64,000 nucleotides of DNA from assembly GCF_008000815.1 (NCBI RefSeq), contig NZ_CP042806.1:744001-808000 (forward strand), read 5' to 3'. The notes beneath the pieces were generated by a model. It was not told the DNA's origin, made no database searches, and was given only the letters and a program-made list of their open reading frames with translations. Of the stretch, positions 1-64,000 are shown in pieces. How positions within the stretch are numbered: position 1 is the stretch's first letter; every line of letters starts with the position of its first letter. The DNA comes from Terriglobus albidus. Its GTDB lineage: Bacteria > Acidobacteriota > Terriglobia > Terriglobales > Acidobacteriaceae. A program made the translations under genes and the position numbers.

Positions 1-1
1 A

Positions 2-52
2 CGCTGGGGGAAGATGGTTGCCACCATCGAGGCAATCATGACCGCGAAGTGA
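2..52 (+). CDS. C-terminal fragment, probable PadR-family regulator
   Basis: Only the last 16 codons are inside the window (frame starting at base 2, ending RWGKMVATIEAIMTAK then TGA). A tryptophan followed by an amphipathic helix ending about ten residues later is what PadR regulators that precede acidobacterial ADOP permeases usually show, and the next gene is such a permease 8 bases downstream. The family call is therefore inference from context and a short tail. It could equally be the end of an unrelated protein. Confidence 0.4.
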   Translation, partial: RWGKMVATIEAIMTAK

Positions 53-60
53 GGTAGTAC

Positions 61-2802
61 ATGAGACTATTTCGATTCTTACGGCGTAAATCCGATCTGA
101 CGGAAGAGCTGGAAAGCCATCTGAAGATGGCGATCGCGGAGCGGGTGGCACGCGGGCAGTCACCGGAAGAGGCACGCAGATCGGCACTTCATGAGTTCGG
201 CAACGTGCCGATGATTGCGGATGTGACCCGAAACCAGTGGGGATGGTTGCGCCTGGAGCAGTGGCTTCAGGACGTCCGCTATGCGCTGCGGCAGCTACGT
301 AAAGAGCCCGGCTTCACGCTCACCGTTGTCATCACCCTCGCGCTAGGCATTGGTGCGAATACTGCCATCTTCACGCTGGTGCAGGGCATCCTGTTGCGCT
401 CGCTGCCGGTGAATGAACCTTCGCGCCTCTATCGCATCGGCGACAAGAACGATTGCTGTTACTACAACAACTATCAAAACGATAACGGCGACTTTGACAT
501 CTTCTCCTACGATCTCTATCTCCACCTTAAGCAGGCGGCGCCGGAGTTCGAGCAGTTGGCGGCGGTCGAGGCGGGAGGCAACGGATTCAGTGTGCGCAAA
601 GGCGCTGAGCCGGCCCGCCCAATGCGAAGCGAATATGTCTCGGGGAACTACTTCGCCACCCTCGGTGTAGGCGCGTATGTCGGACGTGTCCTCAGCGAAA
701 ACGACGACACACCCGGAGCCGCACCCACACTGGTGCTGAGCTACAAGACCTGGCAGGCCGACTTCGCCGGGGACCCAGGCATCGTCGGCTCCACCCTTTA
801 TGTGCAGACGCATCCCTTTGTTGTGGCGGGCATCGCGCCGCCGGGATTCTTTGGCGACCGCATCATCTCCAACCCGCCCGACTTCTGGATGCCCCTTGCC
901 AGTGAGCCCGTGCTTGAAGGGGCTAACTCCGCACTGAAGGGCACCGATGAGCTCTGGCTCTACCCTCTGGGCAGAGTGCACCCCGCCGCTAACATACAGG
1001 CTTTGCAGGCGAAGTTGTCCGTGGCCTTGCAGCAATGGCTCGCCACCCGTCCAACGTACGCCGATCACGGTGGCGCGGCGCTGATTCCGCGGCAGCATGT
1101 CGTCCTCGCACCCGCCGGCGGCGGTATTCAAAGACTGCAGCAGCAGACGGGCACAGGTCTGCGCCTGATGATGATCCTTTCTACGGTGGTCCTTCTCATC
1201 GCCTGCGCCAATATCGCCAACCTGCTCTTAGCTCGCTGCACCGCACGCCGCGCGGATGTAGCGGTGCGCATCGCTCTGGGAGCGTCGCGGTTCAGAGTCA
1301 TACGCGAGATTCTCACCGAAAGTGTCCTGCTGAGCCTGATGGGCGGTGCGGCAGGCTTGGCCGTTGCCTATGCCGGCTCGTACGCGATGCTGATGCTTGC
1401 TTTTCCGGCCGCCAAAAACATGCCTGTTCAGGCACTTCCCTCAACGGCGGTCCTGGCGTTTACGTTTGTCGTGTCAGTGCTTACCGGCATTGTTTTTGGA
1501 ACGGTGCCCGCATGGTTGGCGTCGTATGCACAGCCTGTCGATGCTCTTCGTGGAGTGAATCGATCAACCGCAGACCGCTCGTCCCTGCCGCAACGCATTC
1601 TGATCGTCTTTCAAGTGGCCCTGTCGATGGTTCTGCTGGCAGGCGCATTGCTGATGACGAAATCGCTCCACAACCTGGAGCACCAGAACTTCGGCATCAC
1701 CACCGCCAACCGTTATGTCGTCTCCACTGATCCAAAGGGAGTGGGCTATACCGTCGATCGTCTTCCTGCGCTCTACCAGCAGATTGAAGATCGATTCGCA
1801 GCGCTGCCGGGAATGGCCAACGTCAGCCTCGTCCGGTATATCCCTCTCGGCGGTAATATGTGGGGCTCCTGCGTTATCCCTCAAGGTCACGCTGCGCCTG
1901 GCCCGAAGGACCCATGTTTTGCGGCCTGGGACCGTGCCAGCACTCGCTTTCTCGATTCGATCGGGGTGCCAATTGTGCGTGGCCGCAATTTCTCCACGCA
2001 GGATACTGCCACCTCGCAGCAGGTCGTCCTGGTGAATCAGGCCTTCGCCAGGCACTTCTTCCCTAACCAGGACCCAATCGGCAAGCACTTCGGTGTGGGT
2101 TCGATCCAGTACTCGGGCGCCTTTGAAATTGCAGGAGTCTTTGCGGACTTCAAGATGACCGATCCGCGAGGCGAGGTGCGGCCGCTCTTCTTCCGCCCGT
2201 TGTCTCAGCAGTTCCACGGATACAAAGAGTCCGATGTTGATGCAGCGGAAAAGAGCTCCATGTATCTCAACTTCATCATTCTCGATTTCGCGCAGGCGCC
2301 GGCGGATGTCGAGACTCTGACGCGCAGAACACTCGCGGACATCGATCCCAGTCTGCCCGTGATGCACTTCAGCCCCTATGATGCGGAGGTTGCAGGCAAC
2401 TTCAACCAGGACAGACTATTGGCGCGACTCACCAGCGGGTTCGGAGCCCTGGCACTCATCCTGGCTTCGGTGGGGCTGTATGGAGTGATGTCCTATTTCG
2501 TTGTCAGGCGGACAAGCGAGATCGGCATCCGCATGGCGCTCGGTGCGGCGCGCTCCGGTGTGGTGGCTATGATGTTGCGCGGCGCGCTTTGGCAGATTCT
2601 CGTTGGCCTGGCGATAGGCATACCCGCAGCGCTGATCGCCGGCCACTTTATGGCGAGCCTTCTCTACGGAGTGAAGCCATATGATCCGCTGGCGTTCTTC
2701 GGCGCGATCGTGCTGCTGACCATCTGCGCCGTCGTGGCTGGATTCATTCCCTCGCGCCGGGCAGCGTCGATTGACCCAATGAAGGCCCTCAGGGCTGATT
2801 GA
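61..2802 (+). CDS. ABC transporter permease, ADOP (duplicated orphan permease) type
   Basis: A 913-residue inner-membrane protein with the full ADOP architecture. It has a soluble N-terminal segment (about residues 1-65, FLRR then an EELESHL helix), a first membrane helix near 85-110 ([12 protein letters not shown]), a MacB-type periplasmic domain, an FtsX-type three-helix block near 365-455 ([20 protein letters not shown]), a second periplasmic domain, and a terminal FtsX block near 795-913 ([42 protein letters not shown]). The duplicated MacB/FtsX half defines the family. No ATPase gene is adjacent, hence orphan. The start is an ATG preceded by GAGGTAGT. Substrate and partner are unknown. 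A PadR-like gene tail lies just upstream, the usual arrangement in Acidobacteria. Confidence 0.9.
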
Positions 2803-2838
2803 GGGAGTGAAAAGCCGCAGGAAGAGTACAAAGCAAAG

Positions 2839-2857
2839 GCCGCCCATCACGGGCGGC
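2839..2857 (-). terminator. GC-rich hairpin between convergent genes
   Basis: A perfect 7-bp stem GCCGCCC/GGGCGGC with loop ATCAC lies in the spacer between the converging permease and esterase-like genes. Read on the minus strand it is followed by CTTTGCTTTG, a T-rich tail, so it best fits a terminator for the minus-strand esterase-like gene. It is only a weak candidate for the plus strand, where no T run follows. Confidence 0.55.
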
Positions 2858-2884
2858 AGGCTAGAGTGTGTCGATAGATTCCAA

Positions 2885-2913
2885 ATAACCCATGCACCCG
2901 GTGCATGGGTTAT
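2885..2913. repeat. Near-perfect 29-bp palindrome
   Basis: The arms ATAACCCATGCACC and GGTGCATGGGTTAT are perfect inverted copies around a single C. Its core (GCACCCGGTGCATGGG) resembles pieces of the dispersed palindromic repeats near 52430, 60650 and 18171, so it is probably a fragment of that repeat family that also folds into a strong hairpin between two convergent genes. Confidence 0.6.
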
Positions 2914-2939
2914 CTCGAATTTGTCGATACAGCTAGCTA

Positions 2940-4367
2940 TCACTGTAAGTTGTTATCTTCGCCCTGGCCGCCGGAGCCGAAGCCATGACCTCTTCCATGA
3001 CCTTCCGGCTCGTACACTGAACCATTAAGGTCGGCGTCGGTGAATCCGAAGACATAGAACTGATTTGGATTAGAGCCGGAGACAATGCCATAGTCCTGGA
3101 GGAAGTCGTTGTCATTGGCAACCCAGAGCGTGTGCAGCGTTTTGCCATGCTGCTTCACGTCAGGACCGAAGGCGATGCCCTCGATTTTCGCAGGCACCTG
3201 GTCGGGCGTGACATTGTTGTTGCCCAGCACCTTCACGATATCCAGGAAGAGCGTCTTCGATACAGCGACCGTTGCAGCGGTGTTTCCGTCCATGCCAGTG
3301 ATATCGGCCGCGTTCGTCAGGTCGATCTTGAAAAGCTGCTTGACCTTAGCCTTGCTGCCGTCGCCGAGTCCTTTGCCGTCACGTTCATCGACGAGGAATT
3401 CATGATTGTTGAGCGCAACAATATCGCTGACACCGCTGCCGGTGGTGAGCAGATATCCGAACTCATGCACCGTCTTGCCGGAGGGAATATCGATTACGGC
3501 GATGCGCAGCAGGCTGGCGCCAGGACCACCCGCGGCAGTGTCCTCTATCGTCGCCGTCTGCAGCATGCCGACCAGGGTCTTACCATCTGGTGTGAGAGCC
3601 AGGCCCTCCATTCCCTTGTTCGGGACACGGCCGCTTGCGTTCGCGGACATCTCGCTGTTGGTGGTCGTGTTGGGATGCGCGACATCAAATCCCTTCGGCA
3701 GCTCAAAGGTGCGGATACGCTCGCCTGTGCGACGTACGAACTGGTAGACATAAGGACCGTACTCGTCGGAGATGAAGTACGTCAGGCCATCATTCGAGAC
3801 CCGAATCGACTCCGGATCCAGACGGGCGTCGTGCACGTCACCGGAGCTACGGCTCGGGTCGAAGTTATCGGAGCGTCCTGAGAAGTAGTGTTTGAAGAAG
3901 CTGTTGACCTGGGGAGCGCCGGTAGGGACGTTGTAGGCTGTGCCATCACCATAGACAAGCGGGGACAGGCTCCAGAGCAATGTGGTCTCTTCAAGCTGCG
4001 GCGTGACGGTAAACGGCAGGCCCGCGCCATGGTTCTTCTCCAGATTCATGCGGATGGTGTGTACCCGGGGGATATAAGACGCGGTATCGTCGATGAGCGA
4101 GTTGTAGGGAATGGCATTCGGCCCGCGGTCCGGCAGTGCAAGAAAGGTATCGCCTGAGAGATAGGCGATGCCCGATCCCATGCCACCCAGGAGATTCGCA
4201 GGTGCTCCATTTTCCAGGGTGTAGTTCAGTCCGGACAGGTCTTTGTAAAGACCGGCGCGAGAGGTTGTCAGTTTCCCATTCGCAATCAGACTGACTTGCG
4301 CCTTCGCCGGTAGCAGTACGCTGCTGCACACCAACGCCATCGACACGTGTAGGAATGCTTTCTTCAT
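2940..4367 (-). CDS. Secreted phytase-like esterase-family protein
   Basis: A 475-residue exported protein. The N-terminus (MKKAFLHVSMALVCSSVLLPAKAQ) is a clear signal peptide. The mature part has repeated features of the 'esterase-like activity of phytase' family (Pfam Phytase-like): GLNY near the start, GSGIAYLSGDTFLALPDRGPN, then DARLDPESIRVSNDGLTYFISDEYGPYVYQF and KGMEGLALTPDGKTL, consistent with a six-bladed propeller. The C-terminus ends in a Gly/His-rich tail (GHGRGHGFGSGG). An AGGAG lies 10 bases before the ATG. Family members are annotated as phosphoesterase-like, but the substrate is not known here. It stands alone, convergent with the permease. Confidence 0.8.
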   Translation of the reverse strand: MKKAFLHVSMALVCSSVLLPAKAQVSLIANGKLTTSRAGLYKDLSGLNYTLENGAPANLLGGMGSGIAYLSGDTFLALPDRGPNAIPYNSLIDDTASYIPRVHTIRMNLEKNHGAGLPFTVTPQLEETTLLWSLSPLVYGDGTAYNVPTGAPQVNSFFKHYFSGRSDNFDPSRSSGDVHDARLDPESIRVSNDGLTYFISDEYGPYVYQFVRRTGERIRTFELPKGFDVAHPNTTTNSEMSANASGRVPNKGMEGLALTPDGKTLVGMLQTATIEDTAAGGPGASLLRIAVIDIPSGKTVHEFGYLLTTGSGVSDIVALNNHEFLVDERDGKGLGDGSKAKVKQLFKIDLTNAADITGMDGNTAATVAVSKTLFLDIVKVLGNNNVTPDQVPAKIEGIAFGPDVKQHGKTLHTLWVANDNDFLQDYGIVSGSNPNQFYVFGFTDADLNGSVYEPEGHGRGHGFGSGGQGEDNNLQ

Positions 4368-4604
4368 TGGGGGAAGTCTCCTGAATATCCGCGAACCGCA
4401 GCGGTGTAGCGGATGCTAAAGAGGCCTTCCGGCGGGCAGCATCAACACAGGATGAATTCGGTTCTGCCAGAGGTCACCAGAGACCTGCCATGGGGCGCAA
4501 TGGTGGTCGTATCGGGTCGCCTGTGTCAGGGGAAAAGGAGACTCGATTCCCTCAGGCAACCGCGGTTATTCACTTAGTTTGAGGTTCACCCAAATTTCTT
4601 TTAC

Positions 4605-4630
4605 CTGTCATTTGACAGTTGTCAAGGTCA
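4605..4630. promoter_or_regulatory. Clustered TGTCA/TGACA half-sites, operator-like
   Basis: CTGTCA-TT-TGACAG is a perfect palindrome. It is followed at once by TTGTCA and, one base later, by GGTCA, so four related half-sites fall within 26 bases, and TTGAC-AGTT-GTCAA forms a second overlapping palindrome. It lies about 290 bases upstream of the winged-helix regulator and 240 bases upstream of the esterase-like gene. Which protein would bind it is unknown; the neighbouring regulator is a natural candidate. Confidence 0.4.
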
Positions 4631-4809
4631 TGCGACCGCCTCTGCTGACTACGGTAGATAGCACGGAGAGTCTAAGACTGGTTACCTGGTACCTAGGAGA
4701 AGAAATACGCTTTTTCCCTTACAAAACCAAATTTGAATCAAGGGGGAAGCGGTTTTTTACGGTCGGATACTCTCCCAACTGGCAGTAAGGTAACCCGGAA
4801 AGAATAACC

Positions 4810-4840
4810 AAAGAGTTCGTGGGAAAACTCTTTGTTTCTT
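4810..4840 (+). terminator. Hairpin with T-rich tail upstream of regulator
   Basis: AAAGAGTT and AACTCTTT pair across an 8-base loop and are followed by GTTTCTT. It resembles a weak intrinsic terminator or leader hairpin about 80 bases before the regulator start. There is no upstream plus-strand gene that needs it, so an attenuator-like role in the regulator leader is possible. Confidence 0.35.
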
Positions 4841-4916
4841 GTCATTTACCCTACATATCCGCCAGCATCACTAGACCGTTCGACAAAGAACGGGAGCTGT
4901 AGTGGAGAGGGGTAGT

Positions 4917-5345
4917 ATGCAGTTCCTCGGACAATACACATTAGAACGTAACCCACTGAGCCTCACAAGAGGCCTGGTTGTTGTAAATGCGACGAAACGG
5001 CAGCTACAAGCGCTGTCAGTCCTGCTGGATGCCCAAGGTGAAGTTGTTAGCCGCGAAGACCTGCTCAACAAGGTCTGGTTCGATGCGGCGGTTGAAGATC
5101 ACAATATCACTCAGACCATTTTTATGCTGCGGCGTCTTCTTGGCCGCTTGCCGAATGGAGCGGACTATATCGAAACCATCCCCAAGCGCGGATACCGTAT
5201 CTCTCGTGCCGCGCTGCAACCTGTATGGGCCGACGATACATCGCTGACTCTGCTTCCCTTGGAAAAGAAGAAGCCGATGCGAGCGAAGGTCGCCGATGCG
5301 TTTCGAGGCATCTTTCATTTACATCGACATGTCCATGCCAGCTAA
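4917..5345 (+). CDS. Stand-alone winged-helix (CadC/OmpR-type) DNA-binding protein
   Basis: A 142-residue protein. Residues about 10-100 form an OmpR/PhoB-like winged helix (LGQYTLERNPLSL, KRQLQALSVLLDAQGEVVSREDLLNKVW, NITQTIFMLRRLLG, IETIPKRGYRIS), the variant used by CadC-type regulators. CadC-type proteins normally continue into a membrane helix and a TPR or sensor domain. Here the chain stops about 40 residues after the winged helix, so it is either a naturally short regulator or a truncated one. The ATG at 4917 is chosen because GGAGAGG lies six bases upstream; an upstream in-frame GTG at 4902 lacks this. Confidence 0.75.
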   Translation: MQFLGQYTLERNPLSLTRGLVVVNATKRQLQALSVLLDAQGEVVSREDLLNKVWFDAAVEDHNITQTIFMLRRLLGRLPNGADYIETIPKRGYRISRAALQPVWADDTSLTLLPLEKKKPMRAKVADAFRGIFHLHRHVHAS

Positions 5346-5444
5346 AGGATCTGGTTCGGCGCCTTTGAGGACGTAGTTCATCAGGCAGAACCGTGACGAG
5401 CCGCTTCCGGCGCGAATCGAAGCGCTCGTCACCTTCTGACCGGC

Positions 5445-7034
5445 TTATCGGTCTCTCAACTTCGCTACAGCCTTTTTCGTGGCCGATCGGCTTGCCAACA
5501 GCGAAATGATGGCGGTGCCGATAGGAGTTCCGAGGCCGGTGCAGGCATCCCAGCCGGTGGCAGCCTGGTAGTTGCCGTTGTTTCCGTTGGTGATATCCCG
5601 AAAGGCCTTGGATCCTGCTGCCGCGTAGAGCTTCGATTGAAGCAGGCCGGCGGCGTTCTTGTTCTGGCTATTACTCAGGGCGATGAGACCCGCCCATAGC
5701 GGAGCGACAGCGCTGGTTCCCCCAATCACCATCGTCTGACCGTCAACCCGTACCCGGTAGCCGGTGGTGGGATCGGCATCACCGGCAACGTCGGGAACAC
5801 CCCGTCCCGGCTGTGTAGCGGTGATCGATGATTGCCATGTGGGTTGCGGGAAGGCGGTGCTGATGCCGCCGCCGGTAGCGCCTTCATTGCTGGCGGTTTC
5901 GTTCCACACCACCTCGCTGCTGATGCTATTGCCGGTGGCCGTGAGCCGCGTGCCTCCGCAGGCGAGAACATTGGGACTGCTCGCGGGAAAGTCCACGTGG
6001 TTTGCTCCATCGCCCACGCCGTCATCAGAGCCATTGTCGCCGGCAGCGGCGGTGACGGTAATGCCGAGCGCTGCTGCTGCCTTGCAGGCCTGATCGAGCG
6101 CGTTGCGGGCCTGTGCTGTCCATGACGATTCGGGGCCGCCCCAGCTTATCGAAATAACTGTTGGCTTGTTCCTGGTGTCATGCGTGGCAGTCGTGATGGC
6201 ATCAAGAAAACCCTGATCGGTATTGGGAGCGAAGTAGACGGCGATCTTTGCCCCTGGAGCCACTGCCGCCGCAACTTCAATATCGAGCATCACTTCACCG
6301 TCGGCTCCGCTTGCGTCCCCAGGTGAGTTTTTGCCGCCATCGACAGAGACGGCGGTGACGGTGGGCTTCGCGATACCGAGAGATTTGAAGTAGGCGGTCA
6401 GATCGGCAGTGCGGAAACCACCCCCCAGCTCGATGAGAGCGATGGTCTGGCCGCTGGCTTTGGCGCCCTGGGGAAACTGGTAAAGCTGTGCGATCTGGGG
6501 TGGAGTAAAGGACGTCGAAGCAGCGCGAGGACTTACGATCCGAAAGTGAGGCTTCGCCTGGGGACGGTTATCGAGGCCGAGAACAGCCTGTACGTACGGC
6601 AGAAGCGATGCGGGAAGATGGATCGCTCCTTCGCGTACGCGATAACTGACATCGCCGGCGGCCTGCTCATGCAGGGTTACGCCGAATGCCTTCTCCATGC
6701 TGGCGACCGTGCCGGTCAGGACAACAGTGCAGCGTGCGGGTTCGGACTTGGCGGTGAGACCAAAAGCCTTGGCGAACGCTGTCACAGCTTTCACGCCTGC
6801 AGGGTCGGAGCTGTGGGCGGCTTTGAACTGAGCGCGGGTGAGGTGCTTGCCTGCAACCGCGGAGCTGGGGATGGGCTTACTGCAATGGAGAATGACGGAG
6901 ACGCTGATGCGCTTGCGCGAGCTGGTAGCGGTGCGGGCTGTGGCTGCGGCGAATGAGGGCTTCTCGCTGCCAGGAAGCGGCGCCCGCGGTTCTGTCTGAT
7001 AGTCGGCTCTGGTGTTTTGGTTTGCGCGAGGCAT
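5445..7034 (-). CDS. S53 (sedolisin/kumamolisin) serine-carboxyl peptidase with activation domain
   Basis: A 529-residue acid protease precursor. The first 170 residues form a pro-kumamolisin activation domain (LTRAQFKAAHSSDP, FGVTLHE, LPASLLPYVQAVLGLDNRP). The catalytic domain shows the Glu/Asp pair in DGEVMLDIEVA, the oxyanion Asp in AAGDNGSDDG and the nucleophile in GGTSAVAPLWAG, so all family catalytic residues are present. A calcium-site-like DITNGNNG and a Gly-rich end follow. No ordinary signal peptide is seen, as in several kumamolisins. The start is the ATG preceded by GCAGGAGTCAATC; an earlier in-frame GTG would overlap the upstream gene. It lies 29 bases downstream of a secreted unknown in the same direction. 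Confidence 0.9.
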   Translation of the reverse strand: MPRANQNTRADYQTEPRAPLPGSEKPSFAAATARTATSSRKRISVSVILHCSKPIPSSAVAGKHLTRAQFKAAHSSDPAGVKAVTAFAKAFGLTAKSEPARCTVVLTGTVASMEKAFGVTLHEQAAGDVSYRVREGAIHLPASLLPYVQAVLGLDNRPQAKPHFRIVSPRAASTSFTPPQIAQLYQFPQGAKASGQTIALIELGGGFRTADLTAYFKSLGIAKPTVTAVSVDGGKNSPGDASGADGEVMLDIEVAAAVAPGAKIAVYFAPNTDQGFLDAITTATHDTRNKPTVISISWGGPESSWTAQARNALDQACKAAAALGITVTAAAGDNGSDDGVGDGANHVDFPASSPNVLACGGTRLTATGNSISSEVVWNETASNEGATGGGISTAFPQPTWQSSITATQPGRGVPDVAGDADPTTGYRVRVDGQTMVIGGTSAVAPLWAGLIALSNSQNKNAAGLLQSKLYAAAGSKAFRDITNGNNGNYQAATGWDACTGLGTPIGTAIISLLASRSATKKAVAKLRDR

Positions 7035-7063
7035 GATTGACTCCTGCGCGTTGGATGCACAAG

Positions 7064-7906
7064 TCACGGCACGTGTCGGTCGTTCTCATGAACAATGCGT
7101 GACGTGACTTGTAGCTGATGATAGTTGCGATAGGTGGCGAGGAAGGACCAGACGGTCTTGTGGAACGTTCCGGCGCCCTGGGTGACCTGCAGGTTGATTG
7201 TGGACGGCAGCCAGAAAGTCTCACCATTGAGTGCGACCGGTGCGTAGTCGACGGTGATGACCCGCTGACCCACAACAGCCGATTGATAGAAATATCCCGG
7301 TTGGATGACGTGACGCGGGGTACGGATCTCCAGGTGTGTGATCTCCATCGAGGTGGGATCAATGATGGCGACCCCGGTACTCTTCTCCGAGAGAAGACAT
7401 TTGGCAGAGTCCTGGGAGGTGAGAACAGTAGCGAAGCGGGCGGTGTAAGGATCCATTGGCCGGTTCTTCTTGGCTCGCTGCAAGGTGTAGTTGATGCAGG
7501 CTGCCTGGTTGACAGAGACGACGGCGAGGCCGCCTTCAAACGCTCCATCAAGCAACGTGGGACTCTCTGTATTCTGTTTGCGGGCCGCTTTCCCGTTCGC
7601 ACTCTTGATCTCGCGCGATTCGATAAGAGATGTCGTGCCATCGGGATTGGGAGTTCGCTTCAGGCGAAAGATGGCCTCAGTTACGGTGTTCTGGTCTGGA
7701 AGACCAGGCTCCACCTTCGAGATGACCTCCTCATCACAGAAAAGGCTGGGGAGCCGAGTGTCGTAGCGGTTCAGATTTGCTTCCAGCCGCTGCAGTATCT
7801 CTCCCAGGGTGGCCGCCTTCTGCACCTGGGCCGGTAGCAAGGGTGACATTGCAAGCGACGCAGTAAGCACAACGGTCGTAGAGGATGTTCTTAATTTATC
7901 CCGCAA
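7064..7906 (-). CDS. Exported protein of unknown function
   Basis: I do not recognise a family with certainty. The product has a signal peptide (RDKLRTSSTTVVLTASLAMSPLLPAQ) and a long beta-rich mature domain with two Cys pairs, resembling acidobacterial secreted proteins that often sit near proteases. The start is probably TTG at 7906: a perfect AGGAGG lies six bases upstream of it, inside a longer frame that opens with ATG at 7927 and would add the improbable residues RRRRCE ahead of the signal peptide. It probably forms a transcription unit with the S53 protease that follows 29 bases later. Confidence 0.65.
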   Translation of the reverse strand: MRDKLRTSSTTVVLTASLAMSPLLPAQVQKAATLGEILQRLEANLNRYDTRLPSLFCDEEVISKVEPGLPDQNTVTEAIFRLKRTPNPDGTTSLIESREIKSANGKAARKQNTESPTLLDGAFEGGLAVVSVNQAACINYTLQRAKKNRPMDPYTARFATVLTSQDSAKCLLSEKSTGVAIIDPTSMEITHLEIRTPRHVIQPGYFYQSAVVGQRVITVDYAPVALNGETFWLPSTINLQVTQGAGTFHKTVWSFLATYRNYHQLQVTSRIVHENDRHVP

Positions 7907-8296
7907 TTCGCACCTCCTTCGTCTCATCGATAGTCAGAGGTCAATATGTGCGATGTGTCGAGCTTATTGACGGTTGGTGGCGGCAGAAGGTCAACCCAGC
8001 TCGTGACGATCTATTTGGAGCACCGCAAACGATACGCCAGAAGTTGTTGCGCCCCTCGCAATCATTTCGCGCCGCAGGTGCGAATGTCTTGCTTAAGGGG
8101 ACGGCTTCAGCCGTCCCACATCATGCCTGTTAAGAAAGCGGCTTCAGCCGCTGAGGTCCAGCTACATCGTGGAGCATGCTGTGGCGCCCCTAGCATTTTT
8201 CCTGTAGGTATAGGGCTTCCGTATCTATGGGCGTTTTCCGCAATGAAAACGCCGCTGCACATCCTTTCCGGGATACCCAGCAACAGAGAAAATGCC
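7907..8296. other. Non-coding spacer with two repeat elements
   Basis: This spacer contains the promoter region of the exported protein at 7906, a palindromic GGCTTCAGCC repeat (8092-8157) and a MITE-like element (8193-8297). Bases 7930-8090 show no recognisable gene or site. Confidence 0.5.
8092..8157. repeat. Dispersed palindromic repeat, GGCTTCAGCC type
   Basis: It contains two palindromes, GGGACGGCTTCAGCCGTCCC and GCGGCTTCAGCCGC, with GCTTAAGG and CTGAGG at its edges. Inverted copies with the same edges (CCCTTAAGCAAGG, CCTCAG) occur at 43492-43586 and 58076-58147, which shows it is a repeat family and not a one-off structure. Confidence 0.75.
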
Positions 8297-8297
8297 C
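8193..8297. mobile_element. MITE-like element with TA flanks and internal hairpin
   Basis: About 105 bases bounded by imperfect inverted ends (GCATTTTTCCTGT on the left; the inverse of GGGCATTTTCTCTGT on the right), with a TA dinucleotide on each side (8191-8192 and 8298-8299). The centre holds the hairpin GGCGTTTTCCGCAATGAAAACGCC-like stem at 8230-8253. The same layout (TA flanks, inverted ends, GCCGTTTT/AAAACGGC centre) is seen in the element at 21657-21805. There is no coding capacity. Confidence 0.5.
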
Positions 8298-8872
8298 TAA
8301 TCAGCACCTGTAAGCTTCAACCAGCGTCCTCTTTCGAAATACCAAACGATGGATGCTTTCTCAAGAAACTCATCCTCAATTCCCTGGTGGTCGATCGCAG
8401 GCGGTTTCGGTCCTCCGTATGCGCGATAGTGCTCGAGTATGAAATCCTGGCCAACGGGCTGAATGGCACGCACGAATATCTGTCGTCCCTGAAAATCTGT
8501 TTCAAGATAATTGCGATCTGCCCGCGTTGCGAGACTAGCCGGTGCTCGATTCTCACCCTTCCTGTACACGAGGATGCTTGAAACACCTCGGACGGAGCAA
8601 AGCACAGCCAAATCCATCTGCCCTGGTCTTGCAAACTCTCCTCGGATGACGTTATTGGGTTTGCCATTATCTCCGGACTGAGGGATAAGACATCCTCGCT
8701 GCTTGAGGTCAGCGGAAACTCCCGCAGGCAACTCGCGAAATGCTGATGGAGAGAGATAGACACCTTGTTGCTTCGGGCCGCCGGATCTCTGGCCGTAAGT
8801 TAGAGCAGAACAAAAAAGAACAACTGTCGCCAACAAGGAGATATGCATAGCTTTGTTCGCCAACTCAGTCAT
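8297..8872 (-). CDS. Small exported protein of unknown function
   Basis: A 191-residue product with an N-terminal signal peptide (MHISLLATVVLFCSALTYGQ after a short lead) and a soluble domain containing two Cys (RGCLIPQ, AVLCSVRG). The C-terminal half (EDEFLEKASIVWYFERGRWLKLTGAD) is typical of acidobacterial secreted proteins of unknown role. The start is uncertain: ATG at 8872 or ATG at 8848, neither with a good ribosome site; the second gives the more usual signal peptide. The stop codon overlaps the TA flank of the MITE-like element downstream, so the element may have set or replaced the natural end. Confidence 0.55.
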   Translation of the reverse strand: MTELANKAMHISLLATVVLFCSALTYGQRSGGPKQQGVYLSPSAFRELPAGVSADLKQRGCLIPQSGDNGKPNNVIRGEFARPGQMDLAVLCSVRGVSSILVYRKGENRAPASLATRADRNYLETDFQGRQIFVRAIQPVGQDFILEHYRAYGGPKPPAIDHQGIEDEFLEKASIVWYFERGRWLKLTGAD

Positions 8873-8969
8873 AGCTGATCATTATCAAATTCGATTTGAG
8901 TTTTTACCAGGGAATATAGAGGTATTCCGAACCCACCCTAGCGTCTCAGAAGCTCTGGTTGCAAATGTT

Positions 8970-9000
8970 GTCATCCTGAACGTAGTGAAGGACCTGCTTT
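8970..9000 (+). repeat. REP-like repeat half (GTCATCCTGA..GAAGGACCTGC)
   Basis: One arm of a dispersed repeat whose consensus is GTCATCCTGAGC followed by a variable palindromic loop and GAAGGACCTGCTTTT. Other copies lie at 23837, 34207, 35447 (paired), 60530 and 63922. When translated such copies give the familiar spurious peptides SRSFAYAQDD or CHPERSEGPA, so short reading frames over them should not be called genes. Confidence 0.75.
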
Positions 9001-9061
9001 TCAATGCTTCGGACGGCAAAAGCTCTTCATGATCTAGCCACGAACTTTGGGGACAAGACAC

Positions 9062-9096
9062 TAGCAACCAGGAACCAGCAACTAGCAACTAGTTCA
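9062..9096 (-). repeat. Heptamer array, four to five units, at response-regulator stop
   Basis: On the plus strand the units are TAGCAAC, CAGGAAC, CAGCAAC, TAGCAAC and TAGTTCA in exact 7-base register. On the minus strand this is a GTTGCTA-type array, and the TGA stop of the response regulator (9094-9096) is inside the last unit. Confidence 0.8.
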
Positions 9097-9756
9097 CAAC
9101 TGTGCCCGATACCGCTCGATTGCCAACAGCACCAGTTGCGACCGTGTCCTCACACCGGTCTTCGAAAACAACTGTTGCAGCGTCGCCTTCACTGCACTCT
9201 CTGAGATGTTCAGCTCCGCGGCGATCTCTTTGTTGGCTAGCCCCTGCAGCAGGTAACGAAGTGTCGTGCGCTCCCTGTCTGTAAATCGCGGAGCATCCTG
9301 CGGTGTGTTCGCGGCGACGATAGTTTGCAGATACTGCTGATCGATCAGCACGCGTCCCTGCGAGACCTCGAAGATCGCGCGCTGCAATGACTCCGGCGAA
9401 TCCTGCTTATGAAAGATTCCCGAGATGCCCAGGCGGATCAGTGTCAGCGCATCGTTATCCGGAAGCCCGGCAGTCACCAGCAGCACCCGGCCTTCGAACT
9501 TCTCGCGTTGCAGCGCCCGCATGAACTCCAGCGCCGTCTGACTGCCGAGGTCGTAGTCCAGGATCAGCACATCCGGCTTCGCCGCGATGATCTGCGGCAG
9601 TGCCGTCGATGGCGTGCCGCTGTGCCCCGTAATCTCAAACCGGTTGTCGCTCTCTAACAGACGCAGCAGGCCCTCACGGAAGAGCGCATGATCATCCAGA
9701 ACAAACAGACGGACTGTCTTCGTACCCGTGCTCGAACTCGTATCTGTACTGCTCAC
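9094..9756 (-). CDS. NarL/FixJ-type response regulator
   Basis: A 220-residue two-component regulator. The receiver domain (about 15-135) has the acidic pair DD at 21-22, the phospho-acceptor D67 in LILDYD, the T in LLVTAG and K in FHKQDSP. A LuxR-type helix-turn-helix follows (about 155-215: FTDRERTTLRYLLQGLANKEIAAELNISESAVKATLQQLFSKTG in pieces). Translation starts at a GTG whose first base is the last base of the stop codon of the upstream histidine kinase, so the two are translationally coupled. It is the cytoplasmic output of that kinase. The targets are unknown; the divergent bestrophin/stress operon is a possible one. Confidence 0.92.
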   Translation of the reverse strand: MSSTDTSSSTGTKTVRLFVLDDHALFREGLLRLLESDNRFEITGHSGTPSTALPQIIAAKPDVLILDYDLGSQTALEFMRALQREKFEGRVLLVTAGLPDNDALTLIRLGISGIFHKQDSPESLQRAIFEVSQGRVLIDQQYLQTIVAANTPQDAPRFTDRERTTLRYLLQGLANKEIAAELNISESAVKATLQQLFSKTGVRTRSQLVLLAIERYRAQL

Positions 9757-11261
9757 TACGCCTCTACCTCCACCACATTGTGTTCGATGCTGCCTGAAGC
9801 GGCAAAGCGCAGAGTCAGCTCGAAGGTTGCGCCTGCCGCCGTCGGTACATGATGCAACTCGCCGCCGAAGCTCTTCACTATCGCACGCGCCACATACAGG
9901 CCTAGGCCTGTGCCGTTAGTCGAGGCCGTGCGGAAAGGCTGAAACAGCCCAGAAGGATCGGCAATGGCCGGCCCGTTGTTCGTGATCCGCAGTACCGCAC
10001 GTCCATTGCGGTCCAGCGCATGGATCGTCAGCCGCGGCTCATCGGTCTCTTCGGCGGCGCGCAACGCATTCTGCGAGAGATTCAGCAGCACCTGCAGCAG
10101 TCCATCGCGTTCGGCCTGCACCAGGGGGAAACTCGCCGGTACATGCCACTCCAGTTGGCCGCCGATCTCCTCCCAGTCCTGCCCGATAATCACACGCAGC
10201 TCATCTGCCAGCGACGACAATTGCACCGGTGGATGCTGCATCCGGGCCTGGTTCCGCAGATCGAATGAGGCCATGTTGCTTAACCCGGAGACCAGGTTTC
10301 TCAACGCCTCAAAGTCTGGATCCCTCGAGAGATGCCCATGCCGCTCCAGGTTCGATGAGACCACGGCAATTGCCGAACACAGGTTGCGGATCTCATGCGA
10401 TACCGCGCCTGCCAACACACGGTTATGCTGCGTCAACTGCTCGAAGTGCGCATGCTCGCGCTCGCGGACATCGTTGGATGTATCGACCAGGATTGCCGCC
10501 AGCCTCCGCTGCTCTCCATCGCCATAGATTGAGAACCACGCACTTGCTGGAAAGTGGGTTCCATCCGCGCGGCTTGCCCAGGTGCTTGTGCTGGTCCGGA
10601 TGCGTCCCAAGTCCGCGGGCAGCCGCAGGGCATCATCGAAGAAGGTTACAAAGTCGCGGATCGGCCGCTGCAGCAGCGACTGCTCGTCACGCAGCTCGAA
10701 CATCGTATGCGCCGCCCTGTTTGCCGCAAGTATGCGTCCATCGGCGGCGACTGTCAGGATCGCAGCCGGCGAGCTTTCGGCCATCAGCCGCAGTTGTTCC
10801 TCTGCCCTGCGTCGCAGCTTCTGCTCAAACCGCACGCGCGCGTAGTGCAGCAACACCACCCGTCGTGAGTCATTGATCTGGTAGATCAACAGACCGCAAC
10901 CGGTGTATGCAAGCGTCGCCATGGCGAAACGCAGCAGGTGCTCGAGCTGGGTCTCATCGGCAGTAAACAGGCCGCGTGTGTAGGCGCAGAAGACGGACGC
11001 TACCACAATCTGCCATCGTGTCAGGACGGTGGAGGCAACCACTACCGGAAAGATATAGAGGATCCCCAGCGAGAAGTCGAAGTCGTAGATCCACTCCAGC
11101 AGCGCCAGCACCGCAACCATCGCTACCGCCAACGTCAGCATGTGTTTCCGGCTCGACGCGAAACGACGTACCCGGTTATTGATCCGGATACGGCGGCGTC
11201 TGCGGCGTGCGGCGGCGGTAGGCATCTCCTTTATTAGACGCCACCGTATCGCTCGATGCAT
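9756..11261 (-). CDS. Membrane sensor histidine kinase with PAS domain
   Basis: A 501-residue kinase. An Arg-rich N-terminus is followed by about four membrane helices (residues 40-135), a PAS domain (about 155-280: LMAESSPAAILTVAADGRIL), a dimerisation domain with the phospho-His in GAVSHEIRN (about 288), and an HATPase domain with N-box LLNLSQNALRAAE, NNGPA and GTGLGLYVAR. The start is uncertain: ATG at 11261 has no strong ribosome site and ATG at 11225 sits directly against AAAGGAG. It is coupled to the NarL-type regulator by a one-base overlap and diverges from the bestrophin gene, leaving a 131-base shared promoter region. Confidence 0.9.
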   Translation of the reverse strand: MHRAIRWRLIKEMPTAAARRRRRRIRINNRVRRFASSRKHMLTLAVAMVAVLALLEWIYDFDFSLGILYIFPVVVASTVLTRWQIVVASVFCAYTRGLFTADETQLEHLLRFAMATLAYTGCGLLIYQINDSRRVVLLHYARVRFEQKLRRRAEEQLRLMAESSPAAILTVAADGRILAANRAAHTMFELRDEQSLLQRPIRDFVTFFDDALRLPADLGRIRTSTSTWASRADGTHFPASAWFSIYGDGEQRRLAAILVDTSNDVREREHAHFEQLTQHNRVLAGAVSHEIRNLCSAIAVVSSNLERHGHLSRDPDFEALRNLVSGLSNMASFDLRNQARMQHPPVQLSSLADELRVIIGQDWEEIGGQLEWHVPASFPLVQAERDGLLQVLLNLSQNALRAAEETDEPRLTIHALDRNGRAVLRITNNGPAIADPSGLFQPFRTASTNGTGLGLYVARAIVKSFGGELHHVPTAAGATFELTLRFAASGSIEHNVVEVEA

Positions 11262-11392
11262 CTCGCTTTATCCAAAAGATAGCCTTGCTACCCATCCTCC
11301 GGCAGCGGCAAAAGACCCATGGAACGATAGGCCGGGATAGCCCACGATCTCACGTCCAATCGAATGCAAAGAGAGAGGAACCGCATCCTTCC

Positions 11393-12322
11393 ATGATTGT
11401 TCGTGACCGACTTCCGCTGAAACGTATCTGGCCGCAGGCCTGGCGCCGCCTGCTCATCCTTCTGTTCTTCGACTGCACCGTCGCCGTAATCTATACCGTC
11501 TTCAAGCACCATTGGATCTCGTTGAACGGCCTGCCCGTTGCGCCCCTTGCTTCGGCGTTGACCATCTTTCTCGCCTTCCGTACGAACGCAGCCTATGGCC
11601 GCTGGTGGGAAGCGCGCTCCCTCTGGGGACAGCTGGTCAACTACTCGCGCGCCCTCGCGCGGCAGTTCCTCACCATGCTCGATGACGAGCTTGAGCCCAA
11701 GGACCGCATCCCGCTGAGCAAACAACTTGTACTGCACCAGATCGCCTTTCCGCATGTACTGCGTTGCCATCTGCGGAAACAGACGCCCTTTTCTGAGATC
11801 CAGTCCATTCTCGGCAAAGACATTGCGGATGAGATGCGCCGGTACAAGAACGTTCCCGCCGCGCTGCTCGTCCGTATGGGCGGCCTCTTGAAGCAGGCTC
11901 GTAACGAAGGCATGCTCGACAGCTTCCGCTGGGCTGCCATTGACGAGAATCTCACCGTGCTCGCCAACATCCAGGGAGCCTGCGAGCGTATCAAGAACAC
12001 GCCTCTGCCGCGCCAGTTCGACTATCTGCCGCGCATTCTGGTCGATGCTTTCTGCTGGCTGCTCCCGCTCGCGCTGGTCCAGGATCTTGGGCTGATGACG
12101 CCCATCGCCAGCACGCTCATCAGCTTCACTTTCATCGCCGCGGACCTGATGAGCCGCGAGATCTCCAACCCGTTCGACAACACCATCCATGACACGCCTA
12201 TGACTGCGCTCTCCCGCACCATTGAGCTCAACCTGCGTGAAGAGATGGGCGACGAAGGTCTTCCTCGCGAGTTCCGCAAACAGCTCGCCGAGCTACAGCC
12301 CGTCGACGGATTTGTCTTCTAA
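11393..12322 (+). CDS. Bestrophin-family ion channel
   Basis: A 309-residue bacterial bestrophin homologue. It shows the family block RTNAAYGRWWEARSLWG after the second hydrophobic segment, membrane segments near residues 20-45, 45-65, 220-245 and 245-265 (LPLALVQDLGLMTPIASTL), and the conserved ISNPFDNTIHDTPM acidic/aromatic stretch near the end. These proteins form pentameric anion or cation channels in the inner membrane. The ATG at 11393 is chosen because upstream codons (from 11285) carry no family sequence and AGAGAGGAA lies 12 bases before it. It is followed 15 bases later by a tandem universal stress protein, probably in one transcript. Confidence 0.88.
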   Translation: MIVRDRLPLKRIWPQAWRRLLILLFFDCTVAVIYTVFKHHWISLNGLPVAPLASALTIFLAFRTNAAYGRWWEARSLWGQLVNYSRALARQFLTMLDDELEPKDRIPLSKQLVLHQIAFPHVLRCHLRKQTPFSEIQSILGKDIADEMRRYKNVPAALLVRMGGLLKQARNEGMLDSFRWAAIDENLTVLANIQGACERIKNTPLPRQFDYLPRILVDAFCWLLPLALVQDLGLMTPIASTLISFTFIAADLMSREISNPFDNTIHDTPMTALSRTIELNLREEMGDEGLPREFRKQLAELQPVDGFVF

Positions 12323-12337
12323 AAAGGAGCAACACAG

Positions 12338-13225
12338 ATGCTGCAGCACACACGTCACATCATCTTCGCCACCAACTTTTCAGATGCCTGCCACGCTGCT
12401 ATTCCCGCCGTGGCCCGCTGGGTGGATATGCTCCAGTGCAAGCTCACCCTGCTGCATGTTTACGACGCTGATCGCGTCCTCTATCGCGACGCCAACTCGT
12501 TGCTGCAATCCTTTTTCGCCGAGGCCGACAACTATCCTCAATGCCAGCGTGTATTGATGAGCGGTGATCCGGCGGAGGGCATTTCGGAGTTTTGCCAGAG
12601 ACACCGCGATGCCCTACTTGTCTTACCTCCCAGCGACCAGACCGGACTTCCGCGCCCGTGGCACCGCTCCCTCCGCGCACGCATGATCCAGACCCTGCCC
12701 ATCCCCGTGTGGACGCTTGGCCGCACGCTCGTTGGCTCGGCACTTGCGGCCAACAGCGATCGTCATCTCGGTGTCTGGCTCAGCAGTCCGGAGGAAGGTC
12801 TCGCCCATGTCCGTCACGCTGCAAAGTATGCCGCGCAGACCGGGTCGACGCTGCATCTGTTGCACGTCGTACCCGATGTGAATGAAGGTTCACTGACACA
12901 CACATTGCATACGCAGGCTCCGCTGGGCGAGGAGTACGCCGAAGAGTGGTTGACCCAGGTGGCCGCCAGCCTGGACAGCGCACAGCGCGTTGAGATTCAC
13001 GTAGGCCAGGGAAAGGCCCGCCGTGTGTTGCCCAGGCTCATCCGGAGCAGTGGAGCGGAGTTGCTCATGGTCAGCCAGAACTCCGCCATAGAACGCGGCC
13101 TCTTCCGCTCTGAAGTAAGCTCCATCTTCCGCGAGTGCTGCTCGGGCATTGTCAGCGTACCGATGACTGGGCAGGGCAACCTGAAGATCAGCTCCTCTCC
13201 CGCAGTGCTGGAAGAAGTTGCTTAA
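12338..13225 (+). CDS. Tandem universal stress protein (two UspA domains)
   Basis: A 295-residue cytoplasmic protein with two UspA folds, residues 5-130 (IIFATNFSDACHAAIPAVARWVDML, LTLLHVYD, GDPAEGISEFC) and 145-280 (GVWLSSPEEGLAHVRHAAKYA, LHLLHVV, VGQGKARRVLPRLIRSSGAELLMVSQ). The G2xG9G(S/T) nucleotide signature is poorly conserved in both halves, so it may not bind ATP. A strong AAAGGAG precedes the ATG, and the gene follows the bestrophin gene closely; a strong terminator follows. A role in stress-dependent control of the channel is inference from linkage only. Confidence 0.85.
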   Translation: MLQHTRHIIFATNFSDACHAAIPAVARWVDMLQCKLTLLHVYDADRVLYRDANSLLQSFFAEADNYPQCQRVLMSGDPAEGISEFCQRHRDALLVLPPSDQTGLPRPWHRSLRARMIQTLPIPVWTLGRTLVGSALAANSDRHLGVWLSSPEEGLAHVRHAAKYAAQTGSTLHLLHVVPDVNEGSLTHTLHTQAPLGEEYAEEWLTQVAASLDSAQRVEIHVGQGKARRVLPRLIRSSGAELLMVSQNSAIERGLFRSEVSSIFRECCSGIVSVPMTGQGNLKISSSPAVLEEVA

Positions 13226-13249
13226 AGCTCCCCTGTTGAACCCTTCTCG

Positions 13250-13285
13250 CCCCCGTTCCCTTCGCCTGGGAACGGGGGATTTTTT
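13250..13285 (+). terminator. Intrinsic terminator of bestrophin-USP operon
   Basis: A perfect 11-bp stem CCCCCGTTCCC/GGGAACGGGGG with loop TTCGCCT, followed by ATTTTTT. It begins 25 bases after the stress-protein stop codon. Confidence 0.9.
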
Positions 13286-13289
13286 GGGA

Positions 13290-13431
13290 TGGTTGAATGG
13301 TGGAATTGTTGAATGGTTGGGACACCACTAACCTTTTGGGTGTGTTCAGATATTCCATGCAATGGGTGGGAGATCGAGCGAAGCTCGATACGGTTTTTCC
13401 ATTCAACTATTCAACCATTCAACTAACCAAC
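13290..13431. repeat. Inverted pair of octamer arrays bounding a spacer
   Basis: The left array at 13290-13321 has four 8-base units of the form TGGTTGAA. The right array at 13400-13431 has four inverse units (CATTCAAC type) in exact 8-base register, so the two can pair. The TGA stop of the minus-strand gene at 13419 lies inside the right array. Between them is a hairpin ATCGAGC-GAA-GCTCGAT followed by ACGGTTTTT, which recurs at 18214 and 63966. Two heptamer units (TAGCAAC type) lie just beyond, at 13439-13452. Confidence 0.8.
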
Positions 13432-14615
13432 CACACCGTAGCAACTAGCAACTGCACTGCCAGCAGTGCTCCACTCAATGCCAGGAACAACTTCCGCTGC
13501 TTCGTCTCCAGCGCATCTGCAAAGACGCCACCGGAAAAGGCGAACAGGAAGGGCAACGCCCATATCCATGGAGCAGATCGCACGCTCGTCGAGACCATCG
13601 GTAGCAGCAACAACGCCACCAGCAGCGGCACTGTGTTTCCGAAGTAGCGCGAGCGCCGTACGGTGAACCAGAGGAAGAGAGACACCAGCAAGGCGATCTC
13701 AATCGCTGCATTCTCCATCCAGTTGGCGAAGAAGAGGCCCGCTCCGTTCAGCGAGAACCAGAAGCGTGCTGCTCCTGCCGTAAAGACATAGCTGAAGGGC
13801 CCAATGCGGAAGGAGAAGAAGGCAAAGACGATCGCCATGGAACCCACAGCCGCCAGCACCATCGCCTGCATCACTGGACCGCGCCGGCGTTCCGCGAGAT
13901 ACATCATCAGGACGAAAGCGACGATGTAGCCGATCACCGCGGCCAGAATATGCGCGGTCGCGGTAAGTCCCAGCGCCAGGGTCAGCAGCAGGATGCGTGG
14001 CTTCCACTTGCGCCGCGGTCCCTGCATGGCGTGTGCCACACCGATGCCGGTATAGATCAGACCAAAGATGCCCGATGCCGCCAGGATCTCGTTGTTCGGT
14101 GTGGTTGAGATACGCAGGATTTCAGGACAGAAGCTGTACAGCCCCAGCGCGAAGAAGCCGCCTTCATTGCCGAAGAGCCGCCGGGCCACCCACCACAGCG
14201 CTCCGCCCAGCCATACCCCAAAGCAGAGAAAGGGCAACCGCAGCAGCCAGTTCACATATGACAACTGGTGCCGCGCCTCCCAGGTGGAGCCGTTCAACGT
14301 GCCGCCGGGGTAAAGCTTATTCTCCGGTGCACGGAAGTGATCTACGGCGAGCAGCGTCCAGCGCTGCACACTCAGTGGCAGACCGGCGACGCGATAGGCA
14401 AAGGTCCCATCGCCCTGCATGTTGCCGCAGGAGGTGAAGTAGCCCAACAGCGGAGAGGGGCGCTCCCACATCTCGCGTCCGCAGTGGGCATAGCGATAGT
14501 CGGTCTCGGTCAACGGAGCATGGGCAATGCGGTACAGCCCAAGCAGAGAGAAGACGAGGAGCAACAGCGCAGCCAGTTGCTGCGGTCGGCCAAACTGAAT
14601 CCGTGGAAGGGTCAT
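13419..14615 (-). CDS. Polytopic membrane protein, glycosyltransferase-39/83-like
   Basis: A 398-residue protein with about ten membrane segments. The pattern LTETDYRYAHCGREMWERPSPL after the first helix (an acidic pair in the first extracytoplasmic loop), repeated hydrophobic helices and an aromatic loop resemble PMT/ArnT-type lipid-sugar transferases, but no diagnostic motif fixes the substrate. The ATG at 14615 (MTLPRIQFGR) is chosen because codons further upstream are antisense to the DUF2251-like gene. The last residues (LLVATVWLVS) and the stop are encoded by intergenic repeat units, which suggests that the natural C-terminus was overwritten. Confidence 0.6.
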   Translation of the reverse strand: MTLPRIQFGRPQQLAALLLLVFSLLGLYRIAHAPLTETDYRYAHCGREMWERPSPLLGYFTSCGNMQGDGTFAYRVAGLPLSVQRWTLLAVDHFRAPENKLYPGGTLNGSTWEARHQLSYVNWLLRLPFLCFGVWLGGALWWVARRLFGNEGGFFALGLYSFCPEILRISTTPNNEILAASGIFGLIYTGIGVAHAMQGPRRKWKPRILLLTLALGLTATAHILAAVIGYIVAFVLMMYLAERRRGPVMQAMVLAAVGSMAIVFAFFSFRIGPFSYVFTAGAARFWFSLNGAGLFFANWMENAAIEIALLVSLFLWFTVRRSRYFGNTVPLLVALLLLPMVSTSVRSAPWIWALPFLFAFSGGVFADALETKQRKLFLALSGALLAVQLLVATVWLVS

Positions 14616-14681
14616 TGCCAGCGAAGCGCTCTTCCGCGCACCTCGCGGGTCAGAGTCCACTTTGAGTGTATCGTGAGGGGT

Positions 14682-15098
14682 ATGGATTCCGTCTCGTTCC
14701 GGCCTGGCAAAGCCTATCTGTCCTCCCTCTCCCCGGCCGTGCCGTGGGCCGTTATCTTTGAGGATGAAGGCGATACCGCGTATTTTTACGCGATTGATAC
14801 ACGCCGCGGAGACTCCGACGACCGCATCCTCGACGCTGTGCTCATCTACAACGTCAAGCACATCCCCGACGCTGAGCGCGAACACCTCGCCTCTATCGTC
14901 TGGTCTCCAGACGGTCTGAAGGCACTGCTCTACCTGAACGGATACGCCCACGCCATCTTCGACTTCCAGAATCGCTGCGGCTACTGCCGCACCAACTTCC
15001 CAAACTTCATGGAAGACCAGCTCAGCGCCTGGCGAACCTCCAGCCACGCCTGGAACGACGATGTACTGCAGGAGTTCGAAGCGACACTCTATCGCTGA
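14682..15098 (+). CDS. DUF2251-like small protein
   Basis: A 138-residue cytoplasmic protein. It matches my memory of DUF2251: a short N-terminal strand, VIFEDEGDTAYFYAID near residue 25-40, then ILDAVLIYNVKHIPDAE and a hydrophobic/acidic strand IVWSPDGLKALLYLNGYAHAIFDF, and a Cys pair CGYC. No function is known for the family. The ATG is preceded by GTGAGGGG. It is divergent from the membrane protein on the minus strand and convergent with the TonB-dependent receptor. A longer frame on the opposite strand here is a shadow. Confidence 0.7.
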   Translation: MDSVSFRPGKAYLSSLSPAVPWAVIFEDEGDTAYFYAIDTRRGDSDDRILDAVLIYNVKHIPDAEREHLASIVWSPDGLKALLYLNGYAHAIFDFQNRCGYCRTNFPNFMEDQLSAWRTSSHAWNDDVLQEFEATLYR

Positions 15099-15197
15099 TG
15101 GAATGATTGAATAACGAATAATTGAATGATGAGAAGGGCGTGCGTTCGGCGACCCCATAATGATTCAATGATTCAATCCCTTCAATTATTCAATTAT
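15099..15197. repeat. Inverted pair of octamer arrays between convergent genes
   Basis: The left units (15102-15136) read ATTGAATA, ATTGAATG and variants. The right units (15163-15197) read ATGATTCA twice, then AATTATTC-like units. The period is 8 with one nine-base unit. The arrays face each other across about 25 bases, and the TAA stop of the receptor gene (15194-15196) lies inside the right array. Confidence 0.75.
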
Positions 15198-17275
15198 TTT
15201 GCGCCATGAATCGCCAGCCTCATCGTCACTGTCTGTGGCGCCGCCAATGTCAGCACGCCCGTTCGTCCAGCATCGATGGAGCGGTCCAGCAGATTCTGCA
15301 CTGCGACTGAGGCTGTAAACCGCCGCGCGAAGTCCCGCTCTGCTTGTACATCAAAGCGTGCATAGCTTCCCAGCTTCAACGTGTTCAGGGTGTCGTCATA
15401 CTGACGTCCGCTCACATACGTCACTACGTTCAGCCGCCCGATGTGCTTGCTCTCCGCCGTGGTGGTCAGCGTAAAGGAGTGGCGTGGAACCTGCGGAGCC
15501 CATTTGTTCACAAGCTGCGGCTGCTGATCGAACCGTGTCACGGTTGCGACCGCAAGCTGATACGCTCCGGTAATCACCAGCGGACGGATGGGATGCACGC
15601 GCGCCTCCAGCATCATGCCGCGGCTGCGAAGCTGGCCGGCATTGAAGCGCTTGTCGGTAGTGGCTGTTGCAGTCTGGGTCTGGATGACGGTCGTGATCGG
15701 CCGGTTCACCATCGTCCAGAAGCCTGAGGCTCGTATCTGCACATCATGTGCCAGCGTGGCATTGCCGCCCAGCTCAAATCCGGTTGCCTTCTCTGACCGC
15801 AGGTCCGGATTCGCCAGCGTTGTCGTCGTACCCACGGTGCTGGTGCGGTACAGTTCGTTCAGTGTCGCTCCACGGAAGGCGCGGAAGACTGATCCCGTCA
15901 GCGAGACGCCGCGCCCGATATCGCGCACCACACCCAGTCTCGGGCTGAAGACATTCTCACCGCGTCCGGTCAGTGCCACCGCTGGTGTCGAGATCTGCCG
16001 GGGATCGATGATAGAGAAACGGTCATACCGTCCCGAAAGCTGCAACGTCCAGTGCCGCGGCTGCCACACGCCCAGCGCGTAGGCGCCTGTATCACGCTGG
16101 CGTGCCCGCGTATTCGTCTGGGCCTGCGGCACGCCGGCGGCGCTGTAGGGCGTCTCGATATTGGTTGCGCGGATGTCGCGCAGATCCGAACCGAAGGCAA
16201 TGGTTACCGGAGCTCCGGCGAATCCACGCGCCCACTGCGCTGCATAGCCACGCTCCTCTGAAGGAACGCTCTGGGTGCGCACCACACGCTCTGAGCTGCG
16301 TGCAGTTCCCCCTAGCACCGTGCTGAAGCTCTGGCGGTAGTTCTCTTCCGCTCCGTAAAGCCGCAGGAAGGCGCGCCCATGATTGGCGGAGTTCCAGTCG
16401 CTGCCGGCGCTGTAGCGCCAGAGGCGCGTCGCATTCGTCGTCAGCGGAGTTCCGTTGCCGCGATTCTCATTCAGCAGATTGCCGCGCAGAAATCCTGAAA
16501 GCTCATTCGTGAACCGGCGCCGCACCTCGGTGCGCCCGCTCTGCCAATGCACAAAGGCTGGCACATCGACAGGGCCTCGCGCTGCCGGAGCCGTCAACTT
16601 GTATCCGTCAGTCTGAAAGAGTGTGACTGCTCCCAAACCGCTCCACGGTCCCTTAGCCAAGGTCAGCAGGCCATCACCGTCGGTTGTGTTCAGTCCCCCG
16701 CCTTCGATCGACGCTCCATAGCGCAGAGGTCCAGCCTCTTCAGGAGTCACATTGATGGCTCCGCCGATCGCTGACGATCCGTACAGGTCAGAGGCTCCGC
16801 CGCGCATCAGGTCTACCTGCTGCAACGCCAGCCGCGGCACTTCGTTCCAGTGCACCCAACCGCCGAAGGCATCGTTCAATGGCACCTGGTCGCTCAATAC
16901 CAGCGTGCGGGAGGCAGCAGTCGATCCCAGGCCCCGCAGCGAGATGCCCTGCGAGGTGGGGTTGGCAACCCATGACGATGTTCTGCGGAAGAGCTGAAAG
17001 CCCGCCACCTGTTTCAATCGGTCATCAAGCGTGAATCCCGGAGTCCGATCCAGATCTTCGTTTGAAAGCACACGCACGCTGGAAGCGCCGGCATCCAGTG
17101 ACAGGGCCTGCCGCGAGGCCGTCACCGTCACCTGCTCATTCACTGTTGGACGCGTCGTCTGAGCGGGAGTCGATGCGGTTTGCGAGCTCGGTACTGCTTG
17201 CGAAAAGGCCGGGGCAGGGAGACAAAGGACTGCAGCAACTGCGGCGTGCTTAACGTGCTTCATGGAATCGATCAT
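15194..17275 (-). CDS. TonB-dependent outer-membrane receptor
   Basis: A 693-residue outer-membrane transporter. It has a signal peptide (MKHVKHAAVAAVLCLPAPAFSQ from the second Met), a spacer and then a plug domain (about 40-160: EQVTVTASRQALSLDAGASSVRVLS resembles a TonB box region, then PGFTLDDRLKQVAGFQLFRR, QGISLRGLG, DLMRGGASDLYGSSAIGGAIN). A beta-barrel follows, with NPDLRSEKATGFELGG typical of vitamin B12/siderophore-type receptors, and ending with a QNLLDRSID block. The start could be ATG at 17275 or 17263; the longer frame upstream overlaps the S4-domain gene and is rejected. It is divergent from the S4 gene. The substrate is unknown. Confidence 0.9.
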   Translation of the reverse strand: MIDSMKHVKHAAVAAVLCLPAPAFSQAVPSSQTASTPAQTTRPTVNEQVTVTASRQALSLDAGASSVRVLSNEDLDRTPGFTLDDRLKQVAGFQLFRRTSSWVANPTSQGISLRGLGSTAASRTLVLSDQVPLNDAFGGWVHWNEVPRLALQQVDLMRGGASDLYGSSAIGGAINVTPEEAGPLRYGASIEGGGLNTTDGDGLLTLAKGPWSGLGAVTLFQTDGYKLTAPAARGPVDVPAFVHWQSGRTEVRRRFTNELSGFLRGNLLNENRGNGTPLTTNATRLWRYSAGSDWNSANHGRAFLRLYGAEENYRQSFSTVLGGTARSSERVVRTQSVPSEERGYAAQWARGFAGAPVTIAFGSDLRDIRATNIETPYSAAGVPQAQTNTRARQRDTGAYALGVWQPRHWTLQLSGRYDRFSIIDPRQISTPAVALTGRGENVFSPRLGVVRDIGRGVSLTGSVFRAFRGATLNELYRTSTVGTTTTLANPDLRSEKATGFELGGNATLAHDVQIRASGFWTMVNRPITTVIQTQTATATTDKRFNAGQLRSRGMMLEARVHPIRPLVITGAYQLAVATVTRFDQQPQLVNKWAPQVPRHSFTLTTTAESKHIGRLNVVTYVSGRQYDDTLNTLKLGSYARFDVQAERDFARRFTASVAVQNLLDRSIDAGRTGVLTLAAPQTVTMRLAIHGAK

Positions 17276-17345
17276 GGCATAGGGTGCAGAGGTTTGGCTT
17301 GCCACCACTGGCGGAATGACGTTTCGGCGCGCGAGAATGTTTCTT

Positions 17346-17732
17346 ATGGCAGTTCCCGCGCATGTGCGCATCGACAAATGGCTGTGGGCCGCGCGCTTCT
17401 TCAAGACCCGCTCCCTCGCCGTTAAAGCCTGTGAGCTTGGCCGCATCCTGTCCAACGGCCAGGCCGCTAAGCCGGCACGAGAGGTAAGACCAGGTGACCG
17501 GCTGCGCATCACCAACGACGGCGGTACGTTTGAGGTGACCGTCCTGGCTCTCAGCGAAGCGCGCGGACCTGCCGCTGTCGCTCAGGCCCTTTACCAGGAG
17601 AGTGAGGAGAGCAAAGCCGCCCGAGCTCTTGTCGCCGAAGCGCGCAAGTCCATGCCTGTCTTTGAGTTCGAGCACGAGGGCCGACCTTCCAAGCGAGATC
17701 GCCGTCAGCTCAGCCGCCTTCGCGGGAGATGA
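17346..17732 (+). CDS. S4-domain RNA-binding protein (Hsp15-like)
   Basis: A 128-residue protein. Residues about 6-60 are an S4 RNA-binding domain (RIDKWLWAARFFKTRSLAVKACELGRI in pieces, then NGQAAKPAREVRPGDRLRI), and the basic C-terminal tail (PSKRDRRQLSRLRGR) is as in Hsp15, which binds free 50S subunits carrying nascent chains. In-frame ATGs at 17316, 17337 and 17346 are possible; the last gives the closest family fit. Twelve bases separate it from the ArsR gene, suggesting co-transcription. Confidence 0.85.
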   Translation: MAVPAHVRIDKWLWAARFFKTRSLAVKACELGRILSNGQAAKPAREVRPGDRLRITNDGGTFEVTVLALSEARGPAAVAQALYQESEESKAARALVAEARKSMPVFEFEHEGRPSKRDRRQLSRLRGR

Positions 17733-17744
17733 AATAATCGCGTT

Positions 17745-18035
17745 ATGACATCCCGGAAGGTCACGCTCACCCCAAAAGAGTTCGCCCTGATTGGCCGTGC
17801 TCTGGCCGAGCCGCGTCGTGTGCAGATGCTGAAAGACCTTTCGGCCCGCGAGACCTGCATGACCTGCGGTGAGCTGCAGGAGACCCAGGACATCACCCTT
17901 CCCACACTCTCGCACCACATTAAGGAGCTCGAGGCCGCCGGCCTGATCGAGGTCCGCCGCGAAGGCCGCTGCGGCTTCCTCACACTGAATCGCGAAGTCC
18001 TCAAGGCCTACCTCGACGAGCTCTCCCGGATTTAA
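17745..18035 (+). CDS. ArsR-family helix-turn-helix regulator
   Basis: A 96-residue winged-helix protein: GRALAEPRRVQMLKDL, then LPTLSHHIKELEAAGLIEV as recognition helix and REGRCGFLTLNREVLKAYLDEL as wing and dimer helix. A CMTC pair lies just before the second helix (about residues 38-41), near but not identical to the ArsR metal-site position, so metal sensing is only a possibility. It directly follows the S4-domain gene. Confidence 0.85.
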   Translation: MTSRKVTLTPKEFALIGRALAEPRRVQMLKDLSARETCMTCGELQETQDITLPTLSHHIKELEAAGLIEVRREGRCGFLTLNREVLKAYLDELSRI

Positions 18036-18170
18036 TTGCATCTCTGCCGCGAGCCGCAGCGTCTTCCTTAAAGCTTCGACACCCGTCGAATCTTTGGCGC
18101 AGACCCATTCTTTATGCCACATGCGCCCGGCGGCCCCAACCTCATGCGGCCCCGGGCGCATTTTTACCAG

Positions 18171-18236
18171 CCCATACACGGGGTGCCCCAGGTCCCCAGG
18201 GGACCTGGGTATTCGAGCGAAGCTCGAACCGTCTTT
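18171..18236. repeat. Dispersed palindromic repeat with GGGGTGCCCCAGGTCCCC core
   Basis: CCAGGTCCCC-AGGGGACCTGG is a long palindrome, followed by TTCGAGCGAAGCTCGAA. The inverse of this whole block matches 60626-60668 at roughly nine bases in ten, and parts recur at 28320-28450 and 52375-52445. It fills the spacer between the ArsR gene and the S1 terminator and explains the short reading frames there. Confidence 0.7.
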
Positions 18237-18251
18237 ACCAATGGGTACGAT

Positions 18252-18286
18252 CAAAAAACAAAACAGCCACCCCAAAGGGTGGCTGT
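18252..18286 (-). terminator. rpsA: Intrinsic terminator of rpsA
   Basis: The 10-bp stem ACAGCCACCC/GGGTGGCTGT with loop CAAA is followed on the minus strand by TTTGTTTTTTG. It starts 29 bases after the S1 stop codon. Confidence 0.88.
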
Positions 18287-18314
18287 TCTGTTTATCAGAG
18301 AGAGTGTGTGAGAG

Positions 18315-20177
18315 TTACTCGCGCTCGCTGCGCTTCCAGTTGATCAGATCGCCCAGCGTGGTGCTGGAAGAGCTGGAGGTGCTGGAAGAGGAGGAGGCCT
18401 TGGACTTGTAGCTCTCGACCTCTGCGCGGCTGGCGTCGTCGCCGATACCGCGCAGGCTCAGACCAACCTTCTTCTCTTCCGGGCTCATCTTCACGATCTT
18501 GAACTCGCGCTCGTCACCGATTTCCAGGTGTACGGGTGCGCCGAAATCGTCGACCATCTCGGATACGTGGCACAGACCCTCAACACCTTCGGCGATCTCA
18601 ACGAAGGCGCCGAACTGCGCGGTGCGGAGAACCTTACCCTTCACCACATCACTGGTACGGTGCTGTGCGAAGAAGGTATCCCAGACATCGGGCTCAAGCT
18701 GCTTGATACCGAGCGACAGGCGGCGGTTCTCCGGCTCGACGCCGAGAACAACAGCCTTGACCTTCTCACCCTTCTTCAGCACTTCCGAGGGGTGCTTCAC
18801 GCGCTTGGTCCAGCTCAGGTTGCTGACGTGTACCAGGCCATCGATACCGTCTTCGATCTCGATGAAGGCGCCGAAGTCGGTGAGATTGCGGACGCGGCCT
18901 TCAACGGTGGAGCCCACCGGGAACTTGTCGTCCAACTGCTCCCACGGATTCTCCTGCAGCTGCTTCATGCCCAGCGAGATACGACGATCCTGCGGGTTGA
19001 CCGCGAGGATGATGGTATCGACTTCGTCACCCGGCTTGACCAGCTTGGAGGGGTGCTTCAGGCGCTTGGACCAGCTCATCTCGCTGACGTGCACCAGACC
19101 CTCGATGCCCTGCTCCAGCTCGACGAACGCGCCGTAGTCGGTGACCGAGAGAACGCGGCCACGAACCTGGGCGCCGATCGGGTAACGCTCGACGGCGTCC
19201 AGCCACGGATCAGGTGTCAGCTGCTTGAAGCCGAGCGAAACACGCTGCTTATCTTTGTCGAACTTCAGAACCTTGACCTGGATCTCATCGCCAACCTGTA
19301 CCAGGTCGCGCGGATGCGTCAGGCGGCCCCAGCTCATGTCGGTGATGTGCAGCAGACCATCCAGACCGGAGAGGTCAACGAACGCGCCGTAGTCGGTGAG
19401 GTTCTTCACAACACCGGTCAGCACTGCGCCCTCTTCCAGGGTCTCCAGCGTGGCAGACTTCTTGGAGTTCTGCTCCTCTTCCAGGATCTCCTTGCGGGAG
19501 ACGACCACATTGCCGCGCTTCTTGTTCAGCTTGATGACGCGGACGTCGATCGGATGACCCACATAACCATCGAGGTTACGGACGGGGCGGATCTCAACCT
19601 GCGAACCCGGCAGGAAGGCCTTGATGCCGATATCAACGGTCAGGCCACCCTTCACGCGGCCGAGAACGGTGCCGGTGACGATGGTCTTCTCATTGGCAGC
19701 CTTCTCGAGCTCATCCCATACGCGAAGGCGCTGTGCCTTCTCGTAGCTGACCAGATAGCCGCCCTCGGACTCCTCACGCTCAACGACCACGTCCACCGTG
19801 TCACCGATATTGAACTTCGGTGCACCGGTGTGATCCACAACCTGATCCAGCGGAATCAGACCCTCGGACTTCAGGCCGATGTCGACCACGACATGCTTGT
19901 CGGTGATCTTCACCACGGTGCCTGTCGTGATGGTGTCGTCGGACATTGCCGACTGGGCTGCTTCCTTTTCGGCTGCCTGCTCGCGGTCGAAGCTCTCGAG
20001 CGCAGTAGCAAAGTCCGCCATGTCGTAGTCGACGTCATGCTCATCGGCTACATCAGTGGTGTGAGTGGTTTCGGTGGCGGCCGCAACGGCGGTCGTCTCT
20101 TCAGGGGTGAGGGTTTCCAGTTCGGTGTTCAGGGTTTTGCTCTCTGTTAAAGGATTTGGATTTTGGGGTTCAGCCAT
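18315..20177 (-). CDS. rpsA: 30S ribosomal protein S1
   Basis: A 620-residue protein with an acidic, low-complexity N-terminus (to about residue 75) followed by six S1 RNA-binding repeats. The repeat signatures GLIPLDQV, GFLPGSQ-like KAFLPGSQVEIRP, LTDYGAFVDLSGLDGLLHITDM, VTDYGAFVELEQGIEGLVHVSEM, LTDFGAFIEIEDGIDGLVHVSNL and TAQFGAFVEIAEGVEGLCHVSEM are all visible in order. It recruits mRNA to the 30S subunit. The C-terminus is a Ser-rich linker (KASSSSSTSSSSS). The start is ATG at 20177 or an in-frame ATG eight codons upstream (20201); the two lie in a 24-base near-duplicate. A strong promoter and terminator flank the gene, as for a highly expressed single-gene unit. Confidence 0.97.
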   Translation of the reverse strand: MAEPQNPNPLTESKTLNTELETLTPEETTAVAAATETTHTTDVADEHDVDYDMADFATALESFDREQAAEKEAAQSAMSDDTITTGTVVKITDKHVVVDIGLKSEGLIPLDQVVDHTGAPKFNIGDTVDVVVEREESEGGYLVSYEKAQRLRVWDELEKAANEKTIVTGTVLGRVKGGLTVDIGIKAFLPGSQVEIRPVRNLDGYVGHPIDVRVIKLNKKRGNVVVSRKEILEEEQNSKKSATLETLEEGAVLTGVVKNLTDYGAFVDLSGLDGLLHITDMSWGRLTHPRDLVQVGDEIQVKVLKFDKDKQRVSLGFKQLTPDPWLDAVERYPIGAQVRGRVLSVTDYGAFVELEQGIEGLVHVSEMSWSKRLKHPSKLVKPGDEVDTIILAVNPQDRRISLGMKQLQENPWEQLDDKFPVGSTVEGRVRNLTDFGAFIEIEDGIDGLVHVSNLSWTKRVKHPSEVLKKGEKVKAVVLGVEPENRRLSLGIKQLEPDVWDTFFAQHRTSDVVKGKVLRTAQFGAFVEIAEGVEGLCHVSEMVDDFGAPVHLEIGDEREFKIVKMSPEEKKVGLSLRGIGDDASRAEVESYKSKASSSSSTSSSSSTTLGDLINWKRSERE

Positions 20178-20201
20178 TGGACGAGTTTGGGATTCAACCA
20201 T

Positions 20202-20533
20202 TGGACGAAGACTCCCGAGGCCAGGATTCACGCGACCTGCTAATTTCCGACAAGGCATCAAGTCAGCCCGCAGCATCTTGGGGGCCGGCTCAACTACTTG
20301 TCACACTTCCCAAAGGGAGGCTCGGCAGGCAGGAGCGAATCGGTTGTTGCAGGGTCCCCCCGCTGGTCTCGTGGAGCAGAGGGGCTCGACTTCTATGTTA
20401 GCAACGTGGATATCCTGCGTCAAACTAACCTGACACAAGATTTACATGCATTTGACGCGGATTTAAGCGCGATTTGCGGAGCGAATCAACCTGTGGGGTC
20501 CGTTGCAGGCTCTGAGCCCTATCTTTTGATAGG
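20202..20533. other. Non-coding spacer upstream of rpsA
   Basis: This 332-base spacer contains the S1 promoter (20395-20423) and a long untranslated leader of about 190 bases on the minus strand, which could hold autoregulatory structure, since S1 commonly controls its own mRNA. No gene is seen. Confidence 0.5.
20395..20423 (-). promoter_or_regulatory. Sigma-70-type promoter of rpsA
   Basis: Read on the minus strand: -35 TTGACG (20423-20418), exactly 17 bases, then -10 TAACAT (20400-20395). It lies about 190 bases upstream of the S1 start, so the transcript would have a long leader. Confidence 0.65.
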
Positions 20534-21625
20534 TCAGCTCCTCCAATGCAGCTCTACCGGGCCTGTAAGCGGGTGTTCTCCCTCGCCGGAAAGCCGACGC
20601 TGTTTCAAGGCGAAATACCACTTCGCCGGTTTGTCGGCGTCGTCGATCAGCATCATCGCCGGCCGGAAACGCAGGCCCTCAGCCTGTTCCATCATCGTTT
20701 CCTGGTCCTGGCGGACGAAACGCTTGCCAAACCACATCGCAACGGGCCGCACGATCGGCAGCCAGGTCAGCATGCTCCAGGCCGCAATCACATCGATCCG
20801 GCAGGTAGAGGCGGTAACCGGCGTGACCGTTGTCAGCGACGCGAACCAGTGGGTGATCTCGCCGTTCTTCCTTGCCACGACCGTTTCGAATCGGCGATTC
20901 GGCAAGGAAAAATCGATTGTCGTTTCCGGCTTTCCTATTAATTTGTAGGGCGCCGAGTTCGACGAGGGCGTGTGCGGCGACATCCGGAAGCCTTCCGGAA
21001 TCGGTTCGAAGTGCTTGGTCTTCTCGTGAATGCTGGCGGCGCTGCGCCACCACCAGGCACGATGCACAAACGGGCCATGCGCCGGGTCCATCAGGCCGAT
21101 GATGCCGTGATCCACATTGCACGGCAGATCCGCCTGCAGATGCGCAGTCGTGAACCGGGGGCCAAACTTCGGCAGCTCGGGAACGGGCGGCAGACTGGCA
21201 GGAGCGCGATTTTCGCCCGGTTTGGGGACGTAAACCCAGGCGTAGCCGTCCTGCTCCACGCAGGGATAGGCTCCGGCGAAAATCTTGCCGGGCTGCAGCG
21301 TGTCAAATTGCGTCAGCGACGGGATTTCGGCGCACTGGCCGCCGCAGGGCTCGAACTTCCAGCCGTGGTACTTGCACTGGACGTGCTCGCCATCGAACCA
21401 GCCGGCCGAAAGCGGAATGCCGCGATGGGGGCAGAGATCGCGCATGGCGAAGATGCGACCGTCGTTTTTGCGTCCCAGTAACAGCGGGACACCCAGCAGC
21501 AGCGAGGTCGTGGTCTTTCCCTTGCGCAGCAGGTCACTGCGAAGCGCCGGATACCAGTCGCCGAAGATCAGCTCGGTTGGCGGGCCATCGACATTGGCCA
21601 AAAGACTGTCATTGCGCAACTTCAT
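20534..21625 (-). CDS. Rieske 2Fe-2S aromatic-ring oxygenase family protein
   Basis: A 363-residue protein. The N-terminal Rieske domain has the cluster ligands in CPHRG (about residue 65) and CKYHGW (about 84). The C-terminal catalytic domain has the mononuclear-iron site pattern NVDHGIIGLMDPAHGPFVH, consistent with the 2-His-1-Asp facial triad. Overall it resembles pheophorbide a oxygenase-type Rieske enzymes more than dioxygenases with a beta subunit, and no beta subunit, ferredoxin or reductase gene is next to it. The ATG is followed by a normal coding start (MKLRNDSLL). The substrate is unknown; a lipid or ring hydroxylation is plausible. Confidence 0.85.
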   Translation of the reverse strand: MKLRNDSLLANVDGPPTELIFGDWYPALRSDLLRKGKTTTSLLLGVPLLLGRKNDGRIFAMRDLCPHRGIPLSAGWFDGEHVQCKYHGWKFEPCGGQCAEIPSLTQFDTLQPGKIFAGAYPCVEQDGYAWVYVPKPGENRAPASLPPVPELPKFGPRFTTAHLQADLPCNVDHGIIGLMDPAHGPFVHRAWWWRSAASIHEKTKHFEPIPEGFRMSPHTPSSNSAPYKLIGKPETTIDFSLPNRRFETVVARKNGEITHWFASLTTVTPVTASTCRIDVIAAWSMLTWLPIVRPVAMWFGKRFVRQDQETMMEQAEGLRFRPAMMLIDDADKPAKWYFALKQRRLSGEGEHPLTGPVELHWRS

Positions 21626-21656
21626 CCGAGCCTGAGGCTACACCATCCGGGCCGTA

Positions 21657-21805
21657 GAGTAGTTCTCCTAAAAATGTAGAGCGGAGTATCGGGGCCCCGG
21701 CGAACTTGTTCGCAGGGGTGAAGTTCTGGCTGTCTGGGCCGTTTTTCTGCGAAGAAAACGGCATTCACTGATGTATCCAACGCTACATCATTAGGAGAAC
21801 TGCTC
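21657..21805. mobile_element. MITE-like element with 23-bp inverted ends and TA target duplication
   Basis: The left end (21657-21679) and the inverse of the right end (21783-21805) agree at about 20 of 23 positions (GAGTAGTTCTCCTAA against GAGCAGTTCTCCTAA). A TA dinucleotide lies on each side (21655-21656, 21806-21807), the mark left by IS630/mariner-type transposases. The 149-base element has no reading frame of note and a central hairpin GCCGTTTTTCT-GCG-AAGAAAACGGC. It sits between the Rieske gene and the glycosyltransferase gene, which point away from each other, and so may carry or interrupt their promoters. Confidence 0.75.
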
Positions 21806-21847
21806 TAAAGAAAGAGTGATGTGGCACACATACACTGAAGGGAAGCC

Positions 21848-23776
21848 ATGCGTGAGATCGCCCCTTCTACCCGACGTCTGCTGTGGCTCCTGGCCCTGTG
21901 GGCTGTCTTTTATGCCAGCTTCACGCTGTTTACCCCGCCGTTGCTGGACGACGCCGACTCGGTTCACGCTGAGGTAGCCCGCGAGATGGTGCAGCGGCAC
22001 GACTGGGTGACGCTGTACGCCAACGGCATCCGGTACCTGGAAAAGGCGCCGATCCTGTACTGGTCGATGGCCGCTTCCATCAAGCTGTTTGGGGCTTATG
22101 CCGCTGCCGCCAGAGTTCCTATGGCATTGATGGTGCTGGGCTTAGTCGCTGCAGCCTGGGCATTTGGACGGCTGCTGGCAGGGCACGAGCGGTCCGGGTT
22201 CTACGCGGCGATCGTACTGCTCTCCAGCTTCGGCATCTTCATCTTCAGCCGGATCCTGTTGCCTGACGTCGCGGTCTGCCTGTGGCTGACGCTGGCGATG
22301 TTCTGTTTCTGGCAGACGGAGAAGATCGACTTCGCCGACGCGGAGCACGGATGGGGCGGGCAGCGTCGCACCCAGCCGGCGGGCTGGTGCTGGGGTTTCG
22401 CCGCCTGCTGCGCCCTGGGGGTTCTGACCAAGGGACTGATCGGTATGGTCTTTCCTATCCTCATCGCCGGGGCTTACCTGCTGCTGACGCGCGGAGTGAG
22501 GGGTACGCTGGTCCGCCTCTGGCAGCTCCGGCCGGTCAGTTCGCTGCTGGTCTTTCTGGCTGTGGCAGCGCCGTGGCATGTCCTGATCGCGCGGGCGAAC
22601 CCGAGCCAGGGGCATCCCGGCGGTCTGATGCACCTGAACGGACACTGGTTTGTGCCGGAACCCACGCTGGGCAATGTGCACGGGTGGACCTGGTTCTACT
22701 TCATGAACGAGCACGTGCTGCGCTACATGAACCTGCGCGTGCCGCGCGACTACGACACCGTGCCCCTCTGGCTCTTCTGGCTGCTGGTGCTGGTCTGGCT
22801 ATTGCCCTGGTCGGTATTTCTTTTCCCCGCTCTGAAGCGGATCCGGCTGCGGGAACGGACAGCGGCTGGGCGGGCGAAGCTGTTTCTCGCCGTGTGGGCG
22901 GCGGTGCCGATGCTCTTCTTCAGCTTCTCCACGCGGCAGGAGTACTACGTACTCCCCGTGCTTCCGGCACTGGCATTGCTGATCGGATGGTGGATGCACG
23001 ATGAAGCCACAGAGGCAGAGAGCTTTGCCGTTCCCCAGCCGCTGGTCGTCGCTGGGCAGCGTGCGGCCACGGCGTTGTTCGTCATCGGCGTCCTGGTGAT
23101 GCTGGTCTGCGGCCTGCTGCTGCTGAATGCAAAACAGCCCGCTCCGGGCACGGATATCGCGTCGCTGCTTCAGCAGAATCCTGGTGACTACGCGCTCTCG
23201 TTCGGGCACTTCCTCGACCTGAACGCGGCGGCAATGGGAATGTTTGCCGGACCGCTGGGCCTGACCGCCATTGCCTTCGGCGTGGGAAGCGCGGTGGCAT
23301 GGTGGAAGCGGCGGCAGTTCGAACCGCATCACTCGAACCTCTGGATCGCCGCGTTAGCCTTCACCTTTCTGCTGGCGGCGCATACTGGACTCCGCTTTTT
23401 CGCTCCGGCACTGAGTTCCAAACAGTTGGCCGATGCCATAAAAGATGAAGTGCAGCCGAACGACCTGATCGTGATTCACGGTGAGTACGAGGCTGGATCG
23501 ACGCTGGGCTTCTATCTGCGAAGGAATGACATTCATATCTTCGAAGGACACAGCGCGAACCTCTGGTACGGATCGTTCTTCATCGACGCTCCAAAGATCT
23601 TCGAAGACGAGGCTTCGCTGAAGGCGAAGTGGAAGAGCCCGCAACGGATTTTCCTATGGGCCGAGAGCGCCAAAGTCCCGGCATTCCTCGGGAAGGACTA
23701 CGTGGTCGTGATCGAGAGCGGAGGGAAACTGTTGATCGCGAATTACGCGATGAAAACTGAATCATTCAATCATTGA
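21848..23776 (+). CDS. ArnT-like (GT83/PMT) membrane glycosyltransferase
   Basis: A 642-residue polytopic transferase. The first extracytoplasmic loop carries the catalytic acidic pair (LLDDADSVHAEVAREMVQRHDWVT), followed by NGIRYLEKAPILYW, both diagnostic of ArnT/PMT-type enzymes that use polyprenyl-phosphate sugars at the periplasmic face. About twelve membrane helices (to about residue 500) precede a soluble C-terminal domain. The acceptor could be lipid A, hopanoid or protein and is not fixed by sequence. An AAGGGAAGCC precedes the ATG. The last codons (ESFNH) and the TGA lie in an intergenic octamer repeat. Confidence 0.82.
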   Translation: MREIAPSTRRLLWLLALWAVFYASFTLFTPPLLDDADSVHAEVAREMVQRHDWVTLYANGIRYLEKAPILYWSMAASIKLFGAYAAAARVPMALMVLGLVAAAWAFGRLLAGHERSGFYAAIVLLSSFGIFIFSRILLPDVAVCLWLTLAMFCFWQTEKIDFADAEHGWGGQRRTQPAGWCWGFAACCALGVLTKGLIGMVFPILIAGAYLLLTRGVRGTLVRLWQLRPVSSLLVFLAVAAPWHVLIARANPSQGHPGGLMHLNGHWFVPEPTLGNVHGWTWFYFMNEHVLRYMNLRVPRDYDTVPLWLFWLLVLVWLLPWSVFLFPALKRIRLRERTAAGRAKLFLAVWAAVPMLFFSFSTRQEYYVLPVLPALALLIGWWMHDEATEAESFAVPQPLVVAGQRAATALFVIGVLVMLVCGLLLLNAKQPAPGTDIASLLQQNPGDYALSFGHFLDLNAAAMGMFAGPLGLTAIAFGVGSAVAWWKRRQFEPHHSNLWIAALAFTFLLAAHTGLRFFAPALSSKQLADAIKDEVQPNDLIVIHGEYEAGSTLGFYLRRNDIHIFEGHSANLWYGSFFIDAPKIFEDEASLKAKWKSPQRIFLWAESAKVPAFLGKDYVVVIESGGKLLIANYAMKTESFNH

Positions 23777-23955
23777 ATAATTGAATGATTCAATCCGGGT
23801 GGGATATTGCGTTGTGCGCGACCGCCCTTCTTGTTTGTCATCCTGAGCATAGCGAAGGACCTGCTGTTAGCGATTTGTCCCAGTTATGGGACGATACGGA
23901 ACACCTCAAATTCCCGCATCATTCAATCATTCCGTTATTCCATCATTCAATTTGC
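23763..23955. repeat. Spacer with facing octamer arrays and an internal REP half
   Basis: The left units at 23763-23793 are ATTCAATC/ATTGAATA/ATTGAATG. The right array at 23920-23951 has four units (CATTCAAT, CATTCCGT, TATTCCAT, CATTCAAT) in exact 8-base register. Both neighbouring genes end in this region: the GT83-like TGA at 23774 and the HpnI-like TGA at 23949 lie inside the arrays. Between them, at 23837-23869, is one REP-like half (GTCATCCTGAGC, GAAGGACCTGC). Confidence 0.78.
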
Positions 23956-25107
23956 TCGAATCAACTTCCCCTTATCCAGCTTGAACCGTTCCCCCCGCCA
24001 CTCGATGGTGTCGTCCAGCAATGCGAAGAGCCAAAGCAGAAGACAGGCAACATCCTTGAGGGGTATGACCCACAGATCACGCAACACCTGCCCGTCGCGC
24101 AGTACGCCGACACCTGCGGCCAGGCAAACAGTCATGCGCGCCAGCAGCGCCATTGAGAGCAATGAGAAGCTCCAGAGATCAAACCCGCTGGCGATGACAG
24201 TAGCCAACGCCCAGGGGACACAGTAGGTCGTAGGGAGTCCGAAGTAGCCGCCCGGGCGGGCATCGCGGATGGTGCGATACCAGCGAAGCTGGTGGTTCCA
24301 ATAGCCTGAGGCGCTGTACTGCGGCACGGATGTCTCTACAACCTCGTCGGAGAGCACGACTTCATATCCAGCCTGGCTGATGCGAAGGCCGAGTTCGTAA
24401 TCGTCGGCGAGGTATTCAACAATCGCTTCCAGCCCGCCGATCTCTTCAATGATCCGCTTGCGTGTGGCCAGCGTTGCGCCGAGGCCGAAGCGGATGCCCT
24501 TCTCCATGCGGCGCGCGGCAAACAGCCCGGGAACGAAGTCGCAGGAGACGCCGAGAGCCTCAAACTTCGCCCACAACGTAGCGCCGCGTGTCGCGGTAAC
24601 GGCGCGATAAGCACACGTCACCATGCCGATGCGGGCGTTATCGAAGGGCGAGATGATACGCGTGAGGTAGCGCGGCGAGACGACGATATCGGCATCGTTG
24701 ATGACGATGTACTCGTGGCGTGCATGCGGCAGCATCTGCGCCAGGTTGCTCACCTTGCCGCTGGTGCCCAGACGCAGCGGACAATGGACGAGCACGATGT
24801 CCATCTGTGGGAACTCGGCTTGCAGCCGATGAACCTCGGCGACTGCCGGGTCACCCATGTCAGAGACGCCGAAGAGCAATTGCACAGGCCCCTCATACTG
24901 CTGGGTGCAGTGGCTGGCGAAAGCTGCGTAAAGCTTCGGGTCAACGCCCTTGAGCGGCTTCATCACAGTAACGCCGGGAGCAAACTCCGGACGCTTGGCG
25001 GTGCGCCAGAAACGGACAAAGTCACGCGTGCCCCACAGGGCCAGAAGCGAAAAGGCAATACCTGCCAGCGTGAGCAGGGCGAAAAAGATCGCGACACCGA
25101 GAGCCAT
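23947..25107 (-). CDS. hpnI: HpnI-like hopanoid glycosyltransferase (GT2/GT21)
   Basis: A 386-residue membrane-bound transferase resembling ceramide glucosyltransferase. It has an N-terminal membrane helix, then VTVMKPLKGVDPKLY, the metal-binding DAD in VINDADIVV, the base in ADDYELG and the processive QxxRW motif in HQLRWYRT, followed by C-terminal membrane helices. HpnI adds N-acetylglucosamine to bacteriohopanetetrol; that name is inferred from resemblance and from the presence of hopanoids in Acidobacteria. Other glucosylceramide-type transferases are alternatives. It is convergent with the GT83-like gene. Confidence 0.78.
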   Translation of the reverse strand: MALGVAIFFALLTLAGIAFSLLALWGTRDFVRFWRTAKRPEFAPGVTVMKPLKGVDPKLYAAFASHCTQQYEGPVQLLFGVSDMGDPAVAEVHRLQAEFPQMDIVLVHCPLRLGTSGKVSNLAQMLPHARHEYIVINDADIVVSPRYLTRIISPFDNARIGMVTCAYRAVTATRGATLWAKFEALGVSCDFVPGLFAARRMEKGIRFGLGATLATRKRIIEEIGGLEAIVEYLADDYELGLRISQAGYEVVLSDEVVETSVPQYSASGYWNHQLRWYRTIRDARPGGYFGLPTTYCVPWALATVIASGFDLWSFSLLSMALLARMTVCLAAGVGVLRDGQVLRDLWVIPLKDVACLLLWLFALLDDTIEWRGERFKLDKGKLIRAN

Positions 25108-25138
25108 TATGGTTAGGGTAATTGGTCCGGGGAGAAAC

Positions 25139-25252
25139 GAGTTGCCAGTTGCGAATGGGCGAGGCCGCCGTGGGTTGCCTTGGCGGGTGTGTCGAAGATC
25201 CCTATCTTGCCCATGCCGTACTTCGGCAACTGGTACCTGGCAACTGGCAACT
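25139..25252. repeat. Heptamer arrays bounding the HpnI-permease spacer
   Basis: The right array (25225-25252) has four units GGCAACT, GGTACCT, GGCAACT, GGCAACT in exact 7-base register. On the minus strand it reads GTTGCC directly after the TAA of the permease. The left end (25139-25153) has two inverse units (GTTGCCA, GTTGCGA). Confidence 0.72.
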
Positions 25253-25255
25253 GCT

Positions 25256-26503
25256 TTATTCGTAGCGCAGGGCCTCGATTGGATTCAGATTCGCAGCCTT
25301 CCACGCCGGATAGATACCGAAGACCAGGCCAATGCCGCAGGAGCCGATGAAGGCGACGATGATCCAGATCGGCGAGATGCTGACCGGAACGATGAAGTGA
25401 AGCAGGCTGGCGAGAATGCCTCCTACGGTGATGCCGATGAAGCCGCCGACTGCGCACAGCGTTATCGCCTCCAGCGTGAACTGCGAGAGGATCGTCTTCT
25501 TGGTGGCGCCGATCGCCTTGCGGACGCCGATCTCGCGCGTGCGTTCGGTGACGGAGACGAGCATGATGTTCATCACGCCGACGCCGCCGACCATCAGGCC
25601 GACGGAGGAAAGACCGAACATCAGGGCGAAGAGACCGCCGGTGATCTGCGACCACAGACGTGTGATCGAGTCTGAGGAGAAGATGGCGAAGTTGTCGTTC
25701 TTGTTGTTCGGCACCTTGCGGCGGCGGCGCAGCAAGTCGCGCAGCTCATCCTCAACAAGCGGACGGTTCTTCTGGTCGTCGTACTTCACGCTGACCCAGT
25801 AGTCCAGCACCTCGGGATGCAGCTTGTGGAAGGTGTTCAGCGGGACATAGGCATAGTTGTCCTGCGGATTCTTTCCGCCGCCAACCAGCGACTTCTGCTT
25901 GTCCATCACGCCGATAACCGTGAAGAAGCGGCCTTCCAGCGAGATCTCCTGGCCGATCGGATTTTCGCTGGGAAAGAGGCCGGCGGCGGTGTCGTGCCCA
26001 AGCACGACGACATCGGAGGCTCGCTCTTCTTCGGTGTCCGTGAACATACGGCCGGCGGTCATGTTGTAGTCGTAGACGTCCTTGACGGCGGCGGTGTCGC
26101 CTTCGATCGAGACCGACTGCACCTTGCGGCTCTTGTACTTGGCGGTGACGTTGCCTTCGTTGAACTGGAAGTTGGTGTAGCGCAGGCCGGGCGAGACGGC
26201 GGTGACGTGCGGCAGATCCTTCATCGCCATGGCATCTTCATAGGTAAGTTGCTTGCGTGTGAGCATCTCGGTGGAGGGCCGGCCGAAGCCGAACTCGAAG
26301 CGGAAGACCCACAGCACATTGGTGCCGAAGCTGGCGACTGCGTCCGAAACCTGGCCGTTAAGGCCGTTGATGACGGACGAGATCAGGATGACGGTGGAGA
26401 CACCGATGACGATGCCAAGGATGGTGAGGCCGCTGCGCAGCTTGTTGGCGCGCAGCGTGTCCAGCGCCATGGTAACGGTCTCTTTGAAGTCGCCAAGGTT
26501 CAT
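25256..26503 (-). CDS. MacB/FtsX-type ABC transporter permease
   Basis: A 415-residue inner-membrane permease. An N-terminal membrane helix (KLRSGLTILGIVIGVSTVILI) is followed by a MacB periplasmic core domain (about 45-260) and an FtsX block of three helices (about 285-405) with VTERTREIGVRKAIGATKK, and ends with the AWKAANLNPIEALRYE signature. Its ATG directly follows the TAA of the preceding permease with GGAG in between positions, so the two are an operon and probably heterodimerise. No ATPase is encoded beside them. Confidence 0.88.
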   Translation of the reverse strand: MNLGDFKETVTMALDTLRANKLRSGLTILGIVIGVSTVILISSVINGLNGQVSDAVASFGTNVLWVFRFEFGFGRPSTEMLTRKQLTYEDAMAMKDLPHVTAVSPGLRYTNFQFNEGNVTAKYKSRKVQSVSIEGDTAAVKDVYDYNMTAGRMFTDTEEERASDVVVLGHDTAAGLFPSENPIGQEISLEGRFFTVIGVMDKQKSLVGGGKNPQDNYAYVPLNTFHKLHPEVLDYWVSVKYDDQKNRPLVEDELRDLLRRRRKVPNNKNDNFAIFSSDSITRLWSQITGGLFALMFGLSSVGLMVGGVGVMNIMLVSVTERTREIGVRKAIGATKKTILSQFTLEAITLCAVGGFIGITVGGILASLLHFIVPVSISPIWIIVAFIGSCGIGLVFGIYPAWKAANLNPIEALRYE

Positions 26504-27730
<1,227 letters not shown>

Positions 27731-27792
27731 GGGTGGGTGATCTTTGTTCGATAAGGGTACGTCAGAAACGCGGTAGAAGTTCGATAGTTCGT

Positions 27793-27798
27793 TAGAAT
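27793..27798 (+). promoter_or_regulatory. Probable -10 element of rnpB
   Basis: TAGAAT lies 9 bases before the inferred 5' end of the RNase P RNA. No good -35 hexamer is visible at normal spacing, so this is a partial promoter call. Confidence 0.4.
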
Positions 27799-27807
27799 AG
27801 AACTCAG

Positions 27808-28232
27808 CAGATGGGGCCGGATGGTCGCTGCCGGCTTCGGCCGGGAGAGGAAAGTCCGAACTCCATAGGGCGGTGTGCCGGATAACGTCCGGGACTGCAC
27901 CGTAAAGGGTGCAGGACGGCCAGTGCCACAGAGAAGATACCGCCCCGGGCAACCGGGGTAAGGGTGAAAAGGTGCGGTAAGAGCGCACCGCGCAGTCAGT
28001 AATGGCTGTGGCAGGGTAAACCCCACACGGAGCAAGACCAAATAGGCGGGGAGATGGCTCAAGACCCAGACGGGGCCATCGCGTGCCGGCCCGGCACGTT
28101 AAGGTGGGTCCCCAATGCGGTTCACCGCAAAGGGCCGGAACTCGCGGGTAGGTTGCTGTTGAGTGTCCGCAGTAATGCGGCGCCTAGAGGAATGACCGTC
28201 TAGAACAGAATTCGGCTTACGGGCCTTATCTG
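27808..28232 (+). ncRNA. rnpB: RNase P RNA, bacterial type A
   Basis: The conserved CR-I block GAGGAAAGTCCGAACTCCATA is present in pieces near 27845, followed by the usual GGTGTGCCGG region, ACAGAGAA, GCAGGGTAAACCCCA, GGAGCAAGACCAAATA, and the 3' block AGAATTCGGCTTAC near 28206. The termini (27808-27818 and 28222-28232) pair over 11 positions with two G-U, giving helix P1 and fixing the ends. It is the catalytic RNA that matures tRNA 5' ends and works with the protein RnpA, which is encoded elsewhere. It is divergent from the ABC permease operon. Confidence 0.97.
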
Positions 28233-28239
28233 CGGTTAC

Positions 28240-28267
28240 GGCCCGGAACGCATACGCGTTCCGGGCC
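28240..28267 (+). terminator. Hairpin downstream of RNase P RNA
   Basis: GGCCCGGAACGC and GCGTTCCGGGCC form a perfect 12-bp stem with loop ATAC, eight bases after the RNA's 3' helix. No T run follows directly, so it may act as a processing or rho-type boundary and not as a classic intrinsic terminator. Confidence 0.6.
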
Positions 28268-28282
28268 TCCACGCTTTAAGGA

Positions 28283-28318
28283 GTTGAATGGTTGAATCGT
28301 TGAATAGTTGAATGGTTT
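28283..28318 (+). repeat. Perfect four-unit octamer array (GTTGAATN)
   Basis: Four consecutive units GTTGAATG, GTTGAATC, GTTGAATA and GTTGAATG in strict 8-base register, followed by a degenerate GTTTC. Only the eighth base varies. This is the cleanest array in the window and follows the RNase P RNA, not a protein gene. Confidence 0.9.
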
Positions 28319-28319
28319 C

Positions 28320-28460
28320 TGACGTCACCCTGAACCGGGTGCCCCATATCTGCGAAGCAGATGTGGGATATTTCGCGCTCCGCGCGAACCGCTTTTCGGC
28401 GGACGCTAATGGGGCCAGGGTGCCCCACCCTCACGGAGTTAGGGTGGGCACGGGAGCACC
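28320..28460. repeat. Palindromic repeat block, GGTGCCCCA type
   Basis: It contains ATCTGCGAAGCAGAT, GCGCTCCGCGC and two copies of GGTGCCCCA near 28340 and 28420 with an inverse TGGGCAC at 28444. It shares pieces with the repeats at 18171, 52320 and 60595. Confidence 0.6.
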
Positions 28461-28657
28461 ATAGATCTTCAATCACATTCCTAGTGAAACCCTGTCCAAT
28501 GAATATCCATCCCCAGGCTTCCCAGGATGATGCCTCCCACTTCATAAAGCAACGAAAAGAATCACCAGGACAGATACGACCAATCGCCATCGCATATCAC
28601 CATCGTTTCACGGCTTCCGTGGATGGCAATCCCGTCTGTCATACCCATGCATTAACG

Positions 28658-28685
28658 CTTCAACTTTTAACTTTCAACCTTTAAC
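28658..28685 (+). repeat. Four-unit heptamer array upstream of bioY
   Basis: CTTCAAC, TTTTAAC, TTTCAAC and CTTTAAC lie in exact 7-base register. It is the CAAC-reading side of a spacer whose other side carries an octamer array, an exception to the usual like-with-like pairing. Confidence 0.8.
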
Positions 28686-28687
28686 TC

Positions 28688-28715
28688 CCAGCAGGGGGAG
28701 CTTTTCCCCTGCTGG
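28688..28715 (+). promoter_or_regulatory. Hairpin in the bioY leader
   Basis: CCAGCAGGGG and CCCCTGCTGG form a 10-bp stem with loop GAGCTTTT, 22 bases before the bioY start, followed by AAAAAGAGAGA. It could be an operator (the arms form a palindrome) or a leader hairpin affecting translation. Confidence 0.4.
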
Positions 28716-28737
28716 AAAAAGAGAGACAATCATCCCC

Positions 28738-29307
28738 ATGGAACTTCGCGCTCGTCTCTCTCCGTTCGTAGATGCCGGAACCAACACGCTGACCCGCTCT
28801 GTGGTGAAGGTCGCTCTGGGAACACTCTTCCTGGCGGCTTCGTCGTGGCTGGCTGTGCCCATGTTCCCGGTGCCGATCACCATGCAGACCTATGCGGTGC
28901 TGGTGGTGGGAGCTCTCTTCGGCGCGCGCCTGGGAACCATTACCGTGTTGGCGTGGCTGGCGGAAGCGGTCATCGGTCTGCCGGTGCTGGCGCATGGCTC
29001 GGCCGGTGTTGCCCTGTTCATGGGACCGACCGCCGGTTACCTGGCAAGCTTCCCGGTAACGGCCGCCTTTATCGGCTGGCTCACCGACCGTAAGTGGATC
29101 AATGGCGTTGCCGCCAATCTGGGCGCAATGCTGGCAGGCAATGTCATCAACCTGGGTATGGGAGCTGCATGGCTGGCGACCCTGATCGGCTGGAACAAGG
29201 CCATCGCCGCGGGCGTGATGCCCTTCGTGATCGGCGCTCTGGTAAAGGCCGGCCTGGCGACGGCAACTGTGATGGCGGCGCGGCGTACCTTCAAGCCCGC
29301 GGCCTAA
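28738..29307 (+). CDS. bioY: BioY, biotin transporter substrate-binding membrane protein
   Basis: A 189-residue protein with six hydrophobic segments. The family signatures LAVPMFPVPITMQTYAVLVVGALFGARLGT (in pieces), GPTAGYLASFPVTAAFIGWL and ALVKAGLATA are clear, as in the S-component of the biotin ECF transporter. BioY can take up biotin alone or with the EcfA/EcfA'/EcfT module, which is not in this window. The ATG follows AGAGAGA at about ten bases. A DUF1284 gene follows 12 bases later. Confidence 0.93.
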   Translation: MELRARLSPFVDAGTNTLTRSVVKVALGTLFLAASSWLAVPMFPVPITMQTYAVLVVGALFGARLGTITVLAWLAEAVIGLPVLAHGSAGVALFMGPTAGYLASFPVTAAFIGWLTDRKWINGVAANLGAMLAGNVINLGMGAAWLATLIGWNKAIAAGVMPFVIGALVKAGLATATVMAARRTFKPAA

Positions 29308-29319
29308 AGGCGGAACCTC

Positions 29320-29739
29320 ATGATTCGTCTGCGTCCGCATCATCTGTTGTGCATGCTGACGTATAAGGGCGAGGGCTACTCGCCGGAGTTTATTGCGAAC
29401 TTCGACCGGCTTACCCGGCAGCTTGCTGCCAGTGGTGAGCCGGTCGAAATCGTCTCCGGCCCGGATGACATCTGCGCCCCTCTGATCGCCGGCGGCGACT
29501 GCCACTGCTTCAACGAAAGTGTGCTGGAACGCGACCAGAAAGCCGCACAGCAGCTCTCTCGCTTGCTGGGAGAGCCCGTAGTTCCGGGAGCCATCCTGGA
29601 GCTGACCGGCACCCGTCTGGCCATGCTACGTACTGCCTTCCGCAACGGAGACATTCGCGCAGCCTGCGAGGAATGCCCCTGGAAGCAGCTCTGTGATGGG
29701 ATTGCCGGCAGTGGCTTCAAGGGAGTGAAGCTGGCCTGA
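29320..29739 (+). CDS. DUF1284 Cys-rich protein
   Basis: A 139-residue protein with the DUF1284 start RLRPHHLLCMLTYKGEGYSPEF and a set of cysteines suited to binding a metal or cluster (C11, then CAPL, CHCF and a C-terminal ACEECPWKQLC). The family is often annotated as possibly iron-sulfur-binding, with no proven function. It follows bioY by 12 bases, so the two are likely co-transcribed. The link with biotin, whose synthase is a cluster enzyme, is only suggestive. Confidence 0.85.
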   Translation: MIRLRPHHLLCMLTYKGEGYSPEFIANFDRLTRQLAASGEPVEIVSGPDDICAPLIAGGDCHCFNESVLERDQKAAQQLSRLLGEPVVPGAILELTGTRLAMLRTAFRNGDIRAACEECPWKQLCDGIAGSGFKGVKLA

Positions 29740-29742
29740 GGC

Positions 29743-29903
29743 GTTGAAAGTTGCAAGTTGAAAGTTGAAGCCGTGCTGTATTGGCGGTCTATGAATCCTC
29801 GCCACACCACCTGAACTCTTCTTCCGCGCTTTTTGTGGAGTGGCTATGCCCCCTAAGAAACCCATGCGGTACGTTTTCAACCCTTCAACTTGCAACTTTC
29901 AAC
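29743..29903. repeat. Inverted pair of heptamer arrays around the padR leader
   Basis: The left array (29743-29770) reads GTTGAAA, GTTGCAA, GTTGAAA, GTTGAAG. The right array (29883-29903) reads CTTCAAC, TTGCAAC, TTTCAAC and then merges into TTAAAAT. The right is nearly the exact inverse of the left, so they could pair to a stem of about 21 bases. They start four bases after the DUF1284 stop and end ten bases before the padR promoter. Confidence 0.82.
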
Positions 29904-29912
29904 TTAAAATAC

Positions 29913-29945
29913 TTGACACCATACACTGTATGTTGCACAGTATGT
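29913..29945 (+). promoter_or_regulatory. padR promoter with overlapping palindromes
   Basis: TTGACA at 29913 is a perfect -35. The expected -10 region (29936-29943) reads CACAGTAT and is weak. Overlapping it are CATACA-C-TGTATG (perfect inverted repeat, 29920-29932) and CACA-GTA-TGTG (29936-29946), which suits an operator for the PadR protein encoded next. Confidence 0.55.
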
Positions 29946-29957
29946 GTTGTACAGGAT

Positions 29958-30344
29958 ATGAACACTATTCTCCCCACTTCCGAGGTTGCCGAAAGCCTGA
30001 CGCTGGAGCTGCGCCGCGGCTCTCTGGTCTTGGCCGTCCTGGCAGCGCTGCAACAGGAGCACTACGGCTACACCCTGCGCAAGGCACTGGCAGAGCGCGG
30101 GTTGGAGATGGAAGAGAGCACGCTGTATCCGCTGTTGCGGCGGCTGGAGACCCAGGGTTTGCTCACCAGCGAGTGGCGCGAGGAAGATAAACGCCGCAAG
30201 CGGTTCTATCGCCTGTCGGCCACTGGAGTCACCGTTTTCGAAAAGCTGCTGGCCGAGTACGCCGGGCTGACCTCTGCCCTGGAACGGATTCTTAATTCGT
30301 CCGCACGGATTCTTGCTTCATCTGCTGTTGTCACCAAGGAGTGA
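29958..30344 (+). CDS. PadR-family transcriptional regulator
   Basis: A 128-residue regulator with the PadR winged helix: LRRGSLVLAVLAALQQEHYGYTLRKAL, then EMEESTLYPLLRRLETQGLLTSEW and KRRKRFYRLSATGVTVFEKLL, followed by a dimer helix. The ATG at 29958 follows the promoter closely (a longer frame upstream lies in repeats). Its stop codon overlaps the ribosome site of the HAAS-like membrane protein gene, so they form an operon; PadR proteins usually repress their own operon in response to stress at the envelope or to small molecules. Confidence 0.9.
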   Translation: MNTILPTSEVAESLTLELRRGSLVLAVLAALQQEHYGYTLRKALAERGLEMEESTLYPLLRRLETQGLLTSEWREEDKRRKRFYRLSATGVTVFEKLLAEYAGLTSALERILNSSARILASSAVVTKE

Positions 30345-30349
30345 CTGCC

Positions 30350-31393
30350 ATGAACCAGCCCGACACCGAACCGATCTATCCGCCCACCACCTTTGCTCTG
30401 CTGATGCCGTACCTCGCCGCCGTCGGCAAGCACCTCCCCACCCACCGCAAGAACGACATCCTGGCCGAGCTGGGTGCGAATCTGCTGGATGCCATGGAAG
30501 ACCGTGAGGAAGAGCTTGGGCATCCGCTGACGTTGGAGGATCAGGCGGCAATCTTGCGTGCGCATGGACACCCGTTTGAGGTGGCGATGCGATATCAGCC
30601 ACAGCGAGCTCTGATCGGTCCTCTCTTCGGTGTCTACTGGTATACCCTCAAGCGCGCAACGCCGCTGGTGGTGCTGGTCTTTGCGATCACGCAGACAGTG
30701 CTGCCTGCCATCGCTCCGGACGGGGAAAGTTTTGCGCATCGGCTGCTGGGGTTGCCGAGCGTTCTGTTTACCTTCTGGGCGGTGACGACGGCCGTCTTCG
30801 CATTTCTGGATTACGGCGTGACCCGCTACGGAGGAGCCCGGCGGTTAACCTCGCAGTGGGATCCTATGAAGTTGGCGGCACAGAAGCCGCGGCCGGTCCT
30901 GCACGGCATTGCGCCAAAGCATCCCGTGATCGACCTCATCGTCGATGCCTTCACTCTCGCCTGGCTGGTGGCGGTGCCACGGTTCCCGGCGCTTCTCTTC
31001 TTCGGGCCCGCCGCGCATCTCTTTCATATGGAGGCGGCGCCGGTCTGGCACCGTATGTTCGCTCCCATCATCGCCCTTCTGCTGGCGAGGCTGGTGCTGA
31101 AGGCGATTGCCCTCGACAGCCGGCATTCGGCGCGGCGGACCGGGCTGCTCTACGTGGCGGCGGACCTGTGCGCAGTGGTGGCCCTTTTGCTGTTGGTGCT
31201 TCCGGGAGAGGCGCTTTTCACCATGACGGCCGGAATTCCAGCGAAGGCGGAGACGGGAATTCAGTTCGGAATCATGATGGGGCTGAGAGTAGCGTTAGTC
31301 GCAGCTTCGCTGGCCGCGGCGTGGAAGCTGTGGCAGACCATGCGGCTGAGTGGTCCGGCAGATGGAGCGCCGACCGCTGTGATGATGTTGTAA
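30350..31393 (+). CDS. HAAS-like signalling membrane protein downstream of PadR
   Basis: A 347-residue protein. The N-terminal 80 residues are helical and charged (LMPYLAAVGKHLPTHRKNDILAELGANLLDAMEDREEELG, in pieces) like the HAAS domain found after PadR regulators. Six or so membrane segments follow between residues 105 and 335. AAGGAG lies nine bases before the ATG at 30350, and overlaps the padR stop; an in-frame GTG at 30341 would be too close to the site. The role is unknown; it is likely the membrane partner or target of the PadR switch. Confidence 0.7.
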   Translation: MNQPDTEPIYPPTTFALLMPYLAAVGKHLPTHRKNDILAELGANLLDAMEDREEELGHPLTLEDQAAILRAHGHPFEVAMRYQPQRALIGPLFGVYWYTLKRATPLVVLVFAITQTVLPAIAPDGESFAHRLLGLPSVLFTFWAVTTAVFAFLDYGVTRYGGARRLTSQWDPMKLAAQKPRPVLHGIAPKHPVIDLIVDAFTLAWLVAVPRFPALLFFGPAAHLFHMEAAPVWHRMFAPIIALLLARLVLKAIALDSRHSARRTGLLYVAADLCAVVALLLLVLPGEALFTMTAGIPAKAETGIQFGIMMGLRVALVAASLAAAWKLWQTMRLSGPADGAPTAVMML

Positions 31394-31396
31394 CCG

Positions 31397-31969
31397 CTAT
31401 GCAGCAGCGCGTCCTAGGGCTTCCGCCTTCTGAATCCAGCGTCCCCGGCCCTGTTCGCTAACGCCCGCTACGTTGCCGAAAACAGTTGCCTTCACAGGCC
31501 CCGCACCCACGAGCGCAAGAATGTTGCGCTTCAGCAGCTTGAGGACATGTGCGCCAAACCACCAGCGGAAGACGAAGCCCGGCATGCCCATGGTGATGAT
31601 GATGCGGGCATGTTTGCCTTTGAGCAGCTTTGGAAAACGGCCCTTTCGTGAGGGTTCCACCAGATCCGGCTGGAAAACACGTTCCAAAAACCCCTTCATC
31701 AGTGCGGGCATGTCGCCAAGCCACAGGGGAAAGAGGAAGACGATGCGGGTCGCCTTCAGCATGGCGTCGTGCACCGGCGCCAGGTCAGGCTCGAGCGGTT
31801 GAACTGTTTCGAAGCCGTTGTGCAGGATGGGATCGAATGAGATCCGGCTCAGCACAAAGAGCTCAACCTCATGCCCCGCAGACCTCGCACCCTTGGCATA
31901 GGCCTGCGCCAACGCCTCGCAAAGCGTATTTTGGCGGGGATGACCGACGACGATGACAATGCGTTCCAT
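31397..31969 (-). CDS. NAD(P)H-dependent flavodoxin-fold oxidoreductase
   Basis: A 190-residue protein with a flavodoxin-like fold: IVIVVGHPRQNTLCEALAQAY binds FMN phosphate, FLFPLWLGDMPALMKGFLERVF is the quinone-reductase signature, and ITMGMPGFVFRWWFGAH precedes the last strand. It resembles KefF/MdaB-type NAD(P)H:quinone reductases. The ATG at 31969 is chosen; further codons upstream belong to the leader of the divergent EutB gene. It is convergent with the HAAS-like gene, with only three bases between stops. Confidence 0.85.
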   Translation of the reverse strand: MERIVIVVGHPRQNTLCEALAQAYAKGARSAGHEVELFVLSRISFDPILHNGFETVQPLEPDLAPVHDAMLKATRIVFLFPLWLGDMPALMKGFLERVFQPDLVEPSRKGRFPKLLKGKHARIIITMGMPGFVFRWWFGAHVLKLLKRNILALVGAGPVKATVFGNVAGVSEQGRGRWIQKAEALGRAAA

Positions 31970-32056
31970 AGCCGTCAGTCTGCTGGTGGCGAGTCGCTCC
32001 CGGCGGTGATACTCGTCACGCATGCGACACGGGGGATTGCTACACTCGGGGCAACC

Positions 32057-33415
32057 GTGCAACTGCAACACACCATCGGCGGTATGACCTACAGCTTTCG
32101 CGATCTGAAAGATCTGCTGGCGAAGGCGACACCCCTGCGCTCCGGTGATGAACTTGCCGGAGTCGCGGCAAGCTCGACCGTGGAACGGGCCGCCGCGCAG
32201 ATGGCGTTGGCTGATCTTCCACTGCGCATCTTCCTGGAAGAGACCCTCGTCCCTTACGAAGACGACGAGGTAACGCGGCTGATCGCCGACAGCCACGATC
32301 CTGTGGCCTTTGCTCCGGTCGGCAGCCTCACCATCGGTGGCTTCCGCGACTGGCTGTTGTCAGACGAAGCGACCGGCGGTCTCCTGGCGGGACTGGCCGC
32401 AGGCCTCACGCCGGAGATGGTGGCCGCTGTCAGCAAGCTGATGCGGGTGCAGGACCTGGTTGCGGCAGCACGCAAGATCCAGGTGGTCTCGCGCTTCCGG
32501 ACGACGATTGGACTGGCAGGGAGACTCTCGACACGGCTTCAGCCAAACCATCCAACGGATGATGTCGTCGGCATCGCGGCATCCATGCTCGATGGTCTGC
32601 TGCTTGGCTCCGGCGATGCCGTCATCGGCATCAACCCAGCCACCGACAACGTGGAGACGACCGCGACCCTGCTTCGGCTCATCGATGCGGTGCGGGAGCG
32701 GTATGCCATTCCCACGCAGAGCTGTGTCCTGGCGCACGTGACCACGCAGATGGCGGCTATCGAGCGTGGCGCTCCACTGGACCTTGTCTTTCAGTCGATT
32801 GCAGGCACAGAGAAGGCAAATGTGTCCTTCGGTATCACGCTGGCAATGCTGGATGAGGCGCAAGCGATGGTACGGGAGCTCGGACGCGGCGGCGAGAACC
32901 TGATGTACTTCGAGACCGGGCAGGGATCAGCACTCTCAGCCGAGGCGCATCACGGCATGGACCAGCAAACCTGTGAGGCGCGCGCTTATGCTGTGGCACG
33001 CCGCTATAAACCTCTGCTGGTGAATACGGTCGTCGGCTTCATCGGGCCTGAGTATCTGTATGACGGCAAGCAGATTTTGCGCGCGGGCCTGGAAGATCAC
33101 TTCTGCGGTAAGCTGCTGGGGCTGCCGATGGGGTGCGATGTCTGCTACACCAATCACGCCGAGGCCGACCAGGACGATATGGACACCCTGCTGACCATGC
33201 TGGGAGCAGCAGGAGTGAACTACATCATGGGCGTTCCCGGGGCGGACGATGTGATGCTGCAGTACCAGAGCACGTCGTTCCATGACGCTCTCTATCTGCG
33301 CCAGGTGCTTGGCCTGAAGCCCGCACCGGAGTTCGAAGCGTGGCTTGCGGGGGAGCATGCGGCAAGGCTGACAGAGGCGAGTCCGCTACATCTCACCGCC
33401 GGAGCCGGCACATGA
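32057..33415 (+). CDS. eutB: Ethanolamine ammonia-lyase large subunit
   Basis: A 452-residue subunit of the adenosylcobalamin-dependent lyase that splits ethanolamine to acetaldehyde and ammonia. Near-complete agreement with EutB blocks: LRSGDELAGVAASSTVERAAAQ, DDEVTRLI, FRTTIGLAG, RLQPNHPTDDV, GDAVIGINPATDN, TQSCVLAHVTTQ, YFETGQGSALSAEAHHGMDQ, NTVVGFIGPEYLYDGKQI, GCDVCYTNHAEADQDDM. Active-site Glu in FETGQGS is present. The GTG at 32057 gives 452 residues, close to the usual length, and lines up with known N-termini; the frame is open further upstream. EutC follows with an ATGA overlap. Confidence 0.95.
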   Translation: MQLQHTIGGMTYSFRDLKDLLAKATPLRSGDELAGVAASSTVERAAAQMALADLPLRIFLEETLVPYEDDEVTRLIADSHDPVAFAPVGSLTIGGFRDWLLSDEATGGLLAGLAAGLTPEMVAAVSKLMRVQDLVAAARKIQVVSRFRTTIGLAGRLSTRLQPNHPTDDVVGIAASMLDGLLLGSGDAVIGINPATDNVETTATLLRLIDAVRERYAIPTQSCVLAHVTTQMAAIERGAPLDLVFQSIAGTEKANVSFGITLAMLDEAQAMVRELGRGGENLMYFETGQGSALSAEAHHGMDQQTCEARAYAVARRYKPLLVNTVVGFIGPEYLYDGKQILRAGLEDHFCGKLLGLPMGCDVCYTNHAEADQDDMDTLLTMLGAAGVNYIMGVPGADDVMLQYQSTSFHDALYLRQVLGLKPAPEFEAWLAGEHAARLTEASPLHLTAGAGT

Positions 33416-34143
33416 CGCGAGCACTCAGCACGCTACGCCGCTACACGCCCGCGCGAGTAGCGCTACCCTCTACCGGTGTGAGCCTCGCAACCAGCGAGGT
33501 GCTCGCCTTCCAGTTGGCGCACGCACAGGCGCGGGATGCCGTTCACGTTCCGCTGCATCTGCCGAGTCTCGCACTGCGCCTGCAACAGGAAGCAGGTGTC
33601 TCGCAGGTGTTGCAACTGACGACGGCTGCGCACGACCGCGCACACTATCTGCGCAATCCAGGGTTGGGACGACGGCTCAGCGATGCTTCGCGCACCCAGC
33701 TCGTACACGGATCGTATGACCTGGCGATTATCGTTGCGGATGGCCTGTCGGCGCTGGCAGTAGAACGGCATGCGGTTGAGACACTGGCGGCACTGCTCCC
33801 CAAGCTCGCTGAATGGAGCCTGGCGCCGATCGTCCTGCTGACCCAGGCTCGCGTTGCGGTAGCGGATGAGGTCGGCGAGTCTCTGGGAGCGAAGTGCTCA
33901 CTGGTGCTGATCGGCGAGCGGCCAGGGCTGTCGTCGGCAGATTCGCTGGGAGCGTACCTGACCTGGGATCCATGTGTCGGCAAGACCGACGCAGACCGCA
34001 ACTGCATCTCGAATATCCGCTACGGCGGTCTGGAGCCAAAGGCGGCCGCGGCAAAGATCCTGTGGTATCTGCAGGAGGCAAAGCGGTTGGGCTTGAGCGG
34101 AACGGGGCTCAAGGAGAGGCAGTTGCTGGTTGCTGGTTCCTAG
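33412..34143 (+). CDS. eutC: Ethanolamine ammonia-lyase small subunit
   Basis: A 243-residue partner of EutB that supplies part of the cobalamin site. Family blocks: RRYTPARVALPSTGVSLATSEVLAFQLAHAQARDAVH (pieces), IVVADGLSA-like IIVADGLSALA, GERPGLSSADSLGAYLTWDPCVGKTDADRNCISNIRYGGL. It begins at an ATG overlapping the EutB stop. No microcompartment shell, EutA reactivase or transporter gene is beside them. The C-terminal RQLLVAGS and the TAG stop are encoded by GTTGCTG repeat units, so the natural C-terminus has probably been replaced. Confidence 0.94.
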   Translation: MTRALSTLRRYTPARVALPSTGVSLATSEVLAFQLAHAQARDAVHVPLHLPSLALRLQQEAGVSQVLQLTTAAHDRAHYLRNPGLGRRLSDASRTQLVHGSYDLAIIVADGLSALAVERHAVETLAALLPKLAEWSLAPIVLLTQARVAVADEVGESLGAKCSLVLIGERPGLSSADSLGAYLTWDPCVGKTDADRNCISNIRYGGLEPKAAAAKILWYLQEAKRLGLSGTGLKERQLLVAGS

Positions 34144-34390
34144 TTGCTGGTTTGTACCGCCGCGAACATTTTCACTGTAAGACACATCTTCGTTGCACCA
34201 ACTTTTGTCATTCCGTAGCGCAGCGGAGGAATCTGCTTCTCTACCGTTGACCTCCAGGCAGGAAATGGTGAAAAAGCAGATCCCTACGGGATGACAAACA
34301 AAAAGGATGTACCGCACGACATTTCAAGTAGCCTCCGCGCTTCACCAACCAGCAACCAGAAACTAGCAACCAGCAACCAGCAACTAGAAT
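34122..34390. repeat. Heptamer arrays around a REP pair, eutC-hemB spacer
   Basis: The left array (34122-34149) has GTTGCTG, GTTGCTG, GTTCCTA, GTTGCTG in exact 7-base register and contains the eutC stop. The right array (34343-34390) has about six inverse units (CAGCAAC, CAGAAAC, TAGCAAC). Between them lies a REP-like inverted pair (34207-34240 and 34272-34295; GTCATTCCGTAGCG facing CTACGGGATGAC). Confidence 0.85.
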
Positions 34391-34396
34391 CAAGAC

Positions 34397-35389
34397 ATGG
34401 AGTTTCCTATCACCCGAATGCGCCGTCTTCGCCGTACCGCGGCGATGCGCTCGCTGGTCCGTGAGACCCATCTCCGTCCCGGCATGCTGTTGTATCCGCT
34501 CTTCATCTGTCCAGGAGAAAGTGTACGGAAGCCCATCTCTTCCATGCCCGATGTCTTCAACCTCTCCATCGATGAGGCATTGAAAGAAGCGCACGAGTGC
34601 GCCAAGCTTGGCATCGGCGGCCTGTTGCTCTTCGGCCTGCCGGAGAGCAAGGATGAAGCCGGCACAGGCGGTTACGCCGACGACGGCATCGTGCAGCGGG
34701 CGATCCGTGCCATCAAGGCAGATCGTGCGCTCGATGGGCTGCTGGTGATCTCCGATGTCTGCATGTGCGAGTACACCTCGCACGGACACTGCGGCATCAT
34801 CGCCCGTGAGGGTGACCACTATCACGTCGACAATGATGCGACGCTCGAGCTGCTGGCAAAGACCGCGGTTTCGCATGCAAAGGCTGGCGCGGATATCGTT
34901 GCGCCGTCCGACATGATGGACGGCCGCGTCGAAGCGATTCGCGAAGAACTGGATATCGAAGGCTTCACCGAGGTGCCGATCCTCAGCTATGCGGCCAAGT
35001 TCGCCTCGGCGTTCTATGGACCCTTCCGCGAGGCCGCGGATTCAGCGCCGCAGTTTGGCGATCGCCGGACCTACCAGATGGATGCGGCGAATCCGCGCGA
35101 AGCCATGCGCGAGATCGAGCTGGACCTAATGGAAGGCGCGGACATGATCCTGATGAAGCCCGCCGGCGCTTACCTGGACATCATCCTCGCCGCCCGCGAG
35201 CGCTTCGAGGTACCGATCGGCGCCTACCAGGTCTCAGGCGAATACTCCATGCTCTGCGCAGCCTTCGAAAAGGGCTGGCTGGAACGCGAGCGGACCATCC
35301 TCGAGAGCCTGCTGGCGATCCACCGCTCCGGCGCCGACTTTATCTTTACGTACTTCGCGAAGGAAGCAGCGAGGCTGCTTCGCAGCTAG
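34397..35389 (+). CDS. hemB: Delta-aminolevulinic acid dehydratase (porphobilinogen synthase)
   Basis: A 330-residue enzyme of tetrapyrrole synthesis that condenses two 5-aminolevulinates. It has the zinc-cysteine type metal site [14 protein letters not shown], the first Schiff-base lysine in [16 protein letters not shown] and the second in [13 protein letters not shown], and [10 protein letters not shown]. Its tetrapyrrole product feeds haem and, further on, cobalamin used by EutBC next door, a link of context only. The ATG lies seven bases after the heptamer array. The TAG stop is inside the next array unit (GCTAGTT). Confidence 0.97.
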
Positions 35390-35412
35390 TTCCTGGTTGC
35401 TAGTTGCTTGCG
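35386..35412 (+). repeat. Heptamer array at hemB stop
   Basis: GCTAGTT, CCTGGTT, GCTAGTT and GCTTGC in 7-base register; the TAG of hemB (35387-35389) is in the first unit. A degenerate inverse (GGCAACTAGTCAG) sits at 35552-35564 on the other side of the spacer. Confidence 0.75.
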
Positions 35413-35446
35413 TGGTGAGCTCGAAGCTAGCTACCCACTGGATTGG

Positions 35447-35541
35447 GTCATCCTGAGCGTATGCGAAGGACCTGCTTTTAGTTGAGCCACTGATCTTGGT
35501 GCCGACTAAGAAAGCAGGTCCTTCACTTCGTTCAGGATGAC
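35447..35541. repeat. REP-like inverted pair, complete
   Basis: The two halves (35447-35480, GTCATCCTGAGCGTATGCGA..; and 35509-35541, its inverse) agree at most of about 31 positions and face each other across 28 bases. This is the only intact pair of the GTCATCCTGAGC family here and would fold into a long hairpin between the convergent hemB and zinc-ribbon genes. Confidence 0.85.
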
Positions 35542-35565
35542 AATGCAAAAAGCTCCGGCAACTAG

Positions 35566-36111
35566 TCAGTCGATCGCAATAGCGTCATACTCCACACCCG
35601 AGGCGGACGGCGCCAGCACCCAAAGGGTATAGATCCCCAGAGCCGTACCGAACGGAAACTTCAGCAGCGCCAACACGCCAAAGACAATGGCAAGCACGCG
35701 CGCCCAGGGCTTGCGCTGCAGCAGACTCCAGCAGACCAGTGCGGCCGCTCCGGCCATCACCAGGGTGGTGGCGAAGATGAACGGCATCATGGCGTGAAAG
35801 AAGGGCATCTGTCCCGGCATGTTCCAGCGGAAAAAGTGCGAGCGCATCATAACGTTGGCAAAAGCCAGACCGAGAAAGACGCTGACGATGCGATAGGCAG
35901 CAAAGACACCCCACAACACACCAAGGGTTTGCAGGTGCCGCGGCACACGCGGAATGTAAGGCACGCCATAAGCCATCGGAACTCCGGCGGGCGCAGGTTG
36001 AGGCGCAGCGCCTGGCTGAGGGGTGGCTTGTGCAGCGGGTTGAGGAGCTCCACAGCGGGAGCAGAAGCCGCCGGCAGCGGCGGTAGGAGAACCACAGGTA
36101 GCGCAGGTCAT
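35566..36111 (-). CDS. Zinc-ribbon membrane protein of unknown function
   Basis: A 181-residue protein. The N-terminus MTCATCGSPTAAAGGFCSRCGAP is a four-Cys zinc ribbon, followed by a Pro/Ala/Gln linker and three hydrophobic segments (about residues 60-85, 105-130, 135-165). Many bacterial proteins of this plan are membrane-associated with no known role. The start is the ATG at the ribbon. It is divergent from the VWA gene. Confidence 0.75.
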   Translation of the reverse strand: MTCATCGSPTAAAGGFCSRCGAPQPAAQATPQPGAAPQPAPAGVPMAYGVPYIPRVPRHLQTLGVLWGVFAAYRIVSVFLGLAFANVMMRSHFFRWNMPGQMPFFHAMMPFIFATTLVMAGAAALVCWSLLQRKPWARVLAIVFGVLALLKFPFGTALGIYTLWVLAPSASGVEYDAIAID

Positions 36112-36238
36112 TGTTCGCGCCTCCTTTTGAACCAGTCAGAGATACGCAGCGAAGAGACGACGAGTTCCGTTGCGGGGAATTCTACGCCTCCGTGGCGGCT
36201 ACGATACTTTGCTCACGGTGCGCGGGCAGGTGCGTTTC

Positions 36239-37261
36239 ATGAACATGCGTTGGAAGGTCGTCTGCATTCTGTTATGGGCACTTGCGACCGGAGCCTCGGC
36301 TCAGGATGCGCCGGTGATTCGGCGTGAGGCCAGGCTTGTTCTGGTTCCTGTACTTGTGACCGGCAAAGACGGTCTGCTGTCGGAACCATTGACCGCAAAG
36401 GACTTCTTTCTCACTGACGACGGAGCGGCCATGAACCTTCGTCTGGAAGATCGCTCTTCGCAGCCGCTGGCCGTACTGGTAGTGATGCAGACCGGAGGAT
36501 CTGCGCCGCGGCAATTCCGCAACTACAGCACCCTGGAGACGATGCTGCAGTATGTAGCCGGCGCAGCCGATTGCCGGTTCGGTCTGTTGACCTTCGATAG
36601 CAAGCCGGAAGGGGTACTTCGCTTCTCCCGTGATGTCAGCAGGCTGCATGACCCGATTCAGGCTCCTGAAACGGGCGACGGCAGCGCGGCGATTCTGGAT
36701 GCGGTGAGCACGGGTGTCGATCTGCTGGCGGCTCTGCCGCAGACGACGCGCAGGGTGATCCTGCTGTTGAGCCAGCCGCAGGATACTGCCAGCAAAACAC
36801 CGGTTCATGAACTGCTGCGGAAGATGAGCGAGAACAACGTGGAGGTGTACAGCCTGACCTTCTCGCCGGAGAAGACGCAGCTGATGGATTCGCTGAAAGG
36901 CAATCGTCATGCGAATCCGCCATACCAGTTGGGCCCGGTAGGCCCAACCGTGATGGGGACCTTCGATCTGGGAACGCCTCTGGGCATGGCCTTCCGCGCT
37001 CTGCAGAAGAATGCGGCATCTGAGATGGCCGAGTTGTCGGGTGGGGAGAGCTTTCGCTTCGACGATCGGGCTGAACTGGAAAAGCAAATGGCAATTCTCG
37101 CGAATCACCTGCCCAACAGGTACCTGCTGAGTTTCCAACCTGTTTCGGGCAAAGAAGGCTTGCACCGGATCGAGGTACGGATACCGGCACATCCGGATCT
37201 GACTGTGCACGCACGCAACGCGTACTGGTCGAGCGCATCTACCCCAGCGCATCTACCATAG
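36239..37261 (+). CDS. Secreted VWA-like protein with degenerate MIDAS
   Basis: A 340-residue exported protein. A signal peptide (MRWKVVCILLWALATGASAQ) leads into VPVLVTGKDGLLSEPLTAKDFFLTDDGAAM, the N-terminal strand typical of acidobacterial VWFA-related proteins. The metal site expected as DxSxS reads MQTGGS here, so the MIDAS Asp is missing, whereas the paralogue at 39790-40734 keeps DASGS. The C-terminal part (RYLLSFQPVSGKEGLHRIEVRI) is the usual end of that family. Start: ATG at 36239 or 36245. It lies 10 bases before mutS2. Confidence 0.8.
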   Translation: MNMRWKVVCILLWALATGASAQDAPVIRREARLVLVPVLVTGKDGLLSEPLTAKDFFLTDDGAAMNLRLEDRSSQPLAVLVVMQTGGSAPRQFRNYSTLETMLQYVAGAADCRFGLLTFDSKPEGVLRFSRDVSRLHDPIQAPETGDGSAAILDAVSTGVDLLAALPQTTRRVILLLSQPQDTASKTPVHELLRKMSENNVEVYSLTFSPEKTQLMDSLKGNRHANPPYQLGPVGPTVMGTFDLGTPLGMAFRALQKNAASEMAELSGGESFRFDDRAELEKQMAILANHLPNRYLLSFQPVSGKEGLHRIEVRIPAHPDLTVHARNAYWSSASTPAHLP

Positions 37262-37271
37262 AGAAGTGAGT

Positions 37272-39686
37272 ATGTTACGCGAGACGAGTGCGGCCGCCCT
37301 CGAGTGGCAGCGACTGCGGGAGCAGATGGCGAGGCTGACCGGCTCAGCGGCGGGCCGCGATCGTGTGCTCGCCCTTGAGCCCTCGACCGATGCCGTCTGG
37401 ATCGCGCAGCAGCAGGACTGCATCGCCGAGGTGCGGCTGTATCTGGCAACCGGCGCCGCGTTCTATTTCACGGCTGTCTTTGCCCCAGGCTCCATGCTGG
37501 AGAAGGCGCGGATTCCCGGCGCTGCCCTGGAGCCCGCGGACTTGTTGCGCGTGCTTGCGCTGGCAGAGCTGATGGAAGAGTGGCGAGCCGTGGCGCAGCA
37601 GGAAGAGCCATGGAAGGCAATCGCCGAGATCTCGCTTCCGGTAACGCAGGCATACCTCGCTCCACTGCTTCACGCTCTGCGCGGCAAGATCGAGCCCGAC
37701 GGCTCGCTGAGCGACGATGCCTCGCCGGAGCTGGCGCGGCTGCGCAACGCCATTGCACGCCAGCACCGTGCGATTGAGGAATCGCTGCGCCGCAGCCTGC
37801 GCGCCATCAGTGAGTCCGGAGCGGCCCAGGAAGAGCTGATCACGCTCCGTGGCGATCGCTTCGTCATTCCAGTCAAGACCGAACAGCGCCGCAAGGTGCC
37901 GGGCGTCATTCATGGCTCCAGCTCCAGCGGACAGACAGTCTTTGTCGAGCCATTGGAGACCGTCGAGAGCAATAACGAGCTGCTGCGCCTTCTGGATGAA
38001 GAGCAGGCTGAGGTGCATCGCATCCTGGTCGCGATGACCCGCGCCGTGGGCGACCATGCTGCCTCGCTGGAGTCAGGGGCAGAGGTACTGACGGAGCTCG
38101 ATGCTCTCTTCGCCGGCGCACGCTTCGCGCAGACACTGGACTGTGTCCGGCCTGAGTTCGTAGAGCACGAGATTGCGGTGAAGGCGGCGCGGCATCCGCT
38201 GCTGGACCTGCAGTTGAAATCCGAGGGCGGAAGCGTGGTTCCGCTGACGCTTTCGCTGGAAGACGGAGCGCGGCAGTTGATCATCAGCGGACCCAACACC
38301 GGCGGAAAGACCGTCTCCCTCAAAACCGTTGGCCTGCTGGCGTTGATGGCTCAGGCGGGTCTGCCGGTGCCGGCCGAAGAGGCAAAGCTTCCGGTCTTCG
38401 CCGCCGTCTATGCCGACATCGGAGACGCGCAGTCGATCGAGCGCAACCTTTCCACCTTCTCCGCGCACATGACCAACCTCGATCGCATCACGCGCGAGGC
38501 CGATGCTTCCTCGCTGGTGTTGCTGGACGAGCTCGGCTCGGCGACCGATCCCGAAGAAGGCGCGGCACTGGCGGTGGCCATCAGCGGCCACTTCCTGCGC
38601 ATGCGTGCCTGGAGCCTGGTCACCACCCACCTGAACTCCATGAAGATCTACGCCGCCACCAATGAGGGCGTCGTCAATGCAGCAGTGGGCTTCGATGAGG
38701 AGACGCTTGCGCCGACGTACACCCTGCGCATGGGCATTCCCGGAGCATCTGCCGGTATCAATATTGCGCAGCGTATCGGTCTGCAGCCGGAGATCATCGC
38801 TGCCGCGCGCAACCAGCTCGATCATCAGACCGCCGACATCGGCCGCTTCATCGACCAGTTGCACATGCAGCTTGCCGCGGCCAATGAAGAGCGCGAGGCG
38901 CTGCGTAAACGCGAGCTCGCACTGGAACGCGAGAAGCAGCGGCTGGAAGCCGAAGGACGCAACGAACAGCGGCAGAAGGCACGTGAGCTCGAGGGCAAAC
39001 TGACCTCGCTGATGAAAGACTTCGAGCACCAGATGCGTGAGGCCGCCGGAGCCATCGCCGACAAGGCAGCGAGCCAAAAGCTGGCCAAGGAGACAGAGCG
39101 CAGACTGGCTCGTCTGAAGCGCGAGTTCTCCGAACAGTTCAATGCCACTGTTGTCGCGCACATCAGCGGCGCCGACAAGAAGGATCCGAACGCGCAGCCG
39201 CATGTGGTGAAGTCGATCAACGTCGGCGATACGGTAAAACTGCGCACCCTGGGCCGCGAAGTCCGCGTGGACCGCGAGGTCTCCTCGAATGTCTTCGAGG
39301 TCAGCATGGGGCCGATGAAGATGCGGGTGCAGCGCGACGACATCGCCGAGGTCGTGCGAAAGGCGCCTGCCGAGACACCGCTGCAGGCAGTGAAGCGCAA
39401 GGGCGGCGTGACGGTAGCCATGCAGACCGACCCCGACATCACCCCGCGCGAGATCAACGTCATCGGCCGTACCGCCGACGAAGCGCAGGACGAGGTGGAA
39501 CGCTTCCTCGACCAGGCCTTTCTCGCCGGCCTGCCATCCATACGCGTCGTCCACGGAACCGGCATGGGCATCCTCCGCCGCACCCTGCGCGACTACCTGC
39601 GGCGCCATCCCCACGTAGCCAACGTCACCGAGCCTCCCTATAACGAGGGCGGTCAGGGAGCCACTGTCGTTGAACTGCGCCTGTAA
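37272..39686 (+). CDS. mutS2: MutS2 family ATPase/endonuclease with Smr domain
   Basis: An 804-residue protein. A MutS core and clamp (about 1-300), then the ABC-type ATPase with Walker A GPNTGGKTVSLKTVGL (about 335), Walker B LVLLDELGSATDPEEG, and a long coiled coil (about 520-640, REALRKRELALEREKQRLEAEGRNEQRQKA in pieces) and the C-terminal Smr nuclease domain (VHGTGMGILRRTLRDYLRRHPHV) are all present. MutS2 acts on branched DNA and on collided ribosomes, suppressing recombination. The start is ATG at 37272 with AGAGAAG upstream. It sits between two VWA proteins, a linkage of unclear meaning. Confidence 0.95.
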   Translation: MLRETSAAALEWQRLREQMARLTGSAAGRDRVLALEPSTDAVWIAQQQDCIAEVRLYLATGAAFYFTAVFAPGSMLEKARIPGAALEPADLLRVLALAELMEEWRAVAQQEEPWKAIAEISLPVTQAYLAPLLHALRGKIEPDGSLSDDASPELARLRNAIARQHRAIEESLRRSLRAISESGAAQEELITLRGDRFVIPVKTEQRRKVPGVIHGSSSSGQTVFVEPLETVESNNELLRLLDEEQAEVHRILVAMTRAVGDHAASLESGAEVLTELDALFAGARFAQTLDCVRPEFVEHEIAVKAARHPLLDLQLKSEGGSVVPLTLSLEDGARQLIISGPNTGGKTVSLKTVGLLALMAQAGLPVPAEEAKLPVFAAVYADIGDAQSIERNLSTFSAHMTNLDRITREADASSLVLLDELGSATDPEEGAALAVAISGHFLRMRAWSLVTTHLNSMKIYAATNEGVVNAAVGFDEETLAPTYTLRMGIPGASAGINIAQRIGLQPEIIAAARNQLDHQTADIGRFIDQLHMQLAAANEEREALRKRELALEREKQRLEAEGRNEQRQKARELEGKLTSLMKDFEHQMREAAGAIADKAASQKLAKETERRLARLKREFSEQFNATVVAHISGADKKDPNAQPHVVKSINVGDTVKLRTLGREVRVDREVSSNVFEVSMGPMKMRVQRDDIAEVVRKAPAETPLQAVKRKGGVTVAMQTDPDITPREINVIGRTADEAQDEVERFLDQAFLAGLPSIRVVHGTGMGILRRTLRDYLRRHPHVANVTEPPYNEGGQGATVVELRL

Positions 39687-39693
39687 GGCGCAA

Positions 39694-39785
39694 TTGAAGA
39701 ATGGAATAAGTGAATGATTGAATGATGATCCGTGGCGCGAATGTGGCTTTATTCAATCATTCAATTCTTCCATCATTCAATTACG
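39694..39785. repeat. Inverted pair of octamer arrays, mutS2-VWA spacer
   Basis: The left array (39694-39728) has four units ATTGAAGA, ATGGAATA, AGTGAATG, ATTGAATG. The right array (39752-39785) has four inverse units. Aligned as inverses, they agree at about 29 of 35 positions, so the spacer transcript could form a stem of more than 30 bases between the two convergent genes. Confidence 0.85.
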
Positions 39786-39789
39786 CGCC

Positions 39790-40734
39790 TCAACGAGGCG
39801 CGTACCCCTCCCTCGCCCTCACCACCATCCCTTCCCCTGCCGTAATCGTGACCTTGCGGAAGCGGCGGTCGTGAGCAGGGTTGTTGGAGTAGTAGCCGAT
39901 CTCGTAGAGCGACTTCAGGTCCGCGGCGATGGAGGTGAAGATCTCCTTGCTCGATTCTTTGCGGACGTCGAAGCTCTGGCCGCCGGTCGCCTCGGTCAGG
40001 TGGTCGAGCACGCGCATACCGTAGCGGTCGCGGGCGTTCATCTTCTTCTCTTTGTTCTCGGTGGTGCGTAGCGCGTAGACCAGGGTGTCGGCGCCCTGCG
40101 CGGCGGTGATGGTGTCGAGAAGGTCATGCTCACTGGAGTTCTCCTCTCCGTCGGAGAAGACGATGAGGACGCGGCGGTGTTCGCGTTCGGCCTCCATCTT
40201 CTCGGTGATGGAGAAGTAAACCGCGTCATAAAGAGCCGTGCCCAGATCACGCTCTTCCTTGGGACCGATCTCCGGGAAGTTGCGCTCGCCTTTGTTGAAG
40301 TGATGGACCCTCTCGATGATCTCGCTGGGGGCACTGGTCCAGTCGCTGACCAGGCGCAGATGATTTCCGAAGCAGATGGCGAAGGCGCGGTCGCGCGGCT
40401 CCATCACCTCCTTCAGGAAGTCTTCGATCTCGTGCTCGTGTTCTTTGACGAACTTATCCTGGCTGCCGCTGGCGTCGACGATCAGCGCGATGCTGAGCGG
40501 AAGCTCACGCTGGCTGGCGTAATAGCGTACGGTCTGGTCGGCTCCGTCTTCCTTGATATGGAAGGCCGTCTGCGGCAAGTTAGTGACCAGCTTGCCTTTG
40601 GCGTCGCGGACGGTGAGGGTCGTGCTGATCAGACGGCTGTTGACCTGTAGCCGGAACTCGGGCTGCTCCTGTTGCCCATGCGCATGCAAAACAAGACCGA
40701 GCGCGAGCACGGGCAGAAGGTGTCGCAGAGACAT
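39790..40734 (-). CDS. Secreted VWA-domain protein with intact MIDAS
   Basis: A 314-residue exported protein. Signal peptide MSLRHLLPVLALGLVLHAHG, an N-terminal beta segment (VNSRLISTTLTVRDAKGKLVTNL), then a von Willebrand A domain from about residue 80 with the metal site DASGSQDKF and VFSDGEENS, and the family ending RKVTITAGEGMVVRAREGYAPR. Such proteins bind a divalent metal and a partner in the periplasm or outside the cell. The ATG at 40734 is preferred to an ATG at 40752. The neighbour VWA protein (36239) is a related one lacking the metal site. Confidence 0.88.
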   Translation of the reverse strand: MSLRHLLPVLALGLVLHAHGQQEQPEFRLQVNSRLISTTLTVRDAKGKLVTNLPQTAFHIKEDGADQTVRYYASQRELPLSIALIVDASGSQDKFVKEHEHEIEDFLKEVMEPRDRAFAICFGNHLRLVSDWTSAPSEIIERVHHFNKGERNFPEIGPKEERDLGTALYDAVYFSITEKMEAEREHRRVLIVFSDGEENSSEHDLLDTITAAQGADTLVYALRTTENKEKKMNARDRYGMRVLDHLTEATGGQSFDVRKESSKEIFTSIAADLKSLYEIGYYSNNPAHDRRFRKVTITAGEGMVVRAREGYAPR

Positions 40735-40817
40735 GCAGCCACAATACGGCACGGAGCAATGGATGATTCAGAAATCACGAATGCTTCGCAAAGTTGCCGT
40801 GCTATAGTTCGTCGCGT

Positions 40818-41426
40818 ATGGTGCGCTTTTTTACGATCGAACGCGAATATGGCAGCGAGGGAGCGGAGTACGCCGCGGCCCTGGCGGAGAAGTTGGGCTG
40901 GAAGTTGTACGACAAGGCTCTGGTAGACGCCGCGGCTGCCGAGGCCGGGGTAGATCCAAGCCAGGTAGTGGCGGGCGACGAGAAACTTGATCCCTGGTAT
41001 GCACGTCTGGGGAAGGGATTTCTGGCCGGGGGCGCTGAGCTGGGCTTCCCGCCGAGCGGCATCGATACCGACCAGATGCTCGGCTATCTGCAGCGGGCGA
41101 TGAAGCGTGTCGCGGCAGAAGGTCACTGTGTCATCGTCGGCCGGGGCGGCTCGAGCTACCTCTGCGGTACGCCGGGAGCGTTCCACGTCTTCACCTACGC
41201 CTCTATGCCGCACAAAAAGCGCTGGTTCGAGGCAAAGTACCCGGAGCGCGCCCACCTGGCCGAACAAGAGATCCACGCCTTCGATGCAGCCCGGGCGACG
41301 TACGTCCGTCGGCACTATAACCGTGACTGGGCCGATCGCCATCTCTATCACCTGCTACTTAACTCCTGCATGGGCATTGACGCAATGGTGAAGGCGACGA
41401 TTGATGCGGCGGGAACCATTGGGTAG
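40818..41426 (+). CDS. Cytidylate kinase-like family protein
   Basis: A 202-residue protein of the cytidylate kinase-like family (Pfam Cytidylate_kin2): FFTIEREYGSEGAEYAAALAEKLGWKLYDKALVDAAA replaces the normal P-loop with GSEG, typical of this group, then VGRGGSSYLC and the lid-like YVRRHYNRDWADRHLYHLLLNS. Its substrate is uncertain; members are annotated as probable nucleotide kinases. The ATG at 40818 is the first with the family N-terminus. A DinB-like gene follows after only 3 bases. Confidence 0.85.
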   Translation: MVRFFTIEREYGSEGAEYAAALAEKLGWKLYDKALVDAAAAEAGVDPSQVVAGDEKLDPWYARLGKGFLAGGAELGFPPSGIDTDQMLGYLQRAMKRVAAEGHCVIVGRGGSSYLCGTPGAFHVFTYASMPHKKRWFEAKYPERAHLAEQEIHAFDAARATYVRRHYNRDWADRHLYHLLLNSCMGIDAMVKATIDAAGTIG

Positions 41427-41429
41427 GTG

Positions 41430-41948
41430 ATGCCTACGCTCGGCGAGCTGGAGGAGCAGAAGAAGCTGTTGCTGGCGCCGCTCTTAGAGTGGACTCCCGC
41501 ACGGCGATCGTTCCGCGAGGAGCCCGAGGCCTGGTCTGCGACTGAGGTGGTCTGCCATCTGGCGAAGACCGAGGCTACGGCTCTGCGGGCGGCGCGTCAA
41601 AATATCGCGCAGCCGCATGAGGTCGAGAAACAGGACCGTGTCAACGTCCGATTTCTTCACCGGCTCTTCTCAACCGATCGCAGAGTGAAGGTTCCGGAGA
41701 TCGCCAGCCATGTCCTCCCGGAGAACAACCCCGATTGGGACCAGGTTCTGACGGAGTGGCAAAGGACGCGGAAGGAGTTGGAGACCTTTCTCTCAACAAC
41801 ACCGGAGGGATTGCAGGGCGGCATTTTCCGGCATCCATCGGCGGGCTGGATGGACCTTTCCAGCATGCTCGACTTCTTCGCTGTGCATATGCAGCACCAC
41901 TGCTTCCAGTTGGAGCGAATCGCGGCGGCATCGTCCCACATCCTATAG
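41430..41948 (+). CDS. DinB-family metal-dependent protein
   Basis: A 172-residue four-helix-bundle protein of the DinB/YfiT family: a first helix ending WTPARRSF, WSATEVVCHLAKTEATA with the first His ligand, then LDFFAVHMQHHCFQLERI with HMQHH providing the other two His. The family includes thiol-S-transferases for bacillithiol or mycothiol. It directly follows the cytidylate-kinase-like gene. A second DinB-family gene is at 58689, and the two differ clearly in sequence. Confidence 0.8.
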   Translation: MPTLGELEEQKKLLLAPLLEWTPARRSFREEPEAWSATEVVCHLAKTEATALRAARQNIAQPHEVEKQDRVNVRFLHRLFSTDRRVKVPEIASHVLPENNPDWDQVLTEWQRTRKELETFLSTTPEGLQGGIFRHPSAGWMDLSSMLDFFAVHMQHHCFQLERIAAASSHIL

Positions 41949-42055
41949 TTGTGCTGTTATCGGCCATGTCATATCGAAAATCGCACGGCAATGCCGGGCA
42001 GCGTAAAATGGTGACGTTTGTGTCATCCCACGTCTTGAAGTAAACGGAGATTCCC

Positions 42056-43471
42056 TTGGCAGATACGATCTTTGATGTTGCAGTAATTGGCGGCGGACCC
42101 GCGGGATACACCTGTGCGATCCGTGCGGCGCAGTATGGGCTGAAGGTGGCATTGATTGAGGCTACCGACAAGATTGGCGGTACCTGCCTGCATGTGGGTT
42201 GCATTCCCACCAAGGCCATCCTGTTCTCCGCCGAGGTCTACGATCACTTCAAGCACGCCAAGGAGTTCGGCCTGGAGACCACCGGCGAGGTCAAGGTGAA
42301 CTGGCCCGCCGTCGTCGGCCGCAAAGCGGACATCGTCACCAAGCACACCAAGGGTCTCGACTTTCTGATGAAGAAGAACAAGATCACGGTGGTGCGCGGC
42401 TACGGCAAGCTGACCGGTGCGGCCAAGGGTGGCGTGCACACCATCGCCATCGAGGGCGGTAAGGAGTCGCAGGTCCAGGCCAAGAATGTTGTGCTGGCTA
42501 CCGGTTCCGATGCCCGTATGCTCCCCGGCTACACCGCTGACGACAAGATCATGACCAACATCGAGATCCTCTCGATGGACTCGGTTCCAAAGTCGCTCGT
42601 AGTCATCGGCTCAGGCGCCGTGGGTGTCGAGTTCGCCTCCATCTTCCGCAGCTTCGGCTCAGAGGTTACGGTTATCGAGGCTCTGCCGCGTATCGTGCCG
42701 GCCGAAGACGAAGAGGTCTCCAAGGAACTGCTGCGCCAGTTCAAAAAGCGCGGCATCGACGTGCATCTCTCCGCCAAGGTCGACAAGATCGAAAAGACCA
42801 AGAGCGGCGTGAAGGTCGACTTCACCACCAGCGACGGCAAGCCTGCCGCGAAGGAAGCGGAGAAGGTTCTGGTCGCCGTGGGCCGCGCTCCCCGCACCGG
42901 CAACGTCGGTATCGATAAGACTAAGGTCAAGGTAGACCGCGGCTTCGTCGAGGTGGACGAGTACATGCAGACCGCCGAGCCAGGCGTCTATGCCATTGGC
43001 GACATCGTCATGGGCTTCCCGCAGCTCGCACACTCCGGTTCCACCGCCGGCATGCTGGTTGCCGCCAAGCTGGCAGGAAAGTATGCCAAGCCGATGAAGC
43101 GCAACCTGATCCCGGGCTGCACCTACTGCGAGCCGCAGATCGGTTCCGTGGGTCTGACGGAAGCCAAGGCAAAGGAAGCCGGCTACGACGTGAAGGTCGG
43201 TAAGTTCCCGTTCGTCGGCAACTCCAAGGCAACGATCCTGGGTTCGCACGACGGCTTCATCAAGGTAGTCGCCGATAAGAAGTACGGCGAGATCCTCGGC
43301 GTACACATCATTGGTCCGCTGGCCACCGACATCATTGCGGAAGCGGTGACGGCGATGGAACTCGAAGCGACCATCGAGTCCATGATGTTCACCGTGCACG
43401 CTCACCCGACCGTTGCCGAGGCCCTGCTCGACGGCTTCGCCTCGGTTGAAGGCATGGCAATCAACGTTTAG
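42056..43471 (+). CDS. lpdA: Dihydrolipoyl dehydrogenase (E3)
   Basis: A 471-residue flavoprotein that reoxidises lipoamide in 2-oxoacid dehydrogenase complexes. FAD motif VIGGGPAGYTCAIRAAQ, redox-active disulfide GGTCLHVGCIP, NAD motif VIGSGAVGVEFA, the FAD-binding YAIGDI and the C-terminal catalytic dyad HAHPTVAE are all present. It starts at TTG with CGGAG seven bases upstream; no ATG fits. It begins a block with lipB and the E2 gene (44464), so all three pathway steps (lipoyl transfer, acyl transfer, reoxidation) are clustered. Confidence 0.96.
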   Translation: MADTIFDVAVIGGGPAGYTCAIRAAQYGLKVALIEATDKIGGTCLHVGCIPTKAILFSAEVYDHFKHAKEFGLETTGEVKVNWPAVVGRKADIVTKHTKGLDFLMKKNKITVVRGYGKLTGAAKGGVHTIAIEGGKESQVQAKNVVLATGSDARMLPGYTADDKIMTNIEILSMDSVPKSLVVIGSGAVGVEFASIFRSFGSEVTVIEALPRIVPAEDEEVSKELLRQFKKRGIDVHLSAKVDKIEKTKSGVKVDFTTSDGKPAAKEAEKVLVAVGRAPRTGNVGIDKTKVKVDRGFVEVDEYMQTAEPGVYAIGDIVMGFPQLAHSGSTAGMLVAAKLAGKYAKPMKRNLIPGCTYCEPQIGSVGLTEAKAKEAGYDVKVGKFPFVGNSKATILGSHDGFIKVVADKKYGEILGVHIIGPLATDIIAEAVTAMELEATIESMMFTVHAHPTVAEALLDGFASVEGMAINV

Positions 43472-43491
43472 CGATTCGATTCGAAGGACAT

Positions 43492-43586
43492 GGGGCTTTA
43501 GCTTCTGAGGATGGACCTCAGGGGCTAAAGCCCCTTGCCTTCTCCAGATGGTTGCGGCACGGCTGAAGCCGTGCCCTTAAGCAAGG
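43492..43586. repeat. Dispersed palindromic repeat, GGGGCTTTAGC / GGCTGAAGCC type
   Basis: GGGGCTTTAGC facing GGGGCTAAAGCCCC across CTGAGGATGGACCTCAG, then GGCACGGCTGAAGCCGTGCC followed by CTTAAGCAAGG. It is the same family as 8092 and 58076 in the opposite orientation. The element ends only five bases before the lipB start. Confidence 0.75.
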
Positions 43587-43590
43587 CGCG

Positions 43591-44322
43591 ATGCAGTACA
43601 TTCACCTCCTTCAACTCGGACGAACCACCTACGCTGACGGTCTTGAGATCCAACGGCAGGTCATCGAGGCGCGCAAGCAGAACCGTATCGGCGATACGCT
43701 GATCCTGCTGGAGCATCCTCCCGTACTGACGCTGGGCCGCAACTCCCATCGCGAAAACGTCCTCGCCAGCGATGAACTGCTGGCTCGCAAGGGCGTGGAG
43801 CTGCACGAGATCAACCGCGGCGGCGATGTGACCTATCACGGTCCGGGACAGCTTGTCGGCTATCCCATCTTCGATCTGCGCGGCGACTGGCCGGGCAAGC
43901 GCGGGCCGCACCTTGGGCCAGTCGACTACATGCGCATGCTGGAAGAGGTCATCATTCGCGTCTGCCATGACTTCGGTGTGCTCACTCAGCGGGTGAAAGG
44001 CCGCACCGGCGTCTGGACCATCCCCGGCGGATCGATCCCGGAGAAGAAGATCTGCGCCTTCGGCGTGCATGTCTCCATGGGCGTCACCTCGCATGGCTTT
44101 GCATTGAATGTGACCACGGACCTTCGCGATTTCGATCTGATCGTGCCCTGCGGCATCACCGACCGCGCCGTCACCAGCCTGGAGTTGGAGGCGCCGGAAG
44201 GCCGGGAACCAGCGCCGACGCTGGCCAACGCAGCCAACTCGGCGGCACGTCACATGGGCCACGTCTTTCAACGGCAGATGCTGGCGGTGGACTCACTCGA
44301 CGAGTTGATGAATATCGCCTAA
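43591..44322 (+). CDS. lipB: Octanoyltransferase LipB
   Basis: A 243-residue enzyme that transfers octanoyl from acyl carrier protein to the lipoyl domains of E2. The blocks are HPPVLTLGR, INRGGDVTYHGPGQLVGYPIFDL, the catalytic Lys in EKKICAFGVHVSMGVTSHGFALNV and the catalytic Cys in IVPCGI. The AAGG of the upstream repeat (43583-43586) is the only visible ribosome site, four bases before the ATG. It lies between lpdA and the E2 gene, whose lipoyl domains are the likely targets. Confidence 0.95.
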   Translation: MQYIHLLQLGRTTYADGLEIQRQVIEARKQNRIGDTLILLEHPPVLTLGRNSHRENVLASDELLARKGVELHEINRGGDVTYHGPGQLVGYPIFDLRGDWPGKRGPHLGPVDYMRMLEEVIIRVCHDFGVLTQRVKGRTGVWTIPGGSIPEKKICAFGVHVSMGVTSHGFALNVTTDLRDFDLIVPCGITDRAVTSLELEAPEGREPAPTLANAANSAARHMGHVFQRQMLAVDSLDELMNIA

Positions 44323-44463
44323 ATGTTCGTTTATCGGTTTGGGACGGTTTTCGAGCCTGTTTTATGCGGTATAGAATCGGGAGTTGCAGTGAGCTCCGTT
44401 CGCTGGACGGCCGCTCGACCTCAGTTTCACTTGTAATTTGAATTCACTTTCTCAAGGATCATC

Positions 44464-46098
44464 ATGCCGACTGACGTAGTCATGCCCCAGATGGGCGAGT
44501 CCATCACCGAAGGCACCCTGACCAAGTGGCTGAAGAAGCCGGGCGACAAGGTAGAGCGCGACGAGCCGCTCTTCGAGATCTCGACCGATAAGGTGGATGC
44601 CGAGATTCCCTCGCCCGCAGCCGGCATTCTGACCGAAGTCAAGGTGCAGGAAGGCGCCACGGTCGGCGTGAACAGTGTCGTTGCCATCATTGCGGAAGAG
44701 GGCTCGGCAGTTGTCGCCGCTCCCGCTCCGGCTGCCGCTGACGATAAAGCTGCCGCTACCGAAGCCAAGCAGGAGCCCGCACAGAACACTGGTTCTGCGG
44801 CTGCTTCGGCTCCCGCTGCTGCGCCTGCTGCCGGTCCGGGTACAGACGTCGTCATGCCCCAGATGGGTGAGTCCATCACGGAAGGCACCATCACCAAGTG
44901 GCTGAAGAAGGTCGGCGACTCCGTCCAGCGTGACGAGCCGCTCTTTGAGATCTCGACCGACAAGGTTGACGCCGAGATTCCCTCGCCCGCAGCCGGTGTG
45001 TTGAGCGAGATCAAGGTAGAGGCGGGTGCGACCGTTGCCATCAATACCGTGGTCGCCGTCATCGGCGGAGGCGCGGGCAAGGCTGCCGCTGCTCCTGCTG
45101 CCGCCCCGGCTCCCGCGGCCGCTGCTCCAGCCCCTGCTGCTGCTGCACCGACCACCGCCGAAACAGCCGCTGCCGGCGTCCGGAGCTCTCCGCTGGTCCG
45201 CAAGATGGCCAAGGAGAACGCCATCGATCTTTCGACCGTCACCGGCACCGGCGCCAGCGGCCGTATCACCAAGGACGACATCACCGGCGTGATCTCGGGT
45301 GCGAAGCCCGCAGCCGCCCCGGCTCCGGCTGCCGCTGCCCCGGCAGCGCCAAAGCCTGCTGCCGCTCCGGCCCCAGCCGCTGCTGTTCCGGCCCCGGGCA
45401 CCCTGGAGCCGATGTCGAAGATGCGCTCGATCATTGCCAAGCGCATGGTCGAGTCCAAGCAGACCTCGCCGCACGTCCACACGATCTTCAAGGTGGACAT
45501 GACCCGCATCGTGAAGCTGCGTGAGAAGGAGAAGAACAAGTACGAGCAGCGCAACGGCGTGAAGCTGACGTACATGCCCTTCATCACCCGCGCCGTCATC
45601 ACCGCGCTCCGCAAGCACCCCGTCGTCAATGCCTCCGTCGAGGGTGATGCCATCCGCTATGCGAAGAACATCAACATCGGCATCGCCGTCGCTCTGGACT
45701 GGGGTCTGATCGTTCCGGTCCTCAAGCAGACTGAGGAGAAGAGCTTCCTGGGCATCGCCCGCGGCATCGTCGATATCGCTGAGCGCGCCCGCGGCAAGAA
45801 GCTGGCTCCGGATGAGATCGCCGGCGGCACCTTCACCATTACCAACGCCGGCATCTTCGGCGAACAGTTCGGAACACCGATCATCAACCAGCCGCAGGTC
45901 GCCATCCTCGGCATCGGTGGCCTGAACAGAGAGCCTCTGGTGCTCACCGACAAGGACGGCAACGAGTCCATCGCCATCCGCTCGGTGCAGCGCTTCACGC
46001 TCGGCTTCGATCACCGCATCGTTGACGGAGCCGACGCCGGCAAGTTCATGACCGACTTCAAGGCCTACCTCGAAAACTGGTCCGAAGACATCGGCTGA
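44464..46098 (+). CDS. sucB: 2-oxoacid dehydrogenase E2 component with two lipoyl domains (probably SucB)
   Basis: A 544-residue acyltransferase. Two near-identical lipoyl domains (about 1-78 and 131-208) each carry the modified Lys in EISTDKVDAE. Ala/Pro-rich linkers separate them from a peripheral E3/E1-binding domain (about 240-278, SPLVRKMAKENAIDLSTVTGTGASGRI in pieces) and the catalytic core with DHRIVDG. The MPQMGESITEGT start and DHR rather than HHR resemble succinyltransferases, although branched-chain type is possible. E1 is not in the window. A gap of 141 bases from lipB and a TATAGAAT at 44370 suggest its own promoter. Confidence 0.93.
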   Translation: MPTDVVMPQMGESITEGTLTKWLKKPGDKVERDEPLFEISTDKVDAEIPSPAAGILTEVKVQEGATVGVNSVVAIIAEEGSAVVAAPAPAAADDKAAATEAKQEPAQNTGSAAASAPAAAPAAGPGTDVVMPQMGESITEGTITKWLKKVGDSVQRDEPLFEISTDKVDAEIPSPAAGVLSEIKVEAGATVAINTVVAVIGGGAGKAAAAPAAAPAPAAAAPAPAAAAPTTAETAAAGVRSSPLVRKMAKENAIDLSTVTGTGASGRITKDDITGVISGAKPAAAPAPAAAAPAAPKPAAAPAPAAAVPAPGTLEPMSKMRSIIAKRMVESKQTSPHVHTIFKVDMTRIVKLREKEKNKYEQRNGVKLTYMPFITRAVITALRKHPVVNASVEGDAIRYAKNINIGIAVALDWGLIVPVLKQTEEKSFLGIARGIVDIAERARGKKLAPDEIAGGTFTITNAGIFGEQFGTPIINQPQVAILGIGGLNREPLVLTDKDGNESIAIRSVQRFTLGFDHRIVDGADAGKFMTDFKAYLENWSEDIG

Positions 46099-46141
46099 GC
46101 TGCGCGCTCGGCGGAACGCGCTTCGCGCCTTAATGCACTGG

Positions 46142-46170
46142 AAAGGGGCTGCCGCCGGCAGCCCCTTTTT
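46142..46170 (+). terminator. Intrinsic terminator of the E2 gene
   Basis: The 9-bp stem GGGGCTGCC/GGCAGCCCC with loop GCC is followed by TTTTT. It also serves as a barrier for the convergent large gene on the other strand. Confidence 0.92.
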
Positions 46171-46211
46171 GCTTTGCCTTACCAGTTATGGGTAGTTCGA
46201 CCTGTGTTGCT

Positions 46212-49200
46212 CTAGTTGACCGTCAGGTTGATGGTGGCGGTACGCATCAGTGACTGCGAACCGCTGGTGGAAGTTGCGGTGACCGTAACAGTGGAGGTTC
46301 CTGTCGGAGTCCCTGTGGCGGTAGTGGTTGAGCTGGATTTAGTGCCGCTGCAGCCGCCCATGGCGAGCGAAGCGCCGAGAGCCAGGGCAAGGACGACGGC
46401 GCGCCATCTGCGTCTGCGGCGAACGGCAAGGATAGGAAGACTGAAGAGGCCGATGATGGCGGCGCCAACCGTGTTTTGAGCCTGACGCGCAGTGGTCAGA
46501 ATGGAGAGGGTGACGGTCGTTGCTGTAGTTCCAGGGGTAACGGCTGTGGGTGATGCCGAGCAACTCGCGCCGGCTGGAAGCCCGGTGCAGGTGAAGCTGA
46601 CGGCGGTCGTGAAGCCGCCGGAGCCGGGTGTAACAGTGAGACTGACGGTGTTGTTGGCGGAGGCGCCGGCGGTGAGTGCGAGGTTGGAGGTTGCCGGTGT
46701 GATGGTGAAGTCGCTGACGGCGAGAGTGATGCTGTTGGAGGTGGAGCCGATGAAGTCGCCCGTGTCGACGAAGGCGGCGGTAATGGCATGATTGCCGGCC
46801 GGGAGTGTGGTCACCGTCAGGGTGGCGACGCCGTTGCTGCCGAGCGTGCCTGTACCGAGCGTGTTGCTGCCGTCGAAGAAGGTGACGCTTCCCCCGGGTG
46901 TCGCGCTATTGCTTGCGGTGAGCGTTGCCGTGAGGGTGATGGAAGTACCGGCAAAGGCGCTGGAAGTGGAAGTCGTCAGCGTCGTTGTCGTCTGTGTTTT
47001 CGCTGAGGTCAGCGTGAGCGCCGAAGTGGGGGCGGCGGTCTGGTTATAGTTGTCTCCCTGGTAGGTCGCCGAGATCTGATGTGTGCCTGAGCTGAAGGGC
47101 CCCGCGGTGATGGAGGCAGTTCCCGAGGAAAGCGTGGCTGTACCCAATGTCGCCGAGCCGTCGAGGAAGACCACCGAGCCGGTGGGGTCAGGATAACCGC
47201 TTCCCGTGACGGTTGCGGTCAGGGTCGGTGTGGCCGAGGGCACCACATTCAGGGAAGAGGATGTCAGCTTGATGGTGGGCTGATTCTTGCTGACGAGATT
47301 GAAGGTGGTAGAGGCGACCTCGGTTCCTGTCGTGACGGTAAGTGTGCGCGTCCCGGTAGCGGCCGTAGCGGCGACGTTCAGGCTGACCGTGAGTGCTGTC
47401 GTTGAGGAGGCTGCCGGTGTGCCGACGGTAATTCCCGCGCCGGATACGGTGACGACGGAGGCGGGGCTGAAGCTGGTGTTCTGTCCGGTGATGGAGACAG
47501 GGATGGTCGTCCCTACAGCGCTGCTGGCGGGTGTCATGGTGATGGCGGCATCGCCGTTGACGATCAGTGTGCCGACGGCAATGATCGCTGCGGTCTGCGA
47601 TTTAGAGCTGACCATGACATTGTCCACGTGAGCTCCGGTGAAGTTTTTATTGAAGCTGAGGTCAAGGGCGAAGGTGATCCGGTTGCCGTTGACGGTCACG
47701 ACGCTGTTCTTTCCCGAGAGCGTGCAGACGGTGTTGCTGGAACTTCCGGAGGAGCCGGCAGTAAGCCCGGATGCGAAACCCGATGTGGTCGTGAGATAGT
47801 AGGTTGCTGAGCTGCTGCCCGAGGGATACATGTAGACGTTGCAGCCTTCAACGCTGGAGCCGGCGAGGTAGAGGACCACGTTCTGGAGATCGCTGAGCCC
47901 CTGGGTGTCATTGACCGTGATGGTGAAGACCTGGGAGACGCCGGGTGTGAGTGTGACGAGAGAAGGGCTGATTCCGGCCAGCGTCGCCACTGTGGCGGAC
48001 TGTGTCAACGGAAGGCTCTGCCGCCCCGCAGTGATGTAGGTGGTGCGTTGTGAGCCTGTGTTGGCGGTTGCCGTATACGTCACCGATCCGTTGCCGGTTC
48101 CACTGATGATGCCGGAGGCATTGGCGCCGGTGAGGGTAAGCCAGGGAGCGTTCGCAAAGACGCTCCAGGTGCAGGTGGAGGGAGCGGTGAGGGTAACGCT
48201 ACCGGTGCCGCCCGCGGCCGCTACAGTATCTGACGAAAGCGCGACGGTCGCGCATGGCGTGTCGTAGGAGATGGTAACGCTTGCGCCGGAGCTATCGGCG
48301 GAGTTGGTCTTAATGGTGAGCAGCGAATAGGGATCGGACCAGGACTTCCCGGGAAGTAGAGCACCATCGACGAAGTTATTGCCGACAGAGCTGGAGGTGC
48401 TGGTGGGAGTCATGTCGAGGAGACGTGTTCCCGTTCCGCTGTTGTTGTAGCCGTCCTCGTAGTGCACCTGGACACCCTGCGTGATGTTGTTACCGGTGTT
48501 CGCATTGAAGTTCGCCGTGGCATACGGAGCGGATGCCTGATGGTACTCAAGCCATACCCAGGAGCCGGTGCGTGGGTCGCGCAGGGCGCGAACGGAACGT
48601 GTGCCGGAGCTGCCCTCAAGTGGTTTCAGCGTCACCGTGGTGGAACCGGTGGTGAGGAGCTTTGAGTCAGGGCCGGCGATCCAGGCGAGCGACTGGGTGC
48701 GATGTTGCGCGTTGAACGGGCCTGCTGGATAGGCGACGCCCATATCGTCAAAGGCATCTCCGTACTCCTTGTTGATGGCAGGAATGCGGCTTGTCGTGCT
48801 GGTGGTCCCGCCGCCGCCAACTGTATTTGGATTGGTGGCGTCGAAGTCGACCGGGCCGAGCGGGATGGTGGTGAAATCGAGCGTGTTGGCGTGATTCATG
48901 CCAAGGTTGTGACCGAGTTCATGACCCATGGGAGAGACGATGCTGCTGGCCGGTGGAGCTGTGCTGTTGGCCGCGACAGGAATCCAGGTGGTGGCGTTCT
49001 GTGTGGGGAAGGTACTGTCGGCGGAACGGCAGCCGACATCGCCGAGCCCACCGAAGGCACAACTGGTCACCGGATAGACCAGCATGACGCGGTTGTATTT
49101 GGAGAAGTCAACCGTGCCCGCGGCGGCGGCCAGGGCGGCGGTGCGCATGGCCGTTGTGGTGGTGCAGTCGTAGGTTGTGGAGAGCGTGATCGGATACACA

Positions 49201-50003
49201 TCGCCGCTAATGCTCGCCTGTCCGTACGAGGACTCGTTGTAGAAGGTGGTCACCGATGGAGAGGTTGCGTTGAAGAGGTACTTATTCACCGTGTTGCCGA
49301 CATCGGCATTGGTTCCGAAGCTCGGACCGTTGGAGAACTTGAGGACGAGGACGGCGACCTTCTGATCGCCAAGAGTGGAGCAAACGGCCGGCGGTGCGCC
49401 GCTAACCGCAGGGAGGGCAAAGGTATCTGTCTTGATATCGGTTTCGGTCGGGGCAGCTGCATACGGAGAGACTGTATCGGCGGCCATGATGTCGTCGAGG
49501 ACAACGCCGGTGGCGTCGACCTGACGATGGTAGAGCGATGAAGGAGGCGTAATGCCAAAGAGATCGATATCGTCGGTCGAGGTGTGGACCTGAAAGCGCG
49601 TAGAGGATGTGTTGTGCTCGAAGTCGTCGGCGATCATGGGCACCAGCTCACCGCTGACGGTTTTGATCTGTTCGAGAAGGTTGCCGGCAGCAGCGTTGAC
49701 GGCTTGAATCTCGGCAACCACGGCCGCGGGTAACAGCACCGAATGTGCTTCCTCCGGATGTTCGCGGAGAAGCTGAAGTACCAGGTCATGGCGGGCCTGG
49801 AGCAGGCTGCGTCCGGGAGCGACCATCGCTGTGGGACGCGTTGAGGAGCTCATTCCAGAGATCTGTGCGTTGAGGGCAACGATCTGTTGTGCCAGTTGAG
49901 AGCTTTGTACGTTTTGATCCTCGACCATGCAGGAAGATGCGGCAGCAAACATCGACAGGCAGGAGAGAAAAAACAGGACGGCAATGGTTCGGCAATAGTT
50001 CAT
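46212..50003 (-). CDS. Giant secreted M11-like metalloprotease with Ig-like repeats
   Basis: A 1263-residue exported protein. Signal peptide; residues to about 190 form a propeptide-like region; then a peptidase domain with the zinc motif HELGHNLGMNH and YGDAFDDMG / FNAQHRTQSLAWI as in gametolysin (M11). Next come a BACON-like domain (CTWSVFANAPWLTL), a cohesin/carbohydrate-like segment, and three Ig-like repeats (TLTATVTGSGYPDPTGSVVFLDG, TLTATLTASNSATPGGSVTFFDG). The C-terminus carries a hydrophobic helix, RRRRRWR, a second helix and GGCSGT, then a Thr/Ser-rich tail. The ATG at 50003 has GGAGGG six bases before it; codons upstream are not part of the gene. It likely degrades glycoprotein substrates outside the cell. 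Confidence 0.82.
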   Translation of the reverse strand: MNYCRTIAVLFFLSCLSMFAAASSCMVEDQNVQSSQLAQQIVALNAQISGMSSSTRPTAMVAPGRSLLQARHDLVLQLLREHPEEAHSVLLPAAVVAEIQAVNAAAGNLLEQIKTVSGELVPMIADDFEHNTSSTRFQVHTSTDDIDLFGITPPSSLYHRQVDATGVVLDDIMAADTVSPYAAAPTETDIKTDTFALPAVSGAPPAVCSTLGDQKVAVLVLKFSNGPSFGTNADVGNTVNKYLFNATSPSVTTFYNESSYGQASISGDVYPITLSTTYDCTTTTAMRTAALAAAAGTVDFSKYNRVMLVYPVTSCAFGGLGDVGCRSADSTFPTQNATTWIPVAANSTAPPASSIVSPMGHELGHNLGMNHANTLDFTTIPLGPVDFDATNPNTVGGGGTTSTTSRIPAINKEYGDAFDDMGVAYPAGPFNAQHRTQSLAWIAGPDSKLLTTGSTTVTLKPLEGSSGTRSVRALRDPRTGSWVWLEYHQASAPYATANFNANTGNNITQGVQVHYEDGYNNSGTGTRLLDMTPTSTSSSVGNNFVDGALLPGKSWSDPYSLLTIKTNSADSSGASVTISYDTPCATVALSSDTVAAAGGTGSVTLTAPSTCTWSVFANAPWLTLTGANASGIISGTGNGSVTYTATANTGSQRTTYITAGRQSLPLTQSATVATLAGISPSLVTLTPGVSQVFTITVNDTQGLSDLQNVVLYLAGSSVEGCNVYMYPSGSSSATYYLTTTSGFASGLTAGSSGSSSNTVCTLSGKNSVVTVNGNRITFALDLSFNKNFTGAHVDNVMVSSKSQTAAIIAVGTLIVNGDAAITMTPASSAVGTTIPVSITGQNTSFSPASVVTVSGAGITVGTPAASSTTALTVSLNVAATAATGTRTLTVTTGTEVASTTFNLVSKNQPTIKLTSSSLNVVPSATPTLTATVTGSGYPDPTGSVVFLDGSATLGTATLSSGTASITAGPFSSGTHQISATYQGDNYNQTAAPTSALTLTSAKTQTTTTLTTSTSSAFAGTSITLTATLTASNSATPGGSVTFFDGSNTLGTGTLGSNGVATLTVTTLPAGNHAITAAFVDTGDFIGSTSNSITLAVSDFTITPATSNLALTAGASANNTVSLTVTPGSGGFTTAVSFTCTGLPAGASCSASPTAVTPGTTATTVTLSILTTARQAQNTVGAAIIGLFSLPILAVRRRRRWRAVVLALALGASLAMGGCSGTKSSSTTTATGTPTGTSTVTVTATSTSGSQSLMRTATINLTVN

Positions 50004-50147
50004 TGATATCCCTCCGACGTGCGATGACGCTGGCACTTCACACAAAGGGCCTGCTCAAAGACACGTCTGAATTTGCGATCTACGAAAGAAAGCGAAGCCG
50101 CGGGCAAAAAAAGGACAGGAGCCTGAAAGATTTTTTGAGGACTTTCC

Positions 50148-50178
50148 CAAAAGCAAAGGGGCCGCCAATGGCAGCCCC
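50148..50178 (-). terminator. Terminator of the aminotransferase gene
   Basis: GGGGCTGCC and GGCGGCCCC (minus strand) form a stem with one mismatch and loop ATT, followed by CTTTGCTTTT. It resembles the terminator at 46142. Confidence 0.75.
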
Positions 50179-50267
50179 TTCCTGCTTTCCTTTTTGAGTG
50201 GTACGAACCGGGTTTCCCGCAACTGTAAGTAGAGCCCGACACCGGCCATTGCAATGCGATGGCCGGG

Positions 50268-50298
50268 CAATTCAACCATTCAACTAACCAGCAACTAG
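50268..50298 (-). repeat. Mixed octamer/heptamer array at aminotransferase stop
   Basis: On the minus strand, GCTAGTTGCTGGTTAG is followed by TTGAATGGTTGAATT; a 7-base unit type passes directly into an 8-base type. The TAG stop of the aminotransferase (50284-50286) lies at the junction. Confidence 0.7.
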
Positions 50299-51630
50299 CT
50301 GGTCCGCGATCGCCAGGTGTTCGTCCAATGCTGTCAGGGCGAAGTCGATCTCTTCTTTCGAGACGATGAGCGGTGGTGCGATGACGAAGTGGTTCATCCA
50401 TGCCTGCAGGAAGATTCCTGAGGCAATCATCTTGCCGGCGATCTGATCGACGACCAGCGTCTTTCCGTCGAGCTTCTCCTGCCACACGTTGAACGGTGTC
50501 TTCTTTGCCTGGTCCTTTACCAGCTCGACGGCCCAGAAGAGACCGAGGCCGCGTACGTCGCCGATCGATTTATGTTTGGCCTTCAGCGCCTGCAGCTTTT
50601 CGCCGAGATAGGCTCCTACCTCGACAGCGCGCTCTACCAGGTTGAGACGCTGCATCTCGCGGATGGTGGCGATGGCCGGGCCGAGCGTCAGCGGGTGCGC
50701 TTCATACGTATGTCCATGCGCGAAGAGGTTGTCTTCAAAGAATGCGGAGATCTTTTCCGAGACGGCCATCAGGCCCAGCGGAACATAGGCCGAGGTGATT
50801 CCTTTTGCGGTGGTGAGGATGTCGGGCTGCACACCCCAGTGATCGATGGCGAACCACTTGCCGGTGCGTCCCCATCCGGCCATGACCTCATCGGCGATGA
50901 GCAGCACATTGTTTTCGTCGCAGATGCGGCGCAGCTTCTGGTAGTAGCCGGGCGGAGGAATCAGCACGCCGTTGGTACCAACAACTGTCTCCGCCAGAAC
51001 GGCGGCGACATCGCCCTCGTTCTGGATCATGTACTCGAGGTAGTCCGCGCAGGCGATGCCGCACTCGGGATACGAGTGTTTCAGCGGACACTTGTAGCAG
51101 TTCACTTCGGGCGAGAAGACTACGCCGGGAAGCTTGCTCCGAGGCTCCGATGGCCAGCGGCGCGCGTCGCCGGTCGCGCCGATCGAAGAAGCCGTCGAGC
51201 CGTGATACGAACGATAGCGGCCGATGATCTTGGTCTTGCCGGTGTACATGCGAGCGACCTTGAAGGCGGCCTCATTCGCATCGGTACCTGAGGTGCAGAA
51301 GAAGAACTTCGTCAGTCCCTTGGGCAGCACCTCCAGCAGCAACTGGCTCAGCTCTGCACGCGCGGTGGTGGTGTATGAGGGCTGAATGTACGCCAGCTCC
51401 GCGGCCTGCTGCTGGATCGACTGGATCACCGCCTGGTTGTTGTAGCCGAGGTTCACGCACATCAACTGTGCAGAGAAGTCGAGATACCGCTTTCCGTTGG
51501 CGTCGGTAAACCAGCAGCCGTCGCCACTGACCACGTGGAGCGGGTTCCACTGCTTGCCACGGCGCCAGGTGCCGAAGTTGTGTTGCTTGGTGATATCGAC
51601 GACCTGCTGCGAGCTGAGTGTTTCGGCCAT
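50284..51630 (-). CDS. Class III PLP-dependent aminotransferase
   Basis: A 448-residue enzyme with the class III signatures: GDGCWFTDANGKRYLDFSAQ, the PLP phosphate loop SGTDANEAAFK, LIADEVMAGWGRTGKWFA and the Schiff-base Lys in TTAKGITSAYVPLG. It resembles taurine-, beta-alanine- or putrescine-pyruvate aminotransferases; the exact amine donor cannot be fixed. An odd CYKCPLKHSYPECGIAC block with four Cys near residue 190 looks like a bound-metal insertion known from some members. The last codons (LVAG) and stop fall in repeat units. Confidence 0.85.
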   Translation of the reverse strand: MAETLSSQQVVDITKQHNFGTWRRGKQWNPLHVVSGDGCWFTDANGKRYLDFSAQLMCVNLGYNNQAVIQSIQQQAAELAYIQPSYTTTARAELSQLLLEVLPKGLTKFFFCTSGTDANEAAFKVARMYTGKTKIIGRYRSYHGSTASSIGATGDARRWPSEPRSKLPGVVFSPEVNCYKCPLKHSYPECGIACADYLEYMIQNEGDVAAVLAETVVGTNGVLIPPPGYYQKLRRICDENNVLLIADEVMAGWGRTGKWFAIDHWGVQPDILTTAKGITSAYVPLGLMAVSEKISAFFEDNLFAHGHTYEAHPLTLGPAIATIREMQRLNLVERAVEVGAYLGEKLQALKAKHKSIGDVRGLGLFWAVELVKDQAKKTPFNVWQEKLDGKTLVVDQIAGKMIASGIFLQAWMNHFVIAPPLIVSKEEIDFALTALDEHLAIADQLVAG

Positions 51631-51860
51631 AGTGCTGCACCCCTGCGATTGGAGATAGCAGTATAGCCAGAAACAAATGGGGGCATGGTGGTTTTCATGG
51701 GGGCTTTACCAGAGTGGTTAAGGTGGGTCGATATATTCGACGGACTATCTCGTGATTTGCGCCCACCACACGCCGCTCATTCACCAGGCGCGCGTGCAAG
51801 GATTCTTGTCAGAGTCTTGATTATTGGGCGTAGACTGTCTTCAAACTCAACAGCTAACAA

Positions 51861-52307
51861 GTGGACAAAGGGAAACGGTTGCGTTCCATTTATTACATTG
51901 CGGGCGTGGTGCTAATAGCGCTGTTGTGGCCGACGCGCAGCCTGGACGCGCCCTCGTGGGATGTCTATGTGGTCGACGAATCGAATCATCCTGTTGCCAA
52001 GGTCCTGGTGCGCGAAAGCTACCAGAATTACTCCGCCGAGTCGCAAGGACACGAAGAAGATTTGTATACAGACGAAACGGGGCATGTCCACTTTTCGCCG
52101 AAATGGATCAGCGTCTCTTTTCTGATGCGCCTCCGTGCCATGGCGTCCTCGGCCAACGCTGGCGTTCATGCGAGTTTCGGCCCGCACAGCTACGTGACCG
52201 CATTCAGAGGCAAAGAGGTGGGGGATGATGTGAGGGATGGATACTTATATCAGTGGCAGGGATCGCCCTCACAAGTTGTGTCCCATCTTATCTTGAAGAG
52301 AAACTGA
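51861..52307 (+). CDS. Small membrane-anchored protein of unknown function
   Basis: A 148-residue product with an N-terminal membrane helix (YYIAGVVLIALLWPT) and a periplasmic domain with beta-strand character (WDVYVVDESNHPVAKVLVRESYQNYS, then DLYTDETGHVHFSP), resembling the carboxypeptidase-regulatory-like fold (PVAKVLVRE and TDETGHVHF strands). It would start at GTG with no good ribosome site. I do not recognise a family. The 230 bases before it (51631-51860) hold no gene; a tRNA-like stretch near 51710 is not a real tRNA. Confidence 0.5.
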   Translation: MDKGKRLRSIYYIAGVVLIALLWPTRSLDAPSWDVYVVDESNHPVAKVLVRESYQNYSAESQGHEEDLYTDETGHVHFSPKWISVSFLMRLRAMASSANAGVHASFGPHSYVTAFRGKEVGDDVRDGYLYQWQGSPSQVVSHLILKRN

Positions 52308-52314
52308 GATCCCC

Positions 52315-52450
52315 AACCCTTTGCGTATGTGGGGCACCCAGCCAGGCCCCGCGTAGCGAAATGACAAACAAAAAGACGGATCGAGCTGCGCTCGAATTAT
52401 TCCACATCTCGGAAGTGCCGAGATATGACGCACCCGGTGTATGGGGTTGT
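52315..52450. repeat. Remnant palindromic repeat block
   Basis: It contains TGGGGCACCCA, a REP remnant (GCGAAATGACAAACAAAAAG), the hairpin GATCGAGC-TGC-GCTCGA, ATCTCGGAAGTGCCGAGAT and CACCCGGTGTATGGGG. These are pieces of the repeats at 18171, 28320, 34290, 60530 and 63922 in shuffled order. Confidence 0.6.
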
Positions 52451-52494
52451 GGACATCTTTAGCTACAGGTTTGCATGCAACAATCGAAGCTGTC

Positions 52495-52935
52495 ATGTCA
52501 CATCCGATTACGATTCGTACCCGCCGCCTTCACCCTGAAGCTCGTCTGCCGCGCTATGCGCATGATGGTCCGTGGGGAGACCTCGCCGCCGATCTTTATG
52601 CCGCTGAGGCTACGACACTCACGCCGGGGCAGACGGCTCTGGTGCCTACCGGACTGGCCATGGAGTTTCCGGATAACTATGGCGCGTTGGTGCAGGACCG
52701 TTCCGGTCTGGCAGTGAAGGGCGTCACGACGCTGGCCGGTGTTATCGATCCCGGCTATCGCGGCGAGATCAAGGTGGTGATCACCAACCTGTCGCAGCAG
52801 CCGGTCACATTGGCTGTGGGCGACCGTGTGGCGCAGCTTCGTATTGTCCAGCGTCTGACGGCTCACTTTGAGGAGTCTGAGGTCATCGCTGAGGCTCCGC
52901 GTGGCGCTGGCGGCTTCGGTTCCACCGGAGCATAA
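52495..52935 (+). CDS. dut: dUTP diphosphatase
   Basis: A 146-residue trimeric dUTPase that removes dUTP and supplies dUMP for thymidylate synthesis. The five family motifs are present: DLAADLYAAE, the phosphate loop QDRSGLAVKG, GVIDPGYRGEI, GDRVAQLRIVQ and the C-terminal arm RGAGGFGSTG. The ATG at 52495 fits the usual length; earlier codons are repeat-derived. Confidence 0.95.
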   Translation: MSHPITIRTRRLHPEARLPRYAHDGPWGDLAADLYAAEATTLTPGQTALVPTGLAMEFPDNYGALVQDRSGLAVKGVTTLAGVIDPGYRGEIKVVITNLSQQPVTLAVGDRVAQLRIVQRLTAHFEESEVIAEAPRGAGGFGSTGA

Positions 52936-52958
52936 TCTCTGCGGGGAGAAACGCTGGG

Positions 52959-54104
52959 ATGATCGAGGCACGAACGAGACGTTTCAAGGTGCGGCGCATC
53001 CTGTATGTCTCACTTGCTGTGCCTCTCGCCGTGATTCTTCTCACTGCCGCGTTCTGGCACCTTCAGATCTTTCTCTTTCAGCACCGAGCCCGGGTCGTCC
53101 TGCAGCAGTTCAAGCAGGTGACGCCGGGCGTTACTTCAGGAGCGCAGGCGCTCGCACTGCTTCCGCGAATGAGGCCTCTTGAGAGACCCGAAGATTATCG
53201 GCAATGGTGCGCCCCGGATGCCACGTGCTACTCCTCTGTAGAGCCCGAAGATTCCGCTTTTTTGAAGGGTCTCGTCTGGTTGATCGATAAGACCCGTTCA
53301 GGCCGATTTGTCGGTCCAACACTCTCGACGCTGGGATGGCGCGACTTTTACCTGACAGAGAATCTGGCGATCCGGAATGGCACCGTCGCGATATGGAACG
53401 TCGATCTACATATCGATGATGGAAACAAGGGTGTGGCCGCCGTCGATTTTGTTTCGCTGCCCCGAATACGATCGGACGGGTTTTTCAGTTCTCTCCAGGA
53501 ACAGGATGATGGCTTTTGGAGTAGGCCCAAGTTCACCAATTGGGGCGACACATGGCTTGTTGTCCTGATGACTCCTCAGATTGAGCCGCAATTACGGGAT
53601 GCCCTTCTGCAACCTGGTTTCTCCTGCGCCAACGCGTTCCACTTCTGTCCGAATGGCGCCAAGGACCTTCTCCCCATACTTGCTGCCCGGCAATCAACAA
53701 CACGAGAGGCCGCAAAGAAGCGGCTTTTGAGCAGCGATCCGTGCCCGGAGACGATTGTCCGGAATCATGTCCGGGATGCCGAATGGATCATTGCGGGGCG
53801 CATCGATGCGATCACGGGAGACACGCCCTATATCGAGTCCGTCCAGATGTCTGAGATGCGGACGCTCAAAGGCAATCCTCATCTTCAAAAGGATGCCCTG
53901 CTGGCAGATGCCTCGAGTTGGCTGACCGAGCCGACCGGGCGTATGTTGCTGGATCAAAAACCGTTTCTCAGATCGGGCAAAGAGATTCTCTTCATCTCCG
54001 ATGGGATGAGTCAGATTGATGACAGCTGCCACACGTTGGAGGCGACTCCGGAGAATGTCGCGTTGATTACATCGCTTGCGGCGAAAACAGTGCAGCGTCC
54101 ATAG
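52959..54104 (+). CDS. Membrane-anchored protein of unknown function
   Basis: A 381-residue protein with one N-terminal membrane helix ([20 protein letters not shown]) and a large periplasmic domain with several Cys ([26 protein letters not shown]). No family recognised. CGGGGAGAAACG precedes the ATG. It lies between dut and purL; the 23-base gap from dut suggests a shared transcript. Confidence 0.65.
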
Positions 54105-54156
54105 CGCTGGGATCATTAACCGGGCAGCAACGTGCGACAATCAAGGTAGCCAAGCT

Positions 54157-56472
54157 ATGCCTAACGAAACGCAAGCCCAGGCCACCCACGTTCCCACTCC
54201 GGCTCGCATTACCCCCGAGCTGCTCAAACTGCACAGCATTACCGCCGACGAATACGCTCGTATTGAGCAGGCGCTCGGCCGTACTCCGTCGCTGACGGAG
54301 CTGGGCATTTATTCGGTGATGTGGAGTGAGCACTGCTCCTATAAGTCATCGCGCGTCCATCTGAAGCGCCTTCCCACGAAGAGCGAGCTGGTCGTCCAGG
54401 GTCCTGGCGAGAACGCCGGCATCATCGACGTCGGCGACGGCTGGGCCTGCGCCTTTAAGATCGAGAGCCACAACCACCCCAGCTACATTGAGCCCTACCA
54501 GGGCGCGGCGACGGGTGTTGGCGGCATTCTGCGCGACATCTTCACCATGGGTGCGCGTCCGCTGGCCGTGATGGACTCGCTCCGCTTCGGTCCGCTGGAC
54601 GACACAACGCTGCCCAAGGAGATCACGCACAAGAACCACGCCGTGGTTGAGGGCGTGGTGCATGGCATTGCCGGTTACGGCAACTGCTTCGGCGTTCCCA
54701 ACCTGGGCGGTGAGACTCGCTTTGAGCCCTGTTACAGTGGCAATCCGCTGGTGAACGCTTTCGCGCTGGGCCTGGTGAAGCGCGACGAGATCTTCTACGC
54801 CAAGGCCACCGGTATTGGAAACCCAGTGATCTATGTCGGCGCCAAGACGGGCCGCGACGGTATCCACGGCGCGACCATGGCCAGCGAGGAGTTTAAGGAA
54901 GGTTCTGAGCAGAAGCGCCCCAATGTGCAGATGGGCGATCCGTTCATGGAGAAGCTGCTTCTTGAGGCCTGCCTTGAGGTCATGCAGATTCCGGGTGCGG
55001 TTGCCGGTATTCAGGACATGGGTGCTGCGGGCCTGACCTGCTCTACCTGCGAGATGGGCGCCCGTGGTGGCGTCGGCCTGGAAGTCGAACTGGACAACGT
55101 GCCCCAGCGCGAGACCGGCATGAACAGCTACGAGATCATGCTGTCGGAGTCGCAGGAGCGCATGCTGCTGGTGGCCAATGAGGGCCGCGAGCAGGAGGTT
55201 CTGGATGTCTTCGCCAAATGGGGTCTGGATGCACGGATCGTCGGTAAGGTGATTGCCCAGAACCGGATGCGCATCTTCCATCACGGTGAGCTGGTCGCCG
55301 ATCTCTCCAATGAGTCATTGACGGATGACGCGCCGCTGTACCACCGCCCTGTGGGCACCTGGGTGCCACCGGTCTCAAAGGAAGCTCCCGAGGGTCTGCT
55401 GGATAAGGCTGTGGACTATACCGCTGCGCTGAAGAAGCTGCTGGCGGCATCGAACATCTGCGACAAGCGCTGGGTCTTTGAGCAGTACGACTCCATGGTG
55501 CAGACCAACACGGTGCAAGGCCCCGGCAATGAGGCCGGCGTGATGCGCATCAAGGGCACCAGCCGCGCGCTTTCGATGGCGCTGGCGGGCAACGGGCGGT
55601 GGTGCTATCTCGATCCGCTGACCGGCGCGAAGCACGCGGTCGCCGAGGCGGCGCGTAAGGTTGCCTGCACCGGAGCGAAGCCGGTTGCCGCGACCAACTG
55701 CCTGAACTTCGGCAATCCGGAGAAGCCCGAGATTATGGCGCAGCTTTCTGCCGCCATCGACGGCATCACCGAGAGCTGCAACGCGCTTGGCACGCCGGTC
55801 ACCGGCGGCAATGTCTCGCTCTACAACGAGACCCGCGGCGTGGGGATCTATCCAACCCCGGTTCTCGGCATTGTGGGCATTCTGGACGACGTCACCAAAG
55901 CGACCCCGGCGCACTTCAGCCAGGCCGGCGACGTGATCGTGTTGATCTCTCCCAACACTGCCAAACCGTCTAACTGGCAGGCAGAGTTCGGATCGAGCGA
56001 GTTCGCCAAGACCATTCTGGGCGATCTGTGGGGTATTCCTCCCGCGATCGACCTAAGCAAGGAAGCAGCGCTGCACCAGATGCTGCAGCTGCTGGCGCGG
56101 AGGAACTTCATCACCTCGGCCTCCGACATCTCGGACGGCGGCCTGGCGGTTGCACTGGCGAAGGCCACCTTCCGTGCGGGTTTGGGCGCGGAGATCAAGA
56201 TCGATACAGACCTCGCAGCGCTGCAAACCCTTTTCAGCGAGCCGGCGAGCACCATTCTGGTGACCTGTTCGCATAAATCCGTAGAAGCCCTGGTGGGCAC
56301 GATCGAGAAGGATGGTACATTGATGGCGCAGCCGATCGGCACAGTGACAGCGGAGGCCACGCTGTCGGTCACGGTAGGCAGTGAGAACGTGATCCGCGCG
56401 GCTGTAGGTGAGTTGAAGCAGGTCTGGTCCCAGGCTCTTGAATCACGCCTGGCGACGGAGGTGCTGGCGTAA
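54157..56472 (+). CDS. purL: Phosphoribosylformylglycinamidine synthase subunit PurL
   Basis: A 771-residue enzyme of the small (B. subtilis-type) PurL class, which makes FGAM with separate PurS and PurQ subunits. Signatures: [89 protein letters not shown]. The ATG at 54157 gives the family N-terminus. Its TAA overlaps the purF ATG by one base, so the two are translationally coupled. PurS and PurQ are not seen in this window. Confidence 0.97.
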
Positions 56473-57941
56473 TGAATCACGTGCAGCCGGACGAGATCGA
56501 ACTCGACGCCACTCCCTTTGACAAGCTGCGCGAAGAGTGCGGCGTGATGGCGGTGTACGGCCACCCTGAGGCCGCCCGTATGACCTACTGGGGCCTGTAC
56601 TCGCTGCAGCACCGCGGACAGGAGTCGGGCGGTATCGCCACTTCGAACGGCGAAGACATCATTGACGTCAAAGGCATGGGTCTGGTCTCGGAGATCTTCA
56701 CCGACGACGTCCTGCAGAAGCTTCCCGGGCAGATGGCCATCGGCCACACCCGCTACTCCACGACCGGCGACTCGGCGCTGCTGAACGCGCAGCCGATTCG
56801 GGTGGAGTCGACCAAGGGCCTGATCGCGATTGCGCACAACGGCAACCTGGTAAACCTGGGTACCGCCAAGGAGCGCCTGGAGCGCGATGGAGCGGTCTTC
56901 CAGACCACCAGCGATACCGAGATCATTGTGCAGTTGATCGCGCACTCCGCAGAGACGACGCTGGTCGATTGCATCGCCGACTCGCTCTCGCAGGTCGACG
57001 GCGCTTTCTCCATCGTGATGATGACGCGCAACCGCATCTTCGCTGCGCGCGATCCTCGCGGCTTCCGGCCGCTGTGCATGGGACGTATCCCGGGCGTCGA
57101 CGGCAAGCCGGACACCTTCGTCTTCGCCTCGGAGACCTGTGCCCTCGACCTGCTGCATGCGAAGTACGAGCGCGATGTGCAGCCGGGCGAGCTGGTCATG
57201 GTCTCGGAAGACGGCGTCACCTCGCGCTACTTCAACACCACCACCAAGCAGGCAAGCTGCATCTTTGAGCACGTTTACTTCGCCCGGCCTGATTCGAAGG
57301 TCTTCGGCCGTTGGGTGCAGAAGAGCCGTGAAGAAATGGGCCGTCAGCTCGCGCGCGAGTCGGCTGTCGAAGCCGACCTGGTGGTTCCGGTTCCGGATTC
57401 CGGCGTGACCGCCGCCATCGGCTACTCCGCCGAATCAGGGATTCCGTTCAACTTCGGTCTGATTCGCAACCACTACGTGGGCCGCACCTTCATTGAGCCG
57501 ACACAGCGGGTGCGTGACTTCGGTGTGCGCATGAAGTTGAATCCGTCGCGGGCGTTGCTGGAAGGCAAACGCATCATCCTGATTGATGATTCGATCATTC
57601 GCGGAACGACGAGCCGTAAGATCGTGCGTATGTGTCGCGCTGCCGGAGCCAAGGAGGTGCACATGCGCATCTCCTGTCCGCCGACGATTTCGCCTTGTTT
57701 CTACGGTGTCGATACACCCAGCACCAAGGAGCTGATCGCCGCCAATAACACCATCGAAGAGATCCGTCAGTTCATCGAGGCTGACTCACTTGCGTATCTG
57801 TCGCTTGGTGGGGTGTTGAAGGCTTGTGGGGCGTATGAGCCGCATGGCAACAGCTTCTGCACCGCGTGCTATACGGGGAACTATCCGACGCAATGGGTGG
57901 ATGTGGATGAGATTCTGCCGGCGGTGGCGGTGAAAGTTTAG
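56472..57941 (+). CDS. purF: Amidophosphoribosyltransferase
   Basis: A 489-residue enzyme for the first step of purine synthesis. The short propeptide ends at the catalytic Cys in EECGVMAVYG. The glutaminase domain (GHTRYSTTG, LIAIAHNGNLVN, FAARDPRGFRPL) precedes the PRPP site IILIDDSIIRGTTSRK. Cys in FIFEH-like CIFEHVYFARPDS, RISCPPTISPC and FCTACYTG match the oxygen-labile 4Fe-4S type found in B. subtilis. It is coupled to purL and followed by a terminator. Confidence 0.97.
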   Translation: MNHVQPDEIELDATPFDKLREECGVMAVYGHPEAARMTYWGLYSLQHRGQESGGIATSNGEDIIDVKGMGLVSEIFTDDVLQKLPGQMAIGHTRYSTTGDSALLNAQPIRVESTKGLIAIAHNGNLVNLGTAKERLERDGAVFQTTSDTEIIVQLIAHSAETTLVDCIADSLSQVDGAFSIVMMTRNRIFAARDPRGFRPLCMGRIPGVDGKPDTFVFASETCALDLLHAKYERDVQPGELVMVSEDGVTSRYFNTTTKQASCIFEHVYFARPDSKVFGRWVQKSREEMGRQLARESAVEADLVVPVPDSGVTAAIGYSAESGIPFNFGLIRNHYVGRTFIEPTQRVRDFGVRMKLNPSRALLEGKRIILIDDSIIRGTTSRKIVRMCRAAGAKEVHMRISCPPTISPCFYGVDTPSTKELIAANNTIEEIRQFIEADSLAYLSLGGVLKACGAYEPHGNSFCTACYTGNYPTQWVDVDEILPAVAVKV

Positions 57942-57966
57942 GACATACTTGTCCCTATTAGTTCAG

Positions 57967-57996
57967 GGGATCGCGCAATGCGCGATCCCTTTCTTA
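57967..57996 (+). terminator. Intrinsic terminator of purLF
   Basis: GGGATCGCGC/GCGCGATCCC is a perfect 10-bp stem with loop AAT, followed by TTTCTTATT, 25 bases after the purF stop. Confidence 0.88.
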
Positions 57997-58075
57997 TTCC
58001 AGCAACATCGTGACGAAGTGTTTGGACTTGTGTTGTTCCAGGATTCCGGGAGAACCGTTTCTGTCTTGGAGACAG

Positions 58076-58147
58076 ACCCTCAGCGGCCGAAGCCGCTTTC
58101 CTTTTTCACCCTATTGCGGGACGGGTGGAGACGTCCTGTAAGCAAGG
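58076..58147. repeat. Dispersed palindromic repeat, GGCCGAAGCC type
   Basis: CCTCAGCGGCCGAAGCCGC followed at 58115 by GCGGGACGGGTGGAGACGTCC and GTAAGCAAGG; it matches the other members (8092, 43492) at their edges but with a damaged second palindrome. Confidence 0.55.
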
Positions 58148-58224
58148 CATTCGCACTACGCGCGAACAGGGTGGAATGCGCTCGCTACTAATCGAATTTG
58201 TCGAGACCGTATGAAGCACGGCTG

Positions 58225-58692
58225 TTACTTCTTCGGGCGGGCGGCTACGACCATGACTTCGATCAAGCCTGTGGGGACTACCAGGCGGCTGACCTGGACT
58301 GTAGCGCGGACGGGTTTGTTGGGTTGTTCTTTCGTGCCGAAGCGTGACTGGTAGGCGCGGTTCATGCCGTCCAGGTCCATGACGCCGGTCTTTGGATCGG
58401 GTGCGAGGAAGACCTGCATCTGCACAATATCACCGAGGCCGAGGCCCTGTTCCTTGAGCACCTTCTCGATGTTGCGGAAGGCGCCGAGCGTCTGCTGCTC
58501 TGTGTTCTGGTGAAAGACCGGAGGTGTCCCCGGCTCATCCGGAGTTCCCATCACGCCGCAGACATACAGCATGTCGCCAACCCAGATTGCCGGCTCGATC
58601 TTTACATCCGGAGCGCCGAGGCGCTTGACCACCACACCCTGCTGGGCGAAGACGGTGCCGGAGAGCAGGAGCGCGGCGATGGCTCGTTTCAT
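58225..58692 (-). CDS. Exported RidA-family protein
   Basis: A 155-residue YjgF/YER057c/UK114 protein preceded by a signal peptide (MKRAIAALLLSGTVFAQ). It has NIEKVLKEQGLGLGDIVQMQVFL and PVRATVQVSRLVVPTGLIEVMVVA; the carboxylate-binding Arg in PVRATV (Arg105 of E. coli RidA) is kept, so imine/enamine deaminase activity is possible. Cytoplasmic RidA removes reactive enamines; a secreted form beside a purine gene is unusual. Its start overlaps the stop of the DinB-like gene as ATGA, making it the last gene of a purD-DinB-RidA unit. Confidence 0.85.
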   Translation of the reverse strand: MKRAIAALLLSGTVFAQQGVVVKRLGAPDVKIEPAIWVGDMLYVCGVMGTPDEPGTPPVFHQNTEQQTLGAFRNIEKVLKEQGLGLGDIVQMQVFLAPDPKTGVMDLDGMNRAYQSRFGTKEQPNKPVRATVQVSRLVVPTGLIEVMVVAARPKK

Positions 58693-59186
58693 ACGCGCCT
58701 CGCGGCCACGAAGAGATAGTCCAGAGGGAACTTCATGGTGATTTCGTGCTGACGCAGCAGGGTTGTGATCTGCGCGTAGTGGCGGATGGCGTGGGTCAGA
58801 GCGTGGAAGAAGACCGCCTTGCGCGTTGCCACCATCGCGCCCAGCGAGCGGGTCACGAACTCTATCTCTTCGTCCCAGTTCACGCTGCTGTCGGCCAGGA
58901 CCTTCCGGTATAGCTCCATGGCGCGGTCGTGAGTCGCATAGACCTCGGCTACGGTGCCGTAGGGAATCGTGTCGTACTCGGTTGCCGGCTCGCCGGCAAG
59001 ACGCTCTGCGTAGCGCAGCTCGACGGCGACGATGTGCTGCAGCAGGCCGCCGAGCGTGCTCGTCTTCGCGATGTCGCAGGGAAACGCCAGTGCTTCAGGG
59101 TGTTGTTCTAACAGCCCACGGAGGCGGTCTGAGGTTTGGGTGTGCCACAGCAACATCTCGTCGGCGGAGAGAACAGGTGCGCTCAT
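58689..59186 (-). CDS. DinB-family protein in the purD operon
   Basis: A 165-residue four-helix-bundle protein of the DinB/YfiT type: LGGLLQHIVAVELRYAERLAGE holds the first His, FFHALTHAIRHYAQI the His pair. Its ATG directly follows the TAA of purD, and its stop overlaps the RidA start, so translation of the three is linked. The substrate is unknown; the family includes thiol transferases and other metal-dependent hydrolases. Confidence 0.82.
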   Translation of the reverse strand: MSAPVLSADEMLLWHTQTSDRLRGLLEQHPEALAFPCDIAKTSTLGGLLQHIVAVELRYAERLAGEPATEYDTIPYGTVAEVYATHDRAMELYRKVLADSSVNWDEEIEFVTRSLGAMVATRKAVFFHALTHAIRHYAQITTLLRQHEITMKFPLDYLFVAARRV

Positions 59187-60467
59187 TTATTTACCTTCCT
59201 TTGCCAGGGCCCGGTGGCCGATATCGCGGCGATAGAACATGCCTTCGAACTCGATGCTCTCCAGGCGGCCGTAGATCATCGCCAGTGCCGTCTTCAGGTC
59301 ATCTGCAGCGGCGGAGACGGCCAGCACGCGCCCTCCGGCGGTGCGGAATTCCCCGTCCACGAGCGAGGTTCCGGCGTGGAAGACCTGCACCGCGCCGATA
59401 TCGCTGGTTGGCGTGAGGCCGTCGATCTTCAAGCCGGAACGATAGCTGCCGGGATAGCCTCCGCTGGCTGCGATGACGCATGCGCTGGCGCCCGGCTTGA
59501 GCCGGACGGCGACTTCGTTCGCGCGTCCGTCGATGGCCGCATCGAAGAGGTCAAAGAGATCGCTCTCGAGGCGAAGCACGATGGCCTCGGTCTCCGGATC
59601 TCCCCAGCGTGTGTTGAACTCCAGCACCATGGGACCGCGTGCAGTCATCATCAGACCGCAGAACAGGATGCCGGTGAAGGGCGTGCCCTCCTGCGCCATG
59701 CCGTCGACAACATTCTGGGTGACGTGCGTGGTGAGCCAGTCCACCATGGTCGGCTCCAGCAGCGCGTCGGTGCAGTATGCGCCCATGCCGCCGGTATTCA
59801 GCCCAGTATCACCTTCGCCGACTCGCTTGTGATCCTGCGCCGCGGCGATGGGAATCGCGTGGCTGCCGTCGCATAAAGCGAAGAAGCTTACCTCTTCGCC
59901 TTCGAGGAACTCTTCCAACACAAGGCGGGTATCGCTTGAGCCGAGCAGCGAACCGGAGAAGATGCCTGCGGCAACCTCTTCCGCTTCGGCTTTGGTCTGA
60001 CAGATGACTACGCCCTTACCGGCGGCCAGGCCGTCGGCCTTCACCACCAGGGGCGTATGGAAGATGGGCAGCGACTTCCGCACCTCTTCCAGCGAGGTGC
60101 ATACGGCGTAGTGCGCCGTGGGAATGCGGCGGCGCTGCATGAATTCTTTGGCGAAGGCCTTGCTGCTCTCCAGTTGGGCGGCGGCCTGTGTCGGACCGAA
60201 GACACGGAGACCGCGCTGCTGCATGGCATCGACGATGCCGGCGGCCAGGGGAACCTCGGGGCCGATGACGGTCATCCCGGGCTGTTCCTGCTCGACGATG
60301 GCGAGCATCGAGGCGACGTCTTTCACGTCGACCGGCAGGCAGCGCGCAATTGCGGCGATGCCTCCATTGCCGGGAGCGCAGACAACTTCACTTACTTTGG
60401 AACTCTGCTGCAACGACCAGACGAGAGCATGTTCGCGTCCGCCACCACCGATTACCAAAACCTTCAT
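59187..60467 (-). CDS. purD: Phosphoribosylamine-glycine ligase
   Basis: A 426-residue ATP-grasp ligase that joins glycine to the unstable 5-phosphoribosylamine made by PurF. Signatures: VLVIGGGGREHALVW, GPEVPLAAGIVDAM, VVKADGLAAGKGVVIC, LEEFLEGEEVSFFALCDG, GDTGLNTGGMGAYC, VLEFNTRWGDPETEA. The ATG at 60467 gives the normal start; codons upstream are not conserved. Convergent with purLF across the RidA gene; its product chain thus shares the region with the enzyme that supplies its substrate. Confidence 0.96.
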   Translation of the reverse strand: MKVLVIGGGGREHALVWSLQQSSKVSEVVCAPGNGGIAAIARCLPVDVKDVASMLAIVEQEQPGMTVIGPEVPLAAGIVDAMQQRGLRVFGPTQAAAQLESSKAFAKEFMQRRRIPTAHYAVCTSLEEVRKSLPIFHTPLVVKADGLAAGKGVVICQTKAEAEEVAAGIFSGSLLGSSDTRLVLEEFLEGEEVSFFALCDGSHAIPIAAAQDHKRVGEGDTGLNTGGMGAYCTDALLEPTMVDWLTTHVTQNVVDGMAQEGTPFTGILFCGLMMTARGPMVLEFNTRWGDPETEAIVLRLESDLFDLFDAAIDGRANEVAVRLKPGASACVIAASGGYPGSYRSGLKIDGLTPTSDIGAVQVFHAGTSLVDGEFRTAGGRVLAVSAAADDLKTALAMIYGRLESIEFEGMFYRRDIGHRALAKEGK

Positions 60468-60529
60468 ATGCTTCGAGCCTAGCAAACTCGACGAGGTACG
60501 GGTTGGGTGGATAGCCATGGGCGGCACGA

Positions 60530-60706
60530 AGCGGGTCCTTCGCTTTGCTCAGGATGACAAACTAAAGGCGGTTCGCGCGAAGCTTCACCCCAGCCAGCGA
60601 AGCTGGCCGGGAACCCCGGAGCGCGAATACCCAGGTCCCTATGGGGACCCGGGGCACCCGATGTATGGGCAGCCTGGATTATTCAATTCTTCAATCATTC
60701 CATCCG
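60530..60706. repeat. Repeat-filled spacer: REP half, palindromic block, octamer array
   Basis: 60530-60562 is one REP half (GCGGGTCCTTCGC.. CAGGATGAC). 60595-60668 is a palindromic block (CAGCCAGCGAAGCTGG, CCAGGTCCCTATGGGGACC, GGGGCACCC), the inverse of 18171-18236. 60677-60702 is an octamer array (TATTCAAT, TCTTCAAT, CATTCCAT) that reads ATTGAATA after the stop of the minus-strand rsmI gene. Confidence 0.75.
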
Positions 60707-60711
60707 CCGCT

Positions 60712-61578
60712 TTAGCGGCGAGTCTTTTCGCGTTGCCACTGGCGGTAGACTTCGCTCTTGCCCAGGTTGCGGTCGCGGGCTACCTGCTTGAGGGCGTCTT
60801 TTTCGGAGAGCCCCTGTTTCATAAGCGCATCGACAGTCGACGCGATGGAAGCGGGCGCTGCCTGCGCGGCCTCTTCCGCGGGAGGCTCGCCGCTGAGCAG
60901 GAGGACGAACTCTCCGCGAATTGAGTCACGGGCTTTGAGTATGTCCAGTATCTCGGAGACTGGACCGCGCAGATGTTCTTCGTGCAGCTTCGTCACCTCG
61001 CGCGCCAGCGCTACCGGATGCTGCGCTCCAAAGACTGCCGCCACGTCTTCCAGCGTTTCGACGATGCGGTGCGGGGCTTCGTAGAAGATGTGCGTTGTGC
61101 CGTCCAGTACGAGCGACTCCAACTGGGTTCTGCGCTGGCCTGATTTGGGCGGCAGGAATCCGTGGAAGGTGAAGCTTTCTGTCGACAGACCGCTGGCAAT
61201 GAGTGCGGAGATCGCCGCGTTCGCTCCTGGAATCGGATAGACGGGTATGCCTGCGGCGATGGCTGCCGCAACCACCTCGACGCCTGGATCGGCGATGCCG
61301 GGTGTGCCGGCGTCGGAGACGATGGCGATGCGCTGCCCGGCCTGCAGCGCTATCACCAACTCATCACTGCGCGAGCGCTCGTTGTGCTGGTGATAGCTGA
61401 TGGTCGGCTTCTGAATCTGGTAGTGATTCAGAAGCTTCTGCGTCTGCCGTGTGTCTTCGCAGGCGATGCGGTCGACCGACTGCAAGACACGCAGAGCGCG
61501 CAGGGTAATGTCTTCCAGATTGCCGATCGGCGTTGCGACAAGATACAAACCCGGCGCCAGCGGCGCAGGCTCACTCAC
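60712..61578 (-). CDS. rsmI: 16S rRNA (cytidine1402-2'-O)-methyltransferase
   Basis: A 288-residue SAM-dependent tetrapyrrole-methylase-fold enzyme that modifies C1402 of 16S rRNA. Signatures: GLYLVATPIGNLEDITLRAL, ACEDTRQTQKLL, VSDAGTPGIADPG, PIPGANAAISALIASGL, HGFLPPKSG, FYEAPHRIVETLEDV, REVTKLHEEHLRG. A GTG start overlaps the stop codon of the upstream site-2-protease-like gene (GTGA), so translation is coupled. Confidence 0.96.
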   Translation of the reverse strand: MSEPAPLAPGLYLVATPIGNLEDITLRALRVLQSVDRIACEDTRQTQKLLNHYQIQKPTISYHQHNERSRSDELVIALQAGQRIAIVSDAGTPGIADPGVEVVAAAIAAGIPVYPIPGANAAISALIASGLSTESFTFHGFLPPKSGQRRTQLESLVLDGTTHIFYEAPHRIVETLEDVAAVFGAQHPVALAREVTKLHEEHLRGPVSEILDILKARDSIRGEFVLLLSGEPPAEEAAQAAPASIASTVDALMKQGLSEKDALKQVARDRNLGKSEVYRQWQREKTRR

Positions 61579-62714
61579 GACTGCTGCTCCTCAAAGTTGC
61601 GCATGCGGCGCTTGAGGGCAAGCAGGCTCATCGACTGGTTCAGGTTCTGTGGCGTGATGATGCCCACGATCCGTTCGCCGTCGAGTACAGGAACGAGCTG
61701 TGCCTGGGCACGTGGTCCCATCATGCGGCGCAGGGTCTGCACCAGCGAGTCGCCGGACTGCGCCGTATGGAAGGCGCGCGACATGATCGCCTGCACATAG
61801 CCGTTGCCCTCGGACTGCAGCGCCTCCAGGATGCTCTGCCGGCTGATAACGCCCACCAGGTTATTGCCGCGGGTCACGGGGAAGACATCCTGCATGGAGT
61901 GGATCGACTTCTCCAGTGCATCTTCCAGCGTGTCGGAGGCGGAAAGGGTGGCGAACTCTGTCAGCATGACATCGCGCATCACCACCGTATCGACCGAGCT
62001 CTGCAACATGAGGCCGTGGTCTTCCATCTGTGCGCCGATCAACACAAAGGCGCCGATCAGCAGAAGCCACATGTTGAAGGTGACGATACCGGCGATGATC
62101 ATCACCAGCGCGATCATCTGGCCGAAGCCCACGGCGGCGCGGGTTCCGCCGGCCAGTCCACGAGAGCGCGAGAATTCGCCGCGCAGCACGCGGCCCGCAT
62201 CGAGCGGCCACGCCGGCAGCAGATTGATGGCGCCCAGCAGGAGCTGGATCCAGAAGGCGGCGCGCAGGAGGTGGAAGGGCGTGATCCAGGGGCGGCTCAA
62301 CATGTCTACATCGGGGGTGGCTGCGAAGATCAGCAGACCGATCATGCCGCCAAACAGGAAGCTGGTGATCGGACCGACGATGGCGATCTTGCGCTGGATG
62401 GCGCCTTCGTTGGCGCGCTCCATCGAGTCGGCGGTAGCGAACTGGATCAGGCCGCCGGTCGGTAGCAATTGAATAGAGCGCAGTTCCAGGTTGAACCACG
62501 AGCAAGCCAGCAGCCGTGCGATCTCACGTACCACCACGGCGAAGACGAGGATCAGCCAGAGGGCCACGCCGCGCATGCCGTTGTGGTTGGACATCGAAGC
62601 CCAGCTCACCGAGAGCGCGAGCAGCAGCACGAAGAAGGTGTGCATACGTATCTCTACGCCGAACCAACGGCCGAGCGGGATGGACCAGGAGCGCATGAGG
62701 TTTATTGTAGTCAC
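61575..62714 (-). CDS. Site-2-protease-like membrane protein with CBS pair, catalytic motif lost
   Basis: A 379-residue membrane protein on the M50 plan: N-terminal membrane segments, a metalloprotease helix, INLLPAWPLDAGRVLRGE as the third-ligand region, and two CBS domains (about 245-365: MLTEFATLSASDTLEDALEK, VGVISRQSIL, VPVLDGERIVGIITPQNL). The zinc motif HExxH reads REIAR (CGT GAG ATC GCA CGG), so both zinc His are Arg and only the Glu remains. The Asp ligand of the second site is kept. It is therefore probably a pseudoprotease, perhaps a CBS-regulated sensor or chaperone. It is translationally coupled to rsmI and divergent from rsmD by 3 bases. Confidence 0.85.
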   Translation of the reverse strand: MTTINLMRSWSIPLGRWFGVEIRMHTFFVLLLALSVSWASMSNHNGMRGVALWLILVFAVVVREIARLLACSWFNLELRSIQLLPTGGLIQFATADSMERANEGAIQRKIAIVGPITSFLFGGMIGLLIFAATPDVDMLSRPWITPFHLLRAAFWIQLLLGAINLLPAWPLDAGRVLRGEFSRSRGLAGGTRAAVGFGQMIALVMIIAGIVTFNMWLLLIGAFVLIGAQMEDHGLMLQSSVDTVVMRDVMLTEFATLSASDTLEDALEKSIHSMQDVFPVTRGNNLVGVISRQSILEALQSEGNGYVQAIMSRAFHTAQSGDSLVQTLRRMMGPRAQAQLVPVLDGERIVGIITPQNLNQSMSLLALKRRMRNFEEQQS

Positions 62715-62717
62715 GGG

Positions 62718-63293
62718 ATGAGGATCATCGGTGGGAAGTGGAGATCGAGGCAGATTGCGGCGCCAAAAAGCGAGGCAACCAGGCCGACCAGCGACCGTCT
62801 GCGCGAGACGCTCTTTAACGTGCTGGGGCAGGACTGTACCGGCTTGCGTGTGCTGGACTTATACGCCGGTTCGGGCGCTGTGGGCCTGGAGGCGCTGAGC
62901 CGGGGAGCACGCCGCGTCTGGTTTGCGGAGAAATCTTCGCCCGCCCTGGCCACGCTGCGGGCCAATCTGCGGACGCTGGGAGCCGAGGGAGCCGTAGTCG
63001 ATAACAGTGGTGTTTCAACCCTTCTCTCCAAACTCGCCAAAGAAAAGACGGCGATCGACCTGATCTTCCTCGACCCTCCATGGGATATGGCGCAGGAGTA
63101 TGAGCGCACCCTTGCCTTCCTGGGCTCGCATGAAGAGCTGCTGAACGACGGAGCCCGCGTGGTCGCCGAGCATCGCAACAAAGTGGAGCTTCCCGAGCGC
63201 GTCGGCAACCTGGAACGCACGCGTGTGCTCAAACAAGGGGACGCCTCCCTGAGCTTTTATCAGTGGAATGATGAAGGCGACAGAATAAGCTGA
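62718..63293 (+). CDS. rsmD: 16S rRNA (guanine966-N2)-methyltransferase
   Basis: A 191-residue SAM methyltransferase for 16S rRNA G966. MRIIGGKWRSRQI, RPTSDRLRETLFNVL, the SAM loop VLDLYAGSGAVGLEALSRGA, and the catalytic motif FLDPPWD (NPPY-type) are present. ATG at 62718; a longer frame upstream is antisense to the membrane protein gene. The start is 3 bases from that of the divergent gene, so the two promoters must lie inside the other's coding region or be shared. Confidence 0.94.
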   Translation: MRIIGGKWRSRQIAAPKSEATRPTSDRLRETLFNVLGQDCTGLRVLDLYAGSGAVGLEALSRGARRVWFAEKSSPALATLRANLRTLGAEGAVVDNSGVSTLLSKLAKEKTAIDLIFLDPPWDMAQEYERTLAFLGSHEELLNDGARVVAEHRNKVELPERVGNLERTRVLKQGDASLSFYQWNDEGDRIS

Positions 63294-63301
63294 CGCTTCA
63301 A

Positions 63302-63325
63302 TTCTCCCATCATTCCGTTATTCAA
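63302..63325 (+). repeat. Octamer array between rsmD and maf
   Basis: TTCAAT, TCTCCCAT, CATTCCGT and TATTCAAT in 8-base register, starting nine bases after the rsmD stop and ending seven bases before the maf start. Confidence 0.7.
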
Positions 63326-63332
63326 TAGACAT

Positions 63333-63893
63333 ATGCGCTTGATTCTCGCCTCCGCCTCTCCTCGCCGCCGGGAACTCCTGACCCAGGCCGGTATCGTCTT
63401 TACGGTGGAGACGACCGACATCGACGAGTCGCAGTATCCGGGAGAAGACCCTGTCAGCTACACCACGCGCCTGGCCCGCGAGAAGGCCCAGATCGTACTG
63501 GCCAGACATCCCTGTGAGCACGATCTGGTAGTGCTTGGCGCCGATACCACCGTGACGCTGGACAATGTCCTGCTTGGGAAACCGACAGGCGCTGCCGACG
63601 CCGTAGTCATGCTCCGTGCCCTGAGCGGACGCGCTCACCAGGTGGTCACCGGTATTGCCCTGCTCTCGTTCCAGAAGGCGGTGACTCATGCCGAAACGAC
63701 CAGTGTTTTCTTCCAGGCTATGACGGAGCACGAGATCGCTGAGTACGTCGCCACAGGGGAGCCGATGGATAAAGCCGGGGCGTATGGCATCCAGGGCGGC
63801 GCGGCCCGGTTTATTCCCCGGATTGAAGGGGATTATTCCAATGTCGTGGGTCTGCCGATTGCTGCTGTGGCGAATCTTTTGAAGAGCTTTTGA
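63333..63893 (+). CDS. maf: Maf-family nucleoside triphosphate pyrophosphatase
   Basis: A 186-residue house-cleaning pyrophosphatase that hydrolyses dTTP/UTP or modified nucleotides. Signatures: ILASASPRRRELL, DIDESQYPGEDPVSYTTRLAREKA, VLGADTTVTLDNVLLGKP, AYGIQGGAARFIPRIEGDYSNVVGLPI. The Glu and Asp residues of the active site are present. The ATG lies seven bases after an octamer array. Confidence 0.95.
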   Translation: MRLILASASPRRRELLTQAGIVFTVETTDIDESQYPGEDPVSYTTRLAREKAQIVLARHPCEHDLVVLGADTTVTLDNVLLGKPTGAADAVVMLRALSGRAHQVVTGIALLSFQKAVTHAETTSVFFQAMTEHEIAEYVATGEPMDKAGAYGIQGGAARFIPRIEGDYSNVVGLPIAAVANLLKSF

Positions 63894-63921
63894 ATAACTC
63901 CGGGCTGGCATGGGTTATCGA

Positions 63922-63993
63922 AAGCGGGTCCTTCGCCTGCGGCTCAGGATGACAAGCAAAAACGGATTCGAGCGAAGCTCGAACCCGGTTGGG
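63922..63993. repeat. REP half plus GATTCGAGCGAAGCTCGAACC hairpin
   Basis: 63922-63952 is one REP half (AAGCGGGTCCTTCGC, CTCAGGATGAC), followed by the hairpin TTCGAGC-GAA-GCTCGAA. The same order of the two parts is seen as a remnant at 52355-52400. The partner half would lie beyond the window end. Confidence 0.7.
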
Positions 63994-64000
63994 CTGAACT

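What the first reader, a model, noticed from the sequence alone, without database searches (positions are those of the whole stretch)
9062..63325. Four-unit 7- or 8-base tandem arrays at gene ends across the window
At least 14 loci carry short degenerate tandem arrays, mostly about four units long, in exact 7- or 8-base register: 9062-9096, 13290-13321, 13400-13431, 15102-15136, 15163-15197, 23920-23951, 25225-25252, 28283-28314, 28658-28685, 29743-29770, 29883-29903, 34122-34149, 34343-34390, 39694-39728, 39752-39785, 60677-60702, 63302-63325. Units share a GTTG/CAAC or TTGAAT/ATTCAA core (GTTGAATN, GTTGCTG, GTTGAAA, GTTGCCA). After a stop codon they read GTTG in the sense of that gene; on the other side of the spacer they read CAAC. 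Unit type usually matches on both sides of a spacer, so the two could pair. The constant unit number, two periods (7 and 8) and orientation rule are seen directly; the function is unknown. Similar strings appear in translated spacers of other bacteria as far as I recall, but I know no described role.
Basis: partly seen in the sequence, partly recalled or inferred. Interest (0 to 1): 0.85.

Follow-up and report, generated by a model that had tools for sequence, protein, structure and literature searches.

The report
Paired four-unit repeats at gene ends
In a soil bacterium of the genus Terriglobus, many gaps between genes are framed by two facing rows of four short DNA repeats that close relatives keep in the same places but often with different letters, which suggests that the layout rather than the exact sequence is what lasts.

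Summary
The arrays are real, far above chance, and follow the stated rules. The host is Terriglobus albidus-like. Between genes, only periods 7 and 8 (and their doubles) stand out. Four unit families occur (GTTGAATN, ATTGAATN, GTTGAAA, GTTGCYR); in each, four units is the commonest length, although none of 188 arms has the G-tracts for a quadruplex. Two-array spacers face inward in 47 of 52 cases, never outward. Stop-side arms start about 2-3 nt behind stop codons in GTTG sense and often supply the stop. The two arms share a family in 53 of 56 pairs (about 15 by chance), yet are not base-matched beyond family in the 8-nt families. In a close relative 23 of 27 array-bearing gene ends keep an array, but in 13 of 23 of another family; both arms changed together in 8 of 9 blocks. 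After a swap the cores do not align; one same-family core is inverted. Closest known kind: the four-unit GGGAATC heptads of Xanthomonas, with the same geometry; REPINs are the closest mobile analogue. I read them as REPIN-like inverted modules swapped as blocks at fixed slots; a 3'-end hairpin role is possible but unproven. No linked transposase was found.

The parts
9062..9089 (-). GTTGCTR array, 4 units, GTTG sense behind the stop of the response-regulator gene 9094-9756(-)
13292..13315 (+). GTTGAATN arm (left); follows a hairpin-plus-T-run site behind the stop of 12338-13225(+)
13400..13431 (-). GTTGAATN arm (right), overlaps the stop of 13419-15047(-); relative G015 has ATTGAATN on both arms here
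15102..15136 (+). degenerate ATTGAATN array with one 7-nt step; not recovered by the scan
15154..15202 (-). ATTGAATN array with one 9-nt step, overlaps the stop of 15194-17143(-)
23920..23951 (-). ATTGAATN arm at the stop of the hpnI-like gene 23947-25107(-)
25224..25251 (-). GTTGCCA array with inner flank GTACGGCATGGG, stop side of 25256-26503(-)
28283..28314 (+). GTTGAATN array, 4 units, begins 48 nt past the end of the RNase P RNA gene (27809-28235)
28658..28685 (-). GTTRAAR array upstream of 28738-29307(+) (BioY); its family does not match the array at 28283
29743..29770 (+). GTTGAAA arm (left) behind the stop of 29320-29739(+)
29883..29903 (-). GTTGAAA arm (right); lies just outside a stretch before the PadR-like gene 29958-30344 that is conserved in G015 and G017 and looks like a promoter (my reading)
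34122..34156 (+). GTTGCTG arm (left) encoding the last codons and the TAG stop of eutC (33412-34143)
34343..34391 (-). GTTGCTG arm (right), 6-7 units, upstream of the hemB-like gene 34397-35389; G015 carries GTTGAATN on both arms at this slot, and so do G008 (both flanks match) and probably G012 (one flank matches)
35382..35409 (+).
39693..39724 (+). ATTGAATN arm (left) behind the stop of the mutS2-like gene 37326-39686
39725..39749 (.). 25-nt core; the same slot in G015 holds it inverted (score 25 inverted, 10 direct, 100 shuffles at most 14)
39750..39781 (-). ATTGAATN arm (right), stop side of 39790-40734(-); G008 has GTTGAATN on both arms
50269..50292 (-).
60680..60703 (-). ATTGAATN array, stop side of 60712-61578(-)
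63295..63326 (-). ATTGAATN array between 62820-63293(+) and an ORF of uncertain strand (63318-63911(-) or 63333-63893(+))

Best explanation
The arrays are the arms of short inverted modules: an arm of four 7- or 8-nt units, a variable core (8-620 nt, median 76, in 45 same-family pairs), and the same unit family inverted. They sit in the gaps between transcription units. Shown by sequence: inward facing; almost always one family per module; outer edge at the stop codon, often supplying it; the same slots in close relatives with whole-module family swaps; cores that do not align after a swap. Inferred: a module behaves as one heritable, exchangeable block, like a REPIN. It can fold into a hairpin in single-stranded DNA or RNA, is replaced in place by recombination or copying from other modules or other strains, and survives where it breaks nothing, which means behind a stop codon, where the GTTG-sense strand of most families offers stop codons in two or three frames. 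The hairpin may also help to delimit or protect mRNA 3' ends. What spreads the modules is not known; no array was found beside a Y1-transposase-like gene.
For: Two-array spacers: 47 inward, 0 outward, 5 same-strand. Family agreement of adjacent inward arms 53 of 56, shuffled mean 15.3, maximum 30, while array-bearing spacers under 5 kb apart agree in only 32% of 47 pairs in G000; so the module, not the region, is the unit. No extra base identity between the arms of one module for 8A and 8G, as expected of two ends of a family rather than a co-evolving stem. Slots: 23 of 27 array-bearing 3' ends in G000 also bear an array in G008, against 6 of 151 array-less ends (Fisher p 1e-19, though the two ends of a convergent spacer are not independent); the family differs in 13 of the 23. 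Both arms switched together in 8 blocks: 663906, 757226, 778144, 783687, 865556, 636667 and two blocks at 645128. Cores could be compared in 7 genome pairs with swapped family (5 of the 8 blocks) and exceed shuffles in 0 of 7. Over 15 spacers with arrays in both genomes, cores are 0.49 identical against 0.45 shuffled; 93 array-less spacers are 0.72 against 0.52, the 15 convergent ones among them 0.62 against 0.49. One same-family core is inverted. A conserved inner flank (ACGTACGGCATGGG next to GTTGAAG) shows that 7A arms are ends of a larger dispersed sequence. Array rates follow the number of 3' ends: convergent 25 of 143, co-directional 35 of 418, divergent 7 of 163. Stops inside arrays are family-specific: 8A TGA 14 of 15, 8G TGA 8 of 9, 7C TAG 6 of 7, 7A TAA 4 and TGA 3 of 7.
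Against: No array lies in the 20 fetched stretches (59 kb) that cover the 22 Y1_Tnp matches of G000, G008, G015 and G012, so no RAYT link. No clean empty site appeared among the presence/absence cases shown. Paired arms are more alike than single arms only in 8A (p 0.03), not in 8G, 7A or 7C, unlike REPINs. Single arms are common (36 of 67 array-bearing G000 spacers), and a looser search found a hidden inverted partner for only 3 of 56 singles. Some same-family cores are simply inherited: at 635437 and 645128 they align directly between genomes. One slot breaks the two-arm rule (771731: 8G/7A in G000, 7A/7A in G015). One slot swapped only the array while most of the neighbouring spacer stayed near-identical (731422).
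Confidence: 0.5

Rival explanations
1. Selected RNA element: the inverted arms form a long hairpin just behind the stop codon that ends transcription in both directions or protects the mRNA 3' end; the unit sequence is free as long as both arms can pair, so families interchange.
For: Slot kept while family changes; both arms change together; left arm pairs with right in 37 of 44 folded blocks; association with 3' ends. In Xanthomonas, transcripts start or stop in quadruplex-capable GGGAATC arrays more often than in the mutated arrays used as control (PMC4692102 section 15).
Against: No base-level covariation in 8A or 8G; 36 of 67 array-bearing G000 spacers have one arm only; intrinsic-terminator-like sites are not significantly rarer at array ends (11 of 85 against 139 of 673, p 0.11), and 4 of those 11 lie before the array; G017 has none of these families at the 26 orthologous slots.
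Confidence: 0.27
2. Mutational product: replication slippage makes the arrays and fold-back copying between inverted arms keeps both arms of one type; no function.
For: GTTGCCA arrays of about 35 units; an inverted core; among 17 orthologous same-family arms some are intact and others rewritten (36 of 58 N positions and 367 of 406 other positions identical overall); slight excess identity of paired arms in 7C (p 0.04).
Against: Sharp mode at four units rather than a steady decline; the same composite 32-mer recurs at distant loci, e.g. 645310 and 861209; fold-back copying predicts excess identity of the two arms, not seen in 8A and 8G; it does not explain the anchoring at stop codons.
Confidence: 0.15
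3. Tandem binding sites for a protein that reads four spaced GTT(G) units in DNA or RNA.
For: Four units in all families; a GTT start common to three of the four families.
Against: Two periods, four families and family turnover at one slot would need a very loose reader; I did not look for a candidate protein.
Confidence: 0.06

Closest known systems
GGGAATC / GGGGA(C/T)T heptad repeats of Xanthomonas and Nostoc (Rehm et al. 2015, PMC4692102; abstract and six sections read)
   Same: Heptad tandem arrays, most often four units, intergenic, sense just behind the stop codon and antisense before ORFs, overlap with stop codons, rare between divergent genes; [quoted passage not shown]
   Different: Here 0 of 188 arms have four GGG tracts (8 have any GGG, 3 have four GG); 8-nt as well as 7-nt periods; four families in one genome; arms family-matched; family swapped at fixed slots.
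REPINs / REP dimers (Bertels and Rainey 2011, PMC3116915, passages; Di Nocera et al. 2013, PMC3733652, abstract and one section)
   Same: Inverted pairs with a less conserved spacer, several classes per genome, close to 3' ends of convergent or co-directional genes, ends often supply the stop codon, single arms present.
   Different: Arms are tandem arrays rather than small tagged palindromes; no array beside the Y1-transposase-like genes examined.
TAACTGA repeats of Beggiatoaceae (MacGregor 2015, PMC4679880; abstract and outline only)
   Different: Those lie mostly just before start codons; these lie behind stop codons.
Tandem heptanucleotides of the cyanobacterium Calothrix (mentioned in the introduction of PMC4692102; original not seen; the name STRR is recalled)
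   Same: Tandem heptads.
   Different: Not compared here.

Membership tests
Four-unit heptad arrays of the GGGAATC kind | Four tandem units most common | tested here: met
   four is the mode in all four families
Four-unit heptad arrays of the GGGAATC kind | Sense behind stop, antisense before ORF, convergent pairs | tested here: met
Four-unit heptad arrays of the GGGAATC kind | G-tract units able to form G-quadruplexes | tested here: not met
   0 of 188 arms have four GGG tracts
Four-unit heptad arrays of the GGGAATC kind | 7-nt period | tested here: inconclusive
   7A and 7C have it; 8A and 8G have period 8
REPIN | Two same-class repeats inverted around a variable spacer | tested here: met
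REPIN | Each arm a small palindrome with GTAG or CGTC tag | tested here: inconclusive
   lone 7A, 8A and 8G arms fold weakly (mean -0.2 to -2.0 kcal/mol), 7C arms more (-5.7); tags judged by eye on the alignment, not searched
REPIN | RAYT gene flanked by the repeat | tested here: not met
   0 arrays in 20 stretches around the 22 Y1_Tnp matches of four genomes
REPIN | Doublets more conserved than singlets | tested here: inconclusive
   only 8A, p 0.03
MITE | Conserved core between terminal repeats | tested here: not met
   28 of 53 cores single-copy in the DNA held and about 20 hold other repeats; 8G blocks of similar length at other loci have variable cores
MITE | Target-site duplication and empty sites | tested here: inconclusive
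   no clean empty site among the cases shown; duplications not scored
Integron attC sites (GTTRRRY core, recalled) | Integron integrase in the genome | tested here: not met
   0 of 19 genus genomes over the TIGR02249 cut-off (weaker hits occur in all 19 and in all 14 control genomes)
Intrinsic terminator | GC-rich short-loop hairpin followed by a T run | tested here: inconclusive
   such sites at 11 of 85 array ends and 139 of 673 other ends; the scan cannot see long-loop hairpins made by the arms
REPIN or RNA hairpin | Mobility or transcript-end activity in the cell | not testable with these tools
   needs strain series and RNA 3'-end mapping

The most novel reading that the evidence does not exclude
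A sequence-blind architecture: bacteria of several phyla carry spacer-bounding modules whose arms are four short units long whatever the unit (GGGAATC, GTTGAATN, ATTGAATN, GTTGAAA, GTTGCTR, AGGAAAY). The modules are swapped whole at fixed gene-end slots, so what is kept is the four-unit inverted layout, and the G-quadruplex explanation offered for Xanthomonas is not the general one. An unknown machinery copies or replaces them.
Probability: 0.3. Interest if true: 0.85.

Novelty: new variant of a known kind. Interest (0 to 1): 0.62.

Why it matters
Over-representation of heptads between bacterial genes was noted in 2007 (as cited in PMC4692102) and still has no accepted explanation; the fullest study I read links the preference for four units to G-quadruplexes. 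Here the same preference and geometry appear with units that lack G-tracts and with an 8-nt period, so that explanation cannot be general. The family swaps at fixed slots between close relatives are a natural experiment: slots with different families, single arms and none can be compared, which makes it directly testable whether these modules end transcripts, stabilise mRNA or are passengers.

Tried and rejected
Chance or composition: rejected.

Base-level stem covariation: looked for, not found for 8A and 8G; slight in 7C (p 0.04) and 7A (p 0.09).

All-frame stop supply as the whole reason for the orientation: GTTG-sense arms carry stops in two or three frames in 54 of 54 8A, 50 of 52 8G and 43 of 44 7A, and CAAC-sense arms are open in all frames in 38 of 54 8A and 47 of 52 8G; but 7A is open in only 10 of 44, and 7C does not follow at all. 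Kept as a contributory reason only.

RAYT link: not found. Integron attC: GTTGAAT fits GTTRRRY, but no integron integrase over the cut-off.

Copying of whole blocks from other loci: 28 of 53 cores are single-copy in the DNA held. One 8G block has 75-79% matches over most of its length at several other places; these are several different slots, some of them one slot seen in two or three genomes, and much of each match is arms. Open.

Regional clustering of families: not in G000 (p 0.25) or one G008 contig (p 0.70), present in another (p 0.017).

Slot conservation out to G017: 0 of 26 by family; a weak period signal (4 of 26 against 3 of 96, p 0.037) that fades at stricter thresholds (p 0.06 and 0.20).

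Limits: genes were called with a home-made codon-usage caller, so single starts may be wrong. One search used only genes of at least 420 nt with at least 40 nt to the next gene. One search used only spacers of 40-450 nt. The eight two-arm swaps were read off the listings. Seven literature searches were made; a paper outside that library could describe these arrays. One search ran but printed nothing; its content was redone.
Full report
WHERE. The window is positions 744001-808000 of a one-contig genome of 6,405,582 bases, G000. By its mutS2-like gene it belongs with Terriglobus albidus (97% to strain DSM 26559, L042; 98% to MAG Bin6.3, L041).

THE OBSERVATION. The 17 listed stretches are there; a profile scan recovers 16 and adds three. 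In 864 kb of the genome, intergenic self-match in 21-nt spans is in clear excess only at periods 7 and 8 and their doubles; in a 444-kb segment a few places also appear at 6, 9 and 12 (3, 4, 2 against 14 and 27 at 7 and 8). With unit profiles, 94 arrays stand against 1 in a Markov null. The arrays fall into four families: 8G (GTTGAATN), 8A (ATTGAATN), 7A (GTTGAAA and kin), 7C (GTTGCYR). Runs with at least two perfect units and up to two mismatches per unit, in G000 and G008 spacers, by 2/3/4/5 units: 8G 3/7/33/1; 8A 2/3/23/3; 7A 4/8/21/4 and one of six; 7C 2/2/13/9 and single cases of 6, 7, 17 and 20; the null gave none. A stricter extension rule leaves many at three. Four is thus the commonest number in every family. 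7C reaches five more often than the 8-nt families, which would also fit a length limit near 28-35 nt. Of 188 arms, 0 have four GGG tracts, 8 have any GGG and 3 have four GG.

PLACE AND ORIENTATION. In 1.2 Mb of G000 (444 kb contiguous plus 38 stretches of 20 kb; two overlapping stretches dropped), 67 of 724 spacers hold 105 arrays. Stop-side arrays read GTTG in gene sense 61 times and antisense 12 times; start-side arrays antisense 28 and sense 4. Stop-side sense arrays begin a median 2 nt behind the stop in G000, 3 in G008 and 6 in G015; start-side antisense arms lie a median 38 nt before the start in G000. Across G000, G008 and G015, two-array spacers are 47 inward, 0 outward, 5 same-strand. 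Convergent spacers have arrays in 25 of 143, co-directional in 35 of 418, divergent in 7 of 163, roughly in proportion to the number of gene 3' ends. In 48 of 102 stop-side cases in the three genomes the array begins before the end of the gene. Where the stop lies inside the array (38 cases) it is mostly the one the family offers: TGA in 14 of 15 8A and 8 of 9 8G, TAG in 6 of 7 7C, TAA 4 and TGA 3 in 7A. At eutC the last codons and the stop are array sequence in both G000 and G015, with different C-terminal residues. Two examples show the module outside functional sites: in the spacer 29740-29957 a promoter-like stretch before the next gene is conserved in G015 and G017 beyond the right arm, and at 13226-13418 the left arm follows a hairpin-plus-T-run site.

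TWO ARMS, ONE FAMILY. Adjacent inward arms share the family in 53 of 56 cases (G000, G008, G015; shuffled mean 15.3, maximum 30). Array-bearing spacers less than 5 kb apart agree in 32% of 47 pairs in G000, and in 31% of 13 and 44% of 25 in two G008 contigs, so the agreement belongs to the spacer, not the region. Yet arms of one spacer are no more alike than same-family arms from other spacers in 8A (0.777 against 0.789) and 8G (0.830 against 0.839); 7A (0.877 against 0.859, p 0.09) and 7C (0.839 against 0.790, p 0.04) show a slight excess. The arms can pair (at least 60% of the left arm paired to the right arm in 37 of 44 blocks), but there is no sign of base-by-base compensation in the 8-nt families. 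Single arms are common (36 of 67 G000 spacers); a looser search found a hidden inverted partner for 3 of 56 singles, and 0 and 0 in two controls.

COMPARISON OF SLOTS. Of 178 orthologous 3' ends in G000 and G008, 23 bear an array in both, 4 only in G000, 6 only in G008, 145 in neither (Fisher p 1e-19; the two ends of a convergent spacer are not independent). Some of the 'only' cases show a degenerate array in the other genome. Among the 23 shared slots the family is the same in 10 and different in 13. In G015, 7 of 9 G000 slots are shared, 5 with the same family. In G017, 0 of 26 carry these families; a few slots show heptads of its own (4 of 26 against 3 of 96 at a loose threshold, p 0.037, weaker at stricter ones). 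Where both arms are detected in at least two genomes and the family differs, both arms changed together in 8 blocks of 7 spacers: 663906, 757226, 778144, 783687, 865556, 636667 and two blocks at 645128, where G008 has 8G on all four arms and G015 has 8A on all four. The ninth case, 771731, is mixed in G000 (8G left, 7A right) and 7A/7A in G015. Cores could be compared in 7 genome pairs with swapped family and exceed shuffles in none. Same-family cores vary: direct alignment at 635437 and 645128, borderline at 636667, inverted at 783687 (G000 against G015, 25 against at most 14 in shuffles), none at 648646, 676660, 757226 and 773740. Over 15 spacers with arrays in both G000 and G008, cores are 0.49 identical against 0.45 for shuffles, while 93 array-less spacers are 0.72 against 0.52 (15 convergent ones 0.62 against 0.49). 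One slot, 731422, swapped 8G for 7C with most of the adjoining spacer almost unchanged. Of 17 orthologous same-family arms some are nearly identical and others rewritten (N positions 36 of 58 identical, other positions 367 of 406).

LARGER UNITS. 7A arms are followed on the inner side by a conserved ACGTACGGCATGGG or a CGTTAAGGCATGGG variant, and some GTTGCCA arms share GTACGGCATGGG. The motif GTTGAAGACGTACGGCATGGG with up to 3 mismatches occurs 26, 34, 23 and 19 times in G000, G008, G015 and G012, and 0-4 times in the other 15 genomes of the genus searched. GTTGAATN three times in a row without mismatch is found in 2 of 396 genomes drawn across the phylum (G000 and G008; G012 and G015 were not in that draw). 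The families are thus confined to one clade as far as tested. The layout is wider: in a Granulicella locus (L050) four-unit AGGAAAY arrays start 1 nt behind the called stops of two genes on opposite strands.

DISTRIBUTION. All 33 matches to the GTTGAATN triple lie outside 2.18-5.15 Mb. Array-bearing spacers in the sampled stretches are 18 of 262 outside and 2 of 175 inside roughly that arc (p 0.004). GC skew in the samples is too weak to place origin and terminus firmly.

INTERPRETATION. The statistics are those of element families with two ends: same family at both ends, no extra identity within a pair in the 8-nt families, variable core, single arms, position behind stop codons and supply of the stop. 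REPINs and REP dimers show most of these (PMC3116915 passages; PMC3733652 section). What is missing is a transposase beside the repeats (0 arrays in 20 stretches), evidence of tagged palindromic arms, clean empty sites, and a clear excess conservation of paired over single arms. What is added is replacement of a whole module by one of another family at the same slot. Either slots are few and nearly saturated, or modules are replaced in place by recombination; the present data do not separate these. A role as a 3'-end hairpin would also explain slot keeping with free family choice, and stays the main rival.

WHAT IS KNOWN. Rehm et al. 2015 (abstract and the sections on introduction, Xanthomonas repeats, intergenic placement, homology, transcriptome and discussion read, plus passages) describe GGGAATC heptads with four units most common, the same sense rule, convergent pairs and 83% retention in a sister species, and link the four units to G-quadruplexes. 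The present arrays are the same kind of thing without G-tracts, with a second period and with family swapping. In seven literature searches (listings, apart from the papers named) I found no report of such arrays in Terriglobus.

Noticed in passing
window 8192-8300; L161:9844-9960: A dispersed repeat of about 115 bp with inverted ends (AGAGCATTTTCCCTGT / ACAGGAAAAATGCTC) and a conserved core (76-93% identity): 57 rows in about 1.2 Mb of G000 (at least one locus counted twice through overlapping stretches) and many in G012 and G015, also in the array-poor arc; looks like a MITE.
   Followed up: partly
G000:C1:607053-607168, 614269-614321, 1577575-1577816, 2165077-2165255: Long perfect GTTGCCA arrays, up to about 35 units. 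Several G015 contigs have matches to this repeat at their very ends, so the arrays probably break assemblies.
   Followed up: no
window 34197-34310 and other long cores: Long cores between arms contain other high-copy repeats, tens of copies in the DNA held.
   Followed up: partly
G000:C1 about 2.2-4.9 Mb: An arc of nearly 3 Mb is almost free of the arrays (2 of 175 sampled spacers) although the 115-bp repeat is present there; it may be a younger or accessory part of the chromosome.
   Followed up: partly
L050:134-166 and 3506-3544; L059:5856-5895: Other Acidobacteriaceae carry period-7 arrays with different units (AGGAAAY, GTTCTCA); in L050 they start 1 nt behind called stop codons.
   Followed up: partly
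G008 and G015 at the slot of G000:645128-645346: About 1.4 kb lies between two array modules in G008 and G015 and is missing in G000, where one module remains: a possible deletion between modules.
   Followed up: no
window 27809-28235 (+): Bacterial RNase P class A RNA gene; an array starts 48 nt past its end, so arrays can also follow non-coding genes.
   Followed up: no
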